NCBI RefSeq assembly: GCF_020906515.1
Contig: NC_085853.1
Span: forward strand, 2,108,001 to 2,172,000
Length of the DNA: 64,000 nucleotides
Source: Vanrija pseudolonga
Lineage: Eukaryota > Basidiomycota > Tremellomycetes > Trichosporonales > Trichosporonaceae
Direction: 5' to 3'
This document shows positions 1-64,000 of the stretch, piece after piece (position 1 is the first letter of the stretch; the number at the start of each line of letters is the position of its first letter). The position numbers were made by a program, and so were the translations under genes. The notes below the pieces were generated by a model. It did no database searches. It was not told the origin of the DNA and saw only the letters and a list, made by a program, of their open reading frames with translations.

Positions 1-515
1 ACAGATGCGCGCGACAGTTCTTTCACCTCTTGCACTGGGCACAACGCACCCGGCGATCATCTCGTGCAGATGCCACACGCCGTCGTCGATCTCCATAGGC
101 GAGGTTTTGCTCCCGCCCAATCTGGGGCTCCAGATATGCACCACCCCTGCACGGAGCCAAGCCAGTGAGTGGCCAGTGGAATGGGGCCCGCGCTATCGCG
201 CAACTAGGTGACGCCGAGGGCATGCAGCGGCGCAGCAGCAAAACATGCGGGGTCTACTGTTCCCAGCTCGGCGACGAACTAACCCCCCGTCGCCGCGCAG
301 CCCGAGACATGACTGCGCCAAGTGTGGCAGCACCACCTTGAAACAACACCTCGTGACTGGCCAAGCCGGCAGCCGGCAGGCACGACGTCATCGACGACTC
401 CAGCCGCTGCCGCCGCCGCCGCCGCCGCCTCCTCTGCCGCTGCCGCAGCCCCAACAACACTCGAAGCGACGACTCCGCATCCTCATCAAACCACAACAAC
501 ACACTCCATCACAAT
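1..515. other. 5' intergenic region, no supported gene
   Basis: No open frame here has convincing codon bias or a recognisable domain. It contains a short CCG-type trinucleotide run at about 411-432. The last part is presumably the promoter and leader of the gene starting at 516. The far left may be the end of a gene outside the window, but I cannot show that. Confidence 0.5.
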
Positions 516-1697
516 ATGCCGCGGCGCGTGTTGCTGACAGGAGGATCGGGGTATCTGTGCGTCGGCGTCGACGGCCCAGCTACGTCAAGCAAGCGCTGAC
601 AGCACACAGCGGAGGCGAAGCCCTGTACCAGATCGCGGCGCTCCGCTCCACGGGCGAGCTGCCCGATCTGGTCATCTACACGACCTACTTCCACGCCGAA
701 AGCGTCGACAAGCTCAAGGCGCTCGGGACTGAGCCGGTCCAGATCGACCGCGAGGACCCCGTGGCGCTCAAGGCGTTCATCCACGAGCACGACATCGACA
801 CGGTGGTGGAGATGACTGATTTCCGGTGGGATGCGGTCGCGCCGCCTGTTATCGAGGCGCTGGGCGAGCTCGGCGGCGAGCGGCGGTACATCGGGGTGGG
901 TGGGGCCGGGGCCGGGGCTGGGGCTGGTGGCGTTGAAAGAGGTTACATGCTGAAGCGTGCAGCACGGCGGCGCAAAGATCTTTGCATCCTTCGCGGGCAT
1001 CGAAACCCGCGAGCCGATCTACGACGACGCCGACCCGCTCCACGCCCCACGGGGAGGCAACGACATTTTCCAAGTCGCGCGTGACCTCGCCGACAACTAT
1101 GCTACGGCGCAGGCACTCGGCGCCAAGGTCGGCGTCAAGGTGCACAACGTGCTCTCGCCGACCATCTTTGGGCGGAGCCACACGTTCGGCCCGCAGACGC
1201 TCAGCATCCACCTCGTGCGGCTGGTACAGATCGCCAAGGCGACTGGGCACCTGTGGCGGTGGCCGTCGACGGCGACGTTTGCGCTGTGCCATATCGAAGA
1301 CCTGGGTGCGCTGTACGTCCAGCTGCTGAAGCGCCCCGACGCGCCGGCTGGGTTCTACTTCGCCGAGAACGGCAGCTTCGAGTGGACCAAGCTGTCCAAG
1401 GTCATCCTGCACGACCTCGAGCTCGACGAGACGGTCAAGCCGGCCACCGAGATTGATTTCGACGCCGCCGCCGCCGCGATCGGAGTCAAGCCCGAGCAGA
1501 TCATCATCGAGTGCGGCGGGCGCATGAACATTGTCGGACGGAACGGACGCAACATTGGCTGGCAGCCAAAGCATGGGCCAGAGGAGATCTACCAGCTCGC
1601 CGGGGCAGACTCCAAGTGGATCGAACAGAACATCGACTTGAACGACAAGTCATTCTTTATCGACTTGAGACAGACGGGCATGCCGAAGCATCACTAG
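516..1697 (+). CDS. NAD(P)-binding SDR-like (epimerase/dehydratase family) protein
   Basis: Three exons, 516-556, 610-895 and 963-1697, give 353 residues. The first exon carries only the start of the nucleotide-binding loop; splicing restores TGGSGYLG at residues 8-15, the Rossmann motif of extended/atypical short-chain dehydrogenases, and this is the best support for the start and the first intron. The introns are 53 and 67 nt. A later stretch, HNVLSPTIFG, resembles the substrate-domain region of sugar-nucleotide epimerase relatives. I do not see a clean YxxxK catalytic pair; the nearest candidate is Tyr in DNYATAQ, which lacks the lysine. Enzyme activity is therefore uncertain. Substrate unknown. 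It converges on RRP36, with under 90 bp between the stops. Confidence 0.8.
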
Positions 1698-1779
1698 GGG
1701 TAAATGTAATTAATTAATGCAGAGTGTGTCACTGGGTGGATTGCTGGATAGTGTACATGTGTGAGGTGGCAAGGCTGGG

Positions 1780-3134
1780 CTAGGCCACGCGCCGCCGCTT
1801 GTTGCCGTCGCCGCCGCCTGCGCCCTCGCGACCGCCGCCACCCCCGCCGCCAGCCTTGAACGGCCGCGACTTCTTCTCCTTCGCAGCCACCTTCTTCATC
1901 TTCTTGTCCATGGCCTTCTTGACTGCGCCCTTGCCGCCGCGTTCTTCCAGGCTGTCGAACTTGGCCTTGAGAAGCAGGTCGCGCTTCTCGGCTGCGGCGC
2001 GTCAGCGCCACCTTCTTGCACTACACAGAACCACTTACACTTCTTCATGAACCACGCGCCCTTGCCCTGCTCGCGCTTCTCCCGCTCCTCGCGCTTGGCA
2101 GCGGACAGCACCTCGCGGTTCCGCGTTTCGCGCTCTGTCCGCTCCACCTTGGTACGCACACGCGCGAGCTCGAGCTCGAGACGCTCGCGCTCGGCAGTGA
2201 ACCGCGGCTTCTCGTACAGCTTGCACGTCTTCTCGGCCTTCATGGCGGCGGCGACGGCTTGGCGGAGGTTCTTCTGCTCGTCGCGCAGGAGCTGCGGGAG
2301 GAAGGCGTATCCCTGCGCATGGAGGTGCGCGTCGACCTGTCCGGCCGAGAGGGACGAGAAGCGCGGGTCACGGCTCGCCTTCTTCTGCACGTCGACCACC
2401 TGGCGGGCGCGGGACACCTGCTTCTTCGTGCTCATCATCGTCGGGCTGGCGGGTCAGCGACGGTCCGATGCCTCTAACCCACGCATGCTTGTTCTCGCGC
2501 TTCTGCCGCTCGCGCTCCGTCTCCTCCTCGTGCTCACGGCGCGGTTTCCGGCTCGGACCCGCCTCGTCATCGAGCGTGACGCCCGAAGCCTTGCCCTTGG
2601 CGCGCTGCATCTCCGCCAGGCGCGCCTTCATCGCCGCCAGCTTGCTCTCCTTGGACGAGGGGCCCGGCTCGCCGTCAGAGTCGGACTCGTCGGCCTGCCG
2701 CCTGAGGCTCTTCTGCGCCTTCATGAGCGTTGCGAGAGGGATGTCGTTGAGGCCCTTCTGGAGCTTCTTCTGCGCGTGTTAGAGCTGCGGGAGGAGGATC
2801 TTAGGCTCACCATCTGCACGCGGTCGCCTTCCTCCTCAGACTCGGACTCGGACTCGCTCGCCCCGTCCCAGTTATCCGGCTCCCACGTCGCGACGCCGTC
2901 GCCCTCCTCGTCGGATTCGGCGAACTCGGCACCCTCCTCGAGCTCGCCATCCTCCGAGCCCTCCTCGTCATCCTCGTCGTCCTCGTCGTCGTCCTGGCCG
3001 CCGCGGAGCCCCTTGGAGCTGTAATTGGTGAACTCGTCCTCCTCCGAGTCGGGGTCGAGGATGTCGTCGTCCATGTCGGCAAACTTGCGTGCCTTGGACG
3101 CCTTGGACAGCGGCGCGGCGCTCTTCTTGGCCAT
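1780..3134 (-). CDS. RRP36: rRNA-processing protein RRP36
   Basis: Four exons on the minus strand (3134-2811, 2769-2483, 2445-2039, 1991-1780) encode 409 residues. The introns are 41, 37 and 47 nt, and each junction is exact. The N-terminal third is very acidic (runs of Asp/Glu up to about residue 105). The conserved core starts near residue 200 with KHAPTMMSTKKQVSR, which matches the KHAP...SxKxPVSR signature of Rrp36, followed by DPRF and a long charged helical region ending in FMKKSEKRDLL. The C-terminus is basic and Gly-rich. Rrp36 belongs to the nucleolar small-subunit processome and is needed for early cleavages of pre-rRNA. The initiator chosen is the ATG before AKKSAAPL; an in-frame ATG at 3206 would add 24 poorly supported residues. 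Confidence 0.88.
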
Positions 3135-3636
3135 TGTGTGTGGTTGGGTGCGATTGTGTTGTTGTGAGCTGGCTTGACGCAAGAGTTGACTGAAATCTTG
3201 ATCCACAAGTGGAGGTCACTTTAGATTCCGCAAATCGAGATCGACTTCCTTTATAGGGTCATTTGAATTGGATTGTTTACAATCTCCTTTGCATTGTTCC
3301 CACTTCCTCTTGCTTGCTCCCTCCCTCCCTTTGCTTTGGTCACGATGCGCTCAAGAACCATGGCAACCAAGGCCTCTCGACACAATACCACTGACGCGAT
3401 GCGTTAATCTCCGACAATCCGGGGCACAAGTGCGAGCATGCCATAGCTGGTGTCCGCGCCGCCGAGTGCGAGGCGCGTGTAGGGCGTCTGCAGCGTGTTC
3501 CTTGTTTCGATGTGTGTGTTCCTCGCACAGGCAGCACAATGAACAGCGCCCCCGTTGGTATCCAGCACGCAACTGACCATGCTCATAACGGCGTCATGCT
3601 CCTCCTCCTTGCTCACTCCCACACTCACACTCACCA
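3135..3636. other. Divergent intergenic region
   Basis: This lies between the starts of RRP36 (minus) and the zinc-cluster-like gene (plus), so it probably holds both promoters. Short frames on both strands lack codon bias. No RNA gene seen. Confidence 0.5.
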
Positions 3637-5151
3637 ATGGACCAGCAGACAGCAGACGTCCTCGCCGCCTTCCCGCAGCTCTACGACGTCGACAGGCGCT
3701 TCACACCCGCGCTGTGGAGCTATGTCCCGTACGCGATCCGCCCGTCACCGCAGGCAGTGGAGGTGAATTTGATGACGCCCTCTAGCTGACGCCAGGCGCA
3801 GCGCCCATCCTTCCACGCCCCAGGTGTCAGCCTCAACGCCTACCGCGACGCCTGTGAGCAGTGCAAACTTGGCCGCAAGTTTTGCCTCACGACACATGGG
3901 ACTGCGCCGCCATGTAATACGTGCTTCGAGTCATACTCGTTCTGCAACTTTGCGGGCGGGTTGCTGCCGGCGCCGTCCATGGAATTTCAGCCACTGATGG
4001 GCGGCATGACGTTCGAGCCGCAGGCCCAGTTGTTCCTCCCCACCCCGGCTGCACCGAGCCACCCCACGTTCTGGACAGGCAACGGTTTCATGCCTCCTGC
4101 GGTGGGACACGTGTTCCCTGGTCCGCAACAAGCAAGTTTCGGCGTCCAGGACGACCTCGCGGCTGTACTGGGGTTCGACCCGGCACTGCTGGAAGTCTTG
4201 GATCCGCAGCCGCTTCCGAGTGCACAGACTCCACAGTTTGTCGGGCCGACTCCACCGGTCGTGACCCCAGCTCCCATGGTTGTTGTGCCACCTGCCGTGG
4301 TTGCAACCCCAGCCCCTATGGTTGTTTCTCAGCCCCCTCCGGTTATCACACCAAACCCTGTGACCGAAGTGGACGAGGACGACACCGACGACGACGCTGA
4401 GGGCGAGGAGGAAGAGGAAGAGGACGCTGAGGGCGAAGACGATGACGACGGGGACGACGAGACCGACGACGAAGACGCCAGTGACGGAGTATCACCATCA
4501 CCGTCCATCCCACCTCCGTACCCAACCCCTGCGTCCAGCCGCCAGGTGAGCGCGGCAAGCACGTACAGCACGACGAGCCTCGACTCGCAGCACACCGCGA
4601 CACCAGCCTACGCGACTCCATATACACCCCCTAGCGCGCCGCCACAGCCAACGCAGTCGTTTCAGGCCGACCTCGTTGCCCTCCTCAGCCGTCTGCACCC
4701 CGCGAGCGCGGCGGGCCGCGTCTCCATCTTGCAGACATACGTCACGGGCATTATCCCGAACACTGCCGACGGCAGACGTGCTGCAGCGGCGCTAGACGAG
4801 CTGGTCTTCATGCTCCAGAAACGCGCGGCACACGCGCTCCTCACCGCGCTGATCGCCTACCACGCCACAGGCAGCTTTGGGGCCAACCCCGCCGTGTCGG
4901 AGCGCCTGGTGCTCCAGGCCGCAGCGGTGAGCGATGCGGACCGGCTGCATGCGCTGGAACAGATCATGCCTTCCAAGCTCATGTTTGGGTCGAGTCCCGT
5001 GCCGAAAGACTGGACTACCGCCAAGGCCGCGCGCAGAGTCGACGCGCTCATGGCTCACCTCGCGCCCGTTGGCAAGCGCGTCGTGATCGGCGCATTCATT
5101 GACCTAATCTTTGCCCGAGCCGACGCACACCGCGCCACAATGGAGGGGTAG
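3637..5151 (+). CDS. Protein with a Zn2Cys6-like six-cysteine motif and an acidic region
   Basis: Exon 1 is 3637-3762. Unspliced, the frame meets a stop, so an intron is required. The acceptor is either at 3801 (exon 2 from 3802, 39-nt intron, 491 residues) or at 3795 (33-nt intron, two residues more); I prefer the longer intron because its CTGAC branch site then has room. Six cysteines at residues 60, 63, 70, 80, 83 and 90 give C-x2-C-x6-C-x9-C-x2-C-x6-C, the spacing of a fungal Zn2Cys6 binuclear cluster, but without the usual run of basic residues. After this come a Pro-rich stretch, an Asp/Glu-rich acidic block, Ser/Thr-rich linkers and a probably helical C-terminal domain of about 160 residues (from FQADLVALL). 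Possible transcription regulator; not identified. Confidence 0.72.
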
Positions 5152-5201
5152 ATGCAATAGATGTCATAACTAGATGCTACTGTACACTAGATGAAGCGAG
5201 T

Positions 5202-6873
5202 TTACGCCGACTCGCCCGACTCGCGCTGGCACCGCGCGCAACGGCACCACCCGCCGAGCGTGTTCTTTGCCCACTCGCGGCGCTCAGCGACGGGGAGGTT
5301 GACGTCGCAGTAGTGGCTGAGCAGCTCTTCGCCCTTCTTGACCCCGCCTCGCCGGTCGCCAACCACACGCACCTCGCGCGCCTTGTACCGGATGCGCCCG
5401 TCCCACTCCCACGTAATGTTGGGGTCGCAGTCGTGGTTCGCGAGGCACCAGTACGGGTGGACGGCGGCGACGTCGCTCTTGCCGTCGTACTTGTTCTGCC
5501 GGGCCGATGCCGTGCCGCGCTGCTTGGCATACACGGTGTTGAGCACCCAGAGGTCGTACGCCTCGAGCTCGGACCACACGTCAATGTCCATCTTCTCAAG
5601 GATGTGCAGCGGCGTCTCGATGTTGAACTTAAACGAGAAGGGCAGCGCAGGCGCGTGCGGCTCCTGCCCGTCCGTCGGCGCGGCAGCCAACGCGCCCCAG
5701 ATGAACTTGATCTCCTTGACCTGCAGCGGGTGCACCTCCTCGTGTGCCGCGATGGCGAGCACACGCGCGAGCAGCAGCAAATGCAGCGTCTCATCCTCCT
5801 GCCCAGTTGCGGGGTCCTTCGCGATCGCGTCCACGTCCTTGTTGCACACGGCGGGGTGGTAGCGCTCCATCGCGGCGTCGTGGCAGAACTCGCTGCAGAA
5901 GACGGTATCATAGCACTCTTCGCAGTTGAGTGGCTGCGCGTCCTCGAGGGACAACAGGTCGATAGAGCACGCGTCGCACACCATGGCCTTTTGCCGGCTG
6001 CTGGCCGTGACGAGCGAGTACTCGTCGAGCACGAGCTCGCCGGCGGCAATGTCCTCGAGCGCGAACAGGCCGAGCTGGACGCTCGTCCCCTCGCCGTCGA
6101 GCGCGGGCAGCGCCACGGCCTGGATAGCGAGCTTGGGCGCGACGGCCGACAGGCCCTCGTTCACCTCGGCGAGTGACGCCGCAGCGTACCGGTCCGGCTC
6201 GTGCTCGTTCCACGGGTAGACTTCGCGGCGCGCGCTCCCCCACTCGGGCAGCGTGACGGCGCTCAGGTCGTCAATGGGGCGGGCGAGCCGCTTCTCCGCA
6301 GCGGCCTTGAGCCGCGCCTCGGTGTCCCGCAGGGCGCTGTCGGTGGGGACCGCCTCGAGCCCGCGCTGGATGAAGCTGTACGCCGAGCGCAGGCAGCCCG
6401 TGTCGAGTAACCCGGCCGCGAGGAGCTGGTACGCGCGCTGCGAGGCGAGTCGGGCGAGCCGCGCCACAGCGGGGGACAGGTCGGCGTCCGACTCGGCGCC
6501 GTCGTCGTCGAGGGCCAGCTCGCCCAGCCCAGGCTCGAGCTCAAGCACAGACGGTACCCCGAGCTCGGCGTACGCCTCGAGCGCCTCGGTCGCCTCGGCG
6601 TGGAACTCGGCGCCCTCGTTCTGCACCTCGTCGGAGAGCAGGAGCGCGCGGTACGCGTCGCCTGCTGAGAGGTCGGGGTACGCGAGGGCAGCGTACACCT
6701 CGCTGCGTTCGAGGTAGGCGACGGGGTCGTACGGCGAGTCGAGGAGCGACGAGGTGAGGTCCTCGCGCCGGGCGAGGAGCGCGCTGGAGGTCAGCTTGGC
6801 TGCGTGTACGCTTGGGGACTCACCTTGTCGAGGACGACGCCTCGGCGTTGGTTGTTGTCGTCGCCGCTGGCAT
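5202..6873 (-). CDS. SET and MYND domain lysine methyltransferase (SMYD/Set5-type)
   Basis: Two exons (6873-6824 and 6783-5202) with a 40-nt intron encode 543 residues. The N-terminal 150 residues look like helical TPR-type repeats (SPYDPVAYLERSEVYAALAY and later RGLEAVPTDSALRD). A zinc-binding MYND-like segment lies at about 286-330 (CDAC, CEEC, FCSEFC, then a spaced His and Cys). The SET core follows, with NHDCDPN at 466-472 and SHYCDV, and the CRCARC post-SET cysteines sit near the end. The MYND lies inside the split SET domain, as in SMYD proteins and yeast Set5. Expected role: S-adenosylmethionine-dependent methylation of lysine on histones or other proteins. It converges on the upstream plus-strand gene with about 50 bp between them. 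Confidence 0.85.
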
Positions 6874-7319
6874 GCCCGTCGTTGTGATGGTCGAAAAGTC
6901 GAAAATCGTGGATTGGCCGTTGTTGTGTCAGGTCGTCAGTTCATTTGGCCGCGCGGGGCTCCACAGGATCCGCCTCGAGGCGGCTGGCGGCGCTCAGATT
7001 GCTTCTGTTGGCGTGCACGACGATATAAACAGCGAGCAAGGCATCCTTGGTATTGTCCATTACACTCTGACTCGACCTTTTATCCAACTACTCGCACCCA
7101 AACACACACTCGCGCGTCGCGCCGCCTCGCCGCCACACGCTGCGACGCTGGGCCGGCGACAGTGGCGCCCACACACGCCCACGCACACACACACGCTCCT
7201 TATCCCTCACGCGACGCCTTCTCCCGACCGGCACACTCGGCGGCAACACCCACTGCCAGCTGGCTGCCAGGATATTTATACTCGACCAACAACACTCTTT
7301 TCCCTTCTCCCCTCTCAAC
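6874..7319. other. Divergent intergenic region
   Basis: Between the SET/MYND gene and the Ser/Pro-rich gene. It includes ACAC-rich stretches (about 7095-7200) and the TATA element listed separately. No gene supported. Confidence 0.5.
7271..7280 (+). promoter_or_regulatory. Putative TATA element
   Basis: GATATTTATA lies about 40 bp before the ATG at 7320, in a pyrimidine-rich leader. Confidence 0.4.
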
Positions 7320-8699
7320 ATGACCAAACCTTCTTCCAGCGCCGCACAGCCCACCAGCCCCACAGCGGCCAAGCCGTCCCGCCTGCCTGTTGCGCGCCGG
7401 CCGAGCATGCCTCACCAGCGCTCGTCGTCGTCAACAGTGGAATCCAAGCAGGAAGCACCTACTCCCACTGCAACAACAACAGCCCCTACTCCTCGCCGCC
7501 CGCCACCCACACGCATACCCAGCTACGCGCCCAGCGCGCCAAGCACACCGCTCCAGTCCCCTCCCGTCTCGCTTCGCTCGTCAGGCTCGGTGTCACCATC
7601 CAAGGTCGAGCCCAAGCCGCCCACGTCGATTCCAGTCAAGTCTTTGCCACCCAAGGCTCCAGTGTCCACCCCGGTCAAGAAGTCTGCTCCACCATCACCA
7701 GTCAAGGCATCATCGCCGCCTTCGACACCCAAGCCCGCGCGTGTTTTCACCAAGGAGGAAGCCGTTATTCACCCCCTGGACACCTCGGTTCTTTCATCGG
7801 AGAAGATCCCCGAGTCACCTTCCCCCGTCAAGACTACTGCTCCAAGCTCACCAACAAAGGGGCCGCGTTCCCCTCTCTCGCCTGCCGCGCTCGCACCGCC
7901 AGCCCTATCACCTCCTCATTCACCCGGGAGCTCGATTGAACTCGACGTCCTAGGCGAGAAGCGTTCCAGCCTCGTCTCCGAGGTGGTAGTCGAAGACCCA
8001 AAGTTCAAGGACAAGGCGACTCAAACCCCGACCAAGAAGTCGAATGGTGGCAATGAGGATGAGGCCCTAGGCGACATAGACGCGCGCGACGCGTCGATCC
8101 TCACGTTCTTCGCCGAGCAGGGTGCGCATCCTCCCGAGACGCGTAACCCGACACCAGCAGTCACTCCGCGGTCGAGCACAACCTTCTCCGACTTTGTGGC
8201 CGTGGGCGCTGATCCAGCCCTGACCCCGGCCCCGGACCCCGCTGCTCCTGTCACACCGAGCGGCAAGAACAATGCCTCGCTCGGTGTAATCTCCAACATG
8301 TGGCGCGGGATGCGCCGCAGCTTGAGCACTTCGGGTGCTCCGCCGTCGGTCAAGGGCAGCCCGCCCAGGTCGTCCAAGGAGGATACGGATAGCGAAAAGC
8401 CTACAGCGCCAGATGCTCCAAGTGCTCCAAGCCCGCTGGATCCCGCGACGCCTGCCGAGGACCTTACCGCGTCGCCTGTAATCCCCCAGGAGATTGACCG
8501 CACCGCGACGCCGTACATTCCATCAGACCGATTTGGCGATATCGCCGAGCTCCTCGGCCCACACTTTGAAGGCAAGACGAACAGCGACCAGAGACATCTC
8601 AAGGCGGCCCTCGCCCTCGACGAGCTCCTGTCCCTCGCTCACCCGTCCACCATCCGCGACGTCATGGACGACATGCATCGCCGCGCCCCCCGCGGCTGA
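7320..8699 (+). CDS. Ser/Pro/Thr-rich protein, function unknown
   Basis: A single uninterrupted frame of 459 residues. Residues 1 to about 390 are low-complexity Ser/Pro/Thr/Ala with many SP and TP dipeptides, consistent with a disordered, phosphorylatable protein. A short region around NASLGVISNMWRGMRRSLS is basic and amphipathic. The last 60 residues are more ordered in character (FGDIAELLGPHFEGK, then LKAALALDELLSLAHPST) and may form a small helical domain. I do not recognise it. GC-rich wobble positions continue to the stop, which supports the whole frame. Confidence 0.7.
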   Translation: MTKPSSSAAQPTSPTAAKPSRLPVARRPSMPHQRSSSSTVESKQEAPTPTATTTAPTPRRPPPTRIPSYAPSAPSTPLQSPPVSLRSSGSVSPSKVEPKPPTSIPVKSLPPKAPVSTPVKKSAPPSPVKASSPPSTPKPARVFTKEEAVIHPLDTSVLSSEKIPESPSPVKTTAPSSPTKGPRSPLSPAALAPPALSPPHSPGSSIELDVLGEKRSSLVSEVVVEDPKFKDKATQTPTKKSNGGNEDEALGDIDARDASILTFFAEQGAHPPETRNPTPAVTPRSSTTFSDFVAVGADPALTPAPDPAAPVTPSGKNNASLGVISNMWRGMRRSLSTSGAPPSVKGSPPRSSKEDTDSEKPTAPDAPSAPSPLDPATPAEDLTASPVIPQEIDRTATPYIPSDRFGDIAELLGPHFEGKTNSDQRHLKAALALDELLSLAHPSTIRDVMDDMHRRAPRG

Positions 8700-9409
8700 C
8701 CTTAGACACTGGCTTGGGCCGGCACATACACTTGCGTGCCACACGTTCTGGCATACTACGGACAATAATCCTAGGCGTGGCCACAGTGCCGACGCATCCC
8801 TTAATGACATGTACATATACACCACTGTTTCCCGAAGACGTGCGAGGTGTAGTGCGCCACAAGACACGCATGGCCACGACGCGTCTGAAGGTATTCTGAC
8901 AGTTCCGTATTTTACGGACACTGCGGTTAGATGATCTACGCGGAGCCGGTGACTCCAAGCCTCACAATATTATCCCTGACCCAGGTGGGTCAAAACGTTG
9001 GTCGGCCATGAGCTCGCCCACAACAGCTGGTTGTTATCTTTTACGATAAGCTGACAGATGATTATCAGTCTCGACAACCTCCGCAGGAACTGGAGTGAGC
9101 TCCGGCACTGATTGTCATTCTTACCTTGCTTGCATGCTTCGTGAGACGTCTTCGCCAAGCTCATCAAGCGCCTCTGACGTGCCACTGATACTGATCCCTA
9201 ACCTCATCACGTGACTCTCCATCGGTTACTGGTTGTATTTACCGGACGTGTTACACGCGTCACTGCCAGCAGATCGATCGACTTTCTCACCGACAAAACC
9301 GGACAACAGGAGATCCCATCGCATCTCTTCTTCTCCTCCTCATCATCGTCCAAAGACACGACCGAGAGCGTGCACCTCCAGCACCCAACCCATCCAACCC
9401 CCTCCCACA
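8700..9409. other. Intergenic region, no gene seen
   Basis: About 710 bp between the Ser/Pro-rich gene and the acyl-CoA oxidase gene. Base composition is less GC-biased than the coding DNA. Short frames occur on both strands without codon bias. Confidence 0.5.
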
Positions 9410-11344
9410 ATGACGCGCTCAGGCTCGGCCTTCACCTCGCTGCACGGCAGCGACCCGTCGCCAGACTTCTCGCCCGAGGCGCTCAACAAGATCCTCGACC
9501 CGGACAACCGCGACACGCGCAAAAACTTCAAGCAGTTCATGAGCGACAACCACGACCTCTTTGTGCCCCGCTTCGACATTACCCTCAAGGAGGAGCGCGA
9601 CCGCGCCTTCCAGCGCCTGCGCGCCATCGGCCAGCAGGGCTTCATCAGCGTGCTCGACTTTGAGACCAACCCGCTCAACATCTTCGCCGCACACGAGTGC
9701 ATCGGCCTCGCCGACTCGGGGTCCGCCACCAAGATGACGGTCCACTTCAACCTCTTTGGCGGTACCCTCATCAAGCTTGGCACTGAGCGCCATCGCCACC
9801 TCGTGCCCGCGATCGACCGTCTCGACGCTACCGGCTGCTTCGGCCTCACGGAGCTTGGGTGAGCAGAGAACGTGCAACGATTGAACCCGCTAACCTGGCA
9901 TAGCTACGGCAACAACGCCATCGAGATGGAGACGACCGCGACGTACGACCCCGCCACGTCCGAATTCATCATCAACTCGCCCTCGCCCAAGTCGCAGAAG
10001 TACTGGATCTCCAACGGCGCCGTCCACGCCAGCTACTGCATCGTCTTTGCCCAGCTCCGCATCGGTGGCAAGGAGGAGGGCGTTCACGCCTTCCTTGTGC
10101 CGATCCGCGACCCCAAGTCGCTCAAGGTTCTCCCCGGCGTGACGATCCGGGACATGGGCCGCAAGCAGGAGCTCGACGGCGTCGACAATGCGCTCCTCGC
10201 GTTTGACAATGTCCGCATCCCCCGCGAGGGCCTGCTCAACCGCCACTCCGAGGTCGATGCCAACGGCGCGTTCAGCTCCAAGATTGCCTCGCGCCGCGGC
10301 CGCTTCATCCGTGTTGCCGACCAGCTCCTTTCCGGCCGTCTGTGTATCGCGGCCATGACGCTCGCGTCGGCCAAGCTTGCGTTGACGATTGCTGTCCGCT
10401 ACGCCGCCACCCGTATGGCTGTTGGCCCCAACGGCCGCTCGGACGCCCCAATCCTCTCGTACCAGCTCCAGCAGCGCGCCATCATCCCCCTCCTCGCCCG
10501 CACGTACGCCCTTGCGCTCGGCATGAACCGCGTCAAGGCCATCTGGGCCAACCCCGCCGCGGACCCTGCCGACGTCGTGCGCGAGGTGTGCGTCATCAAG
10601 CCCCTCGTCACCTGGCACGTCGAGCGCACCGGCTCGATCTGCCGTGAGCGCTGCGGTGGCCAGGGCTACCTAAAGGCGTCGCGTCTGTCGAGCACGATCG
10701 GCTTTGCCCACGCCGGCATCACGGCCGAGGGCGACAACTCGGTCCTCATGCAGAAGGTTGCCAAGGAGCTGCTCGCGGGCATCCAGGAGCGCAAGGTGAT
10801 CCTTCCCCGCGGCGCGGCGGCCACCGAGTCGTCCGACCTCGAGGACCCCCACGTCCTCCGTGACATTATCCGTGCGTGGTCGGCCAAGACGGCCAAGGAC
10901 CTGGCCGCCAACCTCGCCGCCAAGGTGGGCAAGGGCAAGCGCGAGCTGTTTGACGTGTGGATGCACGACGAGAGCGAGACGATCCAGCGCGTGTCGCGCG
11001 CGTACGGCGAGCGCCTGTGCATGGACGAGCTCGTTGGCCAGATTGTCAAGACCAACGACCCTGCCACGCGCCAGATCCTCACCAAAATCGCCCGCGTGCA
11101 CGGCCTCGCTGTTATTGAGCGCGAGCTCGGCTGGCTCGTGACCAACGGCCTCATCCCGCCCAAGCTCGGTGCGACGGTCGAGGGCCGCCTGTCCGCCGAC
11201 GTGGCCATCCTTGCGCCCGACGCCATCCCCCTCGTCGACGGCTTCGGCATCCCCGAGGGCCTGCTGTACGCGCCCATTGCGATCGACTGGGAGCGCTACA
11301 ACGAGTACGACAACCACGGCGAGCTGGTGTCGGCGAAGCTTTAA
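9410..11344 (+). CDS. Peroxisomal acyl-CoA oxidase/dehydrogenase family protein
   Basis: Two exons (9410-9858 and 9904-11344) joined by a 45-nt intron encode 629 residues. The intron falls inside the flavin/substrate motif, restoring [21 protein letters not shown], typical of the acyl-CoA dehydrogenase/oxidase fold. Further family signatures are [38 protein letters not shown] and RCGGQGYL. Length fits acyl-CoA oxidases (roughly 600-700). The C-terminus is SAKL, whose last three residues AKL form a type 1 peroxisomal targeting signal. Expected role: FAD-dependent first step of peroxisomal fatty-acid beta-oxidation. The oxidase rather than dehydrogenase call rests on CGGQGY and the targeting signal. 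Confidence 0.88.
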
Positions 11345-11865
11345 ATGGTGGAGTAGTCTGGGTAGTTTGTATGCACAGTATTGATACGGCGGGTTAGTGT
11401 GGGGGCCGCACAGCACGCCGCACTCTCGTCATGGGATCTGGTAGTGGTGCTTGGAGTCTGGCGAGTGCCTCGGAGCAGGGGAGCCGGAGAAGGGGAGCCG
11501 GGGTGGGCTTCACGGCAAACATATTGATCGTGTCGACTGCCATGAGCGACCCGTCGGAAGCGAACTCTGACTGTGTGTGGCGGCGGGCATCTCCTCCAGT
11601 CCCCTTGCGGCCGGCCGCCAGTGGCCCCGAAAGCGACATTACAACATTGCATGCACGACGACGCCATGACGCAGCCCCCATCCTCCCACCCTCCCATGCA
11701 GCCCACCCCCAACTCCACACGCCGCCGCGGTCGTGAAGAGAGAGGCACCACGTGCCTACCCCTACCGTTCCAGCATTCGTTGTCCAAATCTAGTGGTGAC
11801 CTCGGGCAGTGGTACGACGTTCCTCGCGCGACCCGACAACGGGCGACCAGCCACCCGCGGGGGGT

Positions 11866-11880
11866 GGGGGGGGGGGGGGG
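11866..11880 (+). repeat. Homopolymer G tract (G15)
   Basis: Fifteen consecutive G residues, a likely length-variable site and potential G-quadruplex. Confidence 0.8.
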
Positions 11881-12024
11881 CTGCCTCATGTCATTCATTG
11901 CTGGTGCTGGTCGCAGCTGATGGCGAGCTGCTTTGGGCATGAGTATGTCGTTGTCGTCGCGAGGTGGTGCTGTCTTGGAGACGCTGGCGTGCGTCGCTAC
12001 TGCATGGTGGCCAGCTCCTGCCGC

Positions 12025-12032
12025 CATATATA
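12025..12032 (+). promoter_or_regulatory. Putative TATA box
   Basis: ATATATAG about 55 bp before the ATG at 12087, in the usual place for the surface-protein gene. Confidence 0.5.
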
Positions 12033-12086
12033 GGCCGCAACGCTGGGTGGTGGCAATGCCTCCCCTCCCCCCCTGCCACCACAACC

Positions 12087-12745
12087 ATGCTCCTCCTCGC
12101 CCCGCTCGCACTGCTCGCAGCGGCGCCCCTCGCCGCGGCAAGCTCGGCGCGGGTCATCTTCCCGACCTCGCAAGACTGGTGTACGTCCCCCTCTTCTCTT
12201 GTGCCGCTCACGCCGCAGGGATCAACGACCACTCGACGCCAGCATACGTCGTAGCGGCCTTCACGCCGTCCACGAGCGCACAGACGCACGTGCGGATCAA
12301 CCTCACCTCGTCGTCGCTCGACGTGCCGTTCGACTTCTCCGCCAACGCCGGCGCCGAGGGGATCGACCTGGGATACCTCGCTGCTGGGGAAGAGAAGGAG
12401 TGGGTCGTGTGGGCGCGCGGCAGCCGCTTCCTTGGCAACGCGTTCCGCCTCTCGCTCGAGTACAGCGACGGCACGCGCGTGTCGTCCGAGCCGTTCGAGA
12501 TCAGGCCCGCGGGCAGTGCGGTCACGCAGGCGCCGTCGATTGGCGTCGTGCACGCCACGCCGCCGCCTATCCTCGCTGCGGCGGCATCCGAGTCGGCCTC
12601 TGCGGCCGTGTCCGCCTCACAGTCGGCAGCTGCTGCCCCCGCTGCGTCGGCGTCAGCCGCGCCAGCCAAACCCAGCAGCGCCGCACCTGCAGCTTACCTC
12701 TCCCCGCTGCTGCTCCTCGCAGCCGCCGCCTACGCTGTGCTGTAG
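12087..12745 (+). CDS. Small KRE9/KNH-like, probably GPI-anchored surface protein
   Basis: Exons 12087-12180 and 12219-12745 (38-nt intron) encode 206 residues. A signal peptide is clear (LLLAPLALLAAAPLAAA). The intron splits a Trp codon after its first base, giving a DWWINDH junction; the three surface genes at 46.7-50.4 kb have an intron at the same place. The middle is a beta-type domain (PFDFSANAGAEGIDLGYL, then SLEYSDG), followed by an Ala/Ser-rich stalk and a hydrophobic tail (LSPLLLLAAAAYAVL) that fits a GPI-attachment signal. The arrangement matches fungal Ser/Thr-rich GPI proteins of the KRE9/KNH1 type. Likely at the cell surface. Confidence 0.75.
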
Positions 12746-13219
12746 TACAGCTGTAGTTAGGACAATCACCATGTATACATATGACGTTGCGCTTTGTGTC
12801 CCTTGCGTTTCGATTTACGGTGGCTTGTTGTTGTCGCTGGACAATGTGGCGCGGGCGGAGGCCGGTGTGATGCGGCCGTGATCCAGCAGTCATACATGCC
12901 GCCGCTTGTGATGCCGTCTTGACAGGCATGCATTCTCGATACAACAACAGCAGCCGCACACCCCCGTGCCTGCTCGTAATCAATCCCCAGATCCACGTCC
13001 TTTGTCCCCCCGTCATTGTCCCCAACTCTGTTTGTGGTGGCGGGAGTAGTGATGGAGGAGGGGGGAGGCATTGTTTACACTCTTCCATCGCTCGTTTGTT
13101 TGGCAAGTGATGGAGGGGGTGGGTGGGGGTGGTGATGGCGACCTCGTCTGGCGAACTACATAAGGCGTCGAGGGGGGGTAGCAGTAACCCATCTCTCACT
13201 CCTTCATCCCACAACAAAC
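12746..13219. other. Intergenic region
   Basis: About 470 bp with no supported gene; G-rich near 13110-13180. The sequence CTACATAAG at about 13155-13163 could serve as the TATA element of the next gene. Confidence 0.45.
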
Positions 13220-15590
13220 ATGGCACGCACCAAGCAGTCGCGCGCCGACGCAGCCAAGGCAGCAGCTGCTGAGGCTGAGGCTGCCTCGTCTAGCACCGCC
13301 GCACCCAACCACACCCACACCCACACCCACACGCTCCAAGAGCTCTACCCCAACCTCGGCGGCGTGACCGACCACTACGGCAATACCACTGCTGAGCCAG
13401 TACCCCCCGCCGCCCTGGCGCGCTGGGAGGCCCACGCGAGGACGTACCCCCGCGAGACAGGCCACGGGATCATCATCCCCTTCTCGCGCCGAGCGGACAA
13501 GGTGTCGCGCGTGGTGAGTACCTACCCTGCCCTTCCACCCCCTCGACCCCCCACTGACCCCCCCAGGTCAAGTACTTCTCCGACCCCAACCCCGCCGTCT
13601 ACCTCCTCCCCTACAGCGCAGCGTGTAACCGCTGCGTGCACATGAGCTGGTTCTGCTTCCGCAAGAGCCCCGCGGGGCCGTGCCTCACCTGCCGCAACGA
13701 GAAGAACTGCCGCCCGAACCAGGGCATGGAGGTCCGCATGCTCGAGCCGGCACAGAAGCGCATGCTCGAGAGCAAGGGGTTCGTGCTGCCCCCTCTGCCG
13801 GCGCGTGAGGCCGGGAGCGTCGCGCCGCTGGCCGGTGCCGCCGGCGGCTCTGCCACTCCCGCCCAGCGTGCCACTAAGCCCAGCGCGGCGAGCACGAAGC
13901 GCCGCCGCGCGCCCGTCGACACCGACACGGACGAGGAGGAGGAGGAGTACCGCCCCTCCCCTAAGCGCCGCGGTCGTCCCACACAGCGCGTCATGAGCCC
14001 CCTCACCTCGGTGCCACCAAGCGACGCGGAGATGTCCGCCGGGCCGTCGCATTCAGCTGGCACGCCGGCCGCCGACCACGCGTCGTCGCTATCGCGCTCT
14101 CCGACACGTCTGGACACGCCTGCCTATGGCGCCATGACGGACGACGACGTTGCCCGCTTCATCGCGACTGGCTATGGCGTCGAGGGCGAGGAGAAGGTCA
14201 ACAGCCTGATGGACCAGGACGAGGAGGAGGAGAAGGACGAGCTCGAGGACCACACGGACGTGGGTCAGTGGCATGCCGACCGTCGCCCTGCTGCGTACGA
14301 GTCACACATTGCCGATTACCCCACCATCGCGGCGAGCGCCCACTCCCCCGCCAACGCACACCACTATCCCCAGGGGTACCCTTACACACAGCAGCTGCCC
14401 GAGCCCGCGGCGTGGGGGAACATGACGCGGGAGATGGACCACCGTGGGCCGCTCGACAGCCACTCTCCGCACGACGCGCACTACGGTGGCAATGTGGCAG
14501 CACACTACCCCGATGAGGCTCACCAGTCCGCCTACGTTCCTATGCAGCACGCACACCCCCACCAGTCTGCTCAGTACACACCGTTCGACATGCGCCCAGC
14601 GCAGCCCCGGTACCCCAACGGCGAGCAGCGCCACCTCCCCTCCGACGTTGAGGAGAAGCGCAAGCCACAACGCCTCTTCACCGCTCCCAACCCCATCAAC
14701 CGCGGTGGCCACAATGGTAAGGACTTTGGCGAGACGTGGCCTAATGGCTACCAGCGCGGCCCGGGTCGCCAGTAGAGCGCCAGCGGCGCGAGCAGCGCCC
14801 CCCTTCCCCCGCCTCCGATCTCTCTACCCCGCCACCACAGACCCGCACCGCTACTTCCCGCCTCTCGTCTGTCGACGACGCATTAGATCTTCCTGTCTAC
14901 ACTGTAGCCCCTCCACCGATACCCGAACACGACGATACCCCCGTCCATGATACCCCGCCTGTCCGTAATACCCCACCCAAGCCTTCCCCTGCGAAGAAGA
15001 CCGCCACACCACCCAGGAAGCGTCCCTCCCCACTCAAGACCACCCCACGCCGCACGTCAAGTTCTCTCCGGCCCAAATACCCCTCCCCGTCCCCTCCTCG
15101 CACCCCATGCGCCTCCTTCAAGCACCTGTCCACGCAGCCCGCGTACGCGCCCACTATCGCGCTCGCAGAGCTCACCCTAGCACAACTCAAGGCCGCCAAG
15201 TCAGAGTACGCCGAGACGCGGACGTATACATGGCACGCCGCGAGCCAGGAGCGCAAGGCGCTCGTGTACATCTGCGCACTCCTCCCGCCCCACCTGCATG
15301 AGGCGTTCGTCGAAGGCGTGAGGAACGCGTGGACCCACCGCGACAAATACGAGCCCCCGCAGGGAGTAACGGACCTCGTATCAGGCTCGGAGGGCAGGGC
15401 GCGCCAGCTAGAGAGGCTCTTCCTCCGCGGCTTGAGCCTGCGTGAGCGGACGCGCCTCGGCGTCGTGGCTGGTACCCGCTTCGAACCGGCCGCCATGGTC
15501 GACCTCGCGCTGCGCTGCATGCCGAAGGAGCGGCGGGCGCTCCTCATCCGCGCGGTGCACATTGCTGTGAATGACAAGCGCGCTGTGTGA
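13220..15590 (+). CDS. Large protein with a variant zinc-cluster-like motif
   Basis: Three exons (13220-13513, 13567-14716, 14773-15590) encode 753 residues. The second intron (56 nt, CTAAT branch) removes an in-frame stop at 14775 and connects to the third frame, which stays open and codon-biased for 800 bp. Six cysteines at residues 118, 121, 128, 137, 140 and 146 have the spacing C-x2-C-x6-C-x8-C-x2-C-x5-C, close to but not identical with Zn2Cys6. An early His-Thr repeat comes from a CCCACA run. Basic patches (KRRRAP, PKRRGRP) could be nuclear signals. The middle is disordered, and the last 150 residues look helical. Probable nuclear regulator; not identified. It shares the cysteine layout with the gene at 3637. 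Confidence 0.75.
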
Positions 15591-15869
15591 TTCAGTTGTG
15601 GTATAGAGCATATTGTATAATAATGCATAGAGAGATTCCTTAGTCAGTTGGGACAAGACACTGGCACTGTGTGTCGCGTGCGGCGACTCTAACCCATGCA
15701 TTCACCAGGGACGTGTGTATCTCCCGGCATATGTATTACCATTACCCTCGCAGGCCGTCGTGTATGCGTGGGACTATAGTAGTGTGATACTTGTGATGAC
15801 TGGTGTGTTGTTGACTGACTCGAACTCTGTCTCCTCCTCCTCCTCCTCGCTGCCCCGCCCAACTCGCCG

Positions 15870-16617
15870 CTACAACGTCCCCTCGACGCGGGTCACCGCC
15901 TGGCCATTGAACACCTCCATGCGGTGGGCGCGCACCTCGTCGTCGGCGGTATACGGTGGCGGGATCTCGTTCTTTCCCTTGCCTCCTCCGGTGCTGCTCG
16001 AGCTGGCGCCGGGGCTCGTGGGCGTGGGGCTGAGCTTGCCCTTGTTGGAGTCGGAGCGGCGTGTCCCGCCGACCATGGTGCCCCAGTCGCCCGTCTTGCC
16101 GGGCGAGAGGGACACGCTGGGCCGCAGCGAGTCGGACACGGTGGACAGGCGCGACAGCCGCCTCGAGGCCGGCGAGGGCGGGAGCGCGGTCGACTCGCGC
16201 AGGCGGTAGTCCTCCCTCACCGCGTAGAACGCGGGCGCGAACTGCGCCAGCTGCTTCTCGAGCACGTCGAGCTTGTGCCCCAGCTCGTCGTCCCCCGTCC
16301 CCCGGGAGCGCTTGTACTCGATGTACTTGTCCAGCACGGCGCGGGGATATCTAATAAGTGTGTCAGTAAGGCCGGCTCAGCTGCACGCCGACTCCGACTC
16401 ACGGTCCGTCCGGCGGGCCAGTATACCCGCGTAACAAGCGCACCACGTCCGAGCTGCACTTGGGTATGCAGGGTATCCCGCGCCACGACTTCTTCTGGTG
16501 GTCTGGGTGCGGTGGCGCGACGCCAAACTGCGCCTTGGCGATCTGCTGCCTTTCGTGGATGTTGTGCGCGACGACTGTGAGCGCGCCGATGAGGAGGATC
16601 GACTCGATGATGACCAT
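15870..16617 (-). CDS. YPV/WPP-module family member A (membrane-anchored, PPPY tail)
   Basis: Two exons (16617-16403 and 16350-15870), 231 residues. It opens with a hydrophobic segment, VIIESILLIGALTVVAH. Exon 1 ends DVVRLLRGYTGPPDGP; exon 2 begins YPRAVLDKYIEYKRSRG...KLDVLEKQ and runs straight into LAQFAPAFYAVREDY, so the second family intron is absent. The WPP end of the module is weak. The Ser/Pro tail carries IPPPYTADDE near the C-terminus, the PY motif seen in several relatives. An in-frame ATG at 16719 would add 34 residues before the hydrophobic start. A TATATTAA element on this strand near 16796-16803 lies closer to that ATG, so the start is not settled. Function unknown. Confidence 0.78.
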
Positions 16618-16949
16618 GTCGTTGCGGGCGGGGATGCACAGCTGCTTGCTGCAGGAGGAGCAGGAGGAGGAAGAAACAGGCTGCCAGTGGCGACCGACGC
16701 GGGTTATGAGTGGCGCCACGGGCCGGTCGCGGTGACGTCGTTGCCATCGGCGAGTCCAGACTCGGCACCGCTGCTGCAGCAGCGGCCACGACGCTTAATA
16801 TACAGGATACATACATACGATGGCTCGGCGCCTCCGAGATCAGCGCGTCACGCCGACGTCGTCACTCTGGCCATCGGCGGCGATGATGCTTCCGGGCACT
16901 TACGACCAGCAGCAGCAGAGGCCAAGAGATCTACCACCTGCGCGGCGTC

Positions 16950-17607
16950 CTAATACTGATATGACGCCGCGCGCGCGCGGTGCACGGCGCGCCCGTGGTG
17001 TATGCCAAGATATTGCGCGCGCGCCTCGTCGGCCGGCGTGTACGGCGGCAGCTGGTCCCTGTCTGGCGCGCTGGTCGGCATCAGGCTCGCCAGCGAGCCC
17101 GAGTTGCGGAGTTCTGGCGCGAGCCGTGGTGGCGCGGGCATGGGGGGCTGGAGAACGCGTGATGGTGGCAGGCCGTTCCACTGGCGGACTGTCGAGAACA
17201 CTGCGGCGTAGTGGGGCAGCTGTACCGTCAGCTGATGGTCCCACACCACATCACCCACTGTGGCCTCAAGCACCTCTAACTTCGCGGGCAGGTCGTCCTC
17301 GCTCGTGCCCTTGTGCCGCTTGTACGCGACATACGAGCCGACCACGCACAGGGGGTAGCTGGGAGTGTGAGTGTGTGGTCGGTGGGGGGAGGCGGGCTCA
17401 CTTGCCCACCGGTGGCCCGCGGTACGCGCCGAGGCAGGCCACGACGTCGACTGCCCGCCGCGGGACGAGGGGCACCGACGCGGCCTCGGTCGCGGACATG
17501 TAGTCGAGTGGCGGGCGCACGCCGAAGCGGCGCGCCTCCTCGCTGTGCCGGTGGTGGACGATGGCGCCGACCGCGCCTGCGATGACTAGGGCCTCGAAGA
17601 AGACCAT
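16950..17607 (-). CDS. YPV/WPP-module family member B
   Basis: Exons 17607-17402, 17358-17259 and 17219-16950 give 191 residues. The hydrophobic start is VFFEALVIAGAVGAIVHH. Exon 1 ends with VPRRAVDVVACLGAYRGP, the middle exon is exactly 100 nt (YPLCVVGSYVAYKRHKG...KLEVLEAT), and exon 3 begins LPHYAAVFSTVRQW followed by LPPSRVLQPPMP, a degenerate WPP end. The tail has LPPYTPADEA. The second intron is only 39 nt, a multiple of three with no stop, so retention would simply insert 13 residues (204 in all). I call it an intron because donor, CTGAC branch, acceptor and position match the relatives. Function unknown. Confidence 0.78.
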
Positions 17608-18031
17608 GGGGGTGGTGGGGTGGGAGTGAGGTGGGTGTGTGTACTGTGTCTTGGGGGCAGCTATAAGGTCACCTGTTGGGGGCTGGTTGTTGTCGCAACG
17701 GCGGCGCGGTGGGCATCGCGCGACGACGCGTGGTGGGTGGTGGCGCTGTGGCGGCTTGTGCGACCAGTGGCGCGATCGGCGCGAGGCGAGGCGGAACAAC
17801 GACCCACGCCCGCGTGCGACTATGGCGAGCGCTCTCCGCATCGCATGCAGCACAGCTCGATGCACAAGGCATCGCTTGAGCGCTTGACATCGCTCGACAG
17901 TGCGCACACCGGTGCCATCGCAGTCCGCAGAGCACCGCTACGACATGTGTCGCACCCCACAACGCCAGACGCCAGATCGCGACGTTTCATCCGACAGCCC
18001 GTGCACTCGTAAACTCGTGTCATATACATGT
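17608..18031. other. Intergenic region
   Basis: About 420 bp between member B and the proline-rich gene. A TATAAG sequence at 17662-17667 lies about 55 bp upstream of member B's start. No gene seen. Confidence 0.5.
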
Positions 18032-19295
18032 CTACATTGCTCTTCCCACCCCGGCTTCGACGCCGGTGTCCTGCGGCACACCGTGGCGCTGTGCACTGCC
18101 CCACCCGCTCTCAGACCACCCGGGCGAGCTGCTCTCGTACGCCGAGTAGATCCAGTCCTCTTCAGTCGACTGCGCGGCGGGGGGCAGCGACCAGCGCCAC
18201 GGTGCCGGGGCGTCACCGTGCCCGCTGAAGCTTGGCGGCGGGGACGTGAAGTCGATTATCTCCTGCATCCGCGAGTCGCGTGTCGTCTTGCGGCGCATGA
18301 GGGCGGCACGCGCCTCGGCGCGCGCAGCAGGCGTGTCGGCTGTGCTGCTCTGCTGGTGCTGTCCGAGCCCCATGCCGGCCAGTGCGAGCCCCAGCCCCGC
18401 CACATGCCCGTCAGGATACAGGCTGTGTCTGCTCACGCTGGCGTCGAGCGAATCCGGGTCATGGTCCAGGTCGAGGTCGATGCCGTACTCCAGCAAAAAG
18501 TTGGCCTCATCGCGCCACATGTCCTCGACCTCTTGTAACGAGTAGTCGTGCCCGTCCTCGCTGTCGTCGGGTGGGGCGAGGTCGTCGGGCGCGGTGTGCG
18601 CCTTGGTCTGCTTGGGCAGCGGAAGCGGAGGTGGGGGCGAGTTGGGCGGCGATGCGGCAAGGTAGCCGAGATACTCGGTCTCTGGGCGAAGGCTGGGGGT
18701 GGGGGTTGGCTCTGACCGAGGGGCGGGCCGTGGTGCCGGAGGTAGGGGCGCCGCTGGAAGAGGAGGGGGCGAGTCGGCCAGATACCCTAGATACTCTGTT
18801 TCTGGGCGGGGCGGCCGCGGCGGCGCCGCCCGAGGGAGGGGTGGAGGTGATGGCAGGGGAGGTGGGGATGTGGGGGACACTGGGGGAGAGCCCGCGAGGT
18901 AGCCCAAGTACTCTGTCTCTGGGCGCAGTGGCCGTTCCGGCGGTGTACGATGGGGTGAAAGCGGCGCGGTGGACTTGAACGTGGGTGATGGTGGGAGGAT
19001 TCGCGGAGGGGATAGTGGCGGCGAGGGTTTGATGGCTGGCAGCCCCGGTGGTGGCGGGGCTGATGGGCTGGCGAGCATTGTCTCTGGCCGGTCGTCGGCG
19101 ACGAAAACCGAGGAGCGGAAGTACGACAGTGTGGAACGTCTTGACGGGCTTTGCGAGCTTCTTGACGGGCGCAGCGGCGCGCTTGTAGTGCTCCGGGTTG
19201 GGGGTCCAGTACGGGTACGGCCCGCCTGGTTGCTGCGGCGCCGGGGGCCCCCCAGCGAGCGGCGTGAAGGGCATGCCTGGGTCGTGTTTGCCCAT
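18032..19295 (-). CDS. Proline-rich protein with three ETEYLGYLA repeats
   Basis: The first 64 codons from 19295 (MGKHDPGMPFTPLAGG start, ending near VVLPLLGF) have strong codon bias. The bias then moves to another frame that stays open to a stop at 18032, so an intron is needed between about 19050 and 19110. A 43-nt intron at 19060-19102 keeps frame and gives 406 residues, but its donor is weak and other joints are possible. The body is Pro/Ser-rich with three copies of ETEYLGYLA followed by an SPP element, 39-40 codons apart. An acidic region (EDGHDYSLQEVEDMW) and a Trp-rich C-terminal part follow. It lacks the YPV/WPP module despite lying inside the array. Function unknown. Confidence 0.55.
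18645..18928 (-). repeat. Three in-gene direct repeats encoding ETEYLGYLAxSPP
   Basis: Copies end near 18925, 18808 and 18688, that is 117 and 120 bp apart. Each encodes RPETEYLGYLA, then G, D or A, then SPP. Synonymous differences show they are not recent exact copies. Confidence 0.75.
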
Positions 19296-19582
19296 CTCGT
19301 GTGTGTGTGTGTTGTTGCCGAGTGTGGGGTGTTACGAGTGGCGGATCATGATGTGTCGCTGCATCTACGATGCACACGACAATGACAATGATACTGGGCT
19401 ATGCGATGGCGAGTTGCAAGCCCGTCGTGGTGGTTTGTGAGAAGGAATGAGATGCACGGATCAGAAGGCCCGAGTTGCGCCAAAACGCCACACTGCGACG
19501 CAACCACCCACCACAGCCAGCACCCAGCCCACTCAGCGTCCATCAATCAACACATCTATACAACAATGAATGCAATGTACAA

Positions 19583-20220
19583 CTACTCGCGCGGAATGAC
19601 ACACCGCGTCACGCCCCACAGCTTGACTACGACCGGCGGCGGCGAGCTCGGCGCAGAAGACGACTGCGAAGAGGACGACGACGACAACGTGGGGTCGCTC
19701 TCGTCCCCTCTCAGCTTGGGCCGCGCGCTAACGAGCGCCTGCGCAGCATGCGACCGCCTCCACCACGAGTGGGGCCGCTCCGCCGGCGGCGGCGGTGCGG
19801 CGGCGGGGACAGCAGCAGCGGTCCGTAACCTCGTCGAGCGATGCGTATTGCGCGCCTCGGCAAACTCGCGGGGGTAGCCCGGCAGCTGCATATGCATGTC
19901 AGTGACAGACCGAGACGGGGACCCCTGGCCACCCACCTGCTCCTCGAGGCTGCGCAGCCCGCGCGCAATCTCGCTGTCGGCGTATCCCCACTCGAGCTGG
20001 TGAAGCACCAGCGCGCGGATGACGGGGAGCGCTAGTCTGGGGAGTGTCAGCTTCGGAGCATGCATGGTGCGACTCGGCCCGCTCACTCGCGCGGGGGCTG
20101 CGGCTCGCCGTCGACGGGCTTGAGGATGCACAGCACGTCCTGCGTGCTGTAGATTGCCAGTGTGGTGCCGTAGCGCGCTGGGGTGCCGGCGACGCGGGTG
20201 CTGGGGCAGACGCCGTTCAT
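19583..20220 (-). CDS. YPV/WPP-module family member D (divergent)
   Basis: Exons 20220-20087, 20036-19937 and 19885-19583 encode 178 residues, with introns of 50 and 51 nt. The middle exon is again 100 nt. Exon 1 ends in QDVLCILKPVDGEPQPPRE; the middle exon reads LALPVIRALVLHQLEWG...LRSLEEQ; exon 3 starts LPGYPREFAEARN. The LGPS/WPP segment is missing, replaced by a Ser/Pro/Ala-rich tail containing an acidic DESDP patch and a Ser run. There is no hydrophobic start and no PPPY. Membership rests on exon phases, the 100-nt exon and residual motif matches, which together are unlikely by chance. Function unknown. Confidence 0.7.
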
Positions 20221-20632
20221 GGGGGAGTGGACAGTGTCAAGCTGCGATGAGATGCGTTCTCCTCTGAAGAAGAAGCCTCCAAGGACACGGCGGCGGCGGC
20301 GGAGAACAATGGCTTGCTACTGCCCGCCTCATCGCCTCGGCGCAATGCTTCGCGATCTCGATGGCCCGGTGACCACCGCTCGGCCACGGCAAGACACGGC
20401 AACAAGCGCTGCCTATGATGCAGGTACCCCCATTCCGCGCGCTCGTACTCTGTGTTACATCTTGTCTGTGTGTCTGGGGTCTGCTTGCTTCTACTGTACA
20501 ACTTTGCTGCCTGGCCGCCTGCCCGCCTCGTTGCGTGGCCGTGCCGTGCCGTGCTGCCTGCCACATTTACAACAGTCGTCATTGCCTCGCCCTGGATCAC
20601 TCAATCTGCCCACATCCTTTACACCACCCTCC
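20221..20632. other. Intergenic region between members D and E
   Basis: About 410 bp, no supported gene; it probably holds the promoter of D and the 3' end of E. Confidence 0.45.
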
Positions 20633-21331
20633 CTAGAACAACAGCGGCGCACGCTCGTCAAACGGCGTGTATGGAGGGGGCGGCTCGGTCCCCTTGATCT
20701 GTCTGCTCATGCGCGTCGCAGCGTTCATGACGACACGGTCGAACCGGTGCGCGGCGGGCGGCGGCCACGGGATAGGAAGGGCCTTGGACGGCCCCAGCGC
20801 TGTAAAGTAGCGCACAATGTTGAAGGCTGCAGCGTAGAGCGGGAACTGGGGGTGGTGGAGCTGTCAGCGCACGCACGCGCGCACGGCACGGCACGGCACA
20901 GCATGCATGCATGCTTGCATTACGACTCACCTCGCGCTCCAGAACCTCGAGCTTGCGCGCGATGACTGCCGTCTTGCGCCCGCGTGTAATCTTGTTGACG
21001 ACGTAGGCCCGTATGACGGACACTGGGAATCTGGACCATGGCGTGAGCCACGACTCCAGCCAGTGACAGCCAGCTCAACTCACTCATGCAAAGGTGGGCC
21101 AGAGTAGACGCGCAAGCACACCCGCACATTGCTGGCCGAGCGCACAAACAGGCCGTCTTGGCTCTCGTCGCGCTTGACGGCGCTCGAGGCGCGGCGTAAC
21201 CTTGGCCGGCGCGGGGTTGGGTGGGCAGTGACAAGCTCAAACCCCTCCGAGAGCCACTCGCCGCTGCCTGGCCGATCGGGGTGGTCTGGCAGCGGCCCGA
21301 CCGACATGTCTGTGTTTGTTCGGAAGATCAT
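20633..21331 (-). CDS. YPV/WPP-module family member E (short, PPPY at C-terminus)
   Basis: Exons 21331-21084, 21030-20931 and 20845-20633 give 186 residues; the middle exon is 100 nt. Exon 1 ends SNVRVCLRVYSGPPLHE, the middle exon reads FPVSVIRAYVVNKITRG...KLEVLERE, and exon 3 reads FPLYAAAFNIVRYF then LGPSKALPIPWPPP. It ends PPPPYTPFDERAPLLF, so the PY motif is nearly terminal, and the last residues (DERAPLL) also resemble an acidic dileucine sorting signal. This is a compact member with little tail, useful for defining the core. A TATAA-type element lies about 45 bp upstream, near 21378. No clear membrane segment in exon 1. Function unknown. Confidence 0.8.
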
Positions 21332-21730
21332 GGCGGTGAGGGGGATGGTGCGCGGTGCATGGCCCTTCGCAGTTGTCTATAAGTGGTGCTGCTGGGGGTG
21401 ATGGATGCGGAGTCAGCAGCAGCAGCAAATGCCAACGGCGACGGAGACCTCGTCGCCGCCCCCGCCTAGTCGCCCCGTTCGTCACGCGACAACCAGCGAC
21501 GAGAAGCGATGATGACTGCAATGCATACCGCTGAGAGCCATCGTGACTTGGTGACTGCTGCTTCTACACACTCGTTACATGCACTATCCACGCTCGCTCG
21601 ATCCACGCACGCTCACCACCACCACCACCGAATCACATGGGCGCAGACGTCGGCCGAGTCACACGCCCTGCCCCGCCCTTCGGCGTCGTCGTCGTCGTTG
21701 TCGTCGGTGGTGCCGCTGCTTCGCGCCTTC
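21332..21730. other. Intergenic region between members E and F
   Basis: About 400 bp, with CAC-type short repeats near 21610-21630; no gene seen. Confidence 0.45.
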
Positions 21731-23038
21731 TCACAGGAAGGCAGTCGCAGGCCGGGGCCCAATTGACACTGGATGCTCGCGCTCGACAATATCGTCGGTT
21801 GTGTACGCCCGCTCTCCCTCGAGCGTTGGCGAGCGCGGAAAGTCAAACAGCCCGTCAAGTGACAGATCCGGGAGGCGCACGCTCAGCTGCGGAGGATAAC
21901 TTCCGCCCACGGGCGTCGACACTGGCGTCGCCGTCGTCCCGCCCGGGAACGACAGCGACAGGGAGCGGAGCGACGGCGTGCCCATGCCGATGTTGATCGA
22001 CATGCCGAACGTGTCCTCTTGTGTCGGCGTCGTCGCGGTGGTCGGGGTCGCGTCGACCGAGTGCGGCGTGGGGTAGAAGAGCATGTCGGCCGTGTGCGGG
22101 GTCGACGAGGCGGGGGACACGGCGTCGGGGGACGCCAACGACGACGGCGCTCTCCTGCGCGTCGTGACGACCGTGGGGCGGGTCGGCGGTGGCGGCGAAA
22201 GCGGCGCGGGTGGCGCGGACGGGGCGCGCGCAACGATGGGGTAGTACTCGCTCAGTGATGACCTCGGGGGGAGGTGGAGGCTCGAGAAGCCTGCGGGCCG
22301 GTTGGTGCCGCCCGCCGCGCCAGCCGCCTTGAGGGCCGAGAGGCTGCGCGTGCGGGGCCTGAGCGCGCCGAACAGTGCGGCGGCGACGGTGCTCCGGCGT
22401 GTAGGCGGGCGAATGGCCACCAGGTTCATGGTCACGCGGGCGGCGTCGACAATGTCCTGGTCGAGGTGGGCGAGGTCGGGCGGCCACGCGGGGCTGCTCT
22501 CGAGCGCCGCGCCGCCCCCGGCGGACCCCGTGCCGAGGTTGTTGAAGTAGCGCACGAGAACAAACGCGGTGGCGAACTGGGGCAGCTGGCCCTCGAGCCC
22601 CTCGAGCTTGTAGCTGATTTCGGCGGGCGTGCGGCCCTTGAGGAGCTTGTGCTCGACGTAGGAGCGGATGACGGTGACGGGGTATCTGGGGGCTCAGCAC
22701 GCTGGTGGCTGGCTTGCAGGCTGCCGTACGCACCTCGACACCACCGGCCCGGGGTACAGCTGCAGCGTGGTGATTGCGTCTTTAGAGGTGCGGATGGCCT
22801 TGGACGGGAACGCGAGGGACGAGGACGACTCGAAGCGCATGGCTGTGATCGACGGCGCAGGCGGCTGCACCCACGAGCGGAACGACCGCACAGAGCGGGC
22901 TGACGGGCGGCGCGAGAGCAGCGGCGCCTGGGGCGGGCGTAGCTGGAGCTCCGATGCCCCGAACGGCGAGGGCGAGGGTGGCGCGAGGGATACGCTGGCT
23001 GTGAGGGATGAGAATCCTCCGACGGTGGATACGAGCAT
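21731..23038 (-). CDS. YPV/WPP-module family member F (long tail)
   Basis: Two exons (23038-22734 and 22685-21731) encode 419 residues. Exon 1 ends SKDAITTLQLYPGPVVSR. Exon 2 starts YPVTVIRSYVEHKLLKG...KLEGLEGQ and continues without interruption into LPQFATAFVLVRYFNNLG, so the second family intron is missing exactly where its relatives have it. The LGPS/WPP end is modified, with a Gly/Ala-rich insert before SPAWPP. The remaining 280 residues are Ser/Thr/Pro-rich and probably disordered, with an acidic/hydrophobic stretch (LSLDGLFDFPRSP) near the C-terminus. No PPPY. Function unknown. Confidence 0.78.
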
Positions 23039-23311
23039 TGTGTTGGGGTGTTAGACGAGAAGAGTGAGCAAGACGGTGAGAAGCAAGCAGCAAGCAACGA
23101 GCGGCATCGCACGGCGGCGCACGCGCGGCGCGCGGTCCCCGCCGGCTCAGGCTGCTGATACAGCTACCCCGCGTGCGGTCTGCGCACTGACGCGGTGACC
23201 GTGCTGAACGTAGCTTCGCGCGCGGGGCTGGGTGATGCATTCTACAGTGTACAGCGCGGTGCGGTGCGGTGCGTGTCTAACAGCAATGTATGTGGTAGTG
23301 CCACATGCAAC

Positions 23312-24281
23312 CTAGTGGTCGTCGAGACGGTGGAAGGCGCGCGGGCGCGGCGTCTGCGGCGGCGTCGCGAGCGGCTTGGGCGGCTGCAGCACCGGTGGCG
23401 CGGGGGTCAGCGTATCCGACGACGGCGAGGTTGATGGTGGCTTGGGCCCTGTTGCCGCTGTCGCTGTTGTTGTCGGGGCAGGCGCGGCGCGCACTCTGCT
23501 CGTGGCGCCGCCGCCGCCACCGCGCCGCCGATCGCCCCTGCCTCTTGCCTGGCCCGTAAACACTGCTCTCTCCTCGTGCGACTCAGCGCCGCGTCCGCCG
23601 CGTCCCCCCCACTCGACCACCCACCCCGCCCCCAGGCCCCCAGTCGGCTCCAGCCCCGCTGCTGTGGCTCATGTGCACATGTGTCGACAGGCGACTCGCC
23701 GCCGCGACGGCCGCCTCTGCCGCCGCCGAGTCGTCAAACACGGGGGGAAAGTCCATGTCAATGACGTGCGAGGGCCCCAGCCCTTTGAAGAACCTGACGG
23801 CGGCGAAGGACCGAGCGAACTGGGGCAGCTGGGTGTTAGTAGTTCGGACAAACTGTCGCCACCCACCTCCGCCTCGAGAATTTCAAGCTTGCGCGCAATG
23901 TCGCCTGGCTTGCGGCCGCGCACGAGCTTGTGGTCGACATACGAACGGATCACGGACACGGGGTATCTGGGAGGGGGTGTGAGCGGGTTGGTCGTCTCGG
24001 GGGGTAGGGGGGCCGACGCACTCGGCGAATACGGGCCCGCGGTACAGCTTGAGGCAGAGGGCTGCGTCGGACGCGGTGCGCACGACACGCGGAGCGAGCC
24101 GCGCCGCGAGCGGGTCCATGTCGTCCCGGCTCAGCCTGGGCGAGGGGGGCAGCGGGTCGGGGTCGGGGGGCGGGGCGATTGCGCGGCGGCGGCGCAGCGC
24201 CTGGGTTTTTGCCCATGCTGCCGAGAGCGTGTTGGTCGCGAGCGACGCGGTGGCCACGGCCAGTGCGGTGCCTGTGAACAT
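23312..24281 (-). CDS. YPV/WPP-module family member G
   Basis: Exons 24281-24022, 23966-23867 (100 nt) and from 23828. It has an Ala-rich hydrophobic start (FTGTALAVATASLATNTL), exon 1 end SDAALCLKLYRGPVFAE, middle exon YPVSVIRSYVDHKLVRG...KLEILEAE, then LPQFARSFAAVRFF and LGPSHVIDMDFPP, a near-consensus module. The third exon's frame meets a stop near 23577, but another frame with strong Pro/Thr-rich codon bias stays open to 23312. A further intron is likely: 23549-23624 (266 residues) or 23563-23620 (272 residues). I cannot choose between them; without it the protein has about 199 residues. Function unknown. Confidence 0.72.
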
Positions 24282-24308
24282 GCCTGTCGCTGCGGTCGAG
24301 AGGTACTC

Positions 24309-24470
24309 CTAGTCGAAGAGGGCGAGGAGGGTGGCGAGCGGTGTCGGGAGGTTGAGGCGGTCGAGGATTGGCAGTGCGGCGAGCAGGATGCGCAGGGTCG
24401 AGATATGGGCGAGCTGCGTGAGGACGTGGGCCGACTCGAGTGACAGTGCCGCTGTTGGGCGTGCAGCCAT
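24309..24470 (-). CDS. Possible 53-residue hydrophobic protein
   Basis: A short frame with strong GC-biased wobble positions encodes 53 residues (MAARPTAALSLESAHVL start, Leu-rich helix LLAALPILDRL, end LLALFD). It lies between members G and I on the same strand. An in-frame ATG at 24638 would double the length but without codon bias. It may be a real small gene, a leftover exon of the family, or chance. No match recognised. Confidence 0.35.
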   Translation of the reverse strand: MAARPTAALSLESAHVLTQLAHISTLRILLAALPILDRLNLPTPLATLLALFD

Positions 24471-24640
24471 GATGTGTAGAGAGAGACGAGCAAGGGGCGC
24501 GGCCGGGTTTGGAGGGAGCTGTTCACAAGAGTACAGCAGGGGCGGAGGCCGTGCTCCCCCGCATTGCATTGTGGGGGGCGAGTGAGAATGTGACAGCGGG
24601 AGGCAGGCGGACACAGATGCATATACACACACAAACACTA

Positions 24641-26207
24641 CTACAACGCGGCATTGTACGAGTCGCGCAGGAGGGGCTCGGAGCGCCGTCGTCGCACGGC
24701 CAGAAACTCAGAGTAACGGAGCGCGTCGGCGGGCGAGTAGGCCGGCGGCGCGTCGACCTCCATTTCTACCTGGTACGCATAGTACTGGCGCGGCTGGGCG
24801 GGGGCAGCGAGCGCGACGGCCGTCGCCTGGGCCGATGCCGCCCATTCCTGGCCCCGCTCGCGCTGGTCCCAGCGGGGCGAGTCGTGGCGGAACGGAAAAC
24901 CGCCGACGCGCGGCGTCGTGGGGCTCGCCGGTGCCGAGTGGGACGGCGTGGCGAGCGGCGTGCCCCACGGCGTGATGCCCGGCGTGAACGGCAGCGGGAG
25001 GGGGCGGAGGCGCGGCGAGTCGGGGATGGCGATAGGCAGCGGGGCTGACGGCCTGCGCGCGCGGCCGTTCGGTGGCGGGGTCGCGCTGCTGCCGGGGAAG
25101 AGGACGCTCGCGCGCTGCTGCTGTGGCAGCGCGAGGCGCTGGGGCGTCGGCGTCGCGAGCACCTCTGGCGCCTGGTGTTCCGCCCACGGGGGCTGCCGCG
25201 CGCCGGGGATGAGGTGCGCACTCTGGCTGCGCGTGTGTGCGAACGGGCGGGGCGGGGGGAAGAGGGTGTTGGTGGGGGCGAAGGTTTGTTGCACGGGGGA
25301 CGGGCGCGCCGAGGGCGCCGGTGTGCGGTGGAAGCCGTGGTCTAGGCCTAGGAGGCGGGGCTTGAGCTCGAACGAGGCCGAGGACGTGCGGCTGCGCGGC
25401 GCGATGACGAGCGACGCGATCGACGAGGTGCGGCTGCGTGGCGGCGGCGGCGCGAAGGACGCGATCGAGGAGGTGCGGCTGCGGGGCAGCGGCGGGTGGA
25501 ACGACGCTGCCGACGACGTGCGCGCGCGTTCGCGGTCGCGGTCGGTCGACCGCCGCGCCTCCTTGCGCTCGCTGCCTGGGAAGGTCATGATCCTAGCCAC
25601 GTCGAGCAAGGGGTCCGCGTCGTCGAGCACCGGCGGCCATTCGGTGTCGAGCACGCCGCTCGGGCCCAGCCCGCGAAAATACCGCACTGTGTTGAACGCG
25701 CGCGCATACTCTGGCACCTGGGCGTGAGCCGCCGCCGCAAGGTTGTGAACTTACCTCCGCCTCGACATTGTCGAGCTTGAGGCTGATCTCGCCCGGCTTG
25801 CGCCCGCGCACAATCTTCTGGTCGACATAGGAGCGGATCACGCGGAGGGGGTACCTGGGTGCGCGTGAGCATGTGAGACGAGGTACAGGGGAAAAATGCA
25901 AGCTCGGAGTTGTCAACGGCGCTCGGACTCGCTCGCTCGACGCGATCGATCGAACTACTTGCCCGCCGCCAAACCACCACACTCACTCAGCATACCGCGG
26001 CCCGCGGTACATCTGCAGCGCGGTCACGGCGTCGGCGGCCGTCTTGGCCACGCGGTGGGTCCATGCGCGTGGGTCGTCGTACTCGCCTCCGTCGTCGAGG
26101 TCGGTGTTGAGCGGTGGGAGGGTGTTTGACGGGCCTGCAAAGTGTGGAAGTGGCTGTGGATGGGAGTGCGGCGTTGTGCTGCCGCCGAGGCCGAGCGCGC
26201 CGAGCAT
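24641..26207 (-). CDS. YPV/WPP-module family member I (long tail, PPAY motif)
   Basis: Exons 26207-25987, 25854-25755 (100 nt) and 25717-24641 give 465 residues; introns are 132 and 37 nt. Exon 1 ends ADAVTALQMYRGPRYAE; the middle exon reads YPLRVIRSYVDQKIVRG...KLDNVEAE; exon 3 starts VPEYARAFNTVRYF and LGPSGVLDTEWPP. A basic Ser/Arg-rich region with three RSRTSS-type repeats follows (about 25390-25510 in the DNA), then a Pro-rich tail ending with APPAYSPADALRYSEF. There is no hydrophobic start from the chosen ATG. An in-frame ATG at 26384 would extend it, but that stretch lacks codon bias. Function unknown. Confidence 0.8.
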
Positions 26208-26786
26208 GTTGCTTGCCGCTGACCGAGATGACTGACGAGAGTAAAGGACGGCCGTAGAAGTGATTCGTTGGGGAGCCGAGCCGCGAGCCGTGAGCCGAGT
26301 AGCAAGCAAGCAGAAGGGGCTCGCTATGGCCTCTCGGGGGCGAGAACTAAACGAGCCGGGGGTCATGGCGGTGCCACACGCCACACTGGCTGGCGGCGGC
26401 GCACAGACGCGCGGTAGAGAACGGGCTCGAGGTCACCTCCCACCGGCAGGTCACGGAGCTCGAGGCGGAGCGGGACGGAGCCCCTTTGCCTCGCACTGGA
26501 GCGCAGCAGCCGCCGAACAATGGCCCGCTCGACCTCCATCATGGGGGTGACGGGGGTGACGCGAAACAAGACGCACCGCTTCCCCCTGCAGCAGCGGGGT
26601 CCCAAAGGCGGCGGGCGGACAATGGCGCTCGCCCCGCTCGACGAGCGTCCTTTGTTGGCCACCAGCAGGCAGCAGGTATAACCGCGCCGCGCTGAACGGT
26701 CTCGACACGGCTCTACTCACCTCGCTCGCTCACCGCTCACCACCCCCACCACCGCCACCACCACCTGCCCCACTCTGCCCCACCCA
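26208..26786. other. Divergent intergenic region between members I and J
   Basis: About 580 bp between two oppositely oriented family genes, presumably holding both promoters. No gene supported. Confidence 0.5.
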
Positions 26787-27630
26787 ATGGGCTATGCGCT
26801 CTATACGACCAACTACCGCGTCCGCTCCAACCGCAGCTCGCACACCCGCCAGCCGTCGCTCACAGCAGCGAGCTACCGCCGCCGCCAGCGTGCCGACGAA
26901 CAAAACATGAGAGGGTGGGGGTGGGCGGCTGCTGTCGCCGAGGCTTTCCGCAATAGCTACGCGGAGAGCGTGTACCCGTTCCTCGGGACCGACGAGCGCG
27001 CCCTCTTCGCCGTGAGCAGCGCGCGCGCTGGCGGCATGCTGGCGCCCACCAGTGCACGCGTGCCGACGTTCATCAAGACGCGCAAAGACGCCCTCCGCTG
27101 CCTGCGCGCGTTCACCGGCCCAAAGTTCCACGCGTGAGCCGGGCCGAACGGCAAATGCTAATCTTAGATACCCCGCGCTCGTGGTCCTCTCGTATGTGGA
27201 CATCAAGATCCGTGCGGGCAAGAGCAAGGCGGGTGTGAGAGCCAAGCTGGAGCGGATTGAGCTCGAGGTGGGTGTCGGTGGGTGGGGAGGGGGTTGTGCG
27301 GAGTGGGGGGGAGAGGGGAAGGCAGGGGGTGGTCCTGCCAGCGGGCGGTTACAGGGCGAGCAGCGAGCAGGAGCGTGCAGCGCGCGCGTGCACAGTCGCT
27401 AACCCCCCACCCAGATCCCCGCCTACTGGCAGGTCTACGGCATGGTGCGCGACCTCCGCCGCCTCGGCCCAAGCAGCAAGCTCGACGTGCCCTGGCCGCC
27501 GCGGTACAACGAGCAGTCCGAGGCGGCGGGCGCCGCGCGCGAGTTCCACCCGCTTGATCGCCGCCAGCCGAGCATCAGGAGACGCGACTACATGTGGTGG
27601 GAGACGAGGGAGGGGTGGGAGATGATTTAG
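26787..27630 (+). CDS. YPV/WPP-module family member J
   Basis: Plus-strand exons 26787-27133, 27168-27267 (100 nt) and 27415-27630 encode 220 residues. The first intron is only 34 nt, with a CTAAT branch; the second is 147 nt. Exon 1 is basic (RRRQR) and ends KDALRCLRAFTGPKFHA; the middle exon reads YPALVVLSYVDIKIRAG...KLERIELE; exon 3 starts IPAYWQVYGMVRDL and LGPSSKLDVPWPP. The tail is short and rich in aromatic and charged residues (DYMWWETREGWEMI), with no PPPY. It is the first member on the plus strand, so the array contains inversions. Function unknown. Confidence 0.8.
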
Positions 27631-27903
27631 GCGGTGTGTGGTGTGGGGAGGAGGTGACGAGACGACACTGCGCTGGTCGCTGTTGCTAGTAATGACTTTG
27701 ACGACGATCCTTCATGTCACTAGATGGTGGTTGAGACGCGCGGCGGTGTGCCAGTGTGGATGCGCACGACGGGGCGCGGGGCGTAGTGGGGAGGCGTGTC
27801 GATTCGCTACCCCTCGTCGACATCAACAAAGTTGCGCGTTCAACTCGTCGAGGTGCAACTCCAAAAGTAATGCATGGATACCACCCAAAAAGCAACCGCC
27901 TGT

Positions 27904-27988
27904 AGGTCCGACTGGGATTCGAACCCAGGTAGTTCGGAAGTTGAAATCCTTCAAAACCGAAAGTCGTAACCGGCTGGACCATCGGACC
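27904..27988 (-). tRNA. tRNA-Gln (TTG) with about 12-nt intron
   Basis: Minus-strand cloverleaf: acceptor GGTCCGA pairs with TCGGACC, D-stem GTC/GAC, anticodon stem TTCGG/CCGAA, T-arm CTGGG-TTCGAAT-CCCAG. The loop reads TTTTGA, giving anticodon TTG. The 12 extra bases after position 37 are the intron. It lies inside the gene family array between members J and K. Confidence 0.9.
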
Positions 27989-28151
27989 ATTGGGCCATGC
28001 GCCCATCGGGCTATGGACGGCCGAAAATTTCGGGCGCAATGGGCATATAAACTCGCCGGGTGCCTGAGCGGCATACTGATCATCCACCCCGCCTTTCATA
28101 TGTACGTCCATAGATGCCATATCACACTCTATGCAGATGGCTCTCTCGCTA

Positions 28152-29225
28152 CTAGTCAAACGGCGCGAGGATCCCCCTCGCCCAGCGACTCATGTGCCGG
28201 CGCTCACTCGTCGCCTCCCACCGCTCGCGGTCCTGCGAGCTGTACGCGGGCGGCGGCGCAAGGTCGACGACCACATGCCGCTCCGGCGCGATGAGCGACG
28301 CGCTGCGCGCATGGGCCGGCGCCGACGCAAGCGGGAAGGTGATGGTCGCTGCGCGCCGGTGGTACCCGTGGCGCGGGGGTGCGGCCTCGATGCGCGGCTC
28401 TGGCGCTGGCGGCGGGGTGGTCGGCGACACGGGCGACTCGAGGGCGTCCGCTTCGTCCGGGGACGTGGAGGGCAGCGCGGCTTGGAGGGTCATGGTGGCG
28501 GTTGTGCGTCGGCCCAGGCTGCGCGAGCGGCGGCGCGTCGACACTGGCGGGTGCGGTGTCTCGTCGCGGCGCGGACTCCGCGGCGAGCCGGGCTGCTGCT
28601 CGTCGTCACCCGCGCCGACCCGCACGCCCAGGTGTAGTACCGGCGCAGCGGCGCTCACTGTCCTTGCCGAGTCGATCGCGCGCGTGTCCCCGAACGAAGG
28701 GATGCTGCCTGGCACTACGGGCGGCCAGGGCATCGGCAGGACGTGGCTTGGCCCAAAGCCGCGGAAGAAGCGCACCGTCGCGAACGCGCGCGCGTAGCGG
28801 GGGTGCTGGTGGCGGAGTCGGCGTCAGCGACCTCGGTGGATCCAACTGGGCGTGGCGTACGCACCCCCGCCTCAAGCGACTCCAACTTGCGCAGGATATC
28901 GCCCATCTTGCGCCCCTTGATGATCTTGTGGTCGACATAGGAGCGGATCACGGACACGGGGTATCTAGGCGTGTCAGCGTTCTACGCCGCGACCGCGACG
29001 CACTCACTCGGCGAATGGCTCCCCGGCATATAGCAACAAGCACACATTCACGTCCTGCGCCTTGCGCACCACAGCAGGGAGGTGGGGCACGACGCGCGGG
29101 TCGATGTCGTACTCGTATTCGCGCTGGTACTGCTGGGTAGCGCTCGCGTTGGCCGCCAAGCTGGAGATGGCGACCGCGACCGCCGCCCCCGCCGCCGCGG
29201 AGGTGATCGCCACCGTCGAGAGCAT
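28152..29225 (-). CDS. YPV/WPP-module family member K (membrane start, PPAY tail)
   Basis: Exons 29225-29008, 28964-28865 (100 nt) and 28805-28152 encode 323 residues. The N-terminus is a hydrophobic Ala-rich segment (VAITSAAAGAAVAVAISSLAA). Exon 1 ends AQDVNVCLLLYAGEPFAE; the middle exon reads YPVSVIRSYVDHKIIKG...KLESLEAG; exon 3 starts HPRYARAFATVRFF and GFGPSHVLPMPWPP, close to the family consensus. A Pro/Ser/Arg-rich tail holds APPPAYSSQDRERW before a basic end. It is most similar by eye to G and I, suggesting recent duplications within the array. Function unknown. Confidence 0.82.
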
Positions 29226-29809
29226 GATAGTGTGGTGGCAAGACCGAGGCCCATCTTGCACAGAAGGGTGAAAGATGCGGAGGGGGGCGGGCCGAGCGCC
29301 AGAGAGCGGCTTTGCGCCGGAGGGGGTGTGGCGGCCGCTCGTCGCTGCCACTTGCGCCGACACTACCTCGGCGACGGAGACGAACCCCGTCTCCGTGTCC
29401 GCCCCGAGGCCGTCGTGCCCGCAGAGTTTGTACCAGATCCCCGCTGGACAAGTCGAAAATAGCCACATTGTCGACGTCGGATGGGTGGCGACCAGTGTGG
29501 GGCCCCCACGCTGCGTCATTGTCGCGAGAAACCTGAACACCGCATTTTGATTGCTCTCTCCGACTTTTGAATTGATCTTTCGTTTACTTTCTCTTGATCT
29601 CTCTTACTCTCTAACTCTTTCTCTGTCTTGCTCGGAGGGCTGTGAGTTGCCTTCGGAACCAACAATCCGTCTCCGCCTGCCCCGACGTCCTTCCCACAAC
29701 CCCACCACATCCCTTCTCGACACGCTAGCTCCCTTCGGCACCTCCGAGCACGGAAGACCCACGACATCGTTCCACTATCTAGACCCGACCACACCAACCT
29801 CCCCGCCCC
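29226..29809. other. Divergent intergenic region between members K and L
   Basis: About 580 bp, including a T/C-rich stretch (about 29560-29640) before member L. Divergent promoters are likely. No gene supported. Confidence 0.5.
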
Positions 29810-30876
29810 ATGGTCCTCATCGCTGCAATCCTCATCGGCGTGGCCGCAGGCTACGTCGCGCACAAGGCCGGCAAGGGCGACAATGAGAAGTACGGCGTCC
29901 AGCCGCCCAAGGGCCAGATGCGCTCCAAGGACGTCCCGCTGGTGCCGAGGCGCGCACAGGACGTCCAGCGCTGCTTGTCACAGTACAAGGGGCCCATACC
30001 TGCCGAGTGAGTAGGCTGTGTTGAACCAACCGCTGGGGTGTGTTGTTGCCCGCTGGCGGAGCAGACACCGGTGGTGGCGCGCCATGCACCGCTCTCTGCC
30101 AAGTACTCACACCCATTCCAGATACCCTACCCAGGTGCTCCGGATGTACGTCTCGTACAAGCTCGCAAACGGCGCGACTCCAGAGTATATCCCTACCAAG
30201 CTTGAGGCCCTTGAGCAAGCAGTAAGCAGCCAGCGTTGAGCCACGCTCACACACACAGCTGCCCAAATATGCCCCGTGTTTTGCGATCGTCCGCTTCGAG
30301 CTTGGCCTTGGCCCCTCGCGCGTGATCAAGATGGACTGGCCTCCAGCAGGTGCCCGTCCTCCGCCCCCTCTCTCATCTCTCCCCCCTCCACCATACCACG
30401 TCCGGGAGGCGAGCGACTCCAAGCGATCAATGGACAAGTACGACGAGCCAGTCAGGCGATCCGGCTTCGGAGGAGGGGCACCCGCGTACCAGCCCATGCC
30501 GACGCGCCGTCCCCCGGCGTCCGACGTTCTCACGGAGCGCGGGAGCTCAGACTACCAGACCAACCCGTTCTTGGACGAACGGCGCGACGAGTCGACATAC
30601 AACTCGGCAGCGTCGTCGGGCTTCCTATCGCCTGTGGTGACCGGCGCACCGCCGCTCCCCGCGCGCAGGGGAACGGCGGGTACAGCCCCGGGGTCGCCTG
30701 GAGGGTACCGCCCCCCACCACCACTCCCGCCGCGCTCGCCAACGCTCCCCACCGAGCGTATGCCACAGGCTGGCGAGCCAGTGGACGCGCCCCCTCCATA
30801 CTCTCGTAACGACGAGTTCAAGACCGAGACGCTCAACCTCCCCCGGCCTGACGGAGGCCGCGGGGGTGAGATTTAA
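29810..30876 (+). CDS. YPV/WPP-module family member L (membrane start, two PPPY-type motifs)
   Basis: Exons 29810-30006, 30122-30221 (100 nt) and 30259-30876 encode 304 residues. It begins VLIAAILIGVAAGYVAHKAG, a clear hydrophobic segment resembling members A and B, followed by PLVPRRAQDVQRCLSQYKGP, very like B. The middle exon reads YPTQVLRMYVSYKLANG...KLEALEQA; exon 3 starts LPKYAPCFAIVRFE and LGPSRVIKMDWPP. The tail contains PPPPYHV soon after the module and APPPYSRNDEFKTE near the end. A likely single-pass protein with a disordered tail; topology is inferred. Function unknown. Confidence 0.82.
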
Positions 30877-31518
30877 CAGAAACGACTAAGACTCGAACGG
30901 CCCTATGCCCCCTGTTCCAGATCCACTCTACACACGAACACCCACCATAGTACCATAGCATAATAGTTGTCAGAGCTAGATGTAGCCATCATGAGCATTG
31001 TGCTGTTGTTACTGTCGTCGCAGGTACATGTGCATGTGTCTGTCTGGGAGGCTTGGCCAGGCGTTGGTCGTGGCGTCGCGTGGCGTCAAAGAGCGGTGGT
31101 GTGTCTAGTCGAGATCGACCCCCGCGCCGCGGCAAATGCCGTTGTTGCACGCTATCAGGGTGGGTGGACAAGCGACGCGATGCATGCAACAGCCTTTGTT
31201 CTCTCTCTACATGTGCTGCTGCTCGACGACCGACACAACGACGGCGACGACGACGAGGCTGTAGTTGGTAGGTGTCGTTGCAGTGCGCGCTCGCCCAGGT
31301 CGCATTGCCATGTCGGCGCACTGGCCGCTCTCCTCGACAACGACAACGACCACCACCGCCGCCCTCGACACACAACGACGCACCAACCCCTCAACATCTC
31401 CTTCTTGTTCTTCTTCTTCTTCAGCAGCAGCAGAGGCAGCTTGGACGCCGCCGTCGCGCCCTTCTCATCATCACACTCCACACACCACCATCACTCGCCC
31501 TCGCCGCCGCCGGGTAGC
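30877..31518. other. Intergenic region upstream of member M
   Basis: About 640 bp. A frame open from 30967 is in phase with member M, but it lacks codon bias and reads through low-complexity TTC/CAC runs, so it is not used as the start. Confidence 0.5.
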
Positions 31519-34349
31519 ATGATACCACACGGCGCCGCGGCAGCGCCAGCCCCTCCACGGCCGCCATCAGGCGAGAGGGCGGTGCGCACGCCGTTCACAT
31601 CTCCACCGCCGCCCTCAGTGACCCAAGAGGGCAAACAACTACTAACCACAAGCTCGCTCAACTTTCGGCGCCGCATCCTCCGACAGTACTCGGTCGCCCC
31701 GCCGCCAGAATACTTTGACTCCGAGCGCCTCGTCTGGCTGCCCCACTTTGCGCGCGACCTCGCCGACCTGGTCCTCTGCCTCGAGGGGTACAGCGGACCG
31801 AGCGATGCGGCGTGAGTACCCGTCCCCGCAGGCAGGGGAAGCCCAGCTCACGCACGCAGGTACCTCGAGTCTGCGATAAGCAGCTACATTCAGTGGGCGG
31901 CGTTCGTCAAGAAGATCCAGGTCAACTCGTCCGAACTGGCCGAGGAGCTCGACTTTATCCGCCGCCTGGTATGTGGCACAGAGGCAGGGCGAGCTGACGC
32001 TAGTTTCCGCGGTTCACAAAGGCGGTCGTCGCCGTCGCGCGCGACCAGGACATCACCCTCCCGCCGCCAGTGCCAGAGACGATGGGGTCGCTGTTAAAGC
32101 TGCCAGAGCTCGAGGACGCCGTGGCGCTCCAGCTTCCCTGGCGCGGGGCGACGGCGACGCCCGCCAATAGTCCAAGGCTCGAGCCGCCGCCGCCGCCAAC
32201 TCCGAGGACGCCGCGGACAGAGACGCCGCCCACGACGCCGGCCGAGTCGACCTTCTCGTCGCCCACGTCGCGCTCGTTCGAGCCCCCTCGCCCAGCTACG
32301 CCCCAGCAGCGCCAGGATCGCCCGTCAACCCCGCAGAGGCCGTACCACCCCCTGCCGCACCCGCCGATCACGACCAGCCCGCGTGCACTCCCTCCCCACC
32401 CCCCGCTCGCGGTGCCCGACAGCGACAGCCCCCGCTCGATCCCGCCACCGCTCAGCCCGAACCCCAATAGCCCGAAGCATAGCCACACGCCCAGCCCCCG
32501 GCCGGTGCAGCCTGCTCTCACACCAAGCCCCAGGCCACAGCCACCGGTCCTTGCGCCGAACCCAAGGCCACCTCAGCCGCCGGTGCCGACACCCAGCCCT
32601 CGGCCGCCGCAACAGCCGGTACAGGCGCCGAGCCCTAGGCCGCCCCAGCAAGCACCAGCACCAGCACCGGTGCCGAGCCCTTATCCATCCCAGAACGCAA
32701 CCAGCCTCCGCCACAAGACGTCGCACAATGAACTTGCCCAGCAGCAGCTCCAGCTGTCATTCCCGATGCCAAGCACGAAGCAGCCCCAGCTGCAGCAGAA
32801 GTCGTCACAGCATTTCAGAGTCGCCGAGCTTGCACATCAGCTGGCACCGCCGGCCCAGTGCGCCGAAGACAGGCCACCCACACCGCCACCAAAAGGCAAT
32901 CCGCGGTTCATGGCTGACAGCGAGCCACGGGCGTCCTTCTACGGCCAGCAACAGCAGCAGCACCCACCAATGACATACTACAATCCCGGAACCAACCCTG
33001 CCCAGCCATCCAACACGGCCAGCTCTTCCAACAACAGACAGAACAGGCCACAGCCAACCGTGGCGACCAACTCGAACCCGAACCAGTGGCAACAGGACCG
33101 GAGGCAGCAGCCATACCGCCCGTCCAAGCTCGTCATTCCGTCGCCCCTCGGCCCTCTTCATACCGAAAACCCCGATTGGAAGACCAGCTACGATTCCAAC
33201 TGGGAGGGTCGTCTTGCGTCGGACAGCGGCTGGCCTAGGAACGTCCCACCCGGCGCTTCGAGCATCGTGCCAACGCCCGTCACGGCCCGCGCGCCTCTCG
33301 CACCCAACACCCCGGCACCCCGCCCAAGCTCCGACTATGAGACAGTGCGACTGCGTGCGAATGTCAACCCAGAGCTACTGGCTGACCGCCCTCTATCCCA
33401 CCCCTCGAACTTACAGAGGCGAGGCGCGCAGCATCAAGGAGGAATCGTAGCTCGTCGTCCATCAACCAAACCGAAGCGCACTGTGTCAGTCCGGCGTGGC
33501 GGCAGTCGCCCGAGCCCGGCCAACGGGGCACCTGGCGCAGCCACGCCCCTCGCGACGTACCCTTCCCGTCACCCACAGCGGCGGGGGACAGCAGAGAGCA
33601 CGAGTACCGAGTTTGCCACGCAGCTCGCGCGCGCAACGTACCCTGCTGCCGGTCAAGGGCGACAAGAGATCATGTCTGACGGCCCAGAGCAGGATTTCTC
33701 CGAGTTTGGCGCCCTGGGCGACCCGTATAGTCGCCAGCGGCAACCCCAGCAGCGTGAGTATGAGCCCCAGCCTCGCGGGCCACCATTCTACGAGAACGGG
33801 GCGACGAACAAACCCAACCCACCTCCGACTCGGCGGCGTGAGCCGTCGTGGGTGTCGATCGACTCTGAGGAGGAGCTACGGCCCCAGGTCCGCCCCGGGC
33901 CTGAATCCCCATACTCGCCCGTCCATCGCCCCGCACCGAACCATACGCCGTCGTCGCTCCCATGGGACAGGTCTAAGCGTCCCACCTCGGCGGCGTCGTG
34001 GGTGACGGTCGACTCGGTGGCCTCGGGCGGCGTGGCGAGCCGCTCTCCCCCGATTCCGGGCCGTGCCCCCGAGCCGTGGCGCGACCACACGCACACGTCG
34101 AGTCAGGACTGGATCCCCCAGCCCCAGCGTGCCCGTCCCATCTCGCGCCACTCGATGGACCAGGTCCCCACTGCTCAGGTGGCCGCCTCGGGCTCGGGCC
34201 GTAGAGAGTCCGAGCCCGCTGCCCTGCCGATCGGGTTCCGTCAGCAGCCACTGGTGCGCCGTGACGAGCCGAATGCAAGGCTCAGACGCGACCTGTCCAT
34301 CGACAGCACCATCTCCCTCCCTCCCCCTCCGCCACCTTACGGAACATGA
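31519..34349 (+). CDS. YPV/WPP-module family member M (915 residues, divergent module)
   Basis: Exons 31519-31811, 31860-31968 and 32004-34349; introns 48 and 35 nt. Exon 1 ends LADLVLCLEGYSGPSDAA. The middle exon is 109 nt rather than 100 and reads YLESAISSYIQWAAF...LDFIRRL; exon 3 begins FPRFTKAVVAVARD. The intron phases are those of the family, though the motif is the most diverged and lacks WPP. The rest, nearly 800 residues, is disordered. It has five approximate 11-12-residue units around PSPRPPQ (about 32487-32660), Gln/Asn-rich runs, Ser-Trp-Val-acidic repeats (SWVSIDSEEE, SWVTVDS), and the extreme C-terminus PPPPPPYGT. Function unknown. Confidence 0.75.
32487..32660 (+). repeat. Coding tandem repeat of PSPRPxxP units
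   Basis: About five imperfect units of 33-36 bp encode T/A-P-S-P-R-P followed by Pro/Gln-rich residues, inside the tail of member M. Confidence 0.6.
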
Positions 34350-34439
34350 CGACCCTTCACGAGCCATTTGTACTTTACCACATATGCACATATTCACTTG
34401 AGTCATGTAACACACTATACACACTATGGATACAGTCTA

Positions 34440-36294
34440 CTACGCAAAGATGCTCGGCGGCCAGTTCATCTTCAACACGGGCGACGGGCCGAGGTAGTAC
34501 ACGTAGCGTACAATCGCAAACGCCTGCACGTAATCTGGGAGCTGGGGGGCGGTCAGCTTGCGACCAGAGCGCGCGACGTACCTGTTTCTCCAAGTACGTC
34601 AATCTCCTGCCCCATTCTTCCCAAGCGCCGCCTTCGCGGTGGGCGATCCACTGGAGATGCGTCGAGAACACGGTGGCCGGGAACCTTGGGTCAAACGTCA
34701 GCCACGCCTGATAGGCAACTCACTGGCTCTCAAACGGCCCCTCGTAGGCGTTCAGACAGTCGATCACGTCCTCTGGCGTCCGGAGCACGAGCGGCTCGCC
34801 CACGCGATACCGGTAGTCGGCGTCCTCGCGCACGGGGTAGCATGAGAAGAAGGTGTCCCGCTGGGTGGGGCGGAAGCGTGGCGGCCAGTCCATCTGCAGC
34901 ACGGTCGACTTGGGGAGCGAGTGCACGTAGCGGACTATCATGAAGGCGTCGGCGTAGTCTGGGGCCTGGGCCGGTGAGCACTGAGCTGAGCGCAGGAGGT
35001 GTTGACAGCTCCGTACGCACCTGTGACTCCAACACGTCAAACTTCGCTGACAGGTCGCGCCACCGGGTGCCGTTTCGATGGATCTCATAGTCGGCGTAAG
35101 TGCGCAGCACCACCACTGGGTACCTAGGGGTCGGTCAGTTGGAGGCGGGGCGGAAATCAGACCCACTGGTCGTCTTTCATGCCGTTGAAGGCCTCCAAGC
35201 AGCGCAGCACGGCCTCGGGGGTCTGAAGCATTGGAGGAGGCTGCGACTCGAACAGCTTGTCGACAAAGCCGATGGGCGTGGTGACTCTGAAAAAGTTGTC
35301 CGAGGCGCGTACTTGCTCTTCTCCCGCTTGGCTGCCTGCTGTCGACCTTGAATGTGAAGAATATGGAGGCCAATCGAACGGGAGAACGGCCGACGCTGTA
35401 ATGTAGCGTACGAAGCGCACTTGGGCAAACGCCGCTGCGTACTCTGGAAGCTGGCCCTGTTAGACCAACCACGGTCAGTGGCATCTCTTCCTCACCTGAC
35501 GCTCCAGGACTTCAAGCATCCCGTTCCACTCGCTCCATGGGGCAAGGTTCCGGTGGATCTCGTACTCCAAGTACACGGCGATGACGGCGACAGGGTATCT
35601 GGTCCCTCAGTTCTGTGACATGGGGCATCTACCCACTGTACGTTGGAGCCCCTGTAAGTCTTGAGCAGCGCCACAACGTCCTCGGGGGTACGGATCACGG
35701 GCGGGTCCCCGTTCTGTGCCCAAGCTGGGGGGTTCACCCTATAGAACAGGTCGGGCTGGGTGGCGACGGGCACGGGGGCGGGATACGCGGCCGCGGCGGC
35801 CGCACGCACGGGGTCGGGCGACTGATGCGAGAGCGTGCTCGCGATCGACTGTGGGCGCGGGGCGGGCGACGACGAATAGTAGCGCGGCACAGGGACGGGC
35901 GGGGACTTTGGGCGCGGCGTCGTGCTTGCTGATGGGGCGGGGCGGCGGCCGACGTTTGGAAGGCGGTACACCCATCTGACGGCTGCAAAGCTCTGCGCGT
36001 ATCGCGGCGGCGCCTGGGGGTTGTTACTAGGTGGCAGAGCGTGCGGCACCTACCCGCCCCTCCAAGGCATCCATGAGCTCGCCAATCTCCTGCTCGCTGG
36101 TCCCTTCGGCCCGCTTGTCGTCGACATAGTCTCGGATCACGCCGACCGGGTATCTGCGGGTGGTGGGTGTGTCAGGAGCGATCAGCTCTGCGCACATACT
36201 CGCTGAAATCTGCCCCGTGGTACGAGGTCAGCGTCCACAACACCTCGGCAAACCCCGGGTGATTGGGCGCTGGCGTGCCCGGCATGCGCGACAT
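34440..36294 (-). CDS. YPV/WPP-module family member N with four tandem modules
   Basis: Nine exons (36294-36200, 36153-36054, 36013-35637, 35598-35496, 35450-35167, 35123-35021, 34965-34724, 34684-34582, 34541-34440) encode 502 residues with frame kept throughout. Middle exons are 100, 103, 103 and 103 nt, opening YPVGVIRDYVDD, YPVAVIAVYLEY, YPVVVLRTYADY and FPATVFSTHLQW. Each is followed by an exon starting PPRYAQSF, LPEYAAAF, APDYADAF or LPDYVQAF; these continue, where a further module follows, into the next TPEDVxxLLxxYxG motif. The last module is close to consensus (LGPSPVLKMNWPP) and the protein stops four residues later. The acceptor of exon 5 could also be six bases earlier. No membrane segment or PPPY. 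Its existence shows the module is a unit that duplicates inside genes as well as between them. Confidence 0.82.
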
Positions 36295-36737
36295 GGTTAG
36301 GTTGTGAGTGAGTGAGTAAGGGGTGAGAGAGACGACAGGTAGGTTGCGATGTCATCGTGGTCAGGTGTTGGGATGTGAGCGACCGTGCGCTTCGTGGCGA
36401 GTGGCCCGGGCGACGACGGTGGGATGTTGATACTGAGGCTAGGGGCGGTCGGGCGGGGGTCTCCATTGAGCTCTTCTACGTGGCTTGTGCATGAAGTCGA
36501 TGTTGAAGAGTCACAATCGAGATGCAGGCGATGGTCCTATTTCACCACTCTTATGTCACTGTGATGTCAGTGCACGTGATGCATCACCACGTGCCATACA
36601 CGCGACTCCCACGCCTGAATACTCCCGCCTCACCTCCACCACCCATCCCCGCCTTTCCAAAATCTTTCCACCACCCAGGGGCATCTTCGAGCTCACTTGG
36701 GATTGACGACACACAAACACATCACACCTACAACACA
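36295..36737. other. Divergent intergenic region between member N and BRX1
   Basis: About 440 bp, presumably both promoters. Nothing else seen. Confidence 0.5.
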
Positions 36738-37954
36738 ATGTCGTCGGCATTCAAGGCGACCCAGAAGATCCAGAAGGGCAAGAAGCGTGCCCGCGGCGAC
36801 GAGGACGCCGAGGCGGCCGCCGGGCCGTCGACCGTCGTCGAGAAGAAGCGCAAGGACAAGGTCCTCATGCTGTCGTCGCGCGGCGTGACGCAGCGCATGA
36901 GGCATCTGCTGCTCGACCTCGAGACGCTGCTTCCGCACGTCAAGAAGGGTGAGTGGGATGGGGATGATGTGATCCCTTATGATGTGATCCCTTGACCTTC
37001 CCCCACTAAGACCCCCCCGCAGACTCCAAGCTCGACTCCAAGTCGTCGCTGCACCTCGTCAACGAGCTCGCCGACCTCCACTCGTGCAACAATGCGCTCT
37101 ACTTTGAGGCGCGCCGCCACGAGGACCTGTACATGTGGGCGTCTCGCACGCCCAACGGACCGTCGGTCAAGTGCCACGTGCAGAACATCCACACCATGGA
37201 CGAGCTCAAGATGACGGGCAACTGCTTGAAGGGGTCGCGTGGCCTGTGTGTGTTTGACGGCGAGTGGGACACCAAGGAGGAGTGGAAGCTGCTCAAGGAG
37301 ATGTTCTCGCATGTGAGTTACTTGGGCGGGGAGGGGCAGGGAGAGGCCGGGGTGGAGGGTGGAGGGCAGGCGCTTGGTTGTGGACCAACGGATGGCAGTG
37401 GGAACCTGGGCTGGTATAGCCCGAGGGCAACTACCAAACCCCATGCACTCCCAGCTCCCAGTGCGCTTCCCACACCTATCCATCTCTTCTCTACCCCGTT
37501 GCCCGCCATTCAGCGTCAAACACCGCCATTGTGTCACCACTAACGCCCCGCCCAGATCTTCTCGGTTCCTCGCACGTCGCGCCGCCTGAAACCCTTCATC
37601 GACCACATCCTCGTCTTCTCCATCCTGGACAACAAGATCTGGTTCCGCAACTACCAGATCATCGAAAAGGACCCCCTGCACCCCTCTGGCCCGCCCCAGA
37701 CGTCGCTCGTCGAGATTGGCCCCCGCTTCGTCCTCACCCCGATCCGCATCTTCGAGGGCTCGTTTGGCGGCCCCACCGTGTTCGCCAACCAGGAGTTTGT
37801 CTCGCCCGCCGCCACGCGCGCGAGCTACAAGCGCGAGGCGGGACAAAAGTACCGCGTGCGCAAGGCCGACGAGGAGGAGCGCGACGGCAGGAGGCAGCGT
37901 ATCCTCGAGGACCTGCCCGAGGACGAGCTCGCGCGCGACAAGGTGTTTGCTTAG
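36738..37954 (+). CDS. BRX1: Ribosome biogenesis protein BRX1 (Brix domain)
   Basis: Exons 36738-36948, 37023-37312 and 37556-37954 encode 299 residues (yeast Brx1 is about 290). Introns are 74 and 243 nt. The protein shows the Brix-domain progression: VLMLSSRGVTQRMRHLL, DSKSSLHLVNELADLHSCNN, LYMWASRTPNGPSVKCHVQN, NCLKGSRGLCVFDGEWD, then HILVFSILDNKIWFRNYQI and EIGPRFVLTPIRIFEGSFGG. Brx1 acts with Ebp2 in the nucleolus in early assembly of the 60S subunit. The N-terminus is Lys-rich, consistent with nucleolar location. This gene marks the right edge of the duplicated array. Confidence 0.95.
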
Positions 37955-38240
37955 ATGTGGGCGGGGATTGTTGTGGCTTCTTATGCATGTTATGGGTGTG
38001 TGGGTGCGGGTGTGGGCGTGGGCGTGGGCGTTGATGTGCTGTTGTGATTGTTGTTGGCAGCTGCTTGCTTGCATGTTGTCATTCTTGTTGCTGCCACTGC
38101 TGCGACATGCGGGCAACTTGCAGACTGCGTCGGCTTTTCCGGCCGCCGGGAGTGCAAGTCGACAACAAGGTAACCGGCGGGAGCCATTCAGCTCGACCTC
38201 CTCGTCACTTCTTGGCACTGCCCAACCACGCACAACGACA

Positions 38241-39754
38241 ATGACAGACAAGTTCAACCGACGTCCATGTAAGCCTACGCCGACGTGTGCCCCCGCTGAC
38301 AATCCGCAGTAACTCTGCACGAGCGGTTCTCGCTCACGCGACAGACGATCGGGCACCCGACAATCATCACGGCGGCGCTGTCGTACCCTTCGGCGACTGC
38401 TGCCCCGTCGCCAGCATACCTCCGGGAACGGATCACCACGCTCCAGGCGCATTTCCCGCTCCTGTACGCGCAGCTGCATGACGTCGAGACGCGCGCGCCG
38501 TACTTCCTCCCGCGCGACGCGCCGTGGCAGCCCGACGCGATCTTCGCCGAGGCGCCGCTGGCCGGGGACTCTGACGACGAGCTCGGCGCAGCGATCAACC
38601 AGGAACTGTACCGCTTCGAACGGGCCGACCTGTGGGCCGGCCCCCTGTGGTCTGTCCGGCTGCTGCACGCCGACTCGGGCGCCGCATACCTCGTCCTCTC
38701 GACCATGCACACCATCGTCGACGGGCGCGGGACGCAGCTCCTGCTGCTTGCGCTTGCTGGCCAGCCAGAGCAGCTGCCTACGGATAGCTGGAACGACTTT
38801 ACGCGCGCCGACGACACGATCAACATCAAGCCGTCGCTTGGGTTCTTGCTTCCCGTGGCATGGCGCGAGCTCGTGTTCCCCAAGCTGCCTTGGATGGTGC
38901 AGTCGGTCCTCTCGTACACTCCCTTGCGGGGGACGAGCCCCGTCTGGCCGCTGGTCGAGGAGGCGGCCGACGCGCCCAAGAATCCGTCGCCGATCGACTG
39001 CCAGAGCGAGACCCGCTTCGTGTCTCTCGAGCCCGCGCTGCTCGACGCGCTGAAAGAAAGGGGCAAGGCCGAGGGCGTGTCCACGCTGCACCCGCTGCTC
39101 GAGGCGGCCGTCTTCGCAGCCATGTGGGCCGTCCTCGCGCCCACAGACGCGACCGAGACCTTCTGGGTCGAGGTGTCGACGCCGCGGAGTGAACGCAGCG
39201 AGGCGCTAGGCCACGCCTACTGCATGGGCAACTATGTGTCCTCGCAGCCGTTCACGTCTGGCCTCAAGCCGCAAGACAAGTACTGGGACCTTGCGCGCGC
39301 GGTGAGCGCGTTCAACAAGTCGGAGAGCGGCATCGCGTCGGGCCGCATGCAGATGGGGCTCCTGCTGCACGTGCCCGACCCCGAGCCGGCGCCGACGGCC
39401 GAGCACCCCGAGCGCAAAATCACGGGCTGGGAGACGTTCTTCACGACCAAGGCGCGCGGCGCGAACCCGTACACGTCGAGCGCGTGCCTCTCCAACCTGG
39501 GCTTCACGAAGCTGCCCCCCGGCGCCGAGAGCGTCGCGTGGGCCCAGACGGCCGACGCGCTCAGCTCGGCACTGAGCATGAGCGCTATTGGGAGTGCGGG
39601 CGGCCTGCGCATCGCGACGTCGTGGAAGGCCGGCGCGATCGTAGAGGAGAAGACGCTCCTCAGGCTACATGAGGTCTTTGAGGGCGTCCTCCGCCGCGTC
39701 GTCGACGCCGGCACTGAAGCGCTCACTCTGCAGCAGGCGACTGCGGCAAAGTAG
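38241..39754 (+). CDS. Alcohol acetyltransferase / condensation-domain-like acyltransferase
   Basis: A 28-nt first exon (38241-38268), a 41-nt intron and a long exon (38310-39754) give 490 residues. The start reads MTDKFNRRPLTLHERFSL after splicing. The HxxxDG catalytic motif of the condensation/acyltransferase fold is present as HTIVDG (about residue 145), and a downstream region (MGNYVSSQPF) fits the second half of the fold. The best family guess is the fungal alcohol O-acetyltransferase group, which transfers acetyl or acyl groups from CoA; the acceptor is unknown. No signal peptide. It lies beside BRX1 in the same direction but is unrelated in function. Confidence 0.75.
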
Positions 39755-40504
39755 TGCGTAAGCGGCGCACATGGATGTCATTTGCATACTTCGTTCTAGT
39801 GCATGCATACGACGAGTGCTTGATGGCTTGCCCCGAATCTATAGATCGGAAAGGGCCGCTCGCTCGCAGCAGCCACCAACAGGCGCAGCCACCAAGCCTG
39901 CGTGATCGACCCCGCCCTGGCTCCCTGCAGTCGAGCCGCGGGGGCTGCTGCCTGCCTAGGCTCGGCGTTCATGACGGGAACCTTTTAGGCCACACGCCTC
40001 CTTTGACTCGGGCTAATGCTTTAGACACTGCTCTGCAAGCTAGCAGCTTCTCACGGCGGCCACTGACGTCGTTTTAGCCTCGCGGCAAGCAGAGTAGATT
40101 CAGCCTGGCACGCTGATGAAACCGAAGAACACAGGTTGGGCCACGTTTACTCACCTGTTACTGCCCAGCGAGTATGCCTCCCGCGGCCCTTACGTTACAT
40201 TGCTGCCTAACACCTTGAACCGTCCCGTTTCAACGACCGTGGAACTGCGGGCTATCAAAGTAAGTACGACTGCGCGGCGCGGCGGCGGCGCGGCACGGTA
40301 CAGGTCCCAGGCCTGGTACACCTGGTCCGCCTGGACCTCGACAACGTCCCGTCCGTCGGACCGTGGGTGGTGCCTCGGCCAACAGAGAGAGTGTAAACTC
40401 TGTGCCGTGCCAGCATGCCGCGCCGCGCTCTACTAGAAGATGCATGCACAAACTCGGATCTGAGCATCACGCTCTTGCCATCGCACCCCACTCACACTAC
40501 TACA
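39755..40504. other. Intergenic region, no gene seen
   Basis: About 750 bp of lower codon bias between the acyltransferase and the fusion glycosyltransferase gene. No RNA gene or repeat noted. Confidence 0.5.
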
Positions 40505-43500
40505 ATGGCCTGGTCGCCGCCGAAACGGTCACGGCTCTATGTGGCGCTCGGCCTCGTCGTGTGGAGCGCGCTGGTGATGCTCACCCTTGGCCAGCTGCAA
40601 TGGAGCTGGCGCGGCGCTGGCCCCGTCCCCCTCGACGTGTATCTCAACGACCACCTTCACGAGGAGGTCAAGCCGCCAGTCAAGACGGGCGGCTCGACTA
40701 TCCACCCGCCCAGCACCGGCCGTGTGCTCGTCACCGGTGGCGGCGGCATGATCGGTGAGAAAGGGCGGGGTGCTAGGTTAGGCCAAAGCTAACGAGTCGT
40801 AGGAAAAGCCGTCGTGTCCCACCTCCTCGGCTCCAAGACGCCAGTCACGATCCTCGACCTCATGGTCAACGAGGACGAGCTCGCAGTGCTCAGGGGCGCG
40901 CACGAAGACTTTGTCGTGGTCAAGGGCGACATGCGCGACCCCGTCACGCTGCAGAAGGCGCTCACTGACGACGTGGTGGGCATCATCAACCTCGCCGGCG
41001 TGACGCGCACGCACTGGTGCGCCGAGAACTTCCCCGACTGCCACGACGTGAATGTCAAGGCGGTCGACAAGGTGCTCACGCGGTTCGGCGAGCACGGCGG
41101 CGGATGGTTTATCCAGGCGTCCGAGGTGGGTCGGGTGGCGAGGGAACTGAGCTGACCTGTCAGGACGAGTCGGAGAGGGATGGTGGCGACGACACCAAGG
41201 GCCGCACTTCGGCTTACGGCGACATGGCGCAGAAGGCCGAGCAGGTGCTCGAGAAGCACGTCGGGGACAGCTCCAAGCTCACGGCGGTCGCGCTCCGCCT
41301 CGCCACGGTGTACGGCTCGATCCACGACCACCACACCCGGCTGGTCCCAAGCATTCTCACCAATGCGCTCGCGCACCGCCCTGTCCAGGTCGCGGGCGAC
41401 CCGCTCGTCGACCTGGTGCACATCAACGACGTGGTCGACGCTTTCGGCCTCGTCGTCGACCGCCTCGAGCGCGCGCGCCACGCCAAGAAGAAGAAGACGG
41501 GCATGGCCGTCTTCTCGGTCCACTCCAACAGCTCGGTCACGTCCAAGACCATCTTTGGCAAGGTCGTCACCCTCACCAAGTCGGCGTCGCCGCTGCAGAT
41601 CATCCCCAGGAACGACAAGTACCTCGACCGCTACGTCTCGCAGACGCCGGCGTCCAAACTCGGCGGGTGGAGGCCCAAGGTGCCTCTCGACCTCGGGCTG
41701 CGCAAGCTCACCAAGGCGTACCTTGAAGAAACGGCCGCCTACCTCGACCGCAAGGTCGAGAAGGAGTGCACCGAGCATACGGCATACACCATGGCCGACG
41801 TGCTCTCGCTCGACGGGTGCTCGGGCTCGCTTGCGGCCGACGTCAACGGCGAGATTCGGTACGCCAACATCCACGAGGGTCAGGAGAAAGACGGCAAGTG
41901 GCCCGAGCTCGACATGGCGTGGCGCGACACCGACATGCCGACGGATTGGACGTTTGAGATCAAGCCCAAGGGCGACGGCGCGAGCCTCAAGCTGCGTGGC
42001 AAGCCGCGCCGCTCCAAGGCCGACAAGGTCAAGGGACGCGACGGGTCGCTTGGCCCCAAGGACCAGGTCGTGTTCCAGCAGGCCAACGATGCCGAGTTTG
42101 AGATCACGGCCGTCGACCCCAAGACGGGCTTCTTGACGGTCAAGGCGAACGGGCAGCCGCTGCTGCCGACGCACGTCGACGACGACTGGGGCTGGAACGA
42201 GATCCAGGAGGTCAAGGTCGAGAGCTCGCGCTTCCGCATCACGCCGTACTGCTGCGCGGGGCGGAGCACGGCGTGGCCGTTCTACGCTTACGACCCGCTC
42301 GCGAGCGTGATCCTCGACGAGCGCGCCCACGGGCACCACAAGCACAAGTTTGACGTGTCGCAGCCGAGCGTGCTGTGTGACCGGCTCGCCAAGGCGCAAA
42401 AGGTGACGAGCGACCGGCTGGCCAAGCTCAGCGACACGGACGACAGCGAGATTGGCATCGCGCCCATGCCGGACCGCCCGAGCGTGCAGTGGAGCATGCG
42501 CGACAAGGCCATCTGCGCCAACCTGTGCGACCACCCGACCGTGTGCCTCGACACGGGCGACTGCGCGTGCGCCCAGTCCAACTGCGTGTGGCCGAAGCGC
42601 TTCCCCTTCGCCGAGTACGCTGGCACGGGTAAGACGAGCTACCCGCCCAACCTGCTCGACTACTCGCTCGCGCAGCGCGCAGAGGTGACCCCCTGGCTGT
42701 CGGTGCTGCGGCCTCACGCCCGCAGGTACTTCACCAACAACCCCGGGTGGTGGGAGATGAACGTGACGCGCGTGCCGCCCGACGTCGAGGAGGAGCGGCT
42801 TAACAAGGACCCGGACAAGTTTGACCGCGTGCAGACCGAGTCGCACGGGTGCTACTCTGCCGACTCGTCGATGGAGCGCGCGGCCAAGTTCATCTCGCAG
42901 CCTTGGAAGCAGAACGCGCTCGTGTTCCTCCCGCACTGGGAGTACACACTCCGCTTCCCGCCCGTGGTCGAGTGGGTCAAGAACGCGACAACGCAGCACC
43001 TGCCGCCCGGGTTTGACCTCAAGGACATGATTGTGCCGTTCACGTTTGACTGGGGACGGTGCAACTCGATCCTCAACCACCTGTTCCACATCCGCACCAA
43101 CGGCAAGGCGAGCGACGAGCTCAAGACGGTCAGCGCGTGGCAGCCGCTCGGCGACCTCAACTCGGAGTGCTACATCATGGACCAGGACGTTGTCATCCCC
43201 ACGCGCACGTGTCTCCAGGACAAGCTGCGCGAGGCGTTCCCCATCACCAAGGTCAAGCCGGCGAAAGACCGCTCGCTGCTCGCAACGTTCAAGGGCAGCC
43301 CGAACGGGCAGGGCACGATCCCGCGCATCAAGGTCCAGTGCGACCGGCCTATCCCCGCCACGGCCAAGCTCACCGACACGGACAAGCTCAAGACGCTGTG
43401 GGGCTCGCTCAAGGACGTCGAGGGCGACAAGGAGACAAAGTACATGGAGACGATTGGCGACTCGATCTTCTGCCCCGTCCCCGCGGGCACAGTCGGGTGG

Positions 43501-43836
43501 ACGTACCGCCTCGCCGACGTCGCGTATGCCGGCTGCATCCCCGTGCTGGTTGGCGATGCGACGCACCACTACTTCTGGGACGTGCTCGACTACACCAAGT
43601 TCAGCGTGTCGGTCTCGTGGGCCGATCTCGAGCGGCTCGAGCAGGTCCTGACCGACTTCACGTGGGACGAGATTGCGCAGATGCAGGCCAACCTGCTCGT
43701 CGTGCGCGACGCGTTCCTCTACCCCGCGGAAGGACACCACAAGGAGAGCCTCGAGACGCGCGGGCCCTTCTTCTACGCCATGCACTCGGCTGCCTTGTTA
43801 CGGCAGACGACGTTCCCCCCGGCCGAGGGCAAGTGA
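40505..43836 (+). CDS. SDR/epimerase domain fused to GT47 exostosin-type glycosyltransferase
   Basis: Exons 40505-40754, 40803-41125 and 41164-43836 encode 1081 residues. Residues 11-30 form a single hydrophobic segment after a short basic tail, typical of type II Golgi enzymes. An extended SDR domain follows: TGGGGMIG at 77-84 (split by intron 1) and NLAGVTRTHW. The catalytic-site region reads SAYGDMAQK, so Tyr209 is kept but the usual Lys four residues on is Ala213. After about residue 330 comes a beta-trefoil-like or linker region, then Cys-rich CANLCDHPTVC and the exostosin GT47 fold ending with CIPVLVGDATHHYF (from residue 982), LDYTKFSVSVSW. Expected: synthesis of a cell-wall or capsule-type polysaccharide or glycoprotein glycan in the Golgi. 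Donor sugar unknown. Confidence 0.82.
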
Positions 43837-43929
43837 GCAGCAGCGGGTAGTAGCAGCAGTGGGTTTCTAGAAGCAGCATAGAACATATCTGTAGCAGTGT
43901 GGCATCATGTATAACTATCTATCTTGCGG

Positions 43930-45386
43930 CTACTGGCGCTTTCCGATGAGCCAGTACAGCGGCGCGAGCGCGAGGTCGCGGACAAAGAGGAAGGGGAACA
44001 TGAACATCAGGTGCGCGAACGCCTGCGCGCCGTTTGGGCCGAACGCGACCCCGAGGTTCTCTTTACTGCCGATCATTTCGGGCCGTGCGCGCGCCATCAT
44101 CTTGGCCTCGAAGGCGCGCAGCGCGGCGCCCAGCTCGGCGCGCGAGCCGATCTGCGCGGCCTGCAGTGGGGTCGTTGGGGCGGGGTTGAGGAGCGCGAAC
44201 GCCGGCACGAGGGAAAGGGGGAACGGCGGGAGCGACGCTGGTACCGTAGGCCGGAGGACGTCGACGAGCGTCGCGCCGAGGTCGGCCGCGTCGGCCATGG
44301 CTGGGAATCAGTCAGCTAGTCGAATCACATGAGGTGCCGTGCCACTCACCCTGGTTCACGCCCTCGCCCGCGAACGGGGACATGACATGCGCCGCGTCCC
44401 CGATGACTGTCACACCGGACAGCTCGCTCGTCCAGGTCAGGTCCGTGGCGAACTGGTAGATTTTCCTCGGGACCATGTTCTCCGTCTCGACGTGGGCGAG
44501 CAGCTCGGCCGCGCCCGCCCAGCCGTCGTAGTGCTTGCTGATCCACGCGCGGCGCGGGCCGTCGCCCTCCGGCAGGGGGTTCTGCTCTGCCCAGTCCTCA
44601 GGCACCACGAACGCAGCGTAGACTTTCGTCTTGCCGCCCGAGTTGTTCTGCCCGAAGATGCCCTGCTCGTCCGAGAGGATCATGACCGCGCCGGGGCCCG
44701 TGACGGCGCGCAGCTCGGGCGTGCTCGCCGCCGCGGGCACCTCCATGTCCACCATCATCAGGCCCGAATACTCTGGCTTCTGGGCGTGTAGCAGCGGGCG
44801 GACCTTGGACCACGTGCCGTCGGCGCCGATGAGGATCGGTGTGGTCGCGCTCGTCCCGTTCTTGAACTGCAAAGTGTAACTGTCGTTTGTCGGCGCCGAG
44901 GCGGACGCCACGGCGTGGCCCCACTTCACGGTGTCGGGCTCCAACGAGTCGAGGAGGAGATTGCGCAGGTCGATCCTGTCGTCAGCACGCAGCTACCCTG
45001 TGCCTCGCTCACCTGTCGATCTCGGGCCGGCCCGAGAAAGCACTGGTCGGCCTCGTGGGCTCCTTCAACGGGCCCTTGACGAACGCCGCCATGTCCCGCT
45101 TGCTCGTCTCCTCGCGCCACACCTTTCCCTCCTTGTCGACGATGCGCATGGCCTCGGCGTCGCCGGTCCGCATGAGTGCCGTCGCCTTGTCGATCAGGCC
45201 GGTCTCAAGCAGCGCCCGCAGCCCCGTATCGGCGTGCAGGTCGAGCGTGCCGCCCTGCGACCGCGCCGAAGCGGACGCCTCGGCCTCGAACACCTGCACT
45301 GGGATGCCGTGCTTCTGGAGGTATCGCGCCAGTGTCAGGCCCGCTGGGCCGGCGCCGACGATGGAGACTAGGGGTTCGGGGCTCAT
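43930..45386 (-). CDS. FAD-dependent monooxygenase (aromatic hydroxylase-type)
   Basis: Exons 45386-45013, 44975-44350 and 44300-43930 (introns 37 and 49 nt) encode 456 residues. The N-terminus carries the FAD dinucleotide fold (VSIVGAGPAGLTLARYL, followed by VFEAE). GADGTWSKVRPLL is the DG motif, and GDAAHVMSPFAGEGVNQAM is the GD motif, restored across the second intron. This motif set defines the class A flavoprotein monooxygenases. Residues near the C-terminus (LMFMFPFLFVRDLALAPLYWLIG) are hydrophobic and may bind a membrane. Substrate unknown; tetracycline- or salicylate-hydroxylase relatives are common in fungi. It converges with the GT47 fusion gene. Confidence 0.87.
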
Positions 45387-46031
45387 GATGCGCGAAGGAA
45401 GTGAAGGGAAGGGAAGGGAAGGGAAGAGTGGGTTGTCCAGTTGCCCGACTCCACCTTTTTCTGTTGTTGTTGGCAGTCAGTCGCCTTGCCGCATTTATGA
45501 CGACACACTTCGGCCACCAGTGGCGGCGGCGGGTCTGCCATGCGGCAGCACCCCGGCACCCTCGGCAACGACGTGACGCGCCGCCCTGGATGTCTACTTC
45601 GCCGACGCCGAAGCACCGGCACTGCGCCGACAACGCCGGTGCCCGAGGCGCGTTGCGATCTATGCATGCTGCTGCAAGCGAGGGCGAAGCGATCCGAAGC
45701 GGAGGCTGCCGTGGTGTTGATGCATGTGTGTCGAAGCCGACAACAGCCCCCCCCCCTCCACTTGCCTCGACGCCAAGTTTTTATCGTCCTCCTTCATGCT
45801 CCCTACCCTTCCTCCATCCTCCTCCCTCCCGCAATGTACACTGCAACAACATGCATAGCGAGTCGTTAACCACTCCCAATGTCTCACCACTGCATCCCAG
45901 TCCAGCCCATGTCAGCCCAACCCATGCCCGCGCCGCCCGTCCCCTCCTCTCCTGTCTCTCCTCCCATTCGACGACCTCCCTCGCCCTGTCTCCTTCCTTC
46001 CCCCTAAAAAGGGTGGTTCTCACCCTGGGTG
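45387..46031. other. Intergenic region before the tRNA pair
   Basis: About 640 bp with a GGGAA-type short repeat at about 45404-45426. Open frames lack codon bias. No gene supported. Confidence 0.45.
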
Positions 46032-46103
46032 CTTCCTGTCGGGGAATCGAACCCCGATCCCCCGCGTGACAAGCGAGTATACTGACCGTTATACGAACAA
46101 GAA
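46032..46103 (-). tRNA. tRNA-Asp (GTC)
   Basis: Minus-strand cloverleaf: acceptor TTCTTGT pairs with ACAGGAA (with G-U pairs), D-stem GTAT/ATAC, anticodon stem CTCGC/GCGGG, loop TTGTCAC with anticodon GTC, T-arm TCGGG-GTTCGAT-TCCCCGA region. No intron; 72 nt. Confidence 0.9.
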
Positions 46104-46425
46104 GGTGAACCAGTTGTTGTTGGTTTTGGCGGACGGGTGCGGTGATACTTAAACGTGACGTCTTGGCTTCGCGCAAAAAAATAAAATCTTCGCGCTCGAC
46201 TGGGACAGGAGGATCCCGGATATCTCACATGATCACAAGCAGTCGCATGGTGGTTGGATTCGCTGGTGCGAGCTGCATACATAAGCATGCATGATACACG
46301 TCAGTAATGAGTGTGTGCATATGTCGATGCTTGTGTGTGTTGGCGCCCGCACACAGATCGTCGCTGTGTTTGCCTGGACGATTCTGCACCCCCAACAGCG
46401 ACTTTGGATTTCCGGAAACGTGTCC

Positions 46426-46523
46426 GGGCGTGTAGCTCAGTTGGTAGAGCGTGTCATTAGCACGAGTACTGCGGTACTACTACATACTTGACAAGGTCTT
46501 TGGTTCGATTCCTAACTCGTCCA
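46426..46523 (+). tRNA. tRNA-Ala (AGC) with about 25-nt intron
   Basis: The ends match fungal tRNA-Ala: GGGCGTG at the 5' side and CTCGTCC plus A at the 3' side, with the G3-U70 identity pair. The D-arm is TAGCTCAGTTGGTAGAGC. The loop begins TTAGCA, giving anticodon AGC. The anticodon stem TGTCA pairs with TGACA only if about 25 bases (46463-46487) are removed as an intron. One T-T mismatch in the T-stem is noted. Confidence 0.82.
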
Positions 46524-46743
46524 GTTACAATTACGTTTTGCCATTCAGGGAGGGGGAAGGCAGACGAGGGAGGCTCGTGAGTGGCGGACGTTTGAGTTTT
46601 TGCGGGATGTTTGGTTCCAACGGCTCCTCGACACCTTCATTATGAACAGACTCTACCGGCTATGTATGCTATCACCATTGTTCTTGTCCTACTGTCCTAC
46701 TAGTCACGGTAGCTCCAGTGTATGGGAGACAACCGTTATTCCC

Positions 46744-47603
46744 CTAGAGCACAACAAAGGCGGCGCCAGCAACAGCGAGTCCAAGCCCGACAAGGCTCGC
46801 CCCAAGCGCCCTCGCGCCGTTCGTAGCCGCAACGCTGGTGCCGGGAACGGAGCCGGGGTTACCGCTGCCGTCGGTCGGAAGGGGAGAGCCACCACCCCCA
46901 GCGTTGGGGTCAGCAGTGACTGGCGCCGCTGCACCGGTGCCCGCCGCGCCCGGGTCGGTGATGAGGGCGCCTGTGCCGCTCGCCGCGGGGGCCGAGGTGC
47001 TGACCTGCGCGCGCGGCGAGCCGAAGGGCACGATCTGGAATGCGTCCGACGTGGCGTAGAGGGTGGAGGTGTCGTTGACGGCCGTGAGCTTGAGAGTGTA
47101 GTTGGGGCCCGGGGGCGCGCGGGTGCTGCGAACGTGAGTATGTGTGGGGTGTGGAGGGGGCAAACGTTCGGGGTACTCACGACCAGATAGACAACGAAGA
47201 CGTTGTGGTGCGAACTGTGATGGAGTTAGAATTTGGTTAGGGAAAGGTGCAAAGCAAAACCCACTGAAGGTCTTGAGCTTGACATCAGCCGGGATGAGGG
47301 TCACGTCGGGGTTGGAGAGCCACACGGCGAACGCGGTCGGGCCGGTACCCATCCACGCGAGGGTGTTGTTGGCGTTCTGGACCCCTGGGGATGTGTTAGC
47401 GATGCTTAGCGAACGAGAAAGTGGAAAGGTTGCTGGTGATGGTCGAAAACACAGCTGGGGATGGCGGGAGATAGTAGGAACTGTCAACACCACTCACACC
47501 ACACGCTCCCGCTGGGCGAGTAGATGGACAGCGTCGAACCTGCTGCCTGGGCGAGGACGAGGGCGGCGTGTGCGAGGAGAACAAGTAGAAGGAGGGGGGT
47601 CAT
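46744..47603 (-). CDS. KRE9/KNH-like GPI-type surface protein 1
   Basis: Exons 47603-47498, 47384-47265, 47214-47181 and 47125-46744 encode 213 residues. Signal peptide LLLLVLLAHAALVLAQA. The mature part starts with LSIYSPSGSVW; the first intron splits a Trp codon, giving WWVQNANNTLAW, then GTGPTAFAVWLSNP. A one-domain beta fold of KRE9/KNH type continues through IRTTTSSLSIWST and NYTLKLTAVND. An Ala/Gly/Thr-rich linker and a hydrophobic C-terminus (LVGLGLAVAGAAFVVL) fit GPI attachment. The third exon is only 34 nt. It is closely related to the next two genes and probably acts in the cell wall or on the outer membrane face. Exact role unknown. Confidence 0.82.
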
Positions 47604-47660
47604 GGTGGTGAGAGGGAGTGATGATGATGGGTTGAGCGGTGCAAGAGAGAGGCAGCGGTT

Positions 47661-47670
47661 CATATACATG
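47661..47670 (-). promoter_or_regulatory. Putative TATA element
   Basis: Read on the minus strand, CATGTATATG about 60 bp before the ATG at 47603. Confidence 0.35.
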
Positions 47671-47818
47671 CGGAGAATGCATCACGACTGGGAGACTGCG
47701 ACTGCTGCCCAACACATCTGCATCTTGGCAGCCATGGGAGACTGTGAACTGCACCGCCGAGCACATGTATAGCATAGTACGCAAAGTATGCCACGAAGAA
47801 GAGAAGACAAGTGTGGCA

Positions 47819-48817
47819 CTACACAAGGAGGGCGACACACACGCCCGCGAGCACGGCAGCGGCGGAAAGGCCAAGACGGCGAGCAGAGCTCGGCTGAGCA
47901 GTGGCCGACGCGTTGGCGCTTGCAGACGCGCTCGACTCGGCGGGGGCAGGTGCCGACGCAGCCGCAAGGTCGGCCGTCGCGCTCGCCGCCGCGAGCGTCG
48001 TGCTCAGCAGCGCGGGGGCGGCGCCGAACGTCTGGATCGTGAACGGCTCGGAAGTCGCGAGCGTCGCTAGGGCGTCAGTGCCACTACGCCCAGAAGCACG
48101 ACCGACTCACTCTCGTTGCCCCGCACCGTCGTCAAGCGGAGGACGTACCCGTCCCCCGGCTCCGCGCGGGTGGACCACATCTCGAGCTGCGAGAGGGGCG
48201 TGCTGACTGCGCGCGTTAGACGGGTCAACTGGTGAATTGTGTGTAGTGGTGCTGCGGAGGGCGACATGACACACGGACAGCGAATGAGAGGTGGCGGATC
48301 GCGATAGGCAAGGCTTGGCACTGCGGTGGCGCCGGCATGTTTCGCAGACGCGCGCCGGTAATAGACGCGCTTTGCTCGACTGGGGGATGATTGGGCGACC
48401 GGCCCGCACGCGAAGCCGAGGAACGCGAGGCGAATACCCAACACAACTCACCGTTGTACTTGATCCGCACGTCGTCAAACGTCGTGTTCGGGTGCGTGAG
48501 CCAGACGTTGAACCCGTCCGGCCCGGTACCCGTCCACGCGAGCGTGTTGTTCGCGTTCTGCACCCCTGCAACGTGCGTTAGCCGAGGCATGGGCGTGGGC
48601 GTGGGAGGTGGGCGTTGGGCGGCGGGCGCTGGCTGGCCGCGGGTCGTGTGCCACCACCACCCGCGGGCGTGCGTGTGGCGCAGCACCTGGCGGAGGTGGC
48701 ACCACGATACCACTCACACCAAAAGTCGGCGCTGGGCGCGTAGATCTTGAGCGGTTCGGCGGATTGCGCGGCCGCGCTGCTGGCTAGCGCGAGGGCGACG
48801 GTGGCGGCGAGGAGCAT
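47819..48817 (-). CDS. KRE9/KNH-like GPI-type surface protein 2
   Basis: Exons 48817-48718, 48565-48452, 48206-48111 and 48066-47819 encode 185 residues. Signal peptide LLAATVALALASSAAAQ, then LKIYAPSADFW, and the same split-Trp intron followed by WVQNANNTLAWTGTGP. Later parts are STPLSQLEMWSTRAEPG and LATSEPFTIQTFG, an Ala/Ser-rich stalk, and a hydrophobic end (LSAAAVLAGVCVALLV) for GPI attachment. Introns are 152, 245 and 44 nt, longer than most in the window. It is the tandem neighbour and paralogue of the genes on either side. Asn-x-Thr sites (NNT, NTT) are potential N-glycosylation sites. Confidence 0.82.
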
Positions 48818-49190
48818 TGTGGGGGTGTGTTGCAGGTGGCCGGGGCGAGGTGCATGCACCTCGCCCCTCACGATGTTGACACTTTAAAACCACCAGAGGC
48901 AGACTGCTGCGCGTCATTCTTGGCCAGATGCTCGCGCTCTCTTGGCATTTGATCACAATCCCTTGCCACAACCTTTCCCGCAGCGCAGCAGCACCTTGGC
49001 GCAGCAGCACGCGCAGCGGCAGCGTGACAGTCTCTGCTCCTCCACCTCGGTAACGAACATGCTGCGTGCATCGGCAAAATAAAGGAGAAAAACAGGCTCT
49101 GCAGAGACTGGAGGATTAAAAGTGCCTTATGGGTAGATGCTACTGGCCAAGCGGCAAGGCAGCCTAGCCAGTGCTGCTAGGGCAACTCGC
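48818..49190. other. Intergenic region between surface genes 2 and 3
   Basis: About 370 bp; the promoter of gene 2 and the end of gene 3. No other gene seen. Confidence 0.5.
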
Positions 49191-50357
49191 TTAGATGAGG
49201 AGGGCGACGGCGCCAGCGAAGGCGACGGCACCGACCGAGGCGACAACCTTGCCGGCCGAAGAGGGCTTGTGCGACGACGAGGCAGCGGCGGCGGCAGTCG
49301 AGGAGTGCGAAGTGGTCTCGGGGTTCGAGATGGTGACACCAGTGCCGGTGGCAGCGGCGGCGTGCGAGATCGAGAGGACGTTGGTCGAGTTCCAGGGGCG
49401 GATGGTGAAGGGCTCCGAGGTGGCGAAGACGACTGGACATGTCAGTATAAGCTCTGTTGGCGTTTGGCGCAGCACGGTGGCTGGCTGCGGTGGCCGTCGT
49501 CGCGAGTGATGCGAGAAATGGCGCAACAACCGCAGCCGCCTCGCCTCGTGCCGCCCGGCAGCTGCAACTCACCCGACGAGTCGTTGACGGCACGGAGCTG
49601 GATGGTGAAGCCGTCACCGCCGGCGTTGGTGCGGGTCGACCAGACGTTGAAGGTCGAGACACCGGTCTTGACTGGGGGGCAAGGTCAGCGGCGAGTTGTT
49701 GAGCTGCTGAACATCAACTCACTCCAGGTCTTGAGCTTGAGGGCACCGTTGATGACCTGGCCGTTGTCCGTGTCCTTGAGGAGCGAAGAGTTCGAGTTGA
49801 GGAGCCAGACCGAGAACGCGGTGGGGCCAGTGCCGGTCCAGGCGAGGGTGTTGTTGGTGTTGCCGACCCCTGCAATGTCAGCGGGTGTGATGCGGGTCAT
49901 GCGGGGGGCACGGTCACGCGGTCGCGCGGGGAAGGCATCGCAGGTCGTGTTTGCTTCTCCGGCTGGCACAGACGCGGCGGACAGAGCGAGCCCGCCCACG
50001 CGTCACGGGCCGCCGCCTCCGCAAACACACGGCTTTCGCTCCGCGCAGCGCACGCGACCCGCGCCCCCCAAACGTCCACTCACAGTAGTTGGTCGACGAG
50101 GGCGAGTAGATCTGGAGGTGCGAGTTGAGGGCACCGCCAGTCGCGCTGGGGGCGGCACCGCCGGCGGCGGGCGAGGTAGTGACGTTGGCGCCAACACCGG
50201 CAGTGGTGGCGGCGGTAGCGTCGGCACCGTCAGTAGCGGCGTCCGAGCCGGCGGCGGAGGCGTCGGCGGGAGCCTCAGAGGCCGAGGCCGAGGCAGAAGC
50301 GTCCTGCGCGAGAACGGCGAGGGGGGCGAGGAAGAGGGCGAGGAGCGAAAGCTTCAT
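49191..50357 (-). CDS. KRE9/KNH-like GPI-type surface protein 3
   Basis: Exons 50357-50084, 49869-49723, 49671-49573 and 49432-49191 encode 253 residues. Signal peptide LSLLALFLAPLAVLAQ, then an Ala/Ser/Asp/Thr-rich N-terminal extension of about 65 residues that the other two lack. The shared domain follows: LQIYSPSSTNYW, VGNTNNTLAWTGTGPTAF, KTGVSTFNVWSTR, FTIQLRAVNDSS and FATSEPFTIRPWN. The Ser/Thr stalk and hydrophobic C-terminus (VVASVGAVAFAGAVALLI) fit GPI attachment. Introns are 214, 51 and 140 nt in the same places as its relatives. The extension could reach further into the wall. Confidence 0.82.
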
Positions 50358-50471
50358 TGTGAATGCTGGTAAGGACCGTGGGTGGGTGGATGTGCACAAG
50401 TACGAAAGCAAGGAGCAAAGTTGTTGATGGGAGAGGAAGAGAAGAAGAGGAAAAGGAACGAGATGTATCAA

Positions 50472-50493
50472 GGTGGTGGTGGTGGTGGTGGTG
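50472..50493 (+). repeat. GGT microsatellite
   Basis: About seven GGT units upstream of surface gene 3. Confidence 0.7.
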
Positions 50494-50517
50494 TGACTGT
50501 TTGAGCGGGAAGGCTGG

Positions 50518-50541
50518 CGCTGGCTGGCTGGCTGGCTGGCT
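50518..50541 (+). repeat. CTGG microsatellite
   Basis: Five to six GGCT/CTGG units upstream of surface gene 3. Confidence 0.7.
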
Positions 50542-51535
50542 GACAGACGACGACTGGGGTCATGGGCCAACTGGCTGCACGCGCGCGCGCGCGTGCTCCT
50601 CTCGTCTCTCGTCACTGGTCTCTGCGCTGGCTCGGGTCTGGCCTCTGGCCTAATGGGATCGACTGCTCGTTGCACCTGACGTCGCCCGTCCTTGGAAACC
50701 TGACTGATCCAGTAATGGGCCCACCACCGGTAAGCCTCGAGACGCCGCCGTCGCCCTGCGTGAGCGAGTTTTAGATTTGTTTACTACTTCGATTGGACAG
50801 TGCCTTGTCTGCCGGCTGCAGTTGTCGTTGCTGGCTTGGCTTTGGCTCGGCATTAGCCGTGCCCATTTGCCCTCGAGGGACCGTATGTCCCTCTCATCCG
50901 TCCTCCCTCCCTTCTCCCCCTCCCTGCGCTAGATTGTCGCTCCACACCTCTGCTCGTCGTGTGCTGCGAGGGGGAGCGACGCAATGCAAATCCCAACCCG
51001 CCACCCCCGAGTCCCTCTATCCTCCCTGTCCGACGCGCCTCCTCGTTGTTGCCCACAACGCATAAACGCGCGCGACTGACACACACTGAACCCTTTCAGG
51101 CTGGGGGGTGGGGCGCACGCGCGTTTCTGCGTCAGTGCAGCGTCAAGTTTCGTGGCGCCCCAAGCGTCTTCAAGGCACAAGACCAGAGGCGGGATCAAAT
51201 TCTTTGCCAGGGGAAGGGGTCTGTGTGCCGCGTTTTGAAACCCTGATGGCTTGCTTCCCTCATTTGCTTGGACCCTGAAAAGTACCGACGAACCTTTTGT
51301 TCTTTCGCCCCCCTGGGTAATATTGATCCCGTGCCTTGTGGGCGGTAGATTTGATCCCGTGAGCACAGGCCAACTTCGGCGTCAACTTCGGCGTCAATGC
51401 CGCAGCACATGACGTCGAGCAACAACATGACGTGATGGCCATGACCGGCGGCAGCACACTTTTGTTTGTGTGGCAGGCAGCTGCTCAGTAACCAGGCCAG
51501 CTGATGTCAAGACAACAGATATTGCTATCGCCAAA

Positions 51536-52966
51536 TCACAGAAGAACGAAAGCAGCAGCAGCGAGGGCCAGTGCTCCCCCACCAGCAGAAACGACAACGG
51601 ATCGTCCAACGCCGCTGTGCGGAGCGGAGCTCGCCCCGGCGCTAGCGGAGGAGGTGCCCGTGGCGTTGCCAGCGCCGGCGGCACCAGTCTGCGCGTGGAC
51701 GTTCGTCGCTGGTGGGCCCCAGATCGCAGTGTTGATGTTGGACGAAGCGGCCGCGCCCGTGCCTGCACCGGCACCGGCACCCCCAGTAGTGGTCGTTGCG
51801 TTGGGCGTGGTTGTCGCAGGGATCGAGTTGCTCACGGCCTCCTTGGTCCTAAAGATGCTGCGGGTGCGTATCAGTCCCTGCCTTGTTGGGTGGAGCCGGC
51901 TTACACAACGCGCTGGAGGTACACCTTGGGGTCGGACACGCTCGCTCCCGTCAGCGGCGGCTGCCACTCGATAAGGACGTAGTTGTTCACCCCGGGCAGC
52001 TGCCAGAACTTCCAGCGGTATTGCGGCTTCCTGCAGCCGTCAACGAACTTGGCAGCAGCGCCAGGGTTGCCAATGTCGTTGCCGTGGTTTGAGAAGTTGA
52101 GCGAAAGTTGTGCCCAGGGGTCGGCGCCGAGGTATATAGACGCGCCTGCGACGGTTTCTGAGATCGAGTCAGTGTGTATTTGGGCACAGGGGCCGGGGGG
52201 GGGGTTGGAGGCGATAGGAGGGGCTTGGCACTCCACGGCTGTTGTCGGACAACAGCAAAGCACTGCGCAGGGCCTAAGATAGGGACGAAGGGTCGACCCA
52301 ACGCCGGCCCCATCTCGAGTCCCAACCAGCCAAACGTGGCCCACTCACCATCGAACACGATCAGCGCGGAACCGGTGGAAGAGAGTGTGTGCGACAACCC
52401 CGACGCGTTGCATGCCGAGGGGCTGGTCTCCCATGGGCCAGTGTACTGGACCTGGGTGTCGAGGTTGACCTCGGCCTGGGTGACGGCCGAGTCGATCTTG
52501 ACGATCTCGGCCGTTGTCTCTGGCGCGGTGGGGACGTTGGCCATGTTGCTGATGTTGAGCGCGCCAGCTGGGGGTTGGGTGGTCAGCAGAAGCGCCGCGA
52601 CAAGCCCACGCACTGATGGGACATCCGTCCGCACTGTCACAGCACCCGCGGGGGCCGCACGTCTGGCCCTGGAGGCATTGCACGCCGTCGATGTCTGCCA
52701 CTGTCAGCGCCAGCGCCGCCACCGACAGGCGACGTACCAGGACAGCAAGTGTATCCGGCCCGCGCACACCCGTTGCCCGAGGGACACTCGGTCGACGTGG
52801 GGTTCACGCAGCCGCCGTCGCTGGCCTGGCGCGGAAGCAGCAGCGGGTTGTACAGCCTGTCGAGGGTGGTCGCGCGGCGGAGCGCCTCGCCCGACGAGAA
52901 GGGCGTCAAGGTCGCCGAGGCCGACGACGAGGCGACAAGCACAAGCGACAGCAGCAGTGGTCTCAT
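51536..52966 (-). CDS. Cys-rich secreted, probably GPI-anchored protein (type 1)
   Basis: Exons 52966-52738, 52694-52614, 52567-52349, 52157-51905 and 51857-51536 encode 367 residues. Signal peptide LLLSLVLVASSSASA. A Cys-rich part follows (CVNPTSTECPSGNGC, YTCC, CLQGQTCGPRGCC), resembling small disulfide-rich or chitin-binding-like folds. A beta-type domain comes next: VFDETVAGASIYLGAD, then DGC, YRWKFW and NNYVLIEWQPP. A Ser/Thr/Ala-rich stalk and hydrophobic tail (ALALAAAAFVLL) fit GPI attachment. The gene at 57465 has the same plan and a phase-1 intron at the same FD-T-AG point, so the two are paralogues. I do not know the family's name. Confidence 0.78.
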
Positions 52967-53604
52967 TATTAGATGTTAGTGTTCGATGGAGAGATTGCAC
53001 TGGCTCTGAGATGCAGACCCGAAGTTCTTGGCCCCGTTGTCGCAGTATAGCGGCCATGGTCACCATCCCCGCCGAGCAAGTAAGGTGAATGTGTTGAGTG
53101 GGTCAAGCAAGCACGGCCCACTGAAACGGAGAAGCGCCATCCACGGAGTGGGAGGCAGGGTGGGTTGTGCGGATTCTCGTAAGGGTGCGCCAAAATGGCC
53201 GCCTCGGAGCTTGTGCCCTGCGCGGAAGGTGATCGAGCAAAAGCATCAATCACGCGCCAAGTCTTTAATGCACTTATGCGTCACGGTGCGTTTCACTACC
53301 ACCCCAACCCCACCAATGCATCGAGCTGGATCCAACATGGCACTGTGGCTGCTTGGAGGCTGGGTGCTGCGCGGACGAGGAATGGACGCTGCCGTGTTGG
53401 CCTCTACGACAAGCAAACTGGGTCAGGCACTCGGGCCGGAGGGGGGCACGCGCATGCCGGCGCATCTCGCGCGCGTCGCGTCGGGACGTGCACGCGCTGC
53501 AGATCCCTCACTACCTGAACACGTACCCTCTCGCCCCTCCTCGCACCCTCCCTCCTCCTCCTCCAACCAGGTAAAAAGCTCGCGCTGTCGCGCTCGCTCT
53601 GCTC
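52967..53604. other. Intergenic region
   Basis: About 640 bp between the Cys-rich gene and a tRNA gene. No codon-biased frame. Confidence 0.45.
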
Positions 53605-53676
53605 AGGTCCGACTGGGAATCGAACCCAGATTACAAGAATCAGAATCTTGTGTACTAACCGTTATACGATCAAACC
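53605..53676 (-). tRNA. tRNA-Gln (CTG)
   Basis: Minus-strand cloverleaf: acceptor GGTTTGA pairs with TCGGACC (G-U allowed), anticodon stem CAAGA/TCTTG, loop TTCTGAT with anticodon CTG, T-arm CTGGG-TTCGATT-CCCAG. No intron; 72 nt. Its T-arm and 3' end match the tRNA-Gln (TTG) at 27904. Confidence 0.9.
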
Positions 53677-54006
53677 ATTGCGTGTTGACGAGGGGGGAGG
53701 GAGGAGGATGAGGGGGTACTGCCTAGACTGGCTGTCGCGGAGCCCTCTGCATGCTAGTTCACGACCACCAAAGCACTACCGCCATGTCTCTGCGTCCCAC
53801 GACCATGCACAGAGTCCACACCGAAGCCCTCTGCATAGAGAGACCGCGAAACCGCCTCTCAACATCGGGCGCAGAAAAAAATGATCAGGAGTGGCACCTC
53901 CACCCTGCCGATCCCTGACCACACAACCACTCACACCTCTCCATCGACCTCGCCCTTCTTCAACACCTCACCACGACACTGCTGCTTGCGCAGTAGCAAA
54001 AGCGTA
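53677..54006. other. Spacer between two tRNA genes
   Basis: About 330 bp, no gene seen; a short A run (53875-53881) is present. Confidence 0.45.
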
Positions 54007-54091
54007 TGGAGCCAGGGTGGATCGAACACCCGACCTAGCGATTTGATGACTGAACTTCAGTCGCTCGCTCTCCCAGCTGAGCTATGTCTCC
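54007..54091 (-). tRNA. tRNA-Phe (GAA) with about 12-nt intron
   Basis: Minus-strand cloverleaf: acceptor GGAGACA with TGGCTCC (one A-G mismatch), D-arm TAGCTCAGCTGGGAGAGC, anticodon stem AGCGA/TCGCT, loop starting CTGAAG with anticodon GAA, T-arm ending in GTTCGATCCACCC. The 12 bases after position 37 are the intron, as in yeast tRNA-Phe, whose intron is in the same place. Confidence 0.88.
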
Positions 54092-54441
54092 TTACGTGTT
54101 TTCCGGGGCGCACGTCAGCTCTTCATTGGGGGGCGGTGGGGCGTCAAGGATCGACTTCTTGGGACTTGTGTGTCTGTTGTCTGTCACACTGGCGTGCGCT
54201 GGATTATGCGCTCTCTTTCCTCCTTGTCCTTATCATTGCTGTTGTTGTCCATGTTCAGTTCACAAGTGGGTAAGTAGTGCAGCCTCATCAAATGTGTCGC
54301 CACGCTTGACCCAACACTCGTGAGTACCTTCCCCTCCTCCGCCAACTCACAACACCTCAAGACTCACGCAGTACATCGCGTACACTAATGTGGGGTATGA
54401 ACATGGCAGGCAAAGTGTCCGTGTTATCATGGGGTTTTGGT
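54092..54441. other. Spacer, no gene seen
   Basis: About 350 bp between tRNA-Phe and the 3' end of the Gly-Ala-rich gene. Confidence 0.4.
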
Positions 54442-55392
54442 TTACGCGAAGACGGCGGCGAAGGCACCAGCAGCGACGACAAGGGCACCAGCGACGGCGG
54501 TGCGCGACGCGCTGCTAGGCTTGCCGACACCGGGGATGGTGAGGCCCCCCGAACCCGAGGCTCCGGCCGCGGACGGGGCCGCAACTGCCGAGGACGCCAC
54601 GACGGGGTGCGTGGTGGGAGCCGCGGCGATGGAGGGCTGGACAGCGTGGGGAGTAGTGGTGGTAGTCGAGGGAGCGGCGAGAGAAGTAGTGCCGGCGGCA
54701 CCGGCACCGGCACCGGCACTACCACCAGCACCAGCACCAGCTCCGGCTCCAGCGCCAGCACCAGCTCCGGCACCAGCTCCAGCACCTGCTCCAGCACCAG
54801 CGCCGCCGCCGCCGCCAGTTCCAGAGTCGCCGCCGGTGCCACTGCCCGCGCCGCCGCCCGTGCCGCCGCCAGCACCGGCACCACCGCCGCCCGCGCCACC
54901 ACCGCTGCTAGAGCCACCGGTGGGGGTGGAGCTGCTGCCGCCGGTGGGCGTGGGGTTGTCAACGTACGTCGTGCCGGCGGTACCAGCTGTGGGGGGTTAG
55001 TCGTGCTTTGTACGCATGCTCAGGCCAAGCCGACTCACTGCAGATACGGCCGTTGGCGCAGCAGCCGCCGGAAGCAGTGCAGTAGGTTCTGGAGGGGTCA
55101 GCGTCGCTTGCTCAAGCCAGGGCCGGTTGCGGTGCCACACTCACCCGCCACGGCAGTAGCCCGAGTCGCTGCAGCAGACGTCGGTGGTGGGGATACAGCT
55201 CTGGCCCTCCTGGTTGGAGCAGATCTTGTAGCCCGAGGGGCAGGACTGGCGCTTCATCACGCTGCCAGTGACGCCGGTGAGCTTGTAGGCGCGCGCGGCG
55301 ACGGGGTTGAGCGTGAGGCGGCCCTCGAGCTGGGCGTTGGCCGAGCCCGCGAAGGCGGCAAGGGCGAGGGTCAAGAGCGTGGCGGGGATCAT
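54442..55392 (-). CDS. Cys-rich and Gly-Ala-repeat GPI-type surface protein
   Basis: Exons 55392-55145, 55088-55039 and 54986-54442 encode 280 residues. Signal peptide ATLLTLALAAFAGSANA. A KRQ site at about 48-50 may be a Kex2-type processing point. Next comes a Cys-rich domain spread over exons 1 and 2: CPSGYKICSNQEGQSC, DVCCSDSGYC, YCTASGGCCANGRIC, similar in style to chitin-binding-like or hydrophobic surface modules. Exon 3 is Gly/Ser/Thr-rich with a long alternating Gly-Ala run and ends with a hydrophobic tail (AVAGALVVAAGAFAAVFA) for GPI attachment. Two other frames across the repeat are also open because of its regular composition; splice phase picks this one. Confidence 0.78.
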
Positions 55393-57464
55393 TGTCGCGA
55401 TGAGGAGGTTGAGATGGAGATGGGAGACAGAAACCTGCCGAGGCTCGTGCGCTTCTTATACTGCTTCTTCTTCTGTTTCCCGACGGCGCGCGAGCGAGCG
55501 CGTCCGGAGGCGGATCGCGTCCGAGGAAAACTAACACGGCAGGTGACTGGATAGACTGACTCTGTGCGCCAAGAGACCCTTCTCAGCCCAAACACCCCTC
55601 CCCGCTCTCCTCACTTTGCACTGGTGGGACTGGTGGGCGGTGTCGGCGGACATTGTGCTCGCCGTAGCAGGCTTGTTCAGACGGAGCCGGAGCCACAGCG
55701 CCACCGGCATGCCAGTGCCAGTCGCGACATTCCTGCCCGCCCGCGCGCGCAGGGGCCGCGCACCCGCCCCGCTCCGTTATGGTTTGAACAGCGGCCATGG
55801 TCACCGCTCTTGCCCCTTGCCAAGCTGAAGGCATGTGCACGTTTCTCGCCAATTGACCGGCAGGCCACCGTGAATGTTCGGCACCCGATGTCGCATCAAG
55901 CCGAAACACTGGTTGTTTGCGCCTTGCGTTCTGCGATCTGATCTGCCTGGCGCGCTGGGGCCAGGTTAGTCTTTGAACCCTGACCGTGGGGGGGAAACTG
56001 GGCCGGAAGAGCGTCGCAATGCTCTCAAGTGGGCTGCTTGGCTCGCCTCCCTCGTTCGAACCCACTATGCCGAACGGCCATGACCCTGCAAATGCCCGTT
56101 TGGTTTGCAGAGGGCCGCCCACCAGCCCGTCACGGTTAGCGGCGGTCATCAGCGATTCATGGCTTTGGCTGGGAGAGCCCCTCGCGTTTGACATGCCCGC
56201 CCTCTGGTGGTCTGCTCGTTCACCCGCGGCGGTGACTCATGGCTGGTCCCTGGCTATTAGGTTTATGAGCGGTGTAATACTGCATTGCCATGCGACCGCC
56301 TAATGAGCCACGGCCGTTGTGTTATCTGCACCGCCTTTAATTAGACTTGTCCCACACAAGCATCCGAGGCACAGCAACTTGTAACAGTGCTGTGTGCTGG
56401 GCGGTGTCGGCGATGGCAGTGCAGTTGAATGGCTTGCTCCATGACGGAGTCAAGCATTCGGACACGAGGTTGACGATGGCACGTTTGCGAGTACCCAGCA
56501 AGAGGTCCACAGTAATGCGCGCTCGCCCACAACCAGGGCGAGTTCCAGAAGGCCGCCTCCGCGCGCTCATCGTGACGCCTTCGGTCCCGTGGCGTACCCC
56601 ATCTCCCCCCCTTGGCGAGCGCTGCCATTTAGTGGGCTGACGGAGTTGAGCACGTGCGGCTCGGCGACTACGCCGGCCTCGGCGCAGCATCCATCGATAA
56701 CAAGCATCGCAGTGCCGAGTAATCGGCGCAGCAGCTGCCTGCTCAATCACAGCGGTGCAGCCAGTCAGTTCTCGGTCACAGCATCGAGGTCAATTACCAT
56801 GAACACACATCTGGGCCCAGTTGCTGGGGTTGTGCCTGGCTTCAAACAGGAGGGGTGGTACCGCACCTGCGGATAAGCCAGACCGTTGTCGTAACCCTGA
56901 CGGAACATTGTTCCGCCATTCAACCTCAATTAGAGAGCGCGCACTACGACGGCACCCAAGTAAACACAGCAGATACATTGCGGATTGCTTGACTGCTGGC
57001 TGCGCAGTCAGTCGGCACCGGGCTATACTAGGCGACGGTACGACAGCTGAGCGGAAGCGAGGATCTCGCCGGCATAACAGCCGGCGTACGTTCCTGTGCT
57101 CGAGGCTAGCCCGGCGTGCAGTCATTGGATCGTTGGATCACTTGACCATGACCGCGAGTAACCTTGTGTCGGGCATCTGGGGATCGAGAGCCGGTGCAGC
57201 AAGCAGCACGCTACGGAATGCAGGTAATATCTTGACGTCCAACAGGTCCTCCTCGCCCTCCACATCCCCACTGACTTCATTTCACGTGAGCCGAGCCGAG
57301 CGCAGCCCTGTGTCTACCATTTGCGCAGCAAGTGGTCGCTGAGACATTCTCGCTGATAGCCTAGCAGCCCTTGGCGGTCTCAAGCAGCCGCTGCCCACCC
57401 GAGGCCGCCCCGCAATCTCCTCCCCGCCCGCTTCCATCTTCGTCCATTCCACCCCCCGTTCGCC
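55393..57464. other. Large intergenic region, no supported gene
   Basis: About 2.1 kb. Several open frames of 100-200 codons exist on both strands but lack wobble bias, domains or splice logic. Composition is closer to the unannotated right end than to the genes. It may hold long promoters for the two flanking surface genes or decayed sequence. Confidence 0.5.
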
Positions 57465-58657
57465 ATGCGCAACGCAATCATTGCCCTCACTCTTGCCGGT
57501 GTCGCCTCGGCGCTCTCGGGCCACTCCCCCATTCTCCGCGAGCACAGCGGCCTCCTCGACGCCGGCATCAACCTCGCTGCCGAGTTCACACCCCTCTCAA
57601 CAGGTCTCTACGAGCGTCAGACGGCAGACGACAACTTTACGCAGCAGTGCGCGGCTGCAAACTATGTCATCTGCTCCAACAACGCTTCGCAGTGTGCTCC
57701 GGCCGGCAGGGTATGCTGTCCGGAGACCCAGACGAGTTGTGCCGCAGGGTGAGCATATGGTGTGTGGTGCTCGAACTCACCTGGCAGCCACTTCTGCATG
57801 AAGAATGGGACAAACTCGGGCTGCTGCAACAATGCAGCGTTCGACAATTGCTTCCTGGGCGACGGCCTGCCCATTAGCCTCAATGGCGCAGTCTCGAAGA
57901 ATGTCGACATGCACTACGACGTCGACCTCAACGGCGATTGGTACGACAACAACTGGATCTGCGATGGCTCAACCCGCGCCATCTTCACCAACTCGACCGG
58001 TACGGCAACCATGATGTTTGACAGTGAGCAGCTTGTTCCTCTTTGTCGCCGAGTATCCATCTCACACGGACTCCAGGGACCATCGCCGGCTTTGTTATCT
58101 ACGCCGGCGCCGATCAAGGAGCAGAGTACCGCCTCAACATCACAAACCAAATCGACAAGGTCGTCTTCCAGAAGGACAACGACGGCTGTAACCCAGGCTA
58201 CAAGTTTACGTTCAACACCAAGTCGTTCAACTGGCTCATCCTCACCTGGCTCATCCCAAGCAACCAGTATGTCCAGCCCCAGGTTCAGAACCCGGCCATT
58301 CAGTTTGGTCGCATCACGTGAGTGACGAGCCATCGAGTTGAGACTGAAGCCCGCCACAGTGTCTACGCCAATGCAGACGACATTGCCAAGGTCCAGCTAG
58401 GCGACCCGAATGCCCAGACCGGCTCGTTCTCTGCTCTGACTGCGGCGACCGCTCTCGGCGGTATGGGCGCAACCGGCAGCGGAGGAGCCTCTGGTAACGG
58501 AGGCCCTACACCCGTGATCACTGGACCTACCACCGCACACCCCGGGGCCTCCGGTGCGCCAAGCGGCAAGCCGAGCGCCGCCCATTCGCGTGTGTCGTCG
58601 CACAGCACTGCAGCCGTGTGCGCCGTCATCCTCGCCGGGCTGTGGCTCAGCGCTTGA
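57465..58657 (+). CDS. Cys-rich secreted, probably GPI-anchored protein (type 2)
   Basis: Exons 57465-57748, 57788-58023, 58077-58317 and 58360-58657 encode 352 residues. Signal peptide IIALTLAGVASALS; a YERQT site at about residue 48 could be processed. The Cys-rich region is CAAANYVICSNNASQC, RVCCPETQTSC and HFCMKNGTNSGCC. The beta-type domain (MMFDRTIAGFVIYAGAD, then NDGCNPGYKFTF, FNWLILTWLIP) aligns with the gene at 51536, with the same intron after the FD pair. A Gly/Ser/Ala stalk and hydrophobic end (STAAVCAVILAGLWLSA) fit GPI attachment. Several NxS/T sites suggest N-glycosylation. Function unknown; cell-surface location inferred. Confidence 0.8.
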
Positions 58658-61600
58658 GCAGTTTGTGTATCGTGGGGGTTTCCGTCTTTCGTTAACGCAG
58701 TGGTTGTTACTTTTCGTCATGATATTTGTGGACTCGACGGGAGGCCGCAACCGGCGATGGGGCGCAGAGCCATGGCAAGCCTCCAAGCCCACCTCGGGGA
58801 ATGAATCCGCAGGTCGGTGAGCCGACTCGCAACTGACCGATGTCGGCGACTCGCAATTATACAGTAGCAGCCACGGCGCACCTCGCAGTCAAGTCGCCAC
58901 CGCACCTCGCAGCTACATATATGCGTGTCGTCGCCACAGCGCCTCGTGGCGCAACCCTTGGCCGGGGTTCGAGGTAGTCACCGACAACAACGCTGGCGTG
59001 TGGCCTCATAACGGCCACGTTTGGGGTCGGAGTGAGAGAGAGCCGTAATGACTGCTTGGCACGAGGCAGCACATGCCCACAAGAGATCTAACCTATCGAT
59101 CACAGCCCCAACTGGTGACACCCCAAAACTGTGCCAAGAGTGGTGTGGCGCCGGTTGGCGCCGGGGAGGGGTTAAAGGACCCTCCTCACTCACTCGTCGC
59201 TTGCCTCGGAAGGGATCAGAGCAGCGCGTAGACAAGGCACACGACGAGAACCAAACAAGGGAACCAAACAGAGGTAAGCCAAACAGGAGAAACTCAGCGA
59301 GAACATTTGCCGCAGGGGTCAGGACGTCCGGCGGCCCAAGGGGCAATAAGAGGCGCCAGACGGCCGTCTTACCCGAAACGAGTCGGCTGGAAAATCGAGG
59401 CGCGCACCGCGGAGACACGTCGGGCAAATCGCTGCCAAGAGTCGGCTCGGTCGTGATAGACAAAGGCCGTGCCATGAATGGTGTGGCGCCGGGTTGGTGT
59501 CGGGAGTACGTCAACGAGCCCCTCCGGCCTCGCTTGAGAGAAGGGGTCGTTCGGCACGGACGTGGCGGCGGACCAGAACCAAACCTGGCATCCAGAACCA
59601 AACCTGGCATCCAGAACCAAACAAGACAAACCGACAGCCTTGGTACAGGTGTGACCGGCAGCCCCAAGGGCGAAGGGGCGCTCGAAAGGCGCCTTTCCAC
59701 CGCAAAACGGGCCAATGGCCGGACGACCCATTCCGGTAGACGTCGGTCAAATGTTCGCCAAGGAGTCACCGTCACCGCAGAGGTGACAGACAAAGACCGG
59801 CCAAGAAGCTCCTCGTGGCGCTGGCAGGCGTCGAGAGGAGGCGCAAGTGACAGTACTTGATTGGGGAGTGGGGGAGCGAGGGAGGCGCCGTGGCTGAGCG
59901 GTGACAACTGGGAGGGAGAGCCAAGAAAGGGAGGAAGAACCAAACAGACAGAACCCAACAACATACCCCGGCACCGGGATGACGACGACGACCAACTTTA
60001 ATGCCAAGGGAGGGTGAAGAGGCGCCGGGGCTTCATGGGCAAGGATAGGTAGGAGGCGCCGACGACCTGAGCGAGGTAGGCACCAGCTCCATCCCGCAGT
60101 GAGAGGCTGACGGCCGGATCAAGCAGGTCGACACTCGCCGACCAGGACGCGCAGCTACTGGGTCAGGTGGCGGGTGAGGCGCAGAGTACCTTGACAGTCG
60201 GGCGTTGCGGAGACATGACGACAACGTTCAGGAGGTTATAGTTACTCGCACCGGGGTTGAGGACGCCTCAATAGAGCAACAGGCCGCCGTGCGACGAGGA
60301 TACTGAGCTTGCCAAGCCCGGGGTGCGAGCGGTGCTTGGCGTATGTACAGCGACGAGCGCTACTCGGTGCCCACGACGTGCTCCGGCCGGACTTCAACGC
60401 CTCTACCATTCTTCCGCTCACGGTCGGCCGGACATGACAAACGCGCCCGCCGCAGTTCGTTCGAGCGGGGAGATCTACGCCGCGGCACCGGTAGGCGCAA
60501 AGACCGACCAGCCACATTGCTGCGCCGCGCCGGTCCCTCTCGGTGCGACCCTCATGCTTGCTCGCTCGCTTGCTCTCACTGCGCAAGCACGCCGGCAGAC
60601 GATGACGGCGCGGAGCATTCACCGTAACAAGGTTGCGGGAGAGCAGTGTGGCGTAGTGCCGAAGCGAGCGCCACTCCGCCCCCACCCTGCGTGGTATGCT
60701 CCGAGATCGACACGGAGGTCGGCTGCGAGCTCATTCGCCGCGCCGAGCGCGGGCAGCTTGCTCGCCGGCACTGAGGCTCCGGATCTGGCGGAGATCTGAT
60801 TCCAGCGCGAGGGTGCATGCGAGCTGGATTCAGCTCACCCCTCAGGGTGGCAGCGTGCGCATGCTTGGGTTGTCGCGTCGTAATGTTCGGCAGCTCAACC
60901 GAGCGACGCAAGCGAGGCCGTGTATGTAGCTGTTTTCGGCCACCAAGCTGAGTCCGAGTCGCTGACATTGTTTTTGTTTTGGCTTTCAGCGGCCGCCAGC
61001 CAGCTCGGAACGATTCTTGTAATCGCTGCCTTCGGATGCCCGTATCTATGGCCATCGATCGCGCTTGTGGCACACATCGGATCTCTCGCCAACATAACAC
61101 ATCGCAATATTTTCGTGTTGAGACTGGGGGAGTGGGTGTCGGGCTGCCACCGACGCTTGGCAAACGGCCCATTGATGGATGCATGGATGTCCTGCCTTGG
61201 CAGCTTTGTCCCCTTGCGTACCCGCCTCAGCCTTGCCTCAGGTCTCTGCGAAAACTGACGGCTCCGCGGGTCCGTCCGCTTCGCCGAGCCCACCTCAAAC
61301 ACCGGCACCAACAACATCCTTGTTGCGTTTCTCCACCGTTTCATGCCTCATACATACCCAAGACGGCAAAGATGCGGAAAGTCTCCGGACTACGCATCCT
61401 CTTTGCACGAGCTTCTCACAGTCACCGGCCCACCTTACGGTGCCCGCATGCATGAGGTCACTCTTTCGGGCAAGGCAGCCCCGAAATGCTGTCGGGGTTT
61501 TGCTGTCCCCGTCAAATGAGCGACGAGTACGAGGTCGTCGTTCCCGGTTGCCCCTCGACAGACCCTCAAGTCGACAAACAAGCACCTTGATCATCGAGGA

Positions 61601-63925
61601 ATGTAAACCGTAAGCATGCTGCACCAGATCTCTGCAGTTGTGGTGCCCGACGACGCCCGCCAATGTCCAGCGTGGGGCAGTGATGCAACCCCTAAGATGT
61701 GGCGTTTTGGCGTTTTGGCGCCGCTGATTCCGGTGCGGGTGGCTACAAACTCCTAGAACCGACACCAGACCCGTGGTCTGTAATGACCGTCCCTCCAAAA
61801 GGCCCCGTCCGCCGAAGGATATCGTGGATCTGGTAAGCAGGGGTACCGGTGGCCGGCTACGCAAGGGACTGAGCCGAGCCTTTGCTCCTCGGTCTGTCGT
61901 TCGGCTTACTCGGGCGAGAAGCGACGACGCACGTACCCCCCGCGGGCCGAGCGACCTGACGGACTTGGACTGCGTCACCGATCGATTGGAGAGGTCAGTA
62001 GCCCGCAAGTGGTGACTTCCTGGTGAAGATTTTCGTGGTGCGAGGGGGTGACATGACTCGCACTTGTGCAGCTCTGCTCCATTCCGCGATAACCATAACG
62101 ACGACGGCGCCACCAGCACCAGTTGACAATGCTCAATTGTCACATCTGAGCACCATTTGCATACTCATGCATGAAACGCAACCAGCCTCATTGGTCTGTT
62201 CTTAGCGAATGCATGCAGGCGCGAGCATTCGGTGGCATCGTCCACTCGTCCACTCGTCGCATAGGGCCAGCAACGCCATTGTGGCGCCACCATCCCTGAT
62301 ATTGATAGACGCCGCAACCTATTCCCAAAGATGCCCCCCTCACTGCTCCCCGCAGGAGTCTCCTGCTCACCCAGTAGAAAATGCAGACACGAGCGCCCAT
62401 GTCTCGGAGAAGCTGGAGGCTGTGTGGAGGCGCGCTGGTGCGGAGGAAACTCGGATAAGGGTCGCTTCTATGGATCTGGTCCAAGAAGGTCTCGACTCTG
62501 TGGCGGCCCGGAACCCAGGTCCTCCATTCAACTCCAGGCGGCAGAGGTACCCGACCTGATTCTGGCAGGTTGCCGTCTTTCGGACGTGCTGCGATGGCCT
62601 TTGCGCTCAGCGTGGTGGCTGCATGGCGAGGGGCGACTCGTGGCTGGCCTGTGAGACACCGGGTGAACGACCTTGGCATCGGCCTGTCCTCGGCGCAGTT
62701 GTGAAGTTCATTGGCAATTAGACAAGACAGACGCCGAGAATCGTGGAGGTCAGAAACTCGAGCTGCGTCGGATGGGCACAGCGAAGCGAAGGAACTCGGT
62801 CAGTTGACGCGAAAGTGGCGTGTTTGTCGCTACTACAGTACACAGCATATTCTTAGAACAGTGCACCTCGGGTCGGTTTGTGCTTCCGGCGTTCTCAACA
62901 GCGGGGGGTTTAACTGGGTCTCATAGTGCCAAGAACACGAGAAGGAGCACCGCCAGTGCACCTGCGGACCCACGCCGCGTCCGTGCCACCTCAGCGGCCA
63001 ATAACCAGCCGAGTCATACCGGCTGGAGCCACGCGATTCCAGCAATGCGCGCGCCCAGGAACGGCCGGTTGAATATAGGATTAGTAAAGATCGACGTCTG
63101 CTTATGCTTGTGTAGAGCATTCACCGGTGTCCAAGTCCTGAAGGGACTGGGAGCATTCGCCGGGGTGGGGGAGGGTTCGCTGCGGGTGGGTGCAATGTCG
63201 GACAGGGGGCCGGTAGCGAAATTGCCGGAGGTGCGAGAGGCTCTGCGGGGCACAGTCGCACGGTCAAGTTGGCCGCGTAGTCACCAGGCAGGCTCGTGAA
63301 AATTTGCATCAGGAGAAGCCAGAAGCCAGTGTCGATTGCTGCAGATCGAATTGAAGCGGCTCAAACTCTAACCCAGCAGTGATCATCACCTCTACTCCAC
63401 CCAGATGCCTCCACATGTTCGGTTACCCCCACCCCACCCCGTCCACGCCGCATGCATGTCTCGGTTGAAGACAAGCGAATGGTGCCTGCAGACCACGGTA
63501 CCATTGTAGTGTCCAGGGATACAGTCGAGCAGGACGACCGCGAAAGCCAGGTTGTGTAGTAGCACCCTCCAGGGCGTCACCCAGGGAGGTTGTGGCGGCG
63601 ATCGTGCCAAAAGCGCCACAAACCCTCGTGGCGCACCGATACCCTCCCTCCTCCGAGAGCTAGCGCACGGACAAACTTCCAGGAGTATCGATGCGCCGAC
63701 CCGGTTCCGTGGCGTCTTTCCGGCGCCCTCTTGCTCTTCCTCCTCCTCCTCCTCCTCGAGAAAGAGCACCGCACGTAGGTGCACGTAGGTTAACGACCCG
63801 ACGACCGTGCACCCGGGTTGGCGTCGACCAGATCTAAGGGCATCGACGCCGGCCCATGTTCTGCGAGAGATCTGGAGGGGGCCCGGCCTCTGCTTATCGC
63901 AGCGAGGAGAGCGAGGCAGCTTGGA
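58658..63925. other. Gene-poor right end
   Basis: About 5.3 kb with no convincing gene. Long frames overlap on opposite strands around 58978-59964, but both lack codon bias and recognisable motifs. Shorter frames (60.3-60.8, 61.3-62.1, 62.8-63.3 kb) are also unconvincing. It contains the degenerate repeat listed separately. Possibly near a centromere, a telomere or an old insertion; the sequence does not decide. Confidence 0.5.
59137..59850 (+). repeat. Degenerate direct repeat of about 340 bp, two copies
   Basis: Near 59137 and again near 59476 there is TGGTGTGGCGCCGG followed by a similar purine-rich stretch, then GAACCAAAC motifs, a CCAAGG/GGCGC region, and a shared GACAAAG segment in the same order. 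Within copy 2 a 19-20 bp unit (AACCAAACCTGGCATCCAG) is tandemly repeated around 59577-59625. A weaker GAACCAAAC occurrence near 59938 may be a third partial copy. Recognised by eye; identity not measured. Confidence 0.45.
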
Positions 63926-63930
63926 AAACG

Positions 63931-63940
63931 TTTATAAGAT
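63931..63940 (+). promoter_or_regulatory. Putative TATA box of a gene beyond the right edge
   Basis: TTTATAAGAT followed by a purine-rich then CT-rich leader, as seen before other genes here. No start codon follows before the window ends, so this is tentative. Confidence 0.35.
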
Positions 63941-64000
63941 GGGCAGAGAGGGAGCACGACTCTCCTCCCCAGAGAACGACAAGCCCGCACTCACTCAGCG

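Follow-up and report, generated by a model that had tools for sequence, protein, structure and literature searches.

An array of genes sharing an unrecognised module and PPxY-bearing tails in Vanrija pseudolonga: candidate partners of an Rsp5-type ubiquitin ligase

Twelve hand-spliced gene models, lying on both strands of the window (a 64,000-nucleotide stretch on contig C5 of Vanrija pseudolonga), carry 15 copies of one module of about 90 residues between positions 15870 and 36294 (Table 1). The module appears to be an unrecognised building block, seen so far in Vanrija only. In most members it is followed by a proline-rich tail, which is probably disordered. Judged from sequence, the family may consist of Rsp5-binding proteins, acting in the sorting and turnover of membrane proteins as adaptors or as self-targeting clients; we assign this reading a probability of about 55%.

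The first-pass annotation had described a tandem array of at least 11 paralogues in both orientations, confined to about 20 kb. All 12 listed members were found, and each splices into an open reading frame; since N holds four modules, the 12 genes contain 15 modules. The 15 window modules scored 97 to 158 bits with a profile, and the best of five controls (one reversed, four block-shuffled) scored 16.7 bits; a chance origin of the window modules is excluded. The profile was built from these same 15 modules, and independent support comes from outside the window, where 34 modules scored above all five controls. In total, 49 modules within about 300 kb of C5 exceeded the best control in the profile scan, further copies were located on contigs C1 and C4, and almost every copy found sits near the same end of a single contig. 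Local multiplication was borne out, but the array is not closed; a larger set extends beyond it, with the array at one end. In the tree, E, F, G, H, and J form the only supported local clade internal to the array. The right flank is BRX1, as annotated (Pfam Brix match), whereas the 'zinc-cluster-like' gene on the left had no Pfam match at E <= 0.01.

Table 1. Members of the array and their tail motifs (positions are those of the window)
Feature	Position	Strand	Exons	Length (aa)	Layout or motif
Member A	15870..16617	-	16617-16403, 16350-15870	231	N-terminal hydrophobic helix, module, PPPY-bearing tail
A PPxY motif	15951..15962	-			PPPYTADDE
Member B	16950..17607	-	17607-17402, 17358-17259, 17219-16950	191	N-terminal hydrophobic helix, module, LPPY-bearing tail
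B LPxY motif	17040..17051	-			LPPYTPADE
Member D	19583..20220	-	20220-20087, 20036-19937, 19885-19583	178	Divergent module, without PPxY
Member E	20633..21331	-	21331-21084, 21030-20931, 20845-20633	186	Module, short PPPPY-bearing tail
E PPxY motif	20669..20680	-			PPPPYTPFDE
Member F	21731..23038	-	23038-22734, 22685-21731	419	Module, long tail without PPxY
Member G	23312..24281	-			Module; both gene ends uncertain; without PPxY in either frame
Member H	24641..26207	-	26207-25987, 25854-25755, 25717-24641	465	Module, long PPAY-bearing tail
H PPxY motif	24737..24748	-			APPAYSPADA
Member I	26787..27630	+	26787-27133, 27168-27267, 27415-27630	220	Module, short tail; PPRY right at module end, likewise in V. 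albida counterpart P0003
Member J	28152..29225	-	29225-29008, 28964-28865, 28805-28152	323	N-terminal hydrophobic helix, module, PPPAY-bearing tail
J PPxY motif	28242..28253	-			PPPAYSSQDR
Member K	29810..30876	+	29810-30006, 30122-30221, 30259-30876	304	N-terminal hydrophobic helix, module, tail bearing PPxY twice
K C-terminal PPxY motif	30790..30801	+			DAPPPYSRNDE
Member L	31519..34349	+	31519-31811, 31860-31968, 32004-34349	915	Divergent module, 756-residue proline-rich tail, PPPPY at its end
L C-terminal PPxY motif	34329..34340	+			
Member N	34440..36294	-		502	Four modules and eight introns in one gene; tail motif absent

A strong match of the module to a described domain family was sought in Pfam and PDB, and none was found. 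Profile and sequence searches of Pfam, PDB, and NCBIfam (the latter with K only) gave no credible match, in agreement with the first-pass annotation; the best E values in the module searches were 0.43 for PDB and 0.0025 for Pfam, the latter in one member of 28. Pfam scans covered G, K, and J whole, L in pieces, I as the deposited protein P0001, and the other seven members too, and returned no match over the cut-off in any of the 12. At the module level, 15 and 28 modules were scanned. PHROGs gave isolated matches of single members of the 28 to three families without known function (best E 0.0081). Hydrophobic periodicity, taken as a sign of helices, gave a mixed picture and was set aside. The claim of lineage specificity was supported, in that three protein database searches yielded no named relatives outside Vanrija; the first of them was run with the tails left in the alignment and scored only the 7999 candidates sharing most words, a confinement probably caused by proline-rich words in the tails. 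The titles and abstract openings returned by literature searches held no paper on the module family, nor does it occur in the excerpted passages of two Trichosporonales genome papers (PMC12820176; PMC7026411).

One likeness is to the TEA domain (TEAD/AbaA), and it is weak, local, and limited to one helix pair in one member. On this basis the module could be a divergent nucleic-acid-binding helix-turn-helix, with PPxY recruiting a WW co-regulator, a reading that we consider very improbable. A search for TEA domains in the V. pseudolonga genome itself lists the same place at 19.2 bits, and in hhalign a TEAD fragment aligned to the profile of the module over this helix pair (probability 7%; E 0.005 for one comparison). 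However, the Pfam match scored 18.5 bits in 1 of the 28 modules, below the cut-off of 25.1, and TEA-domain membership was rejected; the other 27 had no TEA match at E <= 1, and hhalign against the genome's own TEA exon aligned two columns only. The N-terminal hydrophobic stretches of four window members also argue against a nucleic-acid-binding role.

The tails had been called strongly divergent. They are indeed dissimilar, but simple divergence does not describe them, since PPxY recurs in them well beyond chance: 20 of the 54 tails carry the motif, residue shuffling predicts 2.4, and the maximum of 2000 simulations was 7. An open count, which enumerated patterns of three fixed residues shared by 8 or more of 49 tails, ranked PP.Y at the top (19 observed, 2.3 expected, z 11). 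L040-L044 were picked by module similarity before their tails had been seen, and PPxY was found in 5 of their 6 modules. PPxY is absent from the other 34 of the 54 tails, some of which are shortened by unresolved introns. Within the window, PPxY or LPxY is present in 8 of 12 genes, the LPPY of B and the module-end PPRY of I included; the tails of D, F, G, and N lack [LP]PxY. Six members (A, B, E, H, J, and K) have the motif at a distance of 15-35 residues from the C-terminus, and in all six it conforms to [LP]PxY[ST]xxD. The C-terminal motif of K and J is kept in the V. albida counterparts, although the surrounding tail differs; the first PPxY of K is not kept. Low lysine content of the tails (26 K, 215 R) was discarded as a sign of adaptors, since the unrelated neighbouring gene at 18035-19345 shows the same ratio.

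A candidate reader of the motif is present in the genome, where one 720-residue frame of the Rsp5 type combines three WW domains (119 bits) with a HECT domain (327 bits). Ten WW matches were listed in the genome; nine exceed the Pfam cut-off, and three of these nine are in the Rsp5 frame. The PY motif of the tail would dock to the WW domains of this Rsp5 (Nedd4-type) ligase, and the module would offer a further surface for binding a different protein. With both contacts, the proteins could serve the sorting and turnover of membrane proteins, either as adaptors of the ubiquitin ligase or as clients that target themselves. Given a shared module and a putative ligase-docking tag, they may therefore help to select which proteins are removed. 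Several points weigh against this reading: so short a motif as PPxY might also be bound by other WW proteins, four window members (D, F, G, and N) and most tails overall lack it, and a membrane anchor is predicted, from hydropathy, in a minority of members.

By hydropathy alone, a membrane anchor is likely in 4 of the 12 members. A, B, J, and K combine a C-terminal PY motif with an N-terminal hydrophobic stretch (Kyte-Doolittle value of the best 19-residue window, 1.77-2.00); no 19-residue window exceeds 1.6 in the other eight. The tail would be on the cytosolic side. In budding yeast, the membrane protein Sna3p binds the WW domains of Rsp5 through a PPAY in its cytosolic C-terminal part (PMC2171029), and the combination in A, B, J, and K resembles it. 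Distinct from Sna3p, the hydrophobic stretch of these members is N-terminal and followed by a new module, the copies number in the dozens, and Pfam gives no match. In the same paper, Sna3p is studied as an Rsp5-routed passenger, its role as an adaptor still being open (PMC2171029). The Vanrija proteins, too, could be no adaptors but substrates of Rsp5 or passengers of the endosomal route; PPxY would then route only the proteins themselves, and the module would do something else there. The motif and anchor data fit this possibility equally, yet some fifty varied modules placed before a recurring docking motif would fit partner recognition better; we regard the passenger role as possible but less probable than Rsp5 binding of the kind proposed above.

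The wtf killer meiotic drivers of fission yeast are multi-pass membrane proteins. Like the Vanrija family, they form a varied family of one lineage with PY motifs, and these motifs are recognised in the antidotes by Rsp5/NEDD4 ligases and the genes evolve rapidly (PMC11642804). A large clustered family of dissimilar members with PY motifs, seen in one genus only, might accordingly be a selfish or self/non-self system, that is, one routed by Rsp5 to the vacuole as in wtf poison-antidote drivers, or an allorecognition set. We hold this to be unlikely. Unlike wtf, the window members show no multi-pass body: 4 of the 12 carry a single hydrophobic N-terminal segment, and the others have none above 1.6. 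None matches wtf or, over the cut-off, any other family in Pfam, and clear V. albida counterparts exist for K, J, I, and G.

Among systems built on an Rsp5-type ligase, the alpha-arrestins (ARTs), Bul1/2, Bsd2, and Tre1/2 share with the Vanrija family a PY motif and several paralogues. Unlike these adaptors, the family has a different small module with no arrestin match in Pfam (12 members; 15 and 28 modules), nearly all its copies are at one contig end, and none were found outside Vanrija in the protein searches. If the PPxY tails bind Rsp5, the family would be a so far undescribed group of potential partners of a ubiquitin ligase, larger than the known PY-adaptor sets of budding yeast and located mostly at one chromosome end, and a natural experiment on how ligase partners originate and diversify. 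The twelve window genes thereby yield a hypothesis open to direct testing, for which a single short motif serves as the handle. More speculatively, and with considerable doubt, this new domain family of some fifty or more copies might be a private, diversifying set of Rsp5 receptors, a programmable repertoire for degradation or sorting, possibly under self/non-self or drive conflict.

Three divergent copies (C4:2937k, C5:2207-2209k, and C5:2204k) combine the module and PPxY with a VWA-like part, for which no match was obtained in the window members. In Pfam, one VWA-like part is over the cut-off, the second is below it, and the third is undetected; the third matches the second by BLASTP. UIM-like helices in the C5:2207-2209k copy were noted by eye only and set aside, as Pfam gives no UIM match.

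Shared intron positions, as claimed in the first-pass annotation, hold fully for one intron. In all 15 modules as modelled, a phase-2 intron 1 lies directly upstream of the Y/F-P block; intron 2, in phase 0, is present in 13 and missing from A and F. The intron-1 acceptor of module 4 of N is AAG, and this splice choice is less sure. The deposited model of N, LOC62_05G007521 (P0009), omits the exons read here as module 2 and the end of module 4. A simple model of G ends at 23583 and the first-pass annotation placed the end at 23312; the latter is favoured because P0008, the counterpart in V. albida, has a tail resembling the frame that ends there. P0008 has an N-terminal extension, which is interrupted in G by a TAG at 24309-24311. 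At least two window genes carry the deposited annotation 'uncharacterized protein'. Intron 1 of I has 34 bases only; yet the model is identical to the deposited LOC62_05G007517 (P0001).

All twelve array genes (members A, B, D-L, and N; both strands, window 15870-36294) have GT-AG introns and read as open frames once spliced, and together they contain 15 copies of the shared module of about 90 residues. The first-pass annotation had proposed at least 11 paralogues with shared intron positions at these places, and our own gene models agree on both points. Intron 1 lies before the Y/F-P block in phase 2 in 15/15 modules, and intron 2 is in phase 0 in 13/15, being absent from the module site in A and F. 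These splice sites often recur beyond the window: of 31 further modules, 23 had a phase-2 acceptor close to the block and 19 had a phase-0 donor (14/15 and 13/15 for window modules), in a test that allowed a few codons of slack and ran without a control, so that some of the sites are chance finds. A protein search showed the model of I to be identical to the deposited Vanrija pseudolonga protein P0001 (LOC62_05G007517). N (34440-36294, minus strand) is one gene with four complete modules in tandem (N1-N4); its deposited model P0009 (LOC62_05G007521, 346 aa) skips exons read here as module sequence. A stop codon interrupts the N-terminal extension of G (see the table); G may start downstream of it, or the gene may be decaying.

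Features located in the window and at other module loci
Feature	Location	Remarks
TAG stop codon	window 24309-24311, minus strand	breaks the N-terminal extension of G, which stays open in its V. albida counterpart P0008 and in protein P0010
Non-member gene within the array	window 18032-19345, minus strand	proline-rich frame in which PETEYLGYLAxSPP occurs in three almost identical repeats; Pfam gave nothing at E <= 1
tRNA-Lys gene	window 27904-27988, minus strand	within the array, between members I and J
Second dense cluster, about ten module copies	C5:2175k-2191k (L013, L018)	immediately right of the window
Module end, PPPPPY, and VWA in one frame	C5:2207-2209k (L014:5215-7536, minus strand)	VWA 21.6 bits, below the cut-off
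Module joined to PPPAY and a VWA domain within one frame	C4:2936600-2938900 (L041, minus strand)	VWA 24.3 bits, cut-off 23.8
Copy with PPPPY near its end	C1:2145200-2147600 (L040, minus strand)	picked on module similarity alone

The module pattern begins with D-V-x-x-C-L-x-x-Y-x-G-P, continues with Y-P-x-x-V-I-R-x-Y-V-x-x-K-x-x-x-G and then K-L-E-x-L-E, and closes with P-x-Y-A-x-A-F-x-x-V-R, L-G-P-S, and often W-P-P. Pfam returned no match at E <= 1 for full-length G, K, and J, at E <= 0.1 for full-length A, B, D, E, F, H, and N, or for either of two pieces of L; I gave a single match at E 0.06, far below the cut-off. Pfam scans of 15 and of 28 modules gave only weak, isolated matches in single members. 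NCBIfam had no match for K, the member scanned, and the best E value in the PDB sequence library was 0.43 for the profile of 15 modules and 0.47 for that of 28. The earlier description of the module as unrecognised stands across these scans; judged by its sequence, it is a domain without a name in the libraries searched. In protein searches of a 5.8-billion set, two at E 0.01 and one at E 1, Vanrija was the sole organism among matches carrying an organism name (one search at E 0.01 scored 7999 candidates); shared five-residue words were required, so distant relatives in other Trichosporonales could escape.

Exon profiles built from the 15 window modules were searched over about 300 kb of contig C5 (C5:2108001-2402000, of which 99 bases were left out, together with small tiles at 2585 kb and 2633 kb), with one reversed and four block-shuffled sequences as controls. 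Forty-nine modules, 15 of them inside the window, scored above 16.7 bits, the highest value in any control. At 20 bits or more, there were 44 modules versus none in the five controls. Whole-genome searches with single modules (24.9 Mb, nine contigs) placed nearly all matches at 2.12-2.64 Mb of the 2.72-Mb C5, which locus tags suggest is chromosome 5; the window itself is C5:2108001-2172000. Matches elsewhere were C1:2146k (E 6.8e-6), C4:2937k (E 0.016; module score 15.3 bits), and two weak places on C3. The count of family modules is a lower bound, since 2402-2725 kb was sampled at some loci only and the whole-genome searches scored the best candidates alone. The 20-kb array of the first-pass annotation is present as observed, but the extent of the family was understated, with copies across the end of C5 and also on C1 and C4. 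In a FastTree tree (42 rows, one module present twice, midpoint root), the window modules do not form a clade of their own; one group within them unites E, F, G, H, and J (support 0.82), and among the N modules only N2 and N4 form their own group with support above 0.8.

The tails after the module are mostly proline-rich. They had been called strongly divergent, and their sequences are indeed dissimilar, but PPxY, a short motif of the kind read by WW domains, recurs in 20 of 54, against a mean of 2.4 after residue shuffling of the same tails (maximum 7 in 2000 simulations). PPxY or LPxY occurs in 23/54 (3.4 expected). When patterns of three fixed residues spanning up to five were enumerated openly, dropping two residues after the module and excluding tails under 12 residues, PP.Y ranked first (19/49 tails, 2.3 expected, z 11). 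Stretches L040-L044 were picked by module similarity with tails unseen; further matches, among them C5:2550k and the two on C3, lie outside this set. Five of their six modules had PPxY in the module's own frame or one next to it, L042 being the sole exception. PPxY is a hallmark of the family tails, and this, with the far larger family, goes beyond the earlier annotation. In A, B, E, H, J, and K, [LP]PxY[ST]xxD lies 15-35 residues from the C-terminal end; L ends in PPPPY, and I has PPRY at the end of its module. The tails of D, F, G, and N have no [LP]PxY, and most copies in the C5:2175k-2191k cluster are without PPxY in the frame read. V. albida counterparts retain the C-terminal motif of K and J and the PPRY of I; the first PPxY of K is lost there, and the counterpart of G has no PPxY.

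A, B, J, and K, four of the twelve members, have an N-terminal stretch with a mean Kyte-Doolittle value above 1.6; F (1.37) and G (1.15) fall below this value. Basic residues follow the stretch in A, B, and K. Since a basic flank marks the cytosolic side under the positive-inside rule, this arrangement suggests cytosolic tails in these three members. One frame of 720 residues in the genome combines three WW domains with a HECT domain, the same build as the ubiquitin ligase Rsp5 as judged on these domains. C2, three WW, and HECT occur together in 207/226 fungal RSP5 sequences (PMC5913265). Ten WW matches were found in the genome, nine above the Pfam cut-off and three of those nine in the Rsp5-type frame; with WW domains also outside this frame, other proteins could read PPxY.

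A recurring docking motif beside a varied module would suit proteins that serve, in part at membranes, as adaptors or clients and deliver different partners to a single ubiquitin ligase. We favor this role only slightly over even odds (about 0.55). The nearest worked example is Sna3p, a membrane protein whose C-terminal region contains PPAY (PMC2171029), and the nearest fast-evolving family using PY motifs is the wtf antidotes (PMC11642804); neither has sequence kinship to the Vanrija family as far as tested.

Copies on C4 and C5 join the module to a VWA part. The VWA part of the C5:2207-2209k copy is resembled by the C5:2204-2205k copy (BLASTP E 6e-19), which has PPHY and gave no Pfam match. 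We infer that the combination of module, PPxY, and VWA may predate the short array members and have given rise to them, with the C4 copy as a candidate ancestral form. The C5:2207-2209k copy also has helices that, judged by eye, resemble ubiquitin-interacting motifs.
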